Shown: one piece after another, positions 1-64,000 of the stretch | Layout: each line of letters starts with the position of its first letter | How positions within the stretch are numbered: position 1 is the stretch's first letter | Assembly: GCA_964023275.1 (NCBI GenBank) | Contig: OZ029928.1 | Coordinates: 16,915,676 to 16,979,675, forward strand | DNA length: 64,000 nucleotides | Direction: 5' to 3' | From: Norana najaformis | Lineage: Eukaryota; Annelida; Clitellata; Crassiclitellata; Hormogastridae | Translations under genes and position numbers: made by a program | The notes under the pieces: model-generated | Seen by the model: only the letters and a program-made list of their open reading frames with translations | What the model was told of the DNA's origin: nothing | Databases searched by the model: none

Positions 1-51
1 GTCCTGTCACATCCATCTTGGGCTTCATATTGTTTTCTGCCCTACGTTCAA

Positions 52-246
52 TAATCCATCTCCAATCCCAAACACCACCCACCGTAGCTGCCACGCTGTC
101 TCTCTGCCTAACTCTTGGATCTTGACCTGGAACCGAACACTTTCTACCTATCGATTTTGTTTTGACTACGCGCCTGTGAATAAGCATGTCCCCGTGACGT
201 GGCTTTTGTTGGGCGCTGTGGAAATCTTCGGATTACGATTACGAAT
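52..246 (-). mobile_element. SINE-A copy
   Basis: Minus-strand SINE-A: TTGGGCGCTGT, TCACAGGCGC-type segment, ATCGATTTTGTTTTGA, GGAACCGAAC and TCTTGGATCTTGACC, ending in the TCGTAA head at 246. No box A/B could be assigned with confidence. Confidence 0.75.
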
Positions 247-440
247 AGTCTATTCTTCTCTGACGATGGTCACTACTAGAATCATTCTAAATGACCAGTG
301 ATTAGGAGGACTTGTGGTATAAGGCAAAAGCACCACTGAAATCCACAGATTACATCTGATTAGATTAACATTTCTAACTCCTACCGATAATGGAACTATG
401 GTCAATGCTGAGTAAAGTGAAAGGCAAAGCAACAGTCTGG
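247..440. other. No feature recognised
   Basis: Unique-looking AT-rich sequence between SINE-A and the minisatellite; no convincing coding or repeat signal. Confidence 0.5.
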
Positions 441-510
441 AGTCAGCCTAGTGAAACCAACACTGCAATCAATACAGGCCACGATATCAACAGGGAAATA
501 TATAGAGACA

Positions 511-1650
511 GGTAAATCAGACCAGTAGGGCAATCTATAAAGACAGAGATATCAGCAGGGCAACCCACAGGGACAGAGATATCAGCATGGCAACCCACAG
601 GGACAGAGATATCAGCAGGGCAAACCATGAGGACAAAGATATCAGCAGGGCAAACCATGGGGACAAAGATATCAGCAGGGCAAACCAAAGGGACAAAGAT
701 ATCAGCAGGGCAAACCACAGGGACAGAGATATCAGCAGGGCAAACCACAGGGACAGAGATATCAGCAGGGCAAACCACGGGGACAGAGATATCAGCAGGG
801 CAAACCACAGGGACAGAGATATCAGCAGGGCAAACCACGGGAAAAAAGATATCAGCAGGGCAAACCACAGGGACAGAGATATCAGCAGGGCAAACCAAAG
901 GGACAGAGATATCAGCAGGGCAAACCATGGGGACAAAGATATCAGCAGGGCAAACCACGGGGACAGAGATATCAGCAGGGCAAACCACAGGGACAGAGAT
1001 ATCAGCAGGGCAAACCACGGGAAAAGAGATATCAGCAGGGCAAACCACAGGGACAGAGATATCAGCAGGGCAAACCATAGGGACAGAGATATCAGCAGGG
1101 CAACCCACAGGGACAGAGATATCAGCATGGCAACCCACAGGGACAGAGATATCAGCATGGCAACCCACAGGGACAGAGATATCAGCAGGGCAAACCATGA
1201 GGACAAAGATATCAGCAGGGCAAACCATGGGGACAAAGATATCAGCAGGGCAAACCAAAGGGACAAAGATATCAGCAGGGCAAACCACAGGGACAGAGAT
1301 ATCAGCAGGGCAAACCACAGGGACAGAGATATCAGCAGGGCAAACCACGGGGACAGAGATATCAGCAGGGCAAACCACAGGGACAGAGATATCAGCAGGG
1401 CAAACCACGGGAAAAGAGATATCAGCAGGGCAAACCACAGGGACAGAGATATCAGCAGGGCAAACCAAAGGGACAGAGATATCAGCAGGGCAAACCATGG
1501 GGACAAAGATATCTGCAGGGCAAACCACAGGGACAGAGATATCTGCAGGGGAAACCATAGGAGCAGGGAAGTCAGTATGGCAAGCCATAGGGACAAGGAA
1601 ATCTGTAGGGCAATCCATAAGGACAGAGATATATCATTAGGGCAATTCAT
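511..1650. repeat. 30-bp minisatellite with 570-bp higher-order period
   Basis: About 36-38 units built on GATATCAGCAGGGCAAACC and a variable NNNGGGACAGA. Variant order (ATGA, ATGG, AAAG, ACAG, ACAG, ACGG...) at 627 recurs at 1197, a 19-unit higher-order repeat. It is open in several frames on both strands simply because 30 is a multiple of 3; not taken as a gene. Confidence 0.9.
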
Positions 1651-2608
1651 AGGAAATCAGGAGTTTCGAACATTGTGCAGTGATATGACCTGGACTAAAT
1701 ATTTAAAAGCCGGACTACATAAACTAACTACATTGCGTTGAGAAACATAATAGCTTAGAAATCTTGAATTATTTCAAATTACAGTACGTTACATGACCTA
1801 GCCTTACGGATCCAGAATTGCGCTAAACAAATGCTCTAGACTGATACACGTTGCAGTCTGGACACGATGCACGGTACAAGCGAAACCAAAATGTTCAACT
1901 TTATTTCCAAAAGCTAATAAAACCAGACTGACGCAAATATTTCCATCACATTCACCTACCAGCGACGGTGTTTCCATTTGAAGTTGCCATGCCGTCCGAT
2001 GGTCCAAAATTCCGTTTAAAGCAGCTGAAATAAACTCATCCAACCACCCTGGAAACGGTCAAACCCCGATACGCCGCACTAACTAGTTCTACAGAATATT
2101 AGACGGGATGACACGCCTCTGGGACAATTTATTGTGCGCTTTGTTTAACTTTTACACGTCCACTCTTGCCCACTTCGTCCCACGATGACCAACCCCAAAG
2201 CCTAAGCATTACCTCCATACGTGAGCATCCGTGTCACTACTTCATCAGCATAACAATAATAATAATAACACAGACGTCCATCATTTAAGGCCGTTCGACA
2301 GGATTCAACACTCAGCCAATGACGTCACATTATTGGAAACTAGCGCCATCTGACAAATTGACTATTTTGCACTAACATGTTCTGCCCTCAAAGGAGACGC
2401 CATGAAGGGACAAATGTCCTGCGAACGACAATAATAGCAATGCTAAATAAGTTAATTAAGCTCCTGTAAAACGCCCCCGAGTGGAACGTAGAAGAGGCGC
2501 TCATTTCCTGCTTCTGCCGGCAACGAATGGATGCAAAAATAGTCCTACATGTATAAAATATAAACTAATACAATTTAAATGTTATAAAATAAGTAGAATA
2601 AGGCAGTC
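1651..2608. other. No gene recognised
   Basis: Contains an 80-codon minus-strand open frame (1804-2043) of unknown nature and a short AAT run near 2260. No splice or domain evidence makes it a gene. Confidence 0.4.
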
Positions 2609-2835
2609 GTCGGCTTACGTTCCATACACGGGGACCTTAGATCAAAGCTATTCGAATACAATCACAACTACTCGAATATCTTTGCTTAAATGGCGTGGCA
2701 TCTGTTCAAAGTGCCAGAGGTGATGAAGGAACTCACCCGATAAATTCATTGAATTCATTCAGGGTCGAGGTCACACGGTCGCCATAGACATTTACATTTA
2801 TTTATCAACAGAAGTTTTGCCACAGTTAAGACAGT
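2609..2835 (+). mobile_element. SINE-B fragment
   Basis: CATACACGGGGACCTTA, AACTCACCCGATAAATTCATT and GTCGAGGTCACACGGTCGCC, ending in ACATTT repeats as in the copies at 8625 and 34385. Confidence 0.6.
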
Positions 2836-3045
2836 AGGGTTGAAACTGTAGGGGTGTAAAAAGTCACCTTTTGAAAAGACAAAAATTAAGATCTTGGGTT
2901 TTTAGTTTATTAGATTGTCTGTTTCATTATTTTTCAGACATCAACAGAATCGTATGGCCTATATATAATGTATTTTATTTAACTTTAAGTAACAGATTTT
3001 GTTGGTGAACGCCACAACGCAACATGATCTGCTTAAACATCGCAG

Positions 3046-3215
3046 CTAATATCGTAATCGTAAACTCGAAATTTCTAAAGCGCTACTTAAAAGCTAAGCG
3101 CAGGCACCACCTTATTGACGAGCGCTGCGTCAAGTCTGTGGTTGTTCAAACATGGACATATCGATGTTGTGCCCCTCTGTGGAGTGTTGACGTTTCCACA
3201 GAAGTATGTTGCCAA
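3046..3215 (+). mobile_element. SINE-A variant
   Basis: TCGTAATCGTAAACTCG head, then TTTCTAAAGCGCTACTTAAA and AGCGCTGCGTCAAGTC; same subfamily as 34062-34165. Confidence 0.6.
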
Positions 3216-3225
3216 CAATATTATT

Positions 3226-3545
3226 TTTTATAATTTCTGCATTAACCAGGTGCCACTATCTAATGACTAATAATCAATCGATGGCGCTGAGCAACGGTGA
3301 GTGAAGGATTTGCTCACCCTCTCAGCGGAGGAGGAGGAGGAGGAGGAAGAGGAGGAGGAGAGGAGGAGGAGGAGGCTCGAACCCGTACTCTCGAACCCGT
3401 ACTCTGGAACCCGTCTAATATTGAATCCGTCTACTCTCGAACCCGTACTCTGGAACCCGTCTAATATTGAATCCATCTACTCTCGAACCCGTACTCTCCG
3501 CTTTACAAGCCAAGTGCTCTAACCAACTGGCTACGGTGCCCCACC
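3226..3545 (-). mobile_element. SINE-D copy with GAG insert
   Basis: On the minus strand: GGCACCGTAGCCAGTTGGTT AGAGCACTTGGC (box A-like), then box B-like GGTTCGAGAGTACGGGTT repeated, and the tail CATCGATTGATTATTAGTCA. A (GAG)n tract interrupts it at 3327-3372. Confidence 0.65.
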
Positions 3546-3911
3546 CTGGGCTCGTTATGCTGTACATGAACCACAATTAACAAACGATAAATAAGATTTT
3601 GTTCATTTGCAAACAACTGGATCTTAAGAGGCTAACACTTCGAGTATCTTCAAGTCCAATCTGAATAATCACGTCACGCAGTCGACATTCTGTTGGCCAG
3701 TGTCTACTTATTTCTTACACTACTGTGCACGTAATTAACGCCCACTGAATAAATAAATGTCTGACAGCAGTGGGAAGTCACTGCGGCCTACAGCTAGACA
3801 GTTACCTAATGACTTATATAGCGCTTTTATAGGAATGCACAGACAACAACAAATGACAGCTTCAAGTGAGACCGTAGTAAAAATTATAATCCAGAAGTCA
3901 GGATGCGGTGC
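3546..3911. other. No feature recognised
   Basis: AT-rich unique-looking sequence; nothing supportable seen. Confidence 0.4.
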
Positions 3912-4185
3912 ATCAGCAAGTTGCAACAGAGAATAATAGTAAAAACAACAGCAACAGCAGCAGCAACAACAACAACACTGGTAACAACCACAACCACAAC
4001 AGCAACAACGACAACAACAAGGAGAAGAAGGTGAAGGAGAAGAAGGAGGAGGAGGAGAAGAAGAAGAAGAAAAAGAAGAAGTACAACAAGAACAACAGTA
4101 ACAACCACAACATCAACCACAACAACAACAACAACAAGAAGGATGAAAAGAAGATGAAGAAGAAGAAGAACAACAATAATAATCT
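3912..4185. repeat. CAA/GAA trinucleotide tract
   Basis: Imperfect CAACAA, GAAGAA and AGAAGG runs; long frames on both strands here are compositional artefacts. Confidence 0.85.
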
Positions 4186-4551
4186 GAGGACTTCTATAGC
4201 GCCACTGTAATAACGCTCAAGGCACCTATCGATAGTCGCTGCTAAGCTAAGTCGTTGTGCAAGCCAAATTCCAGGGCGAGTCCAATCGGAAGCGAAGAAG
4301 GGAATCCAAGCAGACGTGAAACATCCTAAAGAAGAAACGAGTTCTGGAAGAGATGCGATCTAAAGGCCAACACAAACTTTTACCGGAAGAGAGTTTCAAG
4401 AACGTCCACCAAGAGATGTACTTGTTCTCGGTGTAGTCAGAATAAGACAATTACACGACCTGGCAAAGTCCGGCCTTCAGACGAGTCTTAAGTTTAGACT
4501 TTCATGCAAGGGGAACTAAATAGCGCTGCTACGTGTGGACCCCACAATATT
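4186..4551. other. 3' flank of the CABIT-SAM gene
   Basis: Begins with a degraded SINE-like piece (CTATAGCGCCACTGTAATAA). No AATAAA was found on the minus strand close to the stop, so the poly(A) site is not located. Confidence 0.35.
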
Positions 4552-5690
4552 TCATCTTGACGGTCTCCAATTTTCTTTGGCGAACATGACAAGCTTTCGT
4601 GCGTCGATCTGGTCCATCTTGAAGCTCTCGACGAGCATCGGTTCCGTCACGGTAACAAGAACGGCTCCGTCGACGACACGCTCCTTGAACTTCCGCGCAT
4701 ACTTCCTCAGCTTCAGCAGCTCGAGACAGTGCGCCACTTCGTCGACGGTCAGCGAAGCCACGTCCACATCTCGCGGGATCTCAGACGCATCCTTCCACTT
4801 GCGACGCTTCTCTGGAAGGACGCCGCTGTTGCGAGGATCCATCAGTTGTACGTACTGGTGGTCTCCTGTCCGGGCATGTCTGATATCTTCGTACAACTGC
4901 TCAGCCGGTGGGGTTTTGTCCTTTTTCTTCCGACGCAGGCCAGTCCCTGATTTCGGTTTCACCGGCTTCGGTTTCGCCCGGGTGTCGGCGGAAGGAGTTC
5001 GCGGATCTGGCAGTGGCGGTCTCGGGACTTTGTTCTTGGCAGCGGGGACGGCGGCAGCAAAGTCGGCGGGGTTCTTTGTCTTGGATTCTGCTGAGAATTG
5101 TAGCGACGCTTGGAACTGTTCGCTGATCTCTCGGATCGAGTCATACCCGCCGTCTTCGCCGTTACTCCAGTCGTTGCCTGCGGTTGAAGGAGGTGGGTCG
5201 GCTGGGCTGCGGGGTTCATGGTCGATGTCTAAGACGTTACCCATGGACCGGGTATGAGTCCGGGTCATCGGATAACCTGCCTCCGAGGCTGGAAAACAGT
5301 CATCCAGGAGGAATTCCTGCGACAGGGACCGGGTCTTCTTCTGTGTTCGGAAGTTGCAAACCGAAGGCGGAAGGTCAGCAACCCTCTCTGAAAGTGTTCT
5401 CGACGGAAGACCCTGCAGTACTCTCTGAGCGCTTCTCGCGTTGTCTCCACCACTCGGACCGGACTTTTCGAACCTTTTTCGAATACTTTCGACGTCGAGG
5501 CGATTGTTCGGAGCTTTTTGTTCCATAGCTGCAGTCGAGCCGACGTTTCCAGGTGAGCTGTTGTCGCTCGATTCCAGGTGAGGTGTTACCTGCGAAAGGT
5601 GATCGCTCTTGGCATCGGTGCTGTCTTTTCTGATAACGTAGAGGAGACTTGAATGCTGACTACCGTCGGAGTCGCAGAGCAGAACGATGT
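4552..5690 (-). CDS. CABIT-SAM gene exon 5 (linker, SAM domain, stop)
   Basis: Acceptor TTAACTTGTAG at 5692-5691. The frame is open for 379 codons to the stop at 4552, so coding starts upstream of the first ATG of the long open frame (5526). It opens [20 protein letters not shown], completes the CABIT module, then runs through a Ser/Pro-rich linker to a SAM domain with [13 protein letters not shown] and [13 protein letters not shown]. The domain ends four residues before the stop. Confidence 0.87.
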
Positions 5691-8600
5691 CTACAAGTTA
5701 AAATAGTATGACTCTTGGGCTCATTATGCATGCATTAAAGATTTTCCTCATTGGCTGAATGTCTTGAATAAATTAATAAATTAATCGTAATCATAATCCC
5801 GAGATTTCTACAGCGCCCAACGAAAGCCACCTCACGGGGACCAGCTTATTCACAGGCGCTCAGTCAAAACAAAATCGATAGGCAAAAGTGTTGGGTTCCA
5901 GGTCAAGATCCAAAAGTCAGGCAGAGAGACAGCGTGGCAGGTACGGTGAGTGATGTTTGGGATTGGAGCGGAAAGAGGGATAAGAGGAAGAAGGGGAGTG
6001 AGGATAGGATCTGTGAAAGAGGAATGTTTTCAGTTTTGAGTGAATGGTCGATGCAGAAAACTAATGAATGAGTGAATGAATTTACAAATACCAAACAAAA
6101 TATAGCATAGTAAAACCTAAACTAATAAATAAATAAACAGATTTACCATAAACCAATTTTTAAACAATAAGTTAACACGTTAACAGATAATCAAACAATT
6201 CATTAACTGATTGATTCATTTATTAATTATCTACAAAACGAAACTGACTAAACGCGCAAGTAAGTAAGAAAATAGCAAATAAATAAACAAATAAGTAAGG
6301 AAGTAAATAAATAAGTAAATAAATAAATGAAATGAATAGCCAGTCGGTGCCCATATACTGACCGGAAGATGATGGTGGTGCCGTCAGGAGAACAGGCGAC
6401 GGATGGATCTGCTGTTGGCGCAGAGCGTCTGTCCACTGTCGGAAATAGCTGGACGATCTCTTCCGAATTCCGACGACCAAGTCCAGAAGCAAAGGAGCTT
6501 TCGTCGAAATGAGTGTCAACCTCGACTCTAAGGTTGATCCTACGTAAGCAAACAAGCAAGCAAGTAAGTAAGTAGATAAGTAGGTAGGTAGGTAGATAGG
6601 TAGGAAGGAAGGTAGGTAAGTAAGTAAGCTAGCTAGCTAGCAAGCAAGCAAGCAGGTAGGTTGGTAGGTAGGTAGGTTGGTAGGTAGGTAGGTAGGTAGG
6701 TAGGTAGGTAGGTAGGTAGGTAGGTAGGTAGGTAGGTAGGTATGTTGGTAGGTAGGTAGGTAGGTAGGTAGGTAGGTAGGTAGGTAGGTAGGTAGGTAGG
6801 TAGGTAGGTAGGTAGGTAGGTAGGTAGGTAGGTAGGTAGATAGGTAGGTAGGTAGGTAGGTAGGTAGGTAGGTAGGTAGGTAGGTAGGTAGGTAGGTAGG
6901 TAGGTATGTTGGTAGGTAGGTAGGTAGGTAGGTAGGTAGGTCGGTAGGTAGGTAGGTAGGTAGGTAGGTAGGTAGGTAGGTAGGTAGGTAGGTAGGTAGG
7001 TAGGTAGGTAGGTAGGTAGGTAGGTAGGTAGGTAGGTAGGTAGGTAGGTAGGTAGGTAGGTAGGTAGGTTGGTCGGTAGGTTGGTCGGTAGGTTGGTCGG
7101 TAGGTAGGTATGTTGGTAGGTAGGTAGGTTGGTAGGTAGGTATATAGGTTGGTAGGTAGGTAGGTAGGTAGGTAAGCAAGTAAATAAGCAAGCAATAAAG
7201 TAGGTTTGGTAAGTAAGTAAGCAAGTAGGTAAGTAAGTAAGTAAATAAGTAAGTAGTAATTAATAGCACGAAACAAACGACCGGGCTTTCCAAACAACAA
7301 TGCGTACGGTTAAAAAGAAAGTGCAATGTCTGTAAAATGAAGCAGTTTTACTCCACAAGAGGATCCACTCTTGGATCTTGACCCGGAACCGAACCCTTTT
7401 GCCTATCGATTTTGTTTTGACTGAGCGCCTGTGAATAAGCTGGTCACCGCGGCGCGGCTTTCGTTGGGCGCTGTAGAAATCTTGGGATTACGATTACGAT
7501 TACAGTCTGACGTTGTAAACGTCTGTAACGTTTACATGATTACACCGTATTCACAGCGTGGCTACATCGCAGAAAGTTTCACCACTGCAGGCACCCTAAC
7601 TGGTCCACACCGTGCCCCTGTTGTCAGCTGGTAGATGTAGCCGGATGTAAGCTTGCGCAGGACTCATCGGGTTGCAAATTGATTTGCATCTACCATTTTT
7701 CATAGCTTTAAGTAATTAATTAGGCCTAGTTGTGAAAATGATAGAAAAAAACAGGCACTGTTTTTGTAGATAAGTTTGTCCACAGATCTTTTTCACTAGG
7801 TGCACTAAAAGGTATAGACACGTATGTATATGCATTTGTTTTCAAAACGTAAATGGGAAACGTCGACATGCTCTTGATATATACCTTTTCCTTGTAAGTC
7901 ATTAGGATGCCCGACTTGTGAAAACGATAGGAAAAACGTGACTGTTTTTGTAAATGTATTTGATTAAAGATCTTTTTCACTAGCTGTCCTGACAGATAGA
8001 CACATACATATGCATATACATAAGTTTTCAGAACGTAAATGGGAAACGACGACATGCTCTTGATATAGACCTGTCCCTGTAACTCATTAGGAATCTATAT
8101 GAGTTCATGCAACGGTTCTCAAACTTTCTGGTGCGAGGATCTCTTTACTCTCTTAAAAATTATCGAGGACCCTAAAGAGCTTTAATTTAAGTGGGTTATA
8201 TCTGTCGATATTTACCGTATTAGAAATTAAAACTAAGAAATTAATGTATTAATTCCTTACAAAGTAACAATAATAAACCCATTACATATTCGTATAAACG
8301 ACATCTTTTTTAATGAAAATTGGCTGTATTTTCCAAGTATTTTTTTAGTATTACTATGAAAATAGTTTAGACCTCGCGGACCCCTGAAATGGTCTTGGGG
8401 ACCACCACGGGTCCCCAGGGCTGGTGGTCCCCTGGGTCCTCGTACCACACTTTGAGAACCGCTGAGCTAAAAGTCATCTTTATCAACACTTCATACCATG
8501 GCTGCCTCTCAGAACAGGATGACCGCTCATCATCCTTTTCTTTTTCTAGTCTAGTCAGCTTATACAGAACTTAAATTTGATGCACGTATAACCACCAGTA

Positions 8601-9904
8601 AATAAGTAATTAAAGTAATACTTGCCCAGTTAGCTACATCGGTAAGTGCGTACGCCAAGGAGCCTCTGTGCGTGAGGATCCCAGGTTCGCGTCCCGGTCG
8701 TGGCTTATTTCAGAGATTTAAATCTCGGGCTAGTACGGTCCGTGCACGGGGAACTCAAATGGCGTAGCATCCATTCAAACGGACAGCGGTGGTGAAGGAT
8801 CTCACCCGATAAATTCATTGCAAAATGAGCAGGGTCGAGGCCATACGGTCGCTATATAAAACTTATACATTTACATTTACATTTAATACATTTGTTAACA
8901 TGCCATATGTCCATCGACTGAGCGAGGAATCGTAGGCGTATCATAACTTCACCCCTTGCAATTTCTGCGCAGGTCTTCCACTGAAAAGTGAAAATACCCC
9001 TCTTCCGCAGATCATATCCGGATTCGTCTTCTTCCCCTTATCTATCCTGCAGATCCATTTCCAAACACCACCCACCGTAGCCATCCTGACTGCCTGACTC
9101 TCGGATTGACCTGGAACCGAACCCTTGGATTCGAATCTCGGGCTAGCACGGTCCGTACGCGGGAACCTTAAATGGCGTGTCGCCCGTTCAAACGGGAAGG
9201 TGAAGGATCTCACCCGATCAATTCATTGAAAAATCAATGAGCAGAGTCGAGGTCATACGATCGCTGTGTAAAACCGTGCACATTTTACATTTACATTCTT
9301 GCCTATCGATTTTGTTTTGACTGAGCGTCTGTGAATAAGCCGGATAACGCGACTTAGCTTTCGTTGGGCGCTGTTGAAATCTCGACCTTATGATTACGAG
9401 AACTACTTCCTGGTTCGTTGGGAGGTTCACTTGTTCTTTCAGTGGGAAGGGGGTTGCCTTTCAGCTGATCTACATCTTTCGCTTTTCGTTTCTATTCTAC
9501 TGATGACTTTACATCGTCATCCATCTCTCCTCCCGGGATTTATTATCATGTGATATACTCTGGCATACTGATGCTAGTAAGCATGATGTTGATGTTGTTG
9601 TTGTTGTTCATGATGATGGTTGTGGTGGCGGCGATGATGATGACGACGATGATGATTATGAAGAACAGCAAGAGGATGAGGAAAACAAACAACAACCAGA
9701 AGAAGAAGAACAAGAACAAGAAGGAGGTGGTGATGGTGGTGGCAGTAATAGTAGTGTTTATATTATTATTATTATTATTATTATTATTTTTTTTTTTTTT
9801 TTACCAAGGTAAGTATAATCCCTTGGTTGTTCAAAAATTTATTGTTGTTGTTACTGTTGTTGTTATTATTGTTGTTGTTGTTATCTATATTGTTGTTGTT
9901 GTTG

Positions 9905-9993
<89 letters not shown>

Positions 9994-10898
9994 GTAACTA
10001 ATGGTTATAACATTGTGAGTCTATTCCACGAGGACTGAATTCATTTAAAATAACTTGTATGGGCGCCTTCCAATTCTTGATAGGGGCGCGATCAGAGACC
10101 ATGCCAAGCAAAGCGATTCAGAACAAGCCTTAAGTTCAAAATGGCGAATATTCAGTGGAATAAAAGTGCAAATTTTATTTCCCATTTGGTCCTTTTGCAA
10201 CAGTTTTTGCTGCAGTGCAGATAATGAAAATGCAGGAAACTGTCTATTTTATATTCAAAAAGAAAAACAGATTAAATAATAAATTATTAAAAACGACGGA
10301 CATACCATTAATTGCTTGGCCAACAAGGCACGTCTCTTCAATCATGGCGACCGCTGTAAGTTCTCCATAGGCAACGGCGTTTGTTAGGTCAGGTCGGATG
10401 CTAAGCATGACGTCAGGGTCGTCGTCAAGGGCAACTTTTACGTCACCAACGTTGCGAGTATTCTTGAACAGTTCCTTAAGAGTCGAAGGAGGACCTGCTA
10501 CAATTTAAGTTTCTTTTCATGAGTTCCCTGCCCGAAGGAGGTGCTGATGGTGGTGACAGTAATAGTAGTTGTGATATTATTATTATTGTTGTTGTTATTG
10601 TTATTGTTGTCGTTGTTATTATTATTATTATTACTAATTGACTTTATGCCTTTCGGGGATGAGATGAGTGGGGTGGATTCCCGTTACCTTCCTCACAGAC
10701 AATTGTGGGTGAGCAGCTTGCCCAAGGTTGCTACGCAGAAGGCCCGGTAAGAAGTAATACATTCGTTCTATATAATCCGTGGTCCATTTAGTACAGTTAG
10801 GTTAGATAAGGCGAAAAAACGTGAATAAAGCAATTTCTAAATAACTAGAATCTCTCTCTAAGGGTTCGTGGATCTTCTCCAAATGGAATGGCGCATGA

Positions 10899-10956
<58 letters not shown>

Positions 10957-13900
10957 GTTCTCTGCCCAAAGGCAGGTCCGTTGGCTTTATGCCATCCGGG
11001 GATGAGATGAGTGAGTTGGTTTCCCGTTGCCTTCCTCACAGACAGTTGTGGGTGAGCAACTTGTCCAAGATCGCTACGCAGTGGCTTGAGGCAGATTCGA
11101 ACCCGCGACCCTCCGGTTACAAGGCACAGACCATACCACTACTGGATGAGGCGTGTGAAATGCAAGGTGCTGCCACCTACCGGCGTGACGATAGACTACG
11201 TGAAACTTCGCCGGCGAATCCAGAGAAATTGAGATATATCGGTCGTTCTTTGAATGGAACAGAACCCTCTTTTGTCGATGTTTGTCATACACCCAGATTT
11301 GCTGTACAGCCAAAACAGCATAGGTTAATCTAATCTAATCTAATCTAATATCACATGATCTAATCTAATCTAATATCACATGATCTAATTTAATCTAATA
11401 TCACATGATCTAATCTAATCTAATATCACATGATTTAATCTAATATCACATGATTTAATCTAATCTAATATCACATGATCTAATCTAATCTAATATCACA
11501 TGATCTAATCTAATATCACATGATTTAATCTAATCTAATATCACATGATCTAATCTAATCTAATATCAGATGATCTGATCTAATCTAATATCACATGATC
11601 TAATCGTGCTGCATAAGGCATATAAAGCAGCGTACAAGTCGATTCACATACGCTCAGTCAAACTAAATCGGTGGGCAGGTAATTCAAGATCAGGTTCGGT
11701 TCCAAATCGAAATCGAAGGGTGAGGCAGACAGCTACCGCGGATGGTGTTTAGCATATGGGCTTGGTGGAAGTGACAAAGTCCACCATGGGTTAACCCACT
11801 TTATACACTCCTTTATATGCCTTGTGCGGCACAGTGGTCTGTCGGTAACGCGTTTGGTGAATAATCATGCGGTTGCGGGTTCGACTCCGCGAAACGATCC
11901 TGGGCAAGTTGTTTGGCATAAAGAAAAAGAGATGAGCGTCTCCCCTGCGTCTCACTTTTGTGATATGGGATACTTTACTTGTTATTCCATTCTGCTGCCT
12001 GCTACTTACTGCATTCCTGGTCAACTACTTACTGTATTCCTGGCCAACTACTTACTGTATTCCTGGCCAACTACTTATTGTATTCCTGGCCAACTACTTA
12101 TTGTATTCCTGGCCAACTACTTACTGTATTCCTGGCCAACTACTTACTGTATTCCTGGCCAACTACTTACTGTATTCCTGGCCAACTACTTACTGTATTC
12201 CTGGCCAACTACTTACTGTATTCCTGTCCAACTACTTACTGTATTCCTCGCCAACTACTTACTGTATTCCTGGCCAACTACTTACTGTATTCCTGGCCAA
12301 CTACTTACTGTATTCCTGGCCAACTACTTACTGTATTCCTGGCCAACTACTTACTGTATTCCTGGCCAACTACTTACTGTATTCCTGGCCAACTACTTAC
12401 TGTATTCCTCGCCAACTACTTACTGTATTCCTGGCCAACTACTTACTGTATTCCTGGCCAACTACTTACTGTATTCCTGTCCAACTACTTACTGTATTCC
12501 TGGCCAACTACTTACTGTATTCCTGGCCAACTACTTACTGTATTCCTGGCCAACTACTTACTGTATTCCTGGCCAACTACTTACTGTATTCCTCGCCAAC
12601 TACTTACTGTATTCCTGGCCAACTACTTACTGTATTCCTCGCCAACTACTTACTGTATTCCTGGCCAACTACTTACTGTATTCCTGGCCAACTACTTACT
12701 GTATTCCTGGCCAACTACTTACTGTATTCCTGGCCAACTACTTACTGTATTCCTGGCCAACTACTTACTGTATTCCTGGCCAACTACTTACTGTATTCCT
12801 GGCCAACTACTTACTGTATTCCTCGCCAACTACTTACTGTATTCCTGGCCAACTACTTACTGTATTCCTGGCCAACTACTTACTGTATTCCTGGCCAACT
12901 ACTTACTGTATTCCTGGCCAACTACTTACTGTATTCCTGGCCAACTACTTACTGTATTCCTGGCCAACTACTTATTGTATTCCTGGCCAACTACTTACTG
13001 TATTCCTCGCCAACTACTTACTGTATTCCTGGCCAACTACTTACTGTATTCCTGGCCAACTACTTACTGTATTCCTGGCCAACTACTTACTGTATTCCTG
13101 GCCAACTACTTACTGTATTCCTGGCCAACTACTTACTGTATTCCTGTCCAACTACTTACTGTATTCCTGGCCAACTACTTACTGTATTCCTGGCCAACTA
13201 CTTACTGTATTCCTGGCCAACTACTTACTGTATTCCTGGCCAACTACTTACTGTATTCCTCGCCAACTACTTACTGTATTCCTGGCCAACTACTTACTGT
13301 ATTCCTCGCCAACTACTTACTGTATTCCTGGCCAACTACTTACTGTATTCCTGGCCAACTACTTACTGTATTCCTGGCCAACTACTTACTGTATTCCTGG
13401 CCAACTACTTACTGTATTCCTGGCCAACTACTTACTGTATTCCTGGCCAACTACTTACTGTATTCCTGGCCAACTACTTACTGTATTCCTCGCCAACTAC
13501 TTACTGTATTCCTGGCCAACTACTTACTGTATTCCTGGCCAACTACTTACTGTATTCCTGGCCAACTACTTACTGTATTCCTGGCCAACTACTTACTGTA
13601 TTCCTGGCCAACTACTTACTGTATTCCTGGCCAACTACTTATTGTATTCCTGGCCAACTACTTACTGTATTCCTCGCCAACTACTTACTGTATTCCTGGC
13701 CAACTACTTACTGTATTCCTGGCCAACTACTTACTGTATTCCTGGCCAACCACTTACTGTATTCCTGGCCAACTACTTACTGTATTCCTGGCCAACCACT
13801 TACTGTATTCCTGGCCAACTGTGGGGCCGACAGTTCATAGTCGCCGGCGACCTGAACAATTCGTACGATGCAAGGGTCAGTGACATGGTCGAAGAACTGA

Positions 13901-13959
13901 CGAGCTGATAGTTGCTTGTCCGCCAGAACGAAATCGCCGAGCTGCATCGCTGCAAACAT
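4552..13959 (-). CDS. CABIT-SAM adaptor protein, GAREM-like (5 exons, complete)
   Basis: Joined from five minus-strand exons: 13959-13804, 11301-11181, 10497-10306, 6539-6363 and 5690-4552. Every junction is GT-AG and in phase (0,1,1,1), giving 594 codons plus stop. Residues 1 to about 260 form a CABIT module in two halves: [19 protein letters not shown] then [13 protein letters not shown] and [10 protein letters not shown], followed by the second half starting [21 protein letters not shown] low-complexity linker follows, with a PxxP stretch ([10 protein letters not shown], about 437-446) and possible phosphotyrosine sites YEDI (482) and YVQL (495). Residues about 528-590 form a SAM domain ending in ENWRP, as in GAREM, where CABIT plus a C-terminal SAM is diagnostic. 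Known GAREM proteins are cytoplasmic adaptors linking growth-factor receptors through Grb2 and Shp2 to ERK; that role here is inference. The first ATG has an in-frame TGA just upstream. The protein is shorter than vertebrate GAREM, mainly in the linker. No signal peptide or membrane span is visible. Confidence 0.85.
5785..6062 (+). mobile_element. SINE-A copy in CABIT-SAM intron 4
   Basis: Nearly complete: TCGTAATCATAATCCCGAG head, CAGCGCCCAACGAAAGCC, ACAGGCGCTCAGTCAAAAC, TCAGGCAGAGAGACAGCG, TTTGGGATTGGAGCGGAAAG, TTTTCAGTTTTGAGTGAATG. Confidence 0.8.
6063..6335. repeat. AAAT/AAGT-rich low complexity
   Basis: Imperfect AATAAATA and AAGTAAAT runs filling the rest of intron 4. Confidence 0.7.
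6363..6539 (-). CDS. CABIT-SAM gene exon 4
   Basis: Acceptor TTGCTTACGTAG, donor TTCCG/GTCAGT. It is 177 nt, phase 1 to phase 1. Of two open frames only the one reading [20 protein letters not shown] joins both neighbours in phase; the other frame (INLRVEV...) does not. The acceptor sits at the end of a roughly 650-bp CTAC-type microsatellite. Confidence 0.72.
6541..7250. repeat. AGGT microsatellite next to an acceptor
   Basis: Roughly 150 AGGT units (CTAC on the coding strand) with scattered variants. The array ends within about 10 bp of the exon 4 acceptor of the CABIT-SAM gene and supplies its pyrimidine-rich side. Confidence 0.9.
7371..7503 (-). mobile_element. SINE-A fragment
   Basis: CTTGGATCTTGACC, CCTATCGATTTTGTTTTGAC, TTTCGTTGGGCGCTGTAGA and the TCGTAA head at its right end. 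Confidence 0.75.
7731..8091. repeat. Tandem duplication, about 186 bp, two copies
   Basis: Copies at 7731-7916 and 7917-8091 share GATAGRAAAAA, ACTGTTTTTGTA, GATCTTTTTCACTAG, AACGTAAATGGGAAACG and GACATGCTCTTGATAT. Confidence 0.75.
8110..8464. mobile_element. hAT-type MITE
   Basis: Terminal inverted repeats: left CAACGGTTCTCAAACTTT with GGTGCGAGGA; right, read inward, CAGCGGTTCTCAAAGTGTGG with TACGAGGA. This CAG-GGTTCTCAAA terminus is characteristic of hAT-Charlie-type elements. 355 bp, no coding capacity. No clean 8-bp target duplication remains. Confidence 0.7.
8625..8890 (+). mobile_element. SINE-B, full length, tRNA-derived head
   Basis: Head AGTTAGCTACATCGGTAAG with box B-like GGTTCGCGTCCC at about 8683, core TCTCGGGCTAGTACGGTCC, AGGATCTCACCCGATAAATT, tail of ACATTT repeats. 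Confidence 0.75.
9030..9410 (-). mobile_element. SINE-A interrupted by a SINE-B
   Basis: SINE-A parts at about 9030-9125 (CCAAACACCACCCACCGTAG to GACCTGGAACCGAACCCTT) and 9298-9410 (TGCCTATCGATTTTGTTTTG to the head) flank a SINE-B copy. Confidence 0.75.
9126..9297 (+). mobile_element. SINE-B nested in SINE-A
   Basis: GAATCTCGGGCTAGCACGG, CGTTCAAACGGGAAGGTGAA, ATCTCACCCGATCAATTCA and an ACATTTACATT tail, inserted in the SINE-A stretch CCCTT/TTGCC. Confidence 0.75.
9580..10012. repeat. GAT, GAA and ATT trinucleotide arrays
   Basis: GATGAT, AGAAGAAC, TTATTA and TTG runs in CABIT-SAM intron 3. A short TACCAAGGTAAGTATAATCC insert (9802-9830) resembles the repeat at 57095 and 63680. Confidence 0.85.
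10306..10497 (-). CDS. CABIT-SAM gene exon 3
   Basis: 192 nt, phase 1 in and phase 1 out, donor AATG/GTATGT. It encodes [20 protein letters not shown] and a continuation ending GQAIN, the start of the second CABIT half. The acceptor is a TAGCAG tandem, so the exon may start at 10497 or 10494. Confidence 0.8.
10494..10500 (-). promoter_or_regulatory. NAGNAG tandem splice acceptor of exon 3
   Basis: The minus strand reads TAGCAG at the exon 3 border. Both AGs keep the frame; the choice would add or remove one Ala codon at the exon 2/3 junction (HAAGPP or HAGPP). Confidence 0.55.
10515..10745 (-). mobile_element. SINE-E copy with trinucleotide insert
   Basis: GAGTTCCCTGCCCGAAGG, then a TTA/TTG tract, then TTTCGGGGATGAGATGAG and CACAGACAATTGTGGGTGAG; in intron 2. 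Confidence 0.6.
10894..11150 (-). mobile_element. SINE-E copy
   Basis: Minus strand: GGAGGGTCGCGGGTTCGAAT (box B), CTTGGACAAGTTGCTCACCC, GGCAACGGGAAACCAAC, GGCAGAGAACTCATCATCAT. The (ATG)n on the plus strand is its 3' tail. Lies beside exon 2. Confidence 0.75.
11181..11301 (-). CDS. CABIT-SAM gene exon 2
   Basis: Acceptor GGCTGTACAG, donor GCCG/GTAGGT. It is 121 nt, phase 0 in and phase 1 out. It encodes [20 protein letters not shown] and then [13 protein letters not shown], the central CABIT strands, corresponding to the HYAGQFKLLE region of GAREM. A SINE-E copy ends only about 30 bp from its donor. Confidence 0.82.
11325..11605. repeat. TAATC-rich tandem array with ATATCACATGAT
   Basis: About eleven units of 20-25 bp, each TAATCTAATCTAATATCACA plus TGATC, in CABIT-SAM intron 1. 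Confidence 0.85.
11612..11755 (+). mobile_element. Degraded SINE-A fragment
   Basis: ACGCTCAGTCAAACTAAATC, GGTTCGGTTCCAAATCG and GAGGCAGACAGCTACCGCGG match the SINE-A middle. Confidence 0.5.
11820..11990 (+). mobile_element. SINE-C fragment, tRNA-derived head
   Basis: GTGCGGCACAGTGGTCTGTC GGTAACGCG (box A region), GCGGGTTCGACTCC (box B), CGATCCTGGGCAAGTTGTTT. It adjoins the distal end of the donor minisatellite. Confidence 0.75.
12009..13803 (-). repeat. 23-bp minisatellite made of the exon 1 splice donor junction (about 78 copies)
   Basis: Read on the gene's strand, each unit is 15 nt of exon 1 end (TTGGCCAGGAATACA) followed by 8 nt of intron start (GTAAGTAG, or GTAAGTGG in copies near the exon). 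Array length 1795 bp is 78 x 23. Most units carry an intact GTAAGT. Changes are sparse: CGAGGAAT for CCAGGAAT, GGACAGG for GGCCAGG, and at least four units with ATAAGT. Variant positions at 12591, 12637, 12821 and about 13004 recur exactly 667 bp later (29 units), so a large block was duplicated. Only the first donor leaves exon 2 in frame. The three plus-strand frames are open throughout but are artefacts. Confidence 0.93.
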
Positions 13960-13996
13960 CTTCACTCATGCGGAACGACCGATTTTCGAACTTACC
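13804..13996 (-). CDS. CABIT-SAM gene exon 1 (start codon exon)
   Basis: A strong acceptor (CTATTTCAG) precedes position 13996, so a noncoding first exon probably lies further upstream. Coding starts at the ATG at 13959; the codon two before it is TGA, which fixes the start. It encodes 52 residues, including [20 protein letters not shown], the first CABIT strands. The donor after AAT ACA (GTAAGT at 13803) is phase 0. It is the first of about 78 near-identical copies. Confidence 0.8.
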
Positions 13997-14042
13997 CTGA
14001 AATAGATGAAACGGAAAATATTGCTAAATGCTCAGAGAGTCA

Positions 14043-14215
14043 TTGATGATGATGATGATGATGATGATGATGCTGCTGCTGCTGATGATGATGATGAGTT
14101 CTCTGCCCGAAGGCAGGTCGTTTGCTTTATGCAACTTGTCCAAGGTCGATACCCAGTGGCTTGAGGCAGATTCGAACCCGCGATCCTCCGTACCACTACA
14201 CCATTGCGTCCCACA
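14043..14215 (-). mobile_element. SINE-E copy
   Basis: ATG/CTG repeat tail, GAGTTCTCTGCCCGAAGGCA, CTTGAGGCAGATTCGAACCC; the middle is deleted compared with 10894. Confidence 0.7.
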
Positions 14216-14229
14216 GACAGTCAATACAT

Positions 14230-14515
14230 ATTATTATTTCTGAATTTATTAAGCGCCACTATCTGATGACTAACCCATCAATCGATGGCGCTGAGGAATT
14301 GTGAGTGAAGGACTTGCTCAAGGTCCCTATACGTAACCGTCTCAAGAAAGAAGGCTCGAACCCCTGTTGTGGAGCCCATACTCTCAAAACCATAATTTCG
14401 AACCCTTAATGTCAAGTCCTTAGTCTCCAAATCGTACTCTCGAAAGCATACTCTCGAACCCGTACTCTCCGCGTTAGAAGCCGAAATTTCTAACCAGGCG
14501 GCTACTGTGCTTCAT
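14230..14515 (-). mobile_element. SINE-D copy
   Basis: TATTTCTGAATTTATTAAGC, CAATCGATGGCGCTGAGG, several CTCTCGAACCCGTA-type units and GGCGGCTACTGTGC at the head end. Confidence 0.7.
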
Positions 14516-14574
14516 ATTATAAAGGCTTACATGTTATAAAGAATGGTTTAAAATACTAAAAAAAGACAGGGTGG

Positions 14575-14690
14575 CATATCTGTGAGAAAGGCAACGGGAA
14601 ACCACCTTACTCATCTCACCCCCGAGTGGCATAAAGCCAATGGACCTGCCTTCAGGCAGAGAACTCATCATCATCATCAGCAGCAGCATA
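14575..14690 (+). mobile_element. SINE-E 3' part
   Basis: GGCAACGGGAAACCACC, GAGTGGCATAAAGCCAATGG, GGCAGAGAACTCATCATCAT. Confidence 0.65.
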
Positions 14691-15140
14691 TACATATGTA
14701 TATATATAAAGGAAGCCTAAGTAGTTCATATATATATATATATATATACATATGTGTGTGTGTGTGTGTCCTTCCTTAGTCTTCCTCTACAGGCGTGAAA
14801 GCAAGTCCGTTTCAGACGGTATTTGCCCTCGTACTGTTTCCTGCTTATGCGGTTATTAATCTTGATTTCGACAAGTTTCGTTTATAAGAGAGACCATCGA
14901 CTGTTGCATTGGCGCTATAGAAATCGTGAGATCACAGATCGATCGGATCGTGATGATATAAAGGATATCTTATATCCGAAGCGTAAATGCCACCACATTA
15001 ATCCGATAGCAGGGTATTTATTCGGCGTCCAACTTAGTGGCGATTGCAGGTTTTTGATCTCTCTGCATAACGTGACTTGTCGTAAATTAGCCACCATAAA
15101 TATGTCATCCTCTTCCGGCTTAGTCATCTACATCACGTTC
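14691..15140. other. TA/TG microsatellite then unassigned sequence
   Basis: TA and TG dinucleotide runs to about 14770; the rest has an open frame without recognisable domains. Confidence 0.45.
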
Positions 15141-15144
15141 TTTG

Positions 15145-15212
15145 ACCCTGTCTCTGTCTGTCTGTCTCTCTTTCTATGTCTCTCTCTTCCTCTGTCTGTC
15201 TGTTTGTCTGTC

Positions 15213-15305
<93 letters not shown>

Positions 15306-15705
15306 CCTACCTACCTACCTACCTACCTACCTACCTACCTACCTACCTACCTACCTACCTACCTACCTACCTACCTACCTACCTACCTACCTACCTACCT
15401 ACCTACCTACCTACCTACCTACCTACCTACCTACCTACCTACCTACCTACCTACCTGCCTATCTGTCAATGTCTCTCTGTCTTTGTCTCTCCTCTCCTCT
15501 CCTCTCCACTTCTCTGCTCGCTTCTCCTCTCCTCTCCTCTTTCTCTCTGTATTTCTCTCTCTCTCTCTCTCTCTGTATTTCTATCTCTCTCTCGCTCTCT
15601 CTGTATCTCTCTCTCTTTCTTTCTTTCTCTCTCTCTCTCTCTGTCTGTCTCTTTCTGTATGTCTGTCTGTCTGTCTCTCTCTCTCTCTTTATTTCTCTGT
15701 TTCAC
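15145..15705. repeat. TCTG/ATCT/ACCT/TC array
   Basis: About 25 ATCT units (15208-15303) switch cleanly to about 38 ACCT units (15303-15455), flanked by TCTG and TC runs. Confidence 0.9.
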
Positions 15706-15974
15706 ACAGCTAGTCATCTCAGAGGTCGAAAGGTCAAATTCGCGGCCCTAGCGACCTCAACTACAAAATGAATACATCGACCGTACACTGCCGGCTTGAA
15801 GATCAGGCGACGTGGGAGAGCACTAGCCACCCGCCTTCATCTACCGAAGCTAAAAACTGAAGTTGCTAAAAACTCTCACCATAAACCCTCTCGGGATTTG
15901 CTTAAAGGACTATTCATGTCCTCTTTCTCTATGCCCTGGGTGGGTGAAGCATTGTTAAATGGTCAAACCGTTCA
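15706..15974. other. No feature recognised
   Basis: Short open frames only. Confidence 0.35.
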
Positions 15975-16240
15975 ATCCCACATGCGTAATAAATTTAATT
16001 GATAATAGATAATAAATGAATAAATTAATTAATACAAACATTCATAATGAATTTAAATAATATATAAATAAATAAATAATTACAAACATGCATAATGAAT
16101 TTAATTGATGATAAATGAATAAATAAATTAATACAAACATGCATAATGAATTTAATTGATAATTAATTAATAAATTAATTAATACAAACATGCATAATGA
16201 ATTTAATTGATAATTAATAAATAAATAAATTAGTTAATAC
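15975..16240. repeat. AT-rich tandem repeat, about 55-65 bp, 4-5 copies
   Basis: Units contain TTAATACAAACATGCATAAT and GAATTTAATTGATAATA. Confidence 0.75.
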
Positions 16241-16435
16241 AAACGCCGTACTTTTTCGTGCACTGGACGTTCACCCGGTAAAAAACACGCGCTGCTCAGG
16301 ATGTCTTCCGTTGCACCTCTTAACATCAGTTAAACAGCCATCTTTTGGCACCTTTGTTATTCAATAAATCAATAACATCAATAAACAATGTTCAATGCTC
16401 AATATAAAAGCGCTCTATGGTATCTAGACACATGC

Positions 16436-16605
16436 TTCTTCTTCTTCTTCCTCTTCCTCTTCTTCTTTGCGTTCTTCTTCGCGTTCTTCTTCGCGTTCTT
16501 CTTCGCGTTCTTCTTCGCGTTCTTCTTCGCGTTCTTCTTCGCGTTCTTCTTCGCGTTCTTCTTCGCGTTCTTCTTCGCGTTCTTCTTCCCGTTCTTCTCG
16601 TACTA
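16436..16605. repeat. 12-bp TTCTTCGCG minisatellite
   Basis: About 12 copies of GCGTTCTTCTTC after a TTC run. Confidence 0.88.
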
Positions 16606-16609
16606 CTTC

Positions 16610-16735
16610 CTTCCGGCTGAAATTAATCACTCCTGGGGAGGGGTCAGGCTCATGAATCCTTCTTTTCCCTTTGTTTCTATCTCCATTATCTTCAGACTGA
16701 AGAAAGAAGATATTGGAGATAGAAACAAAATGTAT
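16610..16735. mobile_element. Fold-back piece of the same LINE C-terminal tail
   Basis: Shares GGCTGAAATTAATC and GTTTCTATCTCCA with 56330-56420. GTTTCTATCTCCA and its complement TGGAGATAGAAAC lie about 40 bp apart, so the fragment is present as a short inverted duplication. Confidence 0.45.
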
Positions 16736-16740
16736 CTTGG

Positions 16741-17030
16741 CATATGCTTAAAATCAGTAAAAACTAATATTTTAAAAATACTGCGTATACTTTTACCAGT
16801 ATATTATAAACTTCTGTCTTGAATTTCTGTATGTATACGATACTTAATGGAGCCCCTAGCATATCAGTTAAACAGCTATCTTTTGGTCCATTTATGATTC
16901 GTTTAAAGGCTCTATATCAATGCTTAAAATCATCAAAAATTAATATTATGAAAATACTGCGTATATTCTTATCAGTAAATTATAAATTTCGGTCTCGAAT
17001 TTTTATATGTATACGATAATATTGGAGTGG
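16741..17030. repeat. Imperfect direct repeat, about 180 bp
   Basis: GCTTAAAATCA, AATACTGCGTATA, TATAAAYTTC and TGTATACGATA occur at 16745-16850 and again at 16921-17030. Confidence 0.6.
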
Positions 17031-17319
17031 AGCTCATATAACAGACCTTGTAATCCTGTGTAGTCAAGCTGTATAGTTAAGTCCTGTATATGTAAGTTAA
17101 GCCCGATATCCTCATAGCGATCGGTGTCACACCCGCATATATTATCCTCAACCTTAATAGTTCCTGAACGGCCTAACTGTCCAAAGGGACAGCAACACTG
17201 GCCTATAATGTAGGCCAACCGACTTTTTTAATATCACTAGGCCCATTTGAATAATTATATAATATGGGGCAGCCTCATCACTCAAGTCCTTTCACTTTTA
17301 CCGGCAGAATGACACACAT
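17031..17319. other. No feature recognised
   Basis: Unique-looking sequence without supportable features. Confidence 0.35.
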
Positions 17320-17575
17320 AAATACATGCATATATACATACATACATACAAATGTATTATATACAAACATGCATACATACATACATACATACATACATTC
17401 TTACATACGTACATACTTACATACTTACACTTGTGCATATATACACCATACATACATTCATGCATACATATATACGTACATGCATACATACATTCATACA
17501 TAAATACATACTTATATACGTACAAACATGCATACGTACATACATACATAAATAAACACATACATACATACACTG
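17320..17575. repeat. ACAT microsatellite
   Basis: Imperfect ACAT/GCAT tetranucleotides. Confidence 0.9.
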
Positions 17576-17614
17576 ATTACGTCATACAGATATACCTGCG
17601 TATTCATATCGTAT

Positions 17615-17822
17615 CGTATTTGATGATTTATATAGCGCTTCTTACAGAACGAACTACTCAGAAGCGCTTCCAGCATGAGAACCCGGGGGAATAAGAAGGT
17701 CTATAAACAACGAGCTGACTCAGGTCTGTTTCCAGCAGAGACCTTTGCAGAAATAGAAGGCGGAAGTCCATTCCATGGAAATGGGCCAATAACAGCAAAA
17801 GCCCTTTGCTGCGACATGGAGG
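17615..17822 (-). mobile_element. L2/CR1-like LINE 3' fragment
   Basis: Minus-strand relative of 31540-31735 (CATGCTGGAAGCGCTTCTGA, then AGCGCTATATAAATCATC and a tail of ATACG repeats). Confidence 0.5.
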
Positions 17823-17824
17823 AC

Positions 17825-18120
17825 TTAAACGTATCGTAATCGTAATCCCGAGATTTCTACAGCGCCCAACGAAAGCCACGTCACGGGGACCAGCTTATTC
17901 ACAGGCGCTCAGTCAAAACAAAATCGATAGGCAAAAGAGGTTTGGTTCCAAGCCCAGATCCAAAAGTCAGGCAGAGAGACAGCGTGGCAGCTACGAAGGG
18001 TGATGTTTGGGATTGGAGAGGAAAGAGAGATAAGAAGAGGAAGAGGAGCGATTATAGGATCTGTGAAAGAGGAATGTTTTCAGTTTTGAGTGAAAGGCCA
18101 GCGCAGAAATTGCAAGCGGT
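17825..18120 (+). mobile_element. SINE-A, near full length
   Basis: ATCGTAATCGTAATCCCGAG to TCAGTTTTGAGTGAAAGGCC and CGCAGAAATTGCAAG; the best complete copy in the window. Confidence 0.82.
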
Positions 18121-18624
18121 GGATCATAAAATGAGTTCGTATGATTGGTCAGTCAACTGTCACAGTTCTGGCGTGAGTTTGTAAATGTCAAGACACACAC
18201 AAACACCACACACAACATACACGAATAACACTGTTTTTTCTTCTTCCCGTTTACACGGACTCGAGTGTAAAATGCTATAGTAGGCTGCATTATAGGAAAT
18301 TACAACCATACTCTCGAACCCCTGTGGGGTTTCCATATTGTTATATACTGTGCATTCTGCCTCTGTCACTGCTAGCCATACTCGCCTGATTGGCCAGAAA
18401 TTGTACAGCTGGTCATTTCCTTCAGTTAGGGAATCCCCAGCTTAAAGTTGATGGCTAAGTCATAAATTGTAATCATTTAGAGAAGGCCGTTACAGTTCAT
18501 TTGGCTCAAGAAAACCAGAAGTTAGGCTCTACGATGGGTTTAAATTGGATTCTTTGGATGGGCAACCAGTATAATGGAGGTTAAATGGGTGCAATACACT
18601 GAACGTGTATACAACTCTGGTAGG
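18121..18624. other. No gene recognised
   Basis: Contains a short CTCTCGAACCCCTG piece like the SINE-D head (about 18310) but nothing else supportable. Confidence 0.35.
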
Positions 18625-18850
18625 CTCGTAATCGTAATCTCGAGACTTCAGCGAACCAACTTATTCACAGGCACTCAATCAAAACAAAACCGATAGACAG
18701 GAAGGGTTCGGTTCCGGGTCAAGAGTCAGGCAGGCTGACAGGTAGACGGCTGTGGCGTTTGGAATTGACCCGGAAAGTGAGATAAGGGGAAAAGGAAGAA
18801 TCAGGATGGGATTTGTGGAAGAGGAGTGTTTTCAGTTGTGATATTGTTAT
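18625..18850 (+). mobile_element. Degraded SINE-A
   Basis: TCGTAATCTCGAGACTTCAG, ACTTATTCACAGGCACTCAA, GAAGGGTTCGGTTCCGGGTC; the 5' core is partly lost. Confidence 0.65.
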
Positions 18851-19774
18851 TAGGATGGGTAGCCAACCAACCGTTCATGGAATGGCAGGCCATCGAGGCC
18901 AACTCAGCCTTCCATCCTTCAAATACTTACGTACGAAGGCTGGTTGCAATGTTAAAATATGGTGTCTTGTCGTTGAGTTGCTGTGGCTGTTTGGGTCTCA
19001 AATTGCGACCTTACCTCAAATATCTAGTTAGCTTTAAATCGCAATAAAGTTAGCTTTAAATCGCAATAATTTATTGCCTTTATGGCCTTTTCTATTATAA
19101 TACGGGTATTCTCACGATGGTTTCATTTTGCTTCAAGTATTATTGCGATCAGTGCTTTTCTCGGAAAAAAGGTCCCGGCACTGAACAATTATGGAATTTT
19201 GTGCTAAAATATCATTATTTTCATCAATCAATAAACACTGAAAACAGTGTAAAATTGCAAACACTGAAATTGAACTAAAATGTTACATTATATTACATGA
19301 TTAAAATAACTTAGTAACACAACTCTTATTAAAAACTAAATTATTTTTGATTAGCTGAAAAAGATACCGGAACGCCGTTTGAAAAAAGCACCGATTAAGA
19401 TAAATGTGACCTTTCATGTACGAAATGAATGATTACTAGCTCACTTACTAGCCTCAGTGTGGCGACACCTTGCGATATGATGCAGTATCATACTTAGAAT
19501 AACGCTGACGGATAAACATTGAAATGTCATTATCTCGTACAGTTTCATTTTCCAAAAAAAATTGCCTTTTGCTGCACAAAAAGAAAACAGTTAGACGCTG
19601 AAAATGACTCGGATAAAAATAAATTTGTAAAAGCGAAAACTGATCGTAAACACATTTTTAGGTGTAATTTGACGTAATAATACACGGTACGAACGACTCT
19701 TACCTGTAAAAAATCGTCTGGTCTTTTCTGGTGTTAAGTAAATAAGTAAGTAATGTTTAGTAAGCATATAAACA
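18851..19774. other. AT-rich, no gene recognised
   Basis: A 21-bp direct repeat around TAGCTTTAAATCGCAATAA occurs at 19028 and 19050. Otherwise unassigned. Confidence 0.4.
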
Positions 19775-20165
19775 CAGTGGCATACATACATACATAAATA
19801 TTTACATGCATACATTCATATACATACATGCATGCATACATACCACATACACATATACATTCATGCATGCATGCATATATACATACGCACATTCATACAT
19901 AAATACATACATACATGCATACATACATACATAAATACTTACATGCATACATTCATATACATACATGCACGCATACATACCACATACACACATACATTCA
20001 TGCATGCATACATATATACATACGCACATTCATACATAAATACATACATACATAAATAAATACACACATTCATGCATGCATGCATACATACGCACATTCA
20101 TACATACATACATACATACATAAATACATGCATACATTCATATGCATACACATAACATAACATAA
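19775..20165. repeat. ACAT microsatellite
   Basis: Two similar blocks of about 120 bp repeat ATTCATATACATACATGC and CATACCACATACAC. Confidence 0.88.
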
Positions 20166-21843
20166 CATTCTTTTTATTGATCCAAAAAGAGAAATATAAC
20201 AGCGAAAAGCATAATATTCACAATTGTTGTAGGAAACAAAAGGAGAACCCAGAAGGGACCAAAGTCCCGCTTATTAGGGTCCCCCCTGTACCAACAGCTA
20301 TTGCTAAATGACGAGTGATTGACAGCATCATTAACTGAAAAAAACATAGTAGAATCTGAACGAGTTGTAATACAAAAAAAATGAACCAAACAAGAATAAA
20401 CCTTAACTAGTGAAAAACTAAAAAACAAAAACATATTTTTTATTTATTTAGATCATTAAGGTACTCGCGCATTGCTTTCTTGAACAATATCAAATTAGGC
20501 TCAGAACGAATATCGTGCGATATATTATTCCAAACAGAAGGACCAGCACATTTGATAGAAAACAGTCGAGTGTTGGTACGGGCAAAACTTGCACGGAAAT
20601 CACCCCGAGATCTAGTAAGATGTGCATGGAGCTCAGATATACTGGAGAAGTAACCAATGAAAGCAGAGGGAAGTAGGTTATGAGCAAAACGATACATAAA
20701 TTCACTAATTTGCAGTATATTAATCTGCTCAATTTGTAAAATATTGTAGTCGTAAAAGAGTTTATCAGAAGAAGAATATGGTGGGTTTCCCGTGATGATG
20801 CGAATAGCTCTTTTTTGAAGTACAATTAATCTCCTAAGCCGGGAATGGTAAGTTGATGCCCAAACAATATTACAGTATGCCAGGTATGGGTAAATAAATG
20901 AATAATACAGATTAATAAGAATATAACGAGGTAATAAATAACTAATACGAGACAATATTCCTATATTTTTAGCAATTTTAGTAGATATGTTCTTAATATG
21001 ATCTTTCCATGTCAAGTGCTCATCAACATAAACACCAAGAAATTTAGAAGTTTTAACTTGCGAAAGTGTTATGTTATCGATAGAGACTACTATATTCTGA
21101 TTAAGAATTAATTTTTTATGAGAACGAAACAGGATATAATTAGTTTTCGACAAATTAAGCGATAATTTATTAGCCTTAAACCAGTCAGCAACAACTATAA
21201 GTTCGGTATTCACATGCTCTAGCAATGAATCCAAAGATTTATGAGATAAAGAAACATTCGTATCATCAGCAAATAAAATAAAGTGCAGTGAAGATGATGA
21301 ATTAGGAAGGTCATTGATGTAAAGTAAGAACAGCAAGGGTCCCAGATTGGAACCCTGAGGAACACCACATCGACTAGTTCTTATCTGGGATAAGGTACTA
21401 TTACACATAACCAGTTGTTGTCTATTACCGAGATAATTGGTAAACCAGCGAAGTGTAATATCACGTATACCATAATTTTCAAGTTTTCCCAACAGAATTT
21501 GATGATCAACAGTATCAAACACTTTAGCCAAATCAAAAAAAAATGCCAATAGAGAATTCATTATGATCAATAGCATACGAAATTTTGTCATGCATATTTA
21601 GTAATGACATTGATGTAGAATGACCGGATTGAAACCCATGCTGTAGAGGGTACAGAATATTCATACTACAAACATAATTATACAGTCTCTCATACATCAG
21701 TTTTTCCAATGCTTTAGGAAACAATGGTAAGATAGAAATTGGCCTGTAGTTAGTGACATCTTCTTTATTTCCTTGTTTGAATATAGGCACAACTTTAGCA
21801 ATTTTTAAGACAGATGGTACAATTCCGGTTGAAAACGAACAGT
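20166..21843 (-). mobile_element. 5'-truncated LINE (Jockey/CR1-like) with reverse transcriptase
   Basis: The minus strand encodes most of a reverse transcriptase: YRPISILPLFPKALEKLMYE, then AKVFDTVDHQILLGKL, CGVPQGSNLGPLLFLLYIND, the catalytic FADDTNV and NKLSLNLSKTNYILF. The thumb and C-terminal part runs to LNDLNK* at 20440. There is a single frame change near 21540. The 3' UTR runs to about 20170 and ends in TTATG repeats. No endonuclease domain remains; the 5' end abuts an ACAT microsatellite. Shared 3' ends at about 46497 and 56672 show a multicopy family. Confidence 0.88.
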
Positions 21844-22444
21844 ATATACATAAATATATACATGCATACATACCACACATACACACATACATTTATGCCT
21901 CCTCACTAGGACTGCCAACCGCCCCGGATTCGCCTGGACAGTCCCGGAATCGGCCTTGTGCGTCCCGTGTCCCGGAATGATCCCAAATTGTCCAGGAACT
22001 TGGTCTAAATATCCACTTCACCAAATGTTCTTCTTCTTTTCGCACATTAAACTCGAACAGCCGGCCGTAAATAAGTTTTACAGAGCGACCATAAAATAGA
22101 GTGTAATTAGGTTGGTAGACCCAATAAATGAAAACTGCATGCAGTATGCATGTATATATGAACTTCACTCGTTCGAGGCCCTGAAGCCTGGTAGGTTACT
22201 GGAATTTATAAAACGTTTTGCTCTTGAAGTTGATTCGGATTCTATACATAGGCCACTTGTCTCTTGATGATTTGAGTCAAATCATTTGACTGAAGGGGCC
22301 TAATTTTTAACGACTATTTGCAGTAGATCCTACATTAGGCTGACGCAACATTCGCTACATACCGTGATGTGGAGAGGGTAAATTGGTACTCGCATATCGA
22401 GTGACTAAGCGGGCGTCCCGGAGTGGCGGAATGAAAAGTTTGAA
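21844..22444. other. ACAT stub and unassigned sequence, possible hAT end
   Basis: 21905-22010 (GACTGCCAACCGCCCCGGAT, then repeated TCCCGGAAT) resembles hAT element termini; no second terminus was found. Confidence 0.35.
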
Positions 22445-23470
22445 GCCTTAATATACATACACAGACATATATGCATGCATACATACCACACACACACATT
22501 CATGCATGCATACATATATACATACGCACATTCATACATACTAACATACATACATAAATACTTACATGCATACATTCATATACATACACACATACATAAC
22601 ATACATGCATGCATGCATACACACGCACATTCATACATAAACATACATACATACACATAATTACATAAATAAATACATGCGTACAGTCATGTATACATTC
22701 ATATACATACACATACATACATACATACATACATACATGCCTGCATACATACCATACATACATACATACATACATACATGCCTGCATACATACCATACAT
22801 ACATACATACATACATACATACAAACGCACATCCATACTTAAATACATACATACATAAATACTTACATGCATACGTTCATGCATACATGCGTATGCATAC
22901 ACATACATACATATATACATGCATACATATCACACATACACAGATACATTCGTGCATGCACGCATGCATACATACATACATAAATACTTCCACGCATACA
23001 TTCATGCATATATTCATATACATACACTCATACATGCATACATACATACAAACACGCATACACACATGCATACATACATACATACATACATGCATATATA
23101 CATACAAACACGCATACACACATGCATACATACCTACATACATACATACATACATACATACATACATACAAACACGCATACACACATGCATACATACATA
23201 CATGCATACATACATACATACACACATGCATACATACATACATACAAACACGCATACATATATACATACATACATACATACATACATACATACACACATG
23301 CATACATACATACATACAAACACGCATACATATATACATACATACATACATGCATACATACATACATACACACATGCATACATACATACATACAAACACG
23401 CATACATATATACATACATACATACATACATACATACATACACACACACATACACACATACATACATGAG
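22445..23470. repeat. ACAT microsatellite, 1 kb
   Basis: Long imperfect ACAT array with internal blocks such as CATACAAACACGCATACAC repeated about seven times. All long open frames here are artefacts. Confidence 0.92.
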
Positions 23471-23789
23471 CTTTCCAGTTGTCTCATACCAAATGCAACG
23501 TTTGCAATTAAAAAGGGTTTATCGGCCCACGTGGATAGCTACAACGGTGATATATGTCCCAAGGCTTCAGCACGCAACAGCAGAACGAAAATAAGCGCTA
23601 CATAAATTGCTTACTGTCACCAACCTGAGGGCCTAAATCCAAATAATCTCGAGGCAGAAAATGAAATTTTCCGCGGAGTTAGAACTCACGATTGATGTCA
23701 GAACCAATTTACCGACTCACTGCAAGCTCTTTGAAATTCTTCAACAAACTCATACATACATGCTTAAATGTACCGTATATATTATTATG
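23471..23789. other. No gene recognised
   Basis: Unique-looking between two microsatellites; AATAAGCGCTACATAAATTG looks like a SINE or LINE tail. Confidence 0.35.
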
Positions 23790-23882
<93 letters not shown>

Positions 23883-24076
23883 GCATAGACAGACGCATAG
23901 ACAGACAGGCAGGCAGACAGACAGACATACGCATAGACAGACAGACAGACAGACAGACAGGCAGGCAGACAGACAGACAGTATAGGAACGAATATAAAGT
24001 GAACTGCGGATACATCTCCTGGTGAAAATACGAGGTAAAATCGAGCTCAGACAGACCGACAGACAGACAGAAAGAA

Positions 24077-24107
<31 letters not shown>

Positions 24108-24209
24108 AATGACAGACAGACAGAGACAAACTGTATGGGCACGAATATGAAAGTGAGCCGTGGAGACATCCACCGACCCCTGGTGAAAATAAGAGGAAAT
24201 ATCGCATTC

Positions 24210-24246
<37 letters not shown>

Positions 24247-24250
24247 GCAT
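23790..24250. repeat. CAGA arrays separated by a repeated spacer
   Basis: Three CAGA blocks (23790-23980, 24050-24125, 24208-24245) are separated by two related spacers of about 75 bp with AACGAATATAAAGTGA or ACGAATATGAAAGTGA and CCTGGTGAAAATA. Confidence 0.85.
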
Positions 24251-24717
24251 TTGCTGTGCCGGTCATAGTCTGCTTTTTGCTTCATTGAGTGTTCTGTCTA
24301 CGCTGCTGTCTGTAGCTATTGCTAGCTACTCATAGTAGCTATGACCAGCCTCTCTGATAGTATCCTAAATCGCATTAGTTAGGGCCTGTGAACCCGTCTT
24401 TAAAATTGCATGCTCTTCTACCTATTCACGAATCCGGCCGTCCAAGGATAGTCCCTTAGTTATGATCATTTCATCTTTTTTCTTCCTCCGGTTCCCCCCT
24501 CTTTTCCTCGCCGCATTGAATGATGGATTTCACAACTCCGTTTCCAGACGTGGAATAAGGTATCACGGGGAGCCGCGAACTGTACACTTTAAACTTAATG
24601 TGGCCAGTACGCTGTCGGCATTTAGTGTCTGGTAGGCCTACCGTTGTTGCCCGATATTCGTGTTGCTGTTTGGGATCTAAGTCCACGCAGACTGTCTGGA
24701 TGCTGGACACAGCAGCT
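24251..24717. other. No gene recognised
   Basis: No domain or splice evidence. Confidence 0.35.
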
Positions 24718-25205
24718 GAGTTGTTATTTCTGCATTTATTTTGCGCCACTGGATAATGACAAAACATCAGTTGATTGCGCTGAGCAATTGTGAGTGAAGG
24801 ACTTGCTTAAGGTCTCTACACAGTAACCGTCTCAGAGGAGGAGATTCGAACTCTTATTTTCAAACACCTACTCTCGAACCCATAGTCTAGAATCCGTACT
24901 GTCGAAACTATTCTCTCGAACTCGTACTCTCGAAGCCGTTCTTTCGAATCCGTCTACTCTCTAACCCGTCTACTCTCGAACCCGTTTACTCTCGAATACT
25001 TCTACTCTCGAACCCGTACTCTCGAAGCCGTTCTTTCCAGAGCCTTCTATTCTAAAATAGAAGGCTCTGGTTCTTTCGAACCCGTCTACTCTCCAATCCT
25101 TCTACTCTCGAACCCGTACTCTCAAAGCAATTCTTTCGAACTCGTCTACTCTCGAACCCGTTCTCTTCGCGTTACAGGCCGAACGCTCCAACCCATCGGC
25201 TACCG
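24718..25205 (-). mobile_element. SINE-D with expanded box-B minisatellite
   Basis: Head on the minus strand TAGCCGATGGGTTGGAGCG, followed by about 20 imperfect copies of a 13-18-bp unit containing GGGTTCGAGAGTA (the box B region), then the body CAATTGCTCAGCGCAATCAA and tail. A 34-nt near-perfect palindrome (CCAGAGCCTTCTATT and its complement) sits at 25037-25070. Confidence 0.7.
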
Positions 25206-25394
25206 TGAGTTTTTGCTACCAGACAACGTGAGTCCTGTCTACACTGGTGTCTGTTCTCAGTAGACGTGGCTCTGAAGGTCGTAATGCTTTGGTGTAACGA
25301 GAGAAGAGTGCGTGTATCGGCCTGAAAACCCTGTGAAAATGATAGATGGGAATGTGGGGATAATCTATTAGCGCCTTTTCTCCCCCATGAGCAA
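25206..25394. other. No feature recognised
   Basis: The 18-mer ATGAGCAACTGGCACTTG at its right end recurs at 25808. Confidence 0.35.
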
Positions 25395-25705
25395 CTGGCA
25401 CTTGCGGACAGAGAGGCAGAGAGACAGAGAGGCAGGGAGGGAGAGAGGCAGGGAGGGAGAGAGGCAGGGAGACAGAGAGGCAGGGAGGGAGAGAGGCAGG
25501 GAGGGAGAGAGGCAGGGAGGGAGAGAGGCAGGGAGACAGAGAGGCAGGGAGGGAGAGAGGCAGGGAGGGAGAGAGGCAGGGAGACAGAGAGGCAGGGAGG
25601 GAGAGAGGCAGGAAGGGAGAGAGGCAGGGAGGGAGAGAGGCAGGGAGACAGAGAGGCAGGGAGGGAGAGAGGCAGGGAGACAGAGAGGCAGAGAGGGAGA
25701 GACAG
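25395..25705. repeat. 14-bp purine minisatellite
   Basis: GGCAGGGAGGGAGA and GGCAGGGAGACAGA units, about 22 copies; the strands are purine/pyrimidine asymmetric. Confidence 0.9.
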
Positions 25706-25714
25706 ACACCTGCC

Positions 25715-25800
25715 ACGGTAATCGTAATCGTAGTCGTAAACTCGAGATTTCTAGTTCTACAGCGCCCAACGAAAGCAGGTGCTCAGTCAAAGCAAAATCT
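25715..25800 (+). mobile_element. SINE-A fragment
   Basis: AATCGTAATCGTAGTCGTAA, CTACAGCGCCCAACGAAAG, TGCTCAGTCAAAGCAAAATC. Confidence 0.6.
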
Positions 25801-25875
25801 TCTCCTCTATGAGCAACTGGCACTTGCGGTCTCTGGCGAAGGGAGGAAAGGAAGGAGGGAGGGACACATGCCATG

Positions 25876-26104
25876 GTAATCGTAATCGTAAACTCGAGAT
25901 TTCTACAGCGCCCAACGAAAGCTAAGTCGCGGGAATCAGCTTATTCACAGGCGCTCAGTCAGAAGAAAATCGATAGGCAGGATGGGTTCGGTTCCAGATC
26001 GAGATCCTAGAATCAGTCAGGCAGACATTGAAACGGTTACGGTGGGTGGTGTTTGGAACTGGATCTGGAGGATAGATATGACGAAGAAGAGGAATGTATA
26101 TATG
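25876..26104 (+). mobile_element. SINE-A, cut by a MITE
   Basis: TAATCGTAATCGTAAACTCG to GGTGTTTGGAACTGGATCTG and GAAGAAGAGGAATG; the hAT-like MITE follows at 26105. Confidence 0.78.
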
Positions 26105-26510
26105 CAGGGCCGTCTTATCCATTAGGCACAGTAGGCACTGTGCCTATGGCCTACGAACTTTATAGGGGCCTACGATAGTCAAAAATGAGATATTGAAAAA
26201 AATGAATTTATTGATTGACCCGAAAATAGAAAAAGGAAGTACAAATTTAATAACCTTAAAGTTTGTACTGAAACAGTTTAAGTTAACCTGTGCTACATCA
26301 CGTTAACTTTGCGGCTCTTTGCACTAGAAAAATCACATATACTGTCCTCAAATGTCGTTTCCCGCATTAAATCGTTTTCAATTGAAAGTAGTGCAAGGGA
26401 AGATAGACGTCAAGAAATTATGAGTGTGTTTAGCTCTAATGCAGAGTTGGCAGTTGGGGCCTACGAATGCGAGAGTGCCTAGGGCCTACGACGACCTTAA
26501 AACGGCCCTG
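26105..26510. mobile_element. hAT-like MITE, copy 1
   Basis: Starts CAGGGCCGTCTTA and ends TTAAAACGGCCCTG (inverted repeats). Inner GTGCCTAGGGCCTACGA-like motifs occur near both ends. 406 bp, noncoding. Inserted in a SINE-A copy. The target duplication is unclear (TATATATG before, TATGTAGG after). Confidence 0.7.
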
Positions 26511-26639
26511 TATGTAGGCATCAATAAACTATATAGTGCATTATAAAAACGTCACAAAGGCGCAGCACCCAATAGAAGGAAAACTATTTTGCCTTTAAAA
26601 TGGGAACATGAATTCGACAGGTTACCTATCAATCACATA

Positions 26640-26752
26640 TCAACCCTTCCTGTCTTTCGATTTTGTTTTGACTGAGCGCCTATGAATAAGCTGGTTCCCG
26701 CGACATAGCTTTCGATGGGCGCTGTAGAAATCTCAAGCTTACGATTACGATC
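26640..26752 (-). mobile_element. SINE-A fragment
   Basis: CGATTTTGTTTTGACTGAGC, CTTTCGATGGGCGCTGTAGA and the reversed TCGTAA head. Confidence 0.7.
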
Positions 26753-27904
26753 GCAAATTAGAAAAAAACAAACTTAAAATAGCGCAGCAAGAAATCAACA
26801 AAGCATCATTAACTAACGCTTAAAATAGGCCAATTATTAAAAAAATATAAATAGCGTTGCAAGCAATCGATATAAATATACTGTGAATCATTGAAAATCA
26901 GGTTTAAAATTTTAAATAACGACACAAGACATAGATCGATATAATCAATATAATGTCAATCGTCTAAAACTAGCGAAAAGCCGAGAATAGCACTACAGAA
27001 AATCGATAAAAAACTACCGGTGATCATTGACAGGAGCACGTTCGAGGTGTAATACCGACCTGTTCGAAAGGGGTTGATATTGATACCGAATTACCCTCCC
27101 AGCTGGCCCGTTGCGTGGAGTGCAACTGGCCCAGGGTGGATAGGCCTACGCGCTAGCCTGCCGGGTTCGTAGTAAACAACGCCTTGCATCGAGTTTCGAC
27201 CGAATATTGATAACGATAGCATAGTAAGGGAAACTCAGTTCTCGTCCATTAGACCTAATATATTATTCATATGCGCGTCACTGATGACGTATTGGCCCCA
27301 ACAACGATTACTGATGACAAAGATGCCGCCATCTTGCCTAACGTTTGGTGTAGTATATATATATTTATATACATACATATATACATATATATATAGAACA
27401 AGAAATATATGGGCTGCATATACTTAGAGAATATACAGTCCAAAGTTTTACATGTAGGCCTAGTCGGATAAATAACCTATGTATATTTTTGCAAATATAT
27501 ATGCATACATATACGTTATTTATATACATATTTAACTTGCCTACAAACAGATAGGATCCATAAAGAAATCTTGAACATCCCAAACCATGTCTTACATCAC
27601 CGACTCCCGCCACTGAAAACCCTCAGTTATTCCCTACTGCCCCACACCCTTGACAGTAATATTCCTCCCGCTGACAGTTTAACTCGTAAACGTTTTATTA
27701 TTAGGATGTTGTATGCATATTACGTTTTCTTGGGTTCTTAAATGCTAGTAAACCGATGTGCAATTAGCTATTGATTAATATACTTACTTACTTACTTAAT
27801 TGTATATACGAACAGAGCAAATAAATTACGACAAAAAACACTCGTTATACGCATATACATATGACACATTATACATGTATATATATATACAACAATAATA
27901 CATA
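26753..27904. other. No gene recognised
   Basis: AT-rich. Degenerate units with AAAATAGCG and AATCGATA (26757-27015), a TA-rich patch at 27354-27395. No coding evidence. Confidence 0.4.
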
Positions 27905-28440
27905 GACATAACACACATACATTTAATGCATACATACATATATACATCCATACCTAAATTTAATGCATACATACGTATATACATCCATACCTACATATAA
28001 TGCATACATACATATATACATCCATACCTACATTTAATGCATACATACATATATACATCCATACCTACATTTAATGCATACATACATATATACATCCATA
28101 CCTACATATAATGCATACATACATATATACATCCATACCTACATTTAATGCATACATACATATATACATCCATACCTACATTTAATGCATACATACATAT
28201 ATACATCCATACCTACATTTAATGCATACATACATATATACATCCATACCTACATTTAATTCATACATATATACATCCATACGTACATTTAATGCATACA
28301 TACATACACATATACATCCATACCTACATTTAATACATACACACATACACATATATATTCATACCTACATTTAATGCATACATACATACACGTATATATT
28401 CATACCTACATTTAATACATACATACATATATGCTTACAT
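27905..28440. repeat. 37-bp minisatellite
   Basis: About 12 units with CCTACATTTAATGCATACAT then ACATATATACATCCATA. Confidence 0.88.
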
Positions 28441-28754
28441 GCAAATACGTGCATACACATATACCCATACACACAAATCACCATCTTGCTTGTATCATAT
28501 ATGGAACACAAACAAATGTAGAATTTACATATTCATATAAATTAAATATACATAGATCACTAGGGCCTATATTGTAAGATATGTGTATATATATACATAT
28601 ACATATATACGGTCAATGATTTGTGATGCGCGTGTCAGCTTGAAGCGGCCGCCATAGCTCACAGTTGCTTTGTTCTTCAGACTTGTGCGGAGTGATGGAG
28701 TGGAGTTGGACGCATTCTGGTTTCAGCTTTCGTTAATATCTCACACCACTTAGA

Positions 28755-29300
28755 CGTCAGACCGGCTTTCCGGCATTTAGGCCTTTCGGACATTAAGGCT
28801 CTTTGGGCATTTGGGTCTTCCGGGCATTTAGGCCTTTCGGACATTAAGGTCCTTTGAGCATTTGGGTCTTCCGGGCATTTAGATCTTTCGGACATTAAGG
28901 CTCTTTGGGCATTTGGGTCTTCCGGGCATTTAGGCCTTTCGGACATTAAGGCTCTTTGGGCATTTGGGTCTTCCGGGCATTTAGGCCTTTCGGACATTAA
29001 GGCTCTTTGGGCATTTGGGTCTTCCGGGCATTTAGGTCTTTCGGACATTAAGTCTCTTTAGGCATTTAGGTCTTCCGGGTATTTTGACCTTCAGGCATTC
29101 GACATTTCGGACATTTCGGTGTTTTGGGCATTGGGTCTTTCGAGCGTATAGGTCTATCCTGCATTTCTGGAATTTAATTTCGGGCATATGGGCCTTTTGG
29201 GCATTTAGGTCTTTGGATGTTAGGCCTTTGGGCGATAGGCCTTTTGGCGTTTAGACTTTTTGGCGTTAGGCCTTCGAGCGTTAGGCCTTTGAGGATGTAT
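28755..29300. repeat. 51-bp minisatellite decaying into short units
   Basis: Seven copies of a 51-bp unit (GGCATTTAGGCCTTTCGGAC, ATTAAGGCTCTTTGGGCATT, TGGGTCTTCCG), themselves made of a 15-18-bp GGCATTTNGGTCTTT motif that degenerates to the right. Confidence 0.88.
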
Positions 29301-29774
29301 GATCACTGCTATCACAATTAATAGCTTCATTTAAACATGGAAAGCGTGACAGGTGACAGGATTCCGCGACATTCGTGTTTTCACAGCGGAAATGAAGGAG
29401 CTACATAATTACAATTATGAGTATATCGGCTCATGAAATGAAATCGAGGATCTAAGGTGCCGTCGTTCGTTAGTCGCTTCGCCTTAACATCTCGCCTCTT
29501 CTACAGGTAACGTTAACAGTTTAATCTAACAGAAAAGCTTCTATTGCGCTGTTATCATAATGTCCAAGGCATCAGTCGATGGTCGCTTCATGTCAAAATC
29601 GCAGTCAAAAATCATAAACCGTTGGAGAAGCCGGGTCGAATTCCGTTAGGTCGGAGAAACCGGAAGCCATGCTACGGTGGGTAAGCGAGTTGAAAGAGAT
29701 GTGTCTTTAGTTTTGACCTAGTTGAAACGGCAAAGCTACAGACAGAGGCAGGCCACAAATGATGACACTGACCA
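29301..29774. other. No gene recognised
   Basis: A degraded SINE-like segment (TATTGCGCTGTTATCATAAT, 29543) is the only structure seen. Confidence 0.35.
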
Positions 29775-30095
29775 GTAGTGGTAGTTCTAATGTTTAACGA
29801 CATCTTATGGCATCAAAGGCCGTTGACGTCGCTCTCCTCCATTATTCAGGCTTGGGACTGGCACTACTCCCAAACAAGGCAGTGGCGGATTTCAGTTATG
29901 CGCCATTGATGCAAATATAGCATCAGGTGTAGACGTTTTAAAGGTGTCCTGATAGGTCATTTTATTTGGTAGTAGTAGTTCCAATGTTTAGCGACATCTT
30001 ACGGCATCAAAGGCCGTTGACGTCGCCCTCCTCCTTTATCCAGGCTTCGGACTGGCACTACCCCCAAACATGGCAGTGGCGGAGTTATAATGACC
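29775..30095 (+). repeat. Repeat F, two copies
   Basis: 29775-29890 and 29968-30090 share AATGTTTARCGACATCTTA, GGCATCAAAGGCCGTTGACG, CAGGCTTSGGACTGGCACTA and GGCAGTGGCGGA. Confidence 0.75.
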
Positions 30096-30359
30096 AGACG
30101 AAGAAACCAACGAGGCAGAGAACCTTCTGGGAAAAGCCGGCGCACATGATAGGTGACCACCGGCTGAGAGAAAAAATCCTTTGAGCGTGCGCTATGTAAA
30201 TAAATGAGGTTAGCACTTGTGGTCGGCTGGACTCCTCTGGGGAAATGGTCTTCAGAAGGCAATGGCGATTAACAGGAACAAGGCCGAGCACGATCTCGAA
30301 ATCTGATTAGGAGACACTGATGTTCTCAGGGGCAAAGAAAGGAGGTTAAAAAAGAGGAA
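30096..30359. other. No gene recognised
   Basis: Open frames without domain evidence. Confidence 0.35.
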
Positions 30360-30690
30360 GAACTAGAGGGAGAGAGGGAGGGAAGGACAGAGGGAAGGAG
30401 GTAAGATGAGATGGATGGAGATAAGAAATGAGGAGGGAGGGAAGGAAGGAAGAAGGGCGGGAGTAAGGGAGGGAGGGGGAACTGGAGTTAAGGAGAGAGG
30501 GGTGAAGGTAAGATGGGAGGAATGGAAATAAGAAATGAGGAGAGAGGGAGAGAGGGAAGGAGATCTGGAGGCAAGGAGAAAGAAGGATGGAGGTAAGATG
30601 GGAGGGAGGGAAATAAGAAATGAGGAGGGAGGGAGTGAGGGAGGGGAAGAAGGAGAGAAAAGGCAGACTAATAGGCTGGAGGAATGAGGG
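30360..30690. repeat. GGGA-rich purine tract
   Basis: Imperfect AGGGAGGGA, GGTAAGATGGGAGG and AATAAGAAATGAGGAG units repeat about every 80-90 bp. Confidence 0.8.
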
Positions 30691-30744
30691 TTAATAGTTG
30701 AGGGACGGACGGAGGAAGACGGCGACAAGGGAAAAGTTGCATCA

Positions 30745-30855
30745 GTTTAACGACAGCTTATGGCATCAAAGGCCGTTGACGTCGCCCTCCTCCTTCATCC
30801 AGGCTTGGGACTGGCACCACCCCCAAACAAGGCAGTGGCGGCGTTATGTGCCAAG
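30745..30855 (+). repeat. Repeat F copy
   Basis: TTTAACGACAGCTTATGGCA, AGGCCGTTGACGTCGCCCTC, GGCTTGGGACTGGCACCACC. Confidence 0.75.
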
Positions 30856-30959
30856 GGGAAAGGAGTCTAGGAGACTTTATAAAGGAAGGGAGGGAGGCCT
30901 GGCGAGAGGTGAGAAGCAGAGTAGCAACGGGCAGGCATCTACGGACAAAGGAAAAGACA

Positions 30960-31363
30960 ATCGTTTGGCTGCGAGGTGTTTTATTGGCGTCGACTTTCGC
31001 GACCAGAGCGACTTAATTGGCCATTAATATTGCAACAATGTGTGAGTGAAGGAGCGAGCGAGTGAATGTGCGAGTGAGCAAGTGAATGAGACAGACAGAC
31101 AGAGACAGACAGGCAGACAACGCCAAGGAGACAGAAAAGAGAGCAATATTAAAAAACAGCAAAATACATGCTGAATTTCAAATTCGCAAATGGTATCTTG
31201 TACGGTAAAAACATTGAGCTCGTCTCGAGAAGGGGGGGGATAGGAAACGCAAGCAGAACAAGGACAAGCGTCGAACGAGGTGAAATTCCTGTTGCAATAT
31301 TAATGGCCAATTAAGCCGCCCTTGTCTCCCCGACTCCGCCGAGAAAACACCTCACAGACAAAC
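30960..31363. mobile_element. Fold-back element with about 70-bp inverted termini
   Basis: GAGGTGTTTT ... GCGACTTAATTGGCC ATTAATATTGCAAC (30970-31038) is mirrored by GTTGCAATATTAAT GGCCAATTAAGCCGC ... AAAACACCTC (31289-31353). The 250 bp between are noncoding and contain CAGA repeats. Family unknown. Confidence 0.5.
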
Positions 31364-31424
31364 AATGGATGGTGAATAATGTATGCATCGGTAACCACAT
31401 CAAACTACCTGTTAAGTGTACGTT

Positions 31425-31427
<3 letters not shown>

Positions 31428-31520
<93 letters not shown>
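31428..31520. repeat. TA dinucleotide array
   Basis: About 46 TA units. Confidence 0.95.
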
Positions 31521-31523
<3 letters not shown>

Positions 31524-31539
31524 ACATACACACTAAACA

Positions 31540-31735
31540 TACATCTCTGTCATCTCTGTGGAATGAACTTCCGCTATCGTTTCGTGCAAGGGTCTCTGTA
31601 GGAAATAGAGCTGAGTCAGCTCGTTGTTTAAAGACGTTCTTATTTTCCCGGAGTTCTCATGCTGGAAGCGCCTCTGAGTAATTTGTTCTGTACGAAGCGC
31701 TATATAAGTTATCAAATACAATACAATACAACACA
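31540..31735 (+). mobile_element. L2/CR1-like LINE C-terminal fragment
   Basis: Encodes SLWNELPLSFRARVSV and ESARCLKTFLFSRSSHAGSA, the WN-LP ... K-LF signature of LINE C-termini, then GCGCTATATAAGTTATC and an AATAC tail. Confidence 0.6.
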
Positions 31736-31750
31736 CACGCACACACACAC

Positions 31751-31751
31751 C

Positions 31752-31826
<75 letters not shown>
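31751..31826. repeat. TA dinucleotide array
   Basis: About 37 TA units with one phase slip, after an ACAC run. Confidence 0.95.
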
Positions 31827-31828
<2 letters not shown>

Positions 31829-31954
31829 TATCTTATACGGTAAACACATTGATATATATTATCGCCGACATCTAGTGCTATGACGCAGTAATAATCTTAA
31901 GTTCTTAACTCTTATACGTAATTGTCTCTTTGGCTCTGATCCATTATGTCTTAA

Positions 31955-32345
31955 AGACTTCTGCACTTTGGTTTCTGCGGTCCCATGCCGTGGCTCTCTC
32001 TGGTCGGCTGCCCATGGGTGCCTCACTGTCCCGCGTATGTGTACCTCTACGGCCCAGCGCAGAAGCTTTGCCTATGTTGGACCTACCACCTAGAATCGAT
32101 TCCTGACTGTCCCTCGTATGCGCACTGCTACAGCTCAGTCTAGAAGCTCTGCCTATGTTGGACCTAATAGCTGGATCGCCTTTCCCGAGAGCTGCGGCTT
32201 GAGTTCCTCAGTTTGTCCCTTCCGCAGTTTCGCAAGAGCCTGAGTTCTGCCTTATTTGACAGTGGTCTCACTGGTTCGGGTGGGGAGCGGCCCTGATGAG
32301 TTTCGAAGTGGCGTTTTATAAATGTCAAATTACAATTACAAGTAG
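31955..32345 (+). mobile_element. L2-like LINE 3' fragment with internal duplication
   Basis: Two successive copies of a segment with CTGTCCCTCGTATG, AGAAGCTCTGCCTATG and TTGGACCTA, then GGCGTTTTATAAATGTCAAA and an ATTAC tail, similar to the tail at 39535. Confidence 0.5.
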
Positions 32346-32439
32346 GTAAGTAAGTAAGACGTCTGTTTACACGCCATGTGTCCATCGGCTGAGCAAAGAA
32401 ATGGTGGGCGTCATTTTGGGTACGTTGAAAAGTCAACAC

Positions 32440-32635
32440 TAATCCGTCCGTCCGTCCGTTCATCCATCCACCCATCCATCCATTCATCCATCCATCCATC
32501 CACGCATCAATCCATCTATCCATCGATTCACTCAATCAACTCAACTATCCATCCATCCAAGCATCTATCCATCGATTCATTCAATCAACCCAACTATCCA
32601 TCCACCCGCGCATCAATCCATCTATCCATCCATCC
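32440..32635. repeat. CATC tetranucleotide array
   Basis: Imperfect CATC/CATT units; a block of about 70 bp (CATCGATTCA to TCCATCTATCC) is duplicated. Confidence 0.85.
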
Positions 32636-33299
32636 ATATAGCGCAACTATAGATGTTTTCTGGCAAGCTGTAAACGTGTGAGCACCAAGAATCATTGCTA
32701 CGCGGGAATCGTGCCTGATGGACGGTCGCCGTTGGACTCGACCTAGTTTACTCGACGGGTCAATGCTTAGCCAATGATTGCCACTGAAACCAGAGACCGC
32801 ATGTGGGATGGCGCTCAAGAGTCCCGGCTGCTGATGCTGGAGAAGCCTAAGTGGCTCCTGCAGAGATGCAAATGCGAAGGTTTACCTAGCAGAAAGGCAT
32901 AACCATCAGAGCGTAACCGGCGAAGCGTGACAGGCAGAGGAATTGCGCGGCGCGCTTGAGTGCACTGGGCGAAGCGATGTTTGCCTTCGCTTTTAATGTA
33001 ATGTCACGTGATTGGATATTTTTGTAGCGCTAGTGTTTGTGATGTCGGTGGATATACGTCTTGAGCTGTTGCACAGGAGAACAGAGGTTTACTAGCAGAG
33101 GCTGCGCCGGGTGAAAAGACCAATGTTAGAGACTGCATAAATTATGGCTTATTTGCATAAATTATGATACATTTGCATAAATTATAATATAAATCTCATG
33201 CGTATAAAATTTCGAAGTTCCGAGGGTTTAAGGTATGTAACGCAAAATGACTTATGAAGTTAATCAGCCCCGGATAAAACCTCTCCTTGAAGACGGCTG
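32636..33299. other. No gene recognised
   Basis: GATTAGCAT-free unique-looking sequence; three TTTGCATAAATTAT units at 33150-33190 are the only repeat seen. Confidence 0.4.
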
Positions 33300-33400
33300 T
33301 AAATCTAATCTAATCTAATACAATCTAACCCAATCTCATCTAGTCTAATCCGATCAAATCCAATCTAATCATTAGGTTATATTAGATTACAAGGCTCTAA
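33300..33400. repeat. TAATC pentanucleotide array
   Basis: Imperfect TAATC units like those at 11325 and, complemented, at 53400. Confidence 0.8.
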
Positions 33401-33496
33401 AGGAAATAAAATCAAATCCTCAAGTGCAATGTTTGTTCAGTCCAATTCAGTCTCTCTTCTGGGTCCAGGTGGCGCTGTTTCTCGGGGTTTATGTAC

Positions 33497-33499
<3 letters not shown>

Positions 33500-33543
<44 letters not shown>

Positions 33544-33690
33544 ATATTTAAACGAGTATATATATGCATATATGTATTTATACGAGTATATATATGCACA
33601 CACATTTTTATGCGTGCATATATATGTATATATATTTATACGTATATATGTATGTATATATACATATATGCAATATATATTTTATAGTAT
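33500..33690. repeat. TA-rich array
   Basis: TATATATA and TATTTATACGAGTATATA units. Confidence 0.85.
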
Positions 33691-34061
33691 TTTGGAGGAA
33701 TTTCACTTAAGACGATAGCGATCGACTTCTTATTGAATCGGCGAAGCTGTTGCGTGCATGCGTGTATCAATGCGCGCCGTGCTTCGGTCGTTGCGGACTA
33801 TTTACGCGCATGGCTCTGAGAACAATGAAGGCGCGGAGGAAGCGTTTGAAAGCTCTCAGCAGCTGAGGAGACAGAGACAGAGGAAGATGCGTAGAGATGG
33901 CATCGATCGAAAACTCGAGAGGGTCTTGGAAACGGAAGAACACGTAGATTGAATCGAATTTGCGAAGACTTGATTGGGGGAATTGAAGGAGAGTGAAGGA
34001 AAAAAACGATGTCACGCATTGAACGGAAAGACTGTTGTTTCGTGCTTGCAAGAGGAAATTA
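33691..34061. other. No supportable gene
   Basis: A 64-codon charged open frame (33758-33952) has no splice or domain support. Confidence 0.35.
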
Positions 34062-34165
34062 AGAGGTAATCGTAATCGTAAACTGTAAATTTCTAAAGTG
34101 CTACTTAAAAGCTAAGCGCAGGGCACCAGCTTATTCACTAGCGCTGCGTCAAGTCAGTGGGATTG
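34062..34165 (+). mobile_element. SINE-A variant
   Basis: GGTAATCGTAATCGTAAAC, TTTCTAAAGTGCTACTTAAA, AGCGCTGCGTCAAGTCAGTG, as at 3046. Confidence 0.6.
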
Positions 34166-34384
34166 TCCAAGGATGCCATGTCAAGAACCAAGTCCGGTTG
34201 CCAGAAGACCAGAGAGAGAGAAGGGGAGGGAGGTAAGTACGCGTTCGAAGTAATGTAATGTAATAATGGTTCTTTGCATAGCGCCTGTTTACGATATCTA
34301 CTTAGAAACCCAACGGAAGAACATGCATATTGTTCATATATGTATATATGTCTGAAGATTTCTATAGCGCCTTTTAAAAAGCCT

Positions 34385-34610
34385 CGCCTATATCAGGTAA
34401 GCTTCCCGATCGTGGCTTATTTTAGAGATTTCAATCTCGGGCTAGCACGGTCCATACACGGGGACCTTAAATGGTGTGGCACCCATTCAAACGGGCAGCG
34501 GTGGTGAAGGATCTCACCCGATAAATTCATTGCAAAATGAGCAGAGTCGAGGCCATACGCTTGGTATATAAAACCGTGTACATTTGCACTTACATTTCCA
34601 AGTCCATGTT
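34385..34610 (+). mobile_element. SINE-B copy lacking its head
   Basis: CGATCGTGGCTTATTTTAGA, TCTCGGGCTAGCACGGTCC, AGGATCTCACCCGATAAATT, TATATAAAACCGTGTACATT. Confidence 0.75.
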
Positions 34611-34740
34611 TTGGCATTTTCTCACTCGCCACTCTTAAGCTTTTTTAAATTAATCGAAAAATCACGTTTCTTTGAACTTTGCTTACTTACTAACTTACTT
34701 ATTTAGTTACTGTAATCATGGTCGTTTCTGTCTTTTGCAG

Positions 34741-35490
34741 AACCACGGTTTTTCGAAACACCAGGTTGTGCGCTGCGTTCCCCCATACATCGCCATCTTT
34801 CTCGCATGGACCCACACATCCGATCCTTGCGATTTTCAACACGGTTTGAGCGATTGCCGCCCAATTATAAACATTGCCGTTTCAACACAACCACTGTTCT
34901 CTGAAAGCAAGGTTGTGCCGTAAACAGTTATCTATCTCGCGCAGGTCCTAAATTTTTAACTGGGGCGACCGCTGCCTGACGACCAAAGACACAGGGATGG
35001 CCTTCAGCGCCAGCATGGTCCGTCAATCAGTTGTTGCCAAGGGAGCCTTTGGCCCAACGTATCGACCGCTCGACAGACCGTTAACAACGAGCCTACTAGA
35101 GGTGATTCACGTCAGCCGACACCCGGCAGAGCTCCCCGTGGGGGCGGACGGTCTAGGGGCCGCAGCCGCTGGGTCCTCGGGAGCCCAGGGGGCAGCCTCG
35201 GTCGCCGCAACTGCTGCGGGTCTGTCGATGGCCGTGCTGTTACTAATCATCGTCGCTTCGCTGACGGTCGTCGTTGGAGCTATCTATCTACTCATCTACT
35301 TCAAAAGCATTAAACCGATGTCGGCCAGGTCTCGCAGCTACATGGAACAGGGTGGAAAGGCCCACCAGGATGACGATGGTGCAAGGGGTCGATCCGCCCA
35401 CCCATTTTTCAGACGGTCGTGAGATGTGCACGTGTGCGTTTTCGCAACAGTCATCCCCCGCCGTCAATTCCGCGATTATTAAAATTAAAC
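34741..35490 (+). CDS. Probable terminal exon: unrecognised small single-pass membrane protein
   Basis: A strong acceptor (TTTCTGTCTTTTGCAG, ending 34740) is followed by about 256 nt of apparent 5' UTR and a 141-codon open frame at 34997-35422. The product has an Ala/Gly-rich middle, one hydrophobic span (residues about 75-103, including SMAVLLLIIVASLTVVVGAI) and a basic C-terminal tail of about 38 residues. GC-rich third codon positions differ from the AT-rich surroundings, supporting coding. ATTAAA lies 56 nt after the stop. I do not recognise the family. A 34-codon upstream frame begins at 34807. It could instead be an isolated chance frame. Confidence 0.42.
35478..35489 (+). promoter_or_regulatory. 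Possible poly(A) signals (two ATTAAA)
   Basis: Two overlapping ATTAAA hexamers, the commonest variant of AATAAA, follow the 141-codon frame and would end its transcript near 35510. Confidence 0.3.
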
Positions 35491-35639
35491 ATCGTTAATA
35501 ATTGTTCATATTGGAGCTATTGTCCAGTGCAACACTCTACTGTATATCGGATGTAATTGTTGCGTGATTGATCTTCAGTCGATTGCTTTTTCCTCACCCA
35601 CTTCTTTCTCCGAGGGGTAGTCCAAGAAGCACGTCCGCA

Positions 35640-36300
35640 CAAAATGACCTATTTTGACCCCCTCTCTCCCTCTTCCCGCATTTGTCATTACCTCCCTTTT
35701 GTCCTCATTTGGGTTACCCTCCTCCTTTCACATTGAAGACACCCTTTATGACGACCCATACAGATATTTCTCTCCTACTGCTGTTCTCTCTTCTTTCTTC
35801 TGCTAATCCTGCTTCTCTTACTGTTCTTCCTTCTTCTCCTTTTATTTTTCCTTCTCCTGCTCCTTCTCCTTTTTCTTCCCCTTCCCTTCTCCTCCTTTTC
35901 CTCCTCCTCTTCCTTCTCCTCCTCCTTGTCATACTCCTGCTTCTCCTCCTCCTTTTCCGTCTATTTTCTTCCTCTATTTCCGTCATCAAATTCAGGTCAA
36001 CTTAGGTAAATGAACAATAAGAGCAACGTTCTTTTGACTAATTCTAAAGTTAGAACATTTCAACGTTGGAAAAACACTTTGCCAACGAATTCTGAAGTTA
36101 GAACAACGATACACCAACGTTACGAATTCCGAAGCAGGGAAAACCGCTAGCAGTTCATAAGAAAGAACAACGTTTGTCTGACAAATTCTGAAGCGGCAAA
36201 GACATTGATTCCAAAGCTGGAAAAGTCTAGACGAGTAATTTCTGGAGTTGGAATAAAGACGAACAGAGGGATTGTCAGATTAACATCTGTGAATCTTTGT
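35640..36300. repeat. Pyrimidine-rich tract then TTCTGAAGT-type repeats
   Basis: CTTCTCCTCCT runs to about 35990; then degenerate units with CAACGTT and AATTCTGAAGTTAGAAC. No gene seen. Confidence 0.65.
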
Positions 36301-36309
36301 CATTACTGC

Positions 36310-36430
36310 ATCATCATCATCATCATCACCACCACCACCACCACCACCGTCATCATCATCTTCTTCTTCACCATCATTGTCGTCGTTCTCGTCATTATCA
36401 TCATCAGTAGCAGCAACATCGTCATCGACA
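36310..36430. repeat. ATC/ACC trinucleotide tract
   Basis: CATCATCAT and CACCACCAC runs. Confidence 0.85.
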
Positions 36431-36829
36431 CCCCCTTTTGTAAGCATTATCCTCTCATTCATCAGTTTCTGCCATTTGTACCCAGGTCCTTTATTTTAAT
36501 TACCATTGTTGCTGTTGTTCTAAATGTTGGCACAATTCTCATTATTTACTTACTTACTTTTCAGCAGGCATGTTTACGTGAAGCTGACTGCTAAGCCTCT
36601 TTGATTTATTTATAGTCAGGGAGATTATTTTCGCATCATCTTCGTCCGGTCTTTCTGGACCAGCTGTTGTCGTTGCCCGTGTTTTGCAATTAATCAGAGT
36701 TTCAGGGTTTCAAATCCCCCACCAGGTCATTAGGCTGCCACGTATTGGGCTTTTGCAACCATGCCTTCCTCGTGCTATCATGCACGCATTCATACTCCCA
36801 TACAAGCCAGGTATTTCTTAATACTGATA
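36431..36829. other. No gene recognised
   Basis: No supportable feature. Confidence 0.35.
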
Positions 36830-37000
36830 ATGACGACTACTACGATGATGATGATGAAAATAATGATTATGATGATGATGACGACCACAACAATGACGAT
36901 AAAAACAATGATGATGACGACGACGACGATTATGACAGTGCTGATGATCACAGTGACAGTGATGATGACGATGATGCTTATGATGATGATGCAGTAACCA
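36830..37000. repeat. GAT trinucleotide tract
   Basis: Imperfect GATGAT/GACGAC; Asp-rich frames are artefacts. Confidence 0.85.
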
Positions 37001-37336
37001 ATACCACTGTCTTTCTACTCGTTGGTGATCAATAGTATTTACACAGCCATAGGAAATTGTCCGTTGATTGTCCATCAGTCCTTTCAATACTGTCCGGAAA
37101 TTGTCGAAATACATCGCCATTTCCAGCGGACACCTTAGTGCGCTACAGACTTTGTCGAGTACAACACGCACGCCATACACATGCACAGATACAGATATAC
37201 ATACAAACTTATATATGTATATGTATTTATGCACGCATGTATGCGTGCATGGTTGTTCTAGGCTCATTATTTTATAAAGGCTATAGGCCAGCCTCATTCA
37301 TCATAGAAACTTCACTCTCGCATTTATAGGAATAAT
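37001..37336. other. No gene recognised
   Basis: Ends with a LINE-tail-like CCAGCCTCATTCATCATAG; nothing else supportable. Confidence 0.3.
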
Positions 37337-37404
<68 letters not shown>

Positions 37405-37425
37405 CAACAACAACAACAACAGTTA
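37337..37425. repeat. CAG then CAA trinucleotide array
   Basis: About 20 uninterrupted CAG units followed by about 8 CAA units, in apparently noncoding DNA. Confidence 0.95.
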
Positions 37426-38299
37426 ACAACAAACCTTACGCCTTGGACAGAACTTGATAGTAACCATAAGCTACTAAATGGCTTTTCAAGCTTGCAAGTA
37501 CAGATGGAAAAGTTTCAACCTCGCTACCTTGTTTTAATCAGGAACTATTCCAGTATTCTTCGAAAACATTTCCGCTTATTGCTCACCAAATTTATTATTG
37601 GAGCTTTAGGGTAGAAATCTTGGAATTACGATCAGGGACGACGGAAAACACATATTCTAGAACATTCGAGAAGATGTCGTATTTTCAAGGATGTTTGAAC
37701 TCAAGGCGGGAAACTTTTGTAGCGCAATTCTTTCAATCTTACTCTTATCGTAATCGTAATCTCGAGATTTCTACAGCGCCCAACGAAAGCTAAGTCGCGG
37801 GAACCAGCTTATTCACAGGCGCTCAGTCTTACACGATTTGGGCCAGTTTTCGCAGTTCTCAATTGAACGCAACTGAAACCATCAAATCAAAAATATGTCA
37901 ACAAGATAAACGATGTCTCTCCATCTAACTTTTGGATCTTGACCTGGAACCGAACAATTTTTTGCCTATCGATTCTGTTTTGACTGAGCGCCTGTGAATA
38001 AGCTGAGATGAAAAATTTTGAGAACCACTGGTGTGGCTGAAAAAAACATGAGATAGAGGAGACTATAACAGTAGAGTTACCAGCAAGAGGAGGCTGAGCG
38101 TCTGGCGATGGCGAATGCTCCATTGGAACTATGACGGAGAAGTGGACTGCGTCATAGGCCTACGTCAGCAGAACAGGGGTCGAATAGCAGTCAATTGGAT
38201 CGCACTGGAGCGGAAGGTAGATTCCGCCGAACGAGGTCGGCGCCAGAGCGTCTCCGTTAAAGTCCTCGAGGATCGAGTCTGCAATGATCAGCCATGACA
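37426..38299. other. Unassigned sequence with two SINE-A pieces
   Basis: Opposed SINE-A fragments at 37745-37830 (plus: TCGTAATCTCGAGATTTCTA, CAGCGCCCAACGAAAGC) and 37915-38010 (minus: CTATCGATTCTGTTTTGACT) face each other. The rest is unassigned. Confidence 0.55.
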
Positions 38300-38596
38300 G
38301 ATATGACTACATCTCGTCTTATATTCGTGACGCTCTTCACTGGCTCCCCATCCAGCAGCGTGGACACTTTAAGATCCTCTCCCTCATGCTCCCCTTTACC
38401 TCATTGACTTCTGCACGTTGGTCTCGTTCCCGGGCCGTACCACCCTTCGCTCGGCCACTCAGGATCTCCTGTTTGTCCCTCGAATGCGCACCGCTACTGT
38501 CAAGTCCAGAAGCTTCGCCTACGTTGCTCCGACTTGCTGGAATCGTCTCCCTCCTTTCTCTCCCCCTCTCAGGCGCCTGGAGACTGTACTGTTTAA

Positions 38597-39534
38597 CCCT
38601 CACCCACATTGGTCATGAAAGTCACGTTTTTGCATACCTGGGGTCCGTCTGTACCCGAACGGTTAAAATGCGAGCTTTGAGTGATATTTGCATTCCGACA
38701 TCGAAACAGCCTAAGTTCTGCTTTACACATAGTAACACGTAATAATTTTCATTAAGTAAGTCCTAATTGTCATGGAAAGAATATTTTTATTACACAAATC
38801 GGGTACCCGGCAAATGTTATACAGTGAACGTAACATGTTATGCTCATCAAAGCAAACTGTTCAATTTAAGCTTAGTTTAATTCAAGAATTTCAACTGAAT
38901 GAAGAAAGTTATTAAGCTAAGCACAAATCCTGGTTTAACGTGACTTTCGTGACCACCCCGGCCACGTGCTGTACCACGAGTTGATGTTCTGCTACGAACT
39001 TGCGCTGCAGGAAGTGCAGGTTTTTCAGCAGGCTCAAAGTCATCATTGTCAGATTCTTCTTCGTCAGAAACGAGATCAATTTCATCTTCTTCTTCAACCA
39101 TCTCATTGCTGCTTTCTTCGTTGCTCTGGACGTCATCTTCTTCATCATCGAGTAGTATCTTCAGCACTTCTGCAACAGTTTAACTAGCACGTCTTTGAGC
39201 CATTTTATATTGAAATGCCTAAGAACAGTTGCCAAACATTTAAGTGCTCCATCATTTCCTTAAAATGGGCGCCTAAGTAATTTTATTTACATTTTTCAAT
39301 ATATTTTCATTTGTGGGGACCAACTGTACCCCAGGGGTCTCTCTGGACCCCAAATGAAATTTTAAAATATTTCCTTTTTGAAATAATTTGCTGACCTATA
39401 AATTCATGCAGCTGTTGATCGATGAAGGGCTGACAATTACGTAAAATAATAGTGCTATGCCATCAAGGGAACAAAAGTTACACATGTTCTAAAATGGCTG
39501 GGGTCCGCTTGGACTCCAGGTATGTGGATGAGGG
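38597..39534 (-). mobile_element. Deleted piggyBac element in TTAA target
   Basis: Bounded by TTAA on both sides (38593-38596 and 39535-39538). Imperfect terminal inverted repeats start CCCTCACCCACAT and CCCTCATCCACAT, each with an inner CATACCTGG motif, as expected for piggyBac (CCC termini, TTAA duplication). The minus strand from about 39203 reads MAQRRAS, a stop, then VAEVLKILLDDEEDD and more acidic residues ending VRSRTSTRGTARGRGG. This looks like the acidic N-terminus of a piggyBac transposase. The DDD catalytic part is absent, so the copy is non-autonomous. Confidence 0.78.
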
Positions 39535-39934
39535 TTAACAGTGATTTTACTCCTTCGGGTCGGAAGCACCTCTGTTGAGTTTATCATCTAAGAGGCGCTT
39601 TATAAATCTCAAATTACAATTACAATTACATTGGGTCGGAAGCACCTCTGTTGAGTTTATCGCCTAAGAGGCGCTTTATAAATCTCAAATTACAATTACA
39701 ATTAAATTGGGTCGGAAGCACCTCTGTTGAGTTTATCATCTAAGAGGCGCTTTATAAATCTCAAATTACAATTACAATTACATTGGGTCGGAAGCACCTC
39801 TGTTGAGTTTATCGCCTAAGAGGCGCTTTATAAATCTCAAATTACAATTACAATTAAATTGGGTCGGAAGCACCTCTGTTGAGTTTATCCTCTAAGAGGC
39901 GCTTTATAAATCTCAAATTACAATTACAATTACA
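39535..39934 (+). repeat. 77-bp tandem array of a LINE 3' tail (5 copies)
   Basis: Five head-to-tail copies of the LINE 3' tail (GGGTCGGAAGCACCTCTG to ATTACAATTACA), period 77 bp, near-identical. Alternating copies carry TATCATC or TATCGCC, suggesting stepwise duplication of a dimer. Confidence 0.85.
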
Positions 39935-40044
39935 AAATGATGATGATCGGGCGACAGACCTGAGCCAGGACTAAGAGGTGTGAAGCTCCTCCAGACCCTC
40001 GTAGAAAACAGAGCGAACAGATTATAATGAAAGTTCCAAAATTT

Positions 40045-40360
40045 AGGTCCAGCAGACAGACAGGCAGGCAGGCAGACAAGCAGACACAAACATACACTCA
40101 CAAACACACAAAGATACACACAGACACATACAGATACACACACAGACACACAGACACATGGAAAGATAAACAGATACACACACACTGACAGACGAACGCA
40201 CAGACTGACAAATATACAGAAATACTGACGAACGAACAACAGACGAAGAGAAAAACAGACAAACAAAAAATATACACACAAAGGCAGGCAGGCAGACAAC
40301 CAACCAACCAACCAGCTAGACAGACAGACAGACAGAGACAGACAGACAGACAGTTTCTGT
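40045..40360. repeat. CAGACA/CACACA/CAGG array
   Basis: Imperfect CAGA, CACAGA and GGCA units. Confidence 0.85.
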
Positions 40361-40809
40361 TAACTTTGACCTCGGTGCAGTAGCTCCAGAAGCAGAAGTT
40401 CATCTCCGCTGTTGAAAGCCTTAATTGCGTTTCATTGTCATCGCTGCTGCTGCTCTTAGTGATGCTGCTGCTGAGCTTGTGTTCCTCTCAGAAGATGCTC
40501 CGCGGTTTGTCCTCCCCTCCTTTTGAACCGGAAATCGAGTAAGAGGGAAAAGCTGTTCTCTCTCTTCAAAGGAACTTCTTTCCTCGTAGCTTCAGCATTC
40601 AGTGAACGAAGCCTGAGCTTTCTCAATGCCTGAAAGTACACCGTGCGCCGTAAATGTGGATTCAGATACCAGATATGTTTCATTCGTTTGCACCAAAATC
40701 AGCATATCTTAAGACTTTTGTTCTTGAATAATTAGCAAATGGCGTTATTCATCACTTAGGTAACCCATTAATTGCATAACTTGTTGCGATTATCTTTAGC
40801 ATGCCACTT
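40361..40809. other. No gene assigned
   Basis: A 75-codon basic minus-strand open frame (40456-40683) and GCTGCTGCT runs; no domain recognised. Confidence 0.35.
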
Positions 40810-41106
40810 TCTTCTTCGTTCTTTCTTCTTCTTCTTCTTCTTCTTCTTCTTCTTCTTCTTCTTCTTCTTCTTCTTCTTCTTCTTCTTCTTCTTCTTCTTC
40901 TTCTTCTTCTTCCTCCTCCTCTTCTGCTTCTGCTTCTGCTTCTGCTTCTTCTTCTTCTTCTGCTTCTGCTTCTGCTTCTTCTGCTGCTGCTGCTGCTGCT
41001 TCTTCTTCGCCTTCTTCTTCGTCTTCATCATCTTCTTTCTTTTGTGTGTCTTTTGCCTCCCGTTCTCATTCTCTCTCATTTCTCTCTCTCTCTCTCGTTC
41101 TCTCTC

Positions 41107-41164
<58 letters not shown>

Positions 41165-41185
41165 ACTCTCTCTTTCTCTCAGTAC
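40810..41185. repeat. TTC/TGC then TC arrays
   Basis: About 30 TTC units, mixed TTCTGC units, then about 40 TC units. Confidence 0.93.
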
Positions 41186-41647
41186 CAAAAAGATCAAAAA
41201 GATGGTTGTTATTTTATGGATTCACTGTGTATAACATAGAGAAGATCACTGGGTTTATCATTCGCGATGCTAAGAAATAGAGCCGTGTCGGCAAAATCGC
41301 CATAGAATGTGAATAAACGGTTTCGCGAAGCCTGCGGTATCACATTTACTCTCAGTTACTTACTTACTCTATCAACTTACTCTACTCAACTTTTCATTGC
41401 GCCTCGTTGTTTATAGATTGCTTACTTGCTCAAACGTTGTGGTGCAAACAGTGAAGTTCTGGATTCAAAACCAGGCTATGGGCGTCTGGAAGACTTGTTG
41501 TTTAGAAACCTAGGAAAGCGAGGTAAGCTTCGTCATAGGACCTCAATTATGAGACAGCAGCTCTTAATCACTGAATCGTGTTACTAGGAATTTATCATGG
41601 AATGATAAATGACTCGCTATAGGCACGTGATCTTTAGGTAGCTATAG
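41186..41647. other. No gene recognised
   Basis: Unique-looking sequence; no supportable feature. Confidence 0.35.
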
Positions 41648-42450
41648 TGCGGTACGGTGGTCTGTCGGTAACGCGTTTGGTCAATGATCATGTGGTTGAA
41701 GGTTCGACTCCGTGTAAAGAACCACGGGCAAGTTGTTTACGCACACCGTGCCTCTGTCGCCAAGCAGTAGAATTTGGTACTGGTGTTAGCTAGGAAGTAA
41801 ACTGTAAGTCCTGCGATGCAATGGCCCCCGTGTCCAAGACCTTGGGATTCGTCCATTGCGGGCTCAGGGGAGAAGGAGATGAGCACCTCCCTTACGTCTC
41901 ACTTATGGGATATGGGATACTTTACTTTACATAAGCTGGGAAGTAAACGGCAAGTCTTGCGATGCCCTGGCCCTGTGTCCAGGACCTTGGGATTCGTCCA
42001 TTGCGGGCTCAGGGGAGAAGGAGATGAGCACCTCCCTTACGTCTCACTTATGGGATATGGGATACTTTACTTTACATAAGCTGGGAAGTAAACGGCAAGT
42101 CTTGCGATGCCCTGGCCCTGTGTCCAGGACCTTGGGATTCGTCCATTGCGGGCTCAGGGGAGAAGGAGATGAGCACCTCCCTTACGTCTCACTTATGGGA
42201 TATGGGATACTTTACTTTACATAAGCTGGGAAGTAAACGGCAAGTCTTGCGATGCCCTGGCCCTGTGTCCAGGACCTTGGGATTCGTCCATTGCCGGCTC
42301 AGGGGAGAAGGAGATGAGCACCTCCCTTACGTCTCACTTATGGGATATGGGATACTTTACTTTACATAAGCTGGGAAGTAAACGGCAAGTCTTGCGATGC
42401 CCTGGCCCTGTGTCCAGGACCTTGGGATTCGTCCATTGCCGGCTCAAGGG
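41648..42450 (+). mobile_element. SINE-C with 3' part tandemly amplified (145-bp unit, about 5 copies)
   Basis: Head GTGCGGTACGGTGGTCTGTC with box B GGTTCGACTCCGTG at 41700. The 3' segment (AAGCTGGGAAGTAAACGGCA, CTTGGGATTCGTCCATTG, GATATGGGATACTTTACTTT) repeats at 41929, 42074, 42219 and 42364, period 145 bp, almost identical. Confidence 0.85.
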
Positions 42451-42772
42451 CCTAAAGAAAAGGAGATGAGCGTTGTATGGCATTGGTTACTTACATCGAC
42501 AGTATTGTCTTACTATTGATTATTTATGAGACAATTACTCATCCTTAGGTTTTCTTTTTTAATGAATCAACAGATAAATCATTTCATTGATTGAGTAACA
42601 GGTATCGATTCTGGATTACCAGTCAGTGTTAGTAAGGCCTAACTAGCTAATCCGTTTAACAAATGTGCTTAATTTTTTGACAGCAAGATCAGCCATCTGG
42701 AAATTTAAATAAATGCGCTATATAAATGTTGTAATACACACAGCATCCATCTCCGGACTCGTGACTGTAGTC
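42451..42772. other. Upstream flank of receptor GC coding start
   Basis: Includes AATGCGCTATATAAATGTTG (42712-42731), which looks like a SINE or LINE tail. Its TATAAA could also act as a TATA box 50 bp before the ATG; neither is established. Confidence 0.3.
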
Positions 42773-62757
<19,985 letters not shown>

Positions 62758-63620
62758 GTGAGTTAATCCCTAAACTAAGAGCTTAGACGTTAGAACTATC
62801 ACCAAGTTAATTTGAGTACGTATGAAAGTATTACCAGGCTCACTCAGTTTAGTAGTTGTTGAAGTTTGTTGGAGTTTAGGATGGAGAGAGGGGACAGCTA
62901 GTGCAGAAACATCAACTGATATCAACTCCTGGACTTGCCAGCGAAGTAGGGGTAGGACGCCTGATTAATTGTTTTGTTCAGACAGAGAGATGGGACTGAT
63001 AACTGGTAGTGAGTCAACCGGCCCACACAGAAAGCGAATGCACAACCAGTTGCAGCAGAGACAGGAAGACAGACGGGTACAGATACAGGGAGAGACATGC
63101 AGACAGACGAGTAAAGGAGTCCGCTTATACGTGAGAGAAATCAGTCGAGAGTTAGGCGTCGGAGAACACAGTCGAATAGCTCTGTGAGGTTACACTCTCG
63201 GAGATAAGGCGCAGTTGGGAATGCAGTCTCTAAAAGAGCCAGGCGTCTTCTGGCGCTATAACAATCGTTATGGGTAGAATTACACCTTAAAGCTTGTCTT
63301 AGGCTATATACTTGTCGCTCGCTCCGTAAAGTAATTCTGTTCGAACTAGTATCACGCTCGCTGTGTCAGACATTGACTGAAAGATATTCGTGTGAAACGT
63401 GGTAATAGAATAAACGATGGAAAACTGAACAATGCGCTCCGGACGTGAAACCCCAATACAGTAACTGACGCTGCAATAGAAACATTATATTACATAACTA
63501 TACCCACCCTCAAGCAGTTTAGCAAACTGGTCAAGACTCTGATTGCTATGTAGCAAATGAAGCTCCCTTATTCTGTAGCAAAGTTCCAATATCCCGTAGT
63601 AAAGTGAGGGATCATATCTA
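62758..63620. other. Start of intron 22; no further exon found
   Basis: No segment reads like the remaining cyclase sequence (RIHVS, Y-L--RG or KGKG). Open frames here lack support. Confidence 0.5.
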
Positions 63621-63745
63621 CCTCGGGACAATTAACAACAACAACAATAACAACAGCTCCAACAACAATAATAATAATTTTTCACCACCTGAGGGATTAT
63701 ACCTGCCTCGGGTAAAAATAAATAATAATAGTAGTAATAGTAGTA

Positions 63746-63790
<45 letters not shown>

Positions 63791-63905
63791 TAATAATAAT
63801 AATAATACCTGAGGGATTATACCTGCCTCGGGTAAAAATAAATAATAGTAATAGTAATAATAATAATGATAATAATAATAATAATAATAAAGTATATGTA
63901 GCAAT
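63621..63905. repeat. AAT arrays with tandem CTGAGGGATTATACCTGCC element
   Basis: ACCTGAGGGATTATACCTGC then CTCGGGTAAAAATAAATAAT occurs at 63685 and 63810, separated by AAT runs; related to 57095 (complemented). Confidence 0.82.
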
Positions 63906-64000
63906 AATAGTACATTTGAAAGACTGCGAAATTTGCGAAGACTAGCATTATCCCTTGCAGAAAGTAGTTTTCCACTTTCTCTGGGTTTTATCCTTTGCTT

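Follow-up and report, generated by a model that had tools for sequence, protein, structure and literature searches.

The stretch of DNA analysed here, referred to as the window, comprises 64,000 nucleotides of the annelid Norana najaformis and lies on contig OZ029928.1 (C16), one of 17 contigs that make up a genome of 608,420,607 bases. It carries a receptor guanylate cyclase gene on the forward strand and, on the reverse strand, a gene that was called "CABIT-SAM" in a first-pass annotation of the letters alone (Table 1). In a protein search, the draft protein of the receptor gene matched an atrial natriuretic peptide receptor, 41% of the query being aligned with 49% identity. The name "CABIT-SAM" is that of the first-pass annotation; a Pfam search of the product gave no match to CABIT and a match to SAM only below the cut-off. 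As determined by hand, exon 1 of this gene ends in phase 0 and joins phase 0 of the exon at 11181-11301. The latter was apparently not counted previously, which raises the number of donors from the 25 reported to 26. Apart from these genes, a remnant resembling the reverse transcriptase of a LINE-type element (approximately 20200-21850, reverse strand) and an open frame resembling a small single-pass membrane protein (34997-35421, forward strand) were recognized by eye, and a SINE-like element with an (ATTACG)n tail is present in 12 copies in the window (e.g. at 5808, 17857 and 60023).

Table 1. Genes, exons and donor-associated arrays in the window (positions are those of the window; a slash marks the exon/intron border).
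Feature	Position	Strand	Basis
Receptor guanylate cyclase gene, 22 exons a to v; exon a ends at 43001	42744-62757	+	open frames and splice sites
Receptor exon c (exon 3 of the first-pass annotation)	44874..45112	+	open frame and splice sites
Receptor exon n (exon 14 of the first-pass annotation)	55033..55194	+	open frame and splice sites
Receptor exon r (exon 18 of the first-pass annotation)	59578..59715	+	open frame and splice sites
"CABIT-SAM" exon 1, coding part, first ATG to donor ACA/GTAAGT	13804..13959	-	start from reading frame
"CABIT-SAM", other exons	11181-11301, 10306-10497, 6363-6539, 4551-5690	-	
Array across the exon 1 donor, 79 units of 23 bp	12002..13818	-	
Array adjoining the exon c donor, 15 units of 15 bp, without exon sequence	45113..45337	+	
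Seven repeats of the end of exon n	55183..55472	+	
Array across the exon r donor, 6 units of 53 bp, continuing into a SINE-like element	59697..60014	+	
Donor s, leading into a GTAT/GTGT microsatellite	60630..60667	+	sequence; scored as touching
Donor t, leading into a (GTAT)n microsatellite	61147..61360 (end approximate)	+	sequence; scored as touching

Tandem arrays had been reported at the donors of CABIT-SAM exon 1 and of receptor exons c, n and r, and all four were found where they had been placed. The array at exon 1 begins 15 bases inside the exon, and its 23-bp unit consists of 15 exon bases followed by 8 intron bases, with GT kept in 75 of the 79 copies. A 121-base piece of this array gave 21 matches in a genome search that skips very common words, and 21/21 lay inside the array itself. 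Since all matches fall within it and the unit holds the end of the exon, the array was born locally from the end of exon 1. Further, a block of 29 units that includes six variant units occurs in it twice, head to tail and in exact copies; no block with six was obtained in 2000 shuffles (0/2000). Therefore, the array grew at least once by the copying of about 670 bases at a time. Splicing from the second donor copy would shift the reading frame and splicing from the third would lead to a stop (determined by hand), so that the protein is preserved by the first copy only.

The array at exon c starts at intron base +1 and lacks exon sequence, and thus touches the border without spanning it. It is in frame with exon c and open for 14 units (VGGPY-like) before a TAG, making it a possible candidate for coding or truncating read-through. 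At exon n the copies start at positions 55184 to 55452, are spaced by 93, 91 and then 21 bp, include 12 exon bases and keep GT in 4/7 cases. The 53-bp unit at exon r includes 19 exon bases, and GTAAGT is kept in 6/6 copies; because one copy of the SINE-like element lies directly behind donor r, the tail of that element forms part of this unit. Donors s and t both read GTATGT, and a third donor that opens into a microsatellite was encountered outside the window (L088, C2:33494364). An intron of the receptor gene harbors, at 53395-53805, an array of about 20 copies of the 20-bp unit TTAGATTAGATTAGATTGGG with 97% match.

To what extent donors differ from acceptors and from the background was analyzed for the window as a whole. 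Tandem arrays cover 30% of it, and those with a period of 7 or more cover 20%. With the latter, 3/26 donors were spanned and a further 3/26 touched, as compared with 0/26 acceptors; of random window positions, 19.5% were spanned and 2.6% touched (22% together). At this background, six or more hits among 26 donors are expected with p = 0.53, while the chance of finding none among 26 acceptors is p = 0.0015. It is therefore the acceptors and not the donors that stand out, and the striking feature of the window is its protected acceptors. The repetition of sequence at the four reported donors is indeed far beyond chance, but the number of donors hit is not. When donors were compared directly with acceptors, Fisher's test gave p = 0.023 for sites spanned or touched, in a window that had been picked for its donor arrays, and p = 0.24 for sites spanned alone. 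Arrays that only touch the border were found at 3/26 donors where 0.7 were expected from the 2.6% background (p = 0.028, or p = 0.085 if all periods are counted). A probe test for copies of the border in the next 1.4 kb was positive at a score of at least 14 for 3/26 donors (5/26 at 13) and for 0/26 acceptors, the best of which scored 9. Random intron positions reached a score of at least 14 in 31% of cases in the receptor gene and in 45% in the CABIT-SAM gene.

An independent sample was obtained by locating the exons of three gene families, myosin heads, Cpn60/TCP1 chaperonins and SNF transporters, in the genome. The 88 multi-exon loci were merged into 68 stretches of together 242,617 bases that hold 123 of the 248 listed exon hits, two single-exon chaperonin hits being excluded. 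Splice sites were called with typical weights, and 92/119 called donors and 105/108 acceptors entered the TRF count after 27 donors and 3 acceptors had been dropped as weak or uncertain calls. The one dropped donor of the 27 that was inspected by hand, C4:40402327, lies in an array and was rescued, and the call at C2:33494364 had been placed too far downstream of the real donor, which opens into a microsatellite.

One of the 92 donors was spanned by an array and one touched, and among the 105 acceptors three were spanned and one touched; random positions in the sample were spanned in 5.3% and touched in 1.3% of cases (6.5% together). After correction by hand, 3/93 donors compared with 4/105 acceptors (Fisher p = 1.0). 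The probe test at a score of at least 14 was positive downstream of 4/113 donors and upstream of 5/104 acceptors, with 6.8% and 7.1% at the respective random positions. The first-pass annotation had suggested the donor as the common cause of the arrays and had proposed a scan of donors against acceptors and random intron positions, in which the lack of an excess at donors would speak against this idea. Performed on our sample, the scan gave exactly this outcome: donors at 2/92 (3/93 after correction) did not exceed acceptors at 4/105 or random positions at 6.5%. With sample and window pooled, 9/119 donors and 4/131 acceptors were hit (p = 0.15); leaving out one acceptor that stems from a whole-exon duplication lowers this to p = 0.07, a value that takes in the window, itself selected for donor arrays.

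Exons of the sample were also compared with their own flanks, and copies of at least 20 bases were found for 9/123, five upstream and four downstream, with 0 in shuffled flanks. Two of the four downstream copies were judged to be hits that run over into simple repeats. The five upstream copies comprise two clean acceptor arrays, one whole-exon duplicate, one partial exon copy and one exon 3' end with its donor. Array coverage near genes amounted to 10.5% for SNF transporters, 4.3% for myosins and 2.3% for chaperonins, and nearly all border arrays of the sample lie in SNF genes. Two side observations were made in these stretches. At L071 (C1:18083702) the copy of a tandem whole-exon duplicate looks open in frame and has splice sites, and the two may be a candidate pair of mutually exclusive exons. 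The intron arrays M33 (L024, L026) and M40 (L068, L075, L084, L089) contain strong donor-like motifs on the antisense strand.

The two acceptor arrays consist of units that each hold the intron end, the AG and about 15 exon bases. At C1:29397514 a 43-bp unit is present six times, i.e. in five extra copies, and at C4:40392618 a unit of about 45 bp is present five times, i.e. in four extra copies. The exon at C4:40402327, located 9.6 kb from the latter on the same strand, matches the part of the profile that comes before it and has at its end an array of 136 bp x 7. Its own donor reads GGCG/GTCTGT, and GA replaces GT in 6/6 extra copies. Apparently, this donor array of SNF exon 1 and the acceptor array of exon 2 (C4:40392618-40402479; L066, L070) represent the two ends of one putative intron, the sequence read covering both ends.

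Taken together, these results are probably explained by minisatellites that arise and grow locally without regard to exon borders and that are tolerated where the site next to the exon can still be used. Minisatellites would arise by local tandem duplication and enlarge by the exchange of multi-unit blocks, and the duplication process would act throughout the introns of the genome, disregarding exon borders. Whenever a duplicated segment includes the edge of an exon, the resulting array would place further copies of the splice site, be it a donor or an acceptor, in the intron. Arrays of this kind could persist as long as the site beside the exon body stays usable, which would be the 5'-most one in a donor array and the 3'-most one in an acceptor array. 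In favor of this explanation are the local origin and the block duplication of the 23-bp array, the like anatomy at both intron ends and the lack of a donor excess in the sample. We infer that splicing makes use of the site adjacent to the exon and that arrays disturbing it are eliminated by selection. Counting against it are the six donors versus no acceptor in the window, the excess of touched donors, the lean of the pooled data towards donors and an excess of donor hexamers in array units. Of the interpretation given in the first-pass annotation, the part that regards the arrays as locally born tandem duplications of exon borders is thus upheld, and the donor as their common cause finds no support.

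An alternative is a direct role of the donor, with tandem duplication at the exon/intron border being provoked by the donor sequence itself, by nascent RNA bound to U1 or by the end of an R-loop. In favor of it are the following observations: 6/26 donors against 0/26 acceptors in the window, GTATGT donors s and t that open into GTAT microsatellites, and donor hexamers in 15/156 array units as compared with 6.6 in shuffles, none of which reached 15 (0/200). The hexamer excess was rejected as support for a donor trigger, because the strong motifs are mostly antisense. Among 128 arrays, a score of at least 5 was found for 1 sense and 6 antisense motifs, of at least 4 for 4 and 6, and of at least 3 for 6 and 10; the mean best donor score, calculated with a floor at -15, favors the sense strand by 1.0. 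The independent sample, which shows clean acceptor arrays and no donor excess, argues against a donor trigger as well. R-loop ends, which had been put forward as a possible driver, find no counterpart in strand composition, the sense strand being G-rich in 55/108 arrays (p = 0.92). If chaperonins are the more expressed genes, an array coverage that is lowest near them (2.3% against 10.5% near SNF transporters) is the opposite of what germline transcription as a driver predicts. We consider this explanation improbable. No genome-wide account of donor-triggered arrays was found in the literature searched.

Less probable still is a selected function, with the copied donors acting as decoys or regulators or with the exon c array as coding (VGGPY)n sequence that is read through in some transcripts. 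The retention of GT in 75/79 copies at exon 1 and the 14 open units behind exon c would agree with it, but GT is lost in 3/7 copies at exon n and in 6/6 extra copies of the C4 transporter, unit lengths of 23, 21 and 53 bp are not divisible by three, and array turnover accounts for the homogeneity of units within an array. We attach equally little credence to an assembly artefact or a dispersed satellite inserted beside exons. The assembly of tandem arrays is difficult, and their copy numbers may be in error; however, the units contain the end of the very exon they adjoin, the 23-bp unit was found in its own array only, and a like anatomy is seen again on other contigs, in genes that are unrelated.

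Duplications of splice sites have been described in several other systems. In the model of Rogers and in the case of potato RdRp, introns are gained by tandem duplication around splice signals within a gene (PMC4974935). The tandem duplication around splice signals is shared with the arrays described here, whereas in the model a new intron emerges from duplicated exon sequence and here the intron pre-exists and contains the copies. Because the copies at exons 1, c, n and r are intronic and the exons on either side are joined in frame when they are left out, none of these introns qualifies as a new one. Genes in human segmental duplications contain internal tandem repeats and minisatellite expansions at exon-intron boundaries (PMC2812944). 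The minisatellite expansion is shared with the arrays in this study; the changes of exons, introns and splicing of recent paralogues were described for the human repeats.

Closer in anatomy are the "mirages" of amphioxus, which the first-pass annotation had named and which are real, with a matching anatomy according to PMC3087553 and PMC3902484. These are minisatellite-like tandem copies of exon/intron boundaries, 5' as well as 3', in Adh3, the globins BflGb6 and BflGb9, and PGBD5. Many copies keep GT or AG, and units measure 10-72 bp in Adh3 and 150-160 bp in the globins; according to the authors, splicing is seemingly undisturbed and length is unstable (PMC3087553, PMC3902484). Like mirages, the arrays at exons 1, n and r, the two acceptor arrays and the array at C4:40402327 include the exon/intron boundary, while that at exon c only touches it. 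Border arrays occur at both intron ends in the genome sample, as they do in mirages, and in the window at donors only (6/26 versus 0/26). Judged by these features, the window loci appear to behave as mirages. The GFP family, carried by cephalochordates (PMC4911609), gave 0 matches in this genome, and so did the molluscan haemocyanin family, in searches that cannot prove absence.

A second counterpart is the "exon stuttering" of chicken (PMC12954441, 2026), in which pieces of exon edges with the donor or acceptor are copied tandemly into the adjacent intron amid an intron-wide expansion of repeats, the source lying within 1 base of the border in >90% of cases. It was described for 115 genes and 236 introns, 190/236 of them on dot chromosomes. 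Similarly, the exon-derived segments at exons 1, n and r, which measure 15, 12 and 19 bases, extend to the border, and 9/123 sampled exons have copies nearby. The cases found here come from contigs C1, C4 and C16. In this small sample, array coverage showed no trend with contig rank that would point to a bias towards small chromosomes as in chicken (Spearman 0.20 against contig number, p = 0.44); the GC content was 39% in the loci and 41% in the window.

Several chromosomes of this annelid thus may show an intron repeat turnover like that of amphioxus and chicken, in which both kinds of border are copied, and border copying may accompany the birth of minisatellites in animals generally, as a by-product that keeps spare splice sites in constant supply; we regard the chances for and against this broader view as even. 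Should it hold, minisatellite-rich genomes would be expected to contain many spare splice sites, and intron sliding, intron gain and splicing noise would become directly countable. A donor-only pattern in one window, however striking, needs comparison with acceptors and with the local repeat density. If border arrays are the product of plain minisatellite growth, neither the mirages of amphioxus nor the exon stuttering of chicken would need a special trigger.
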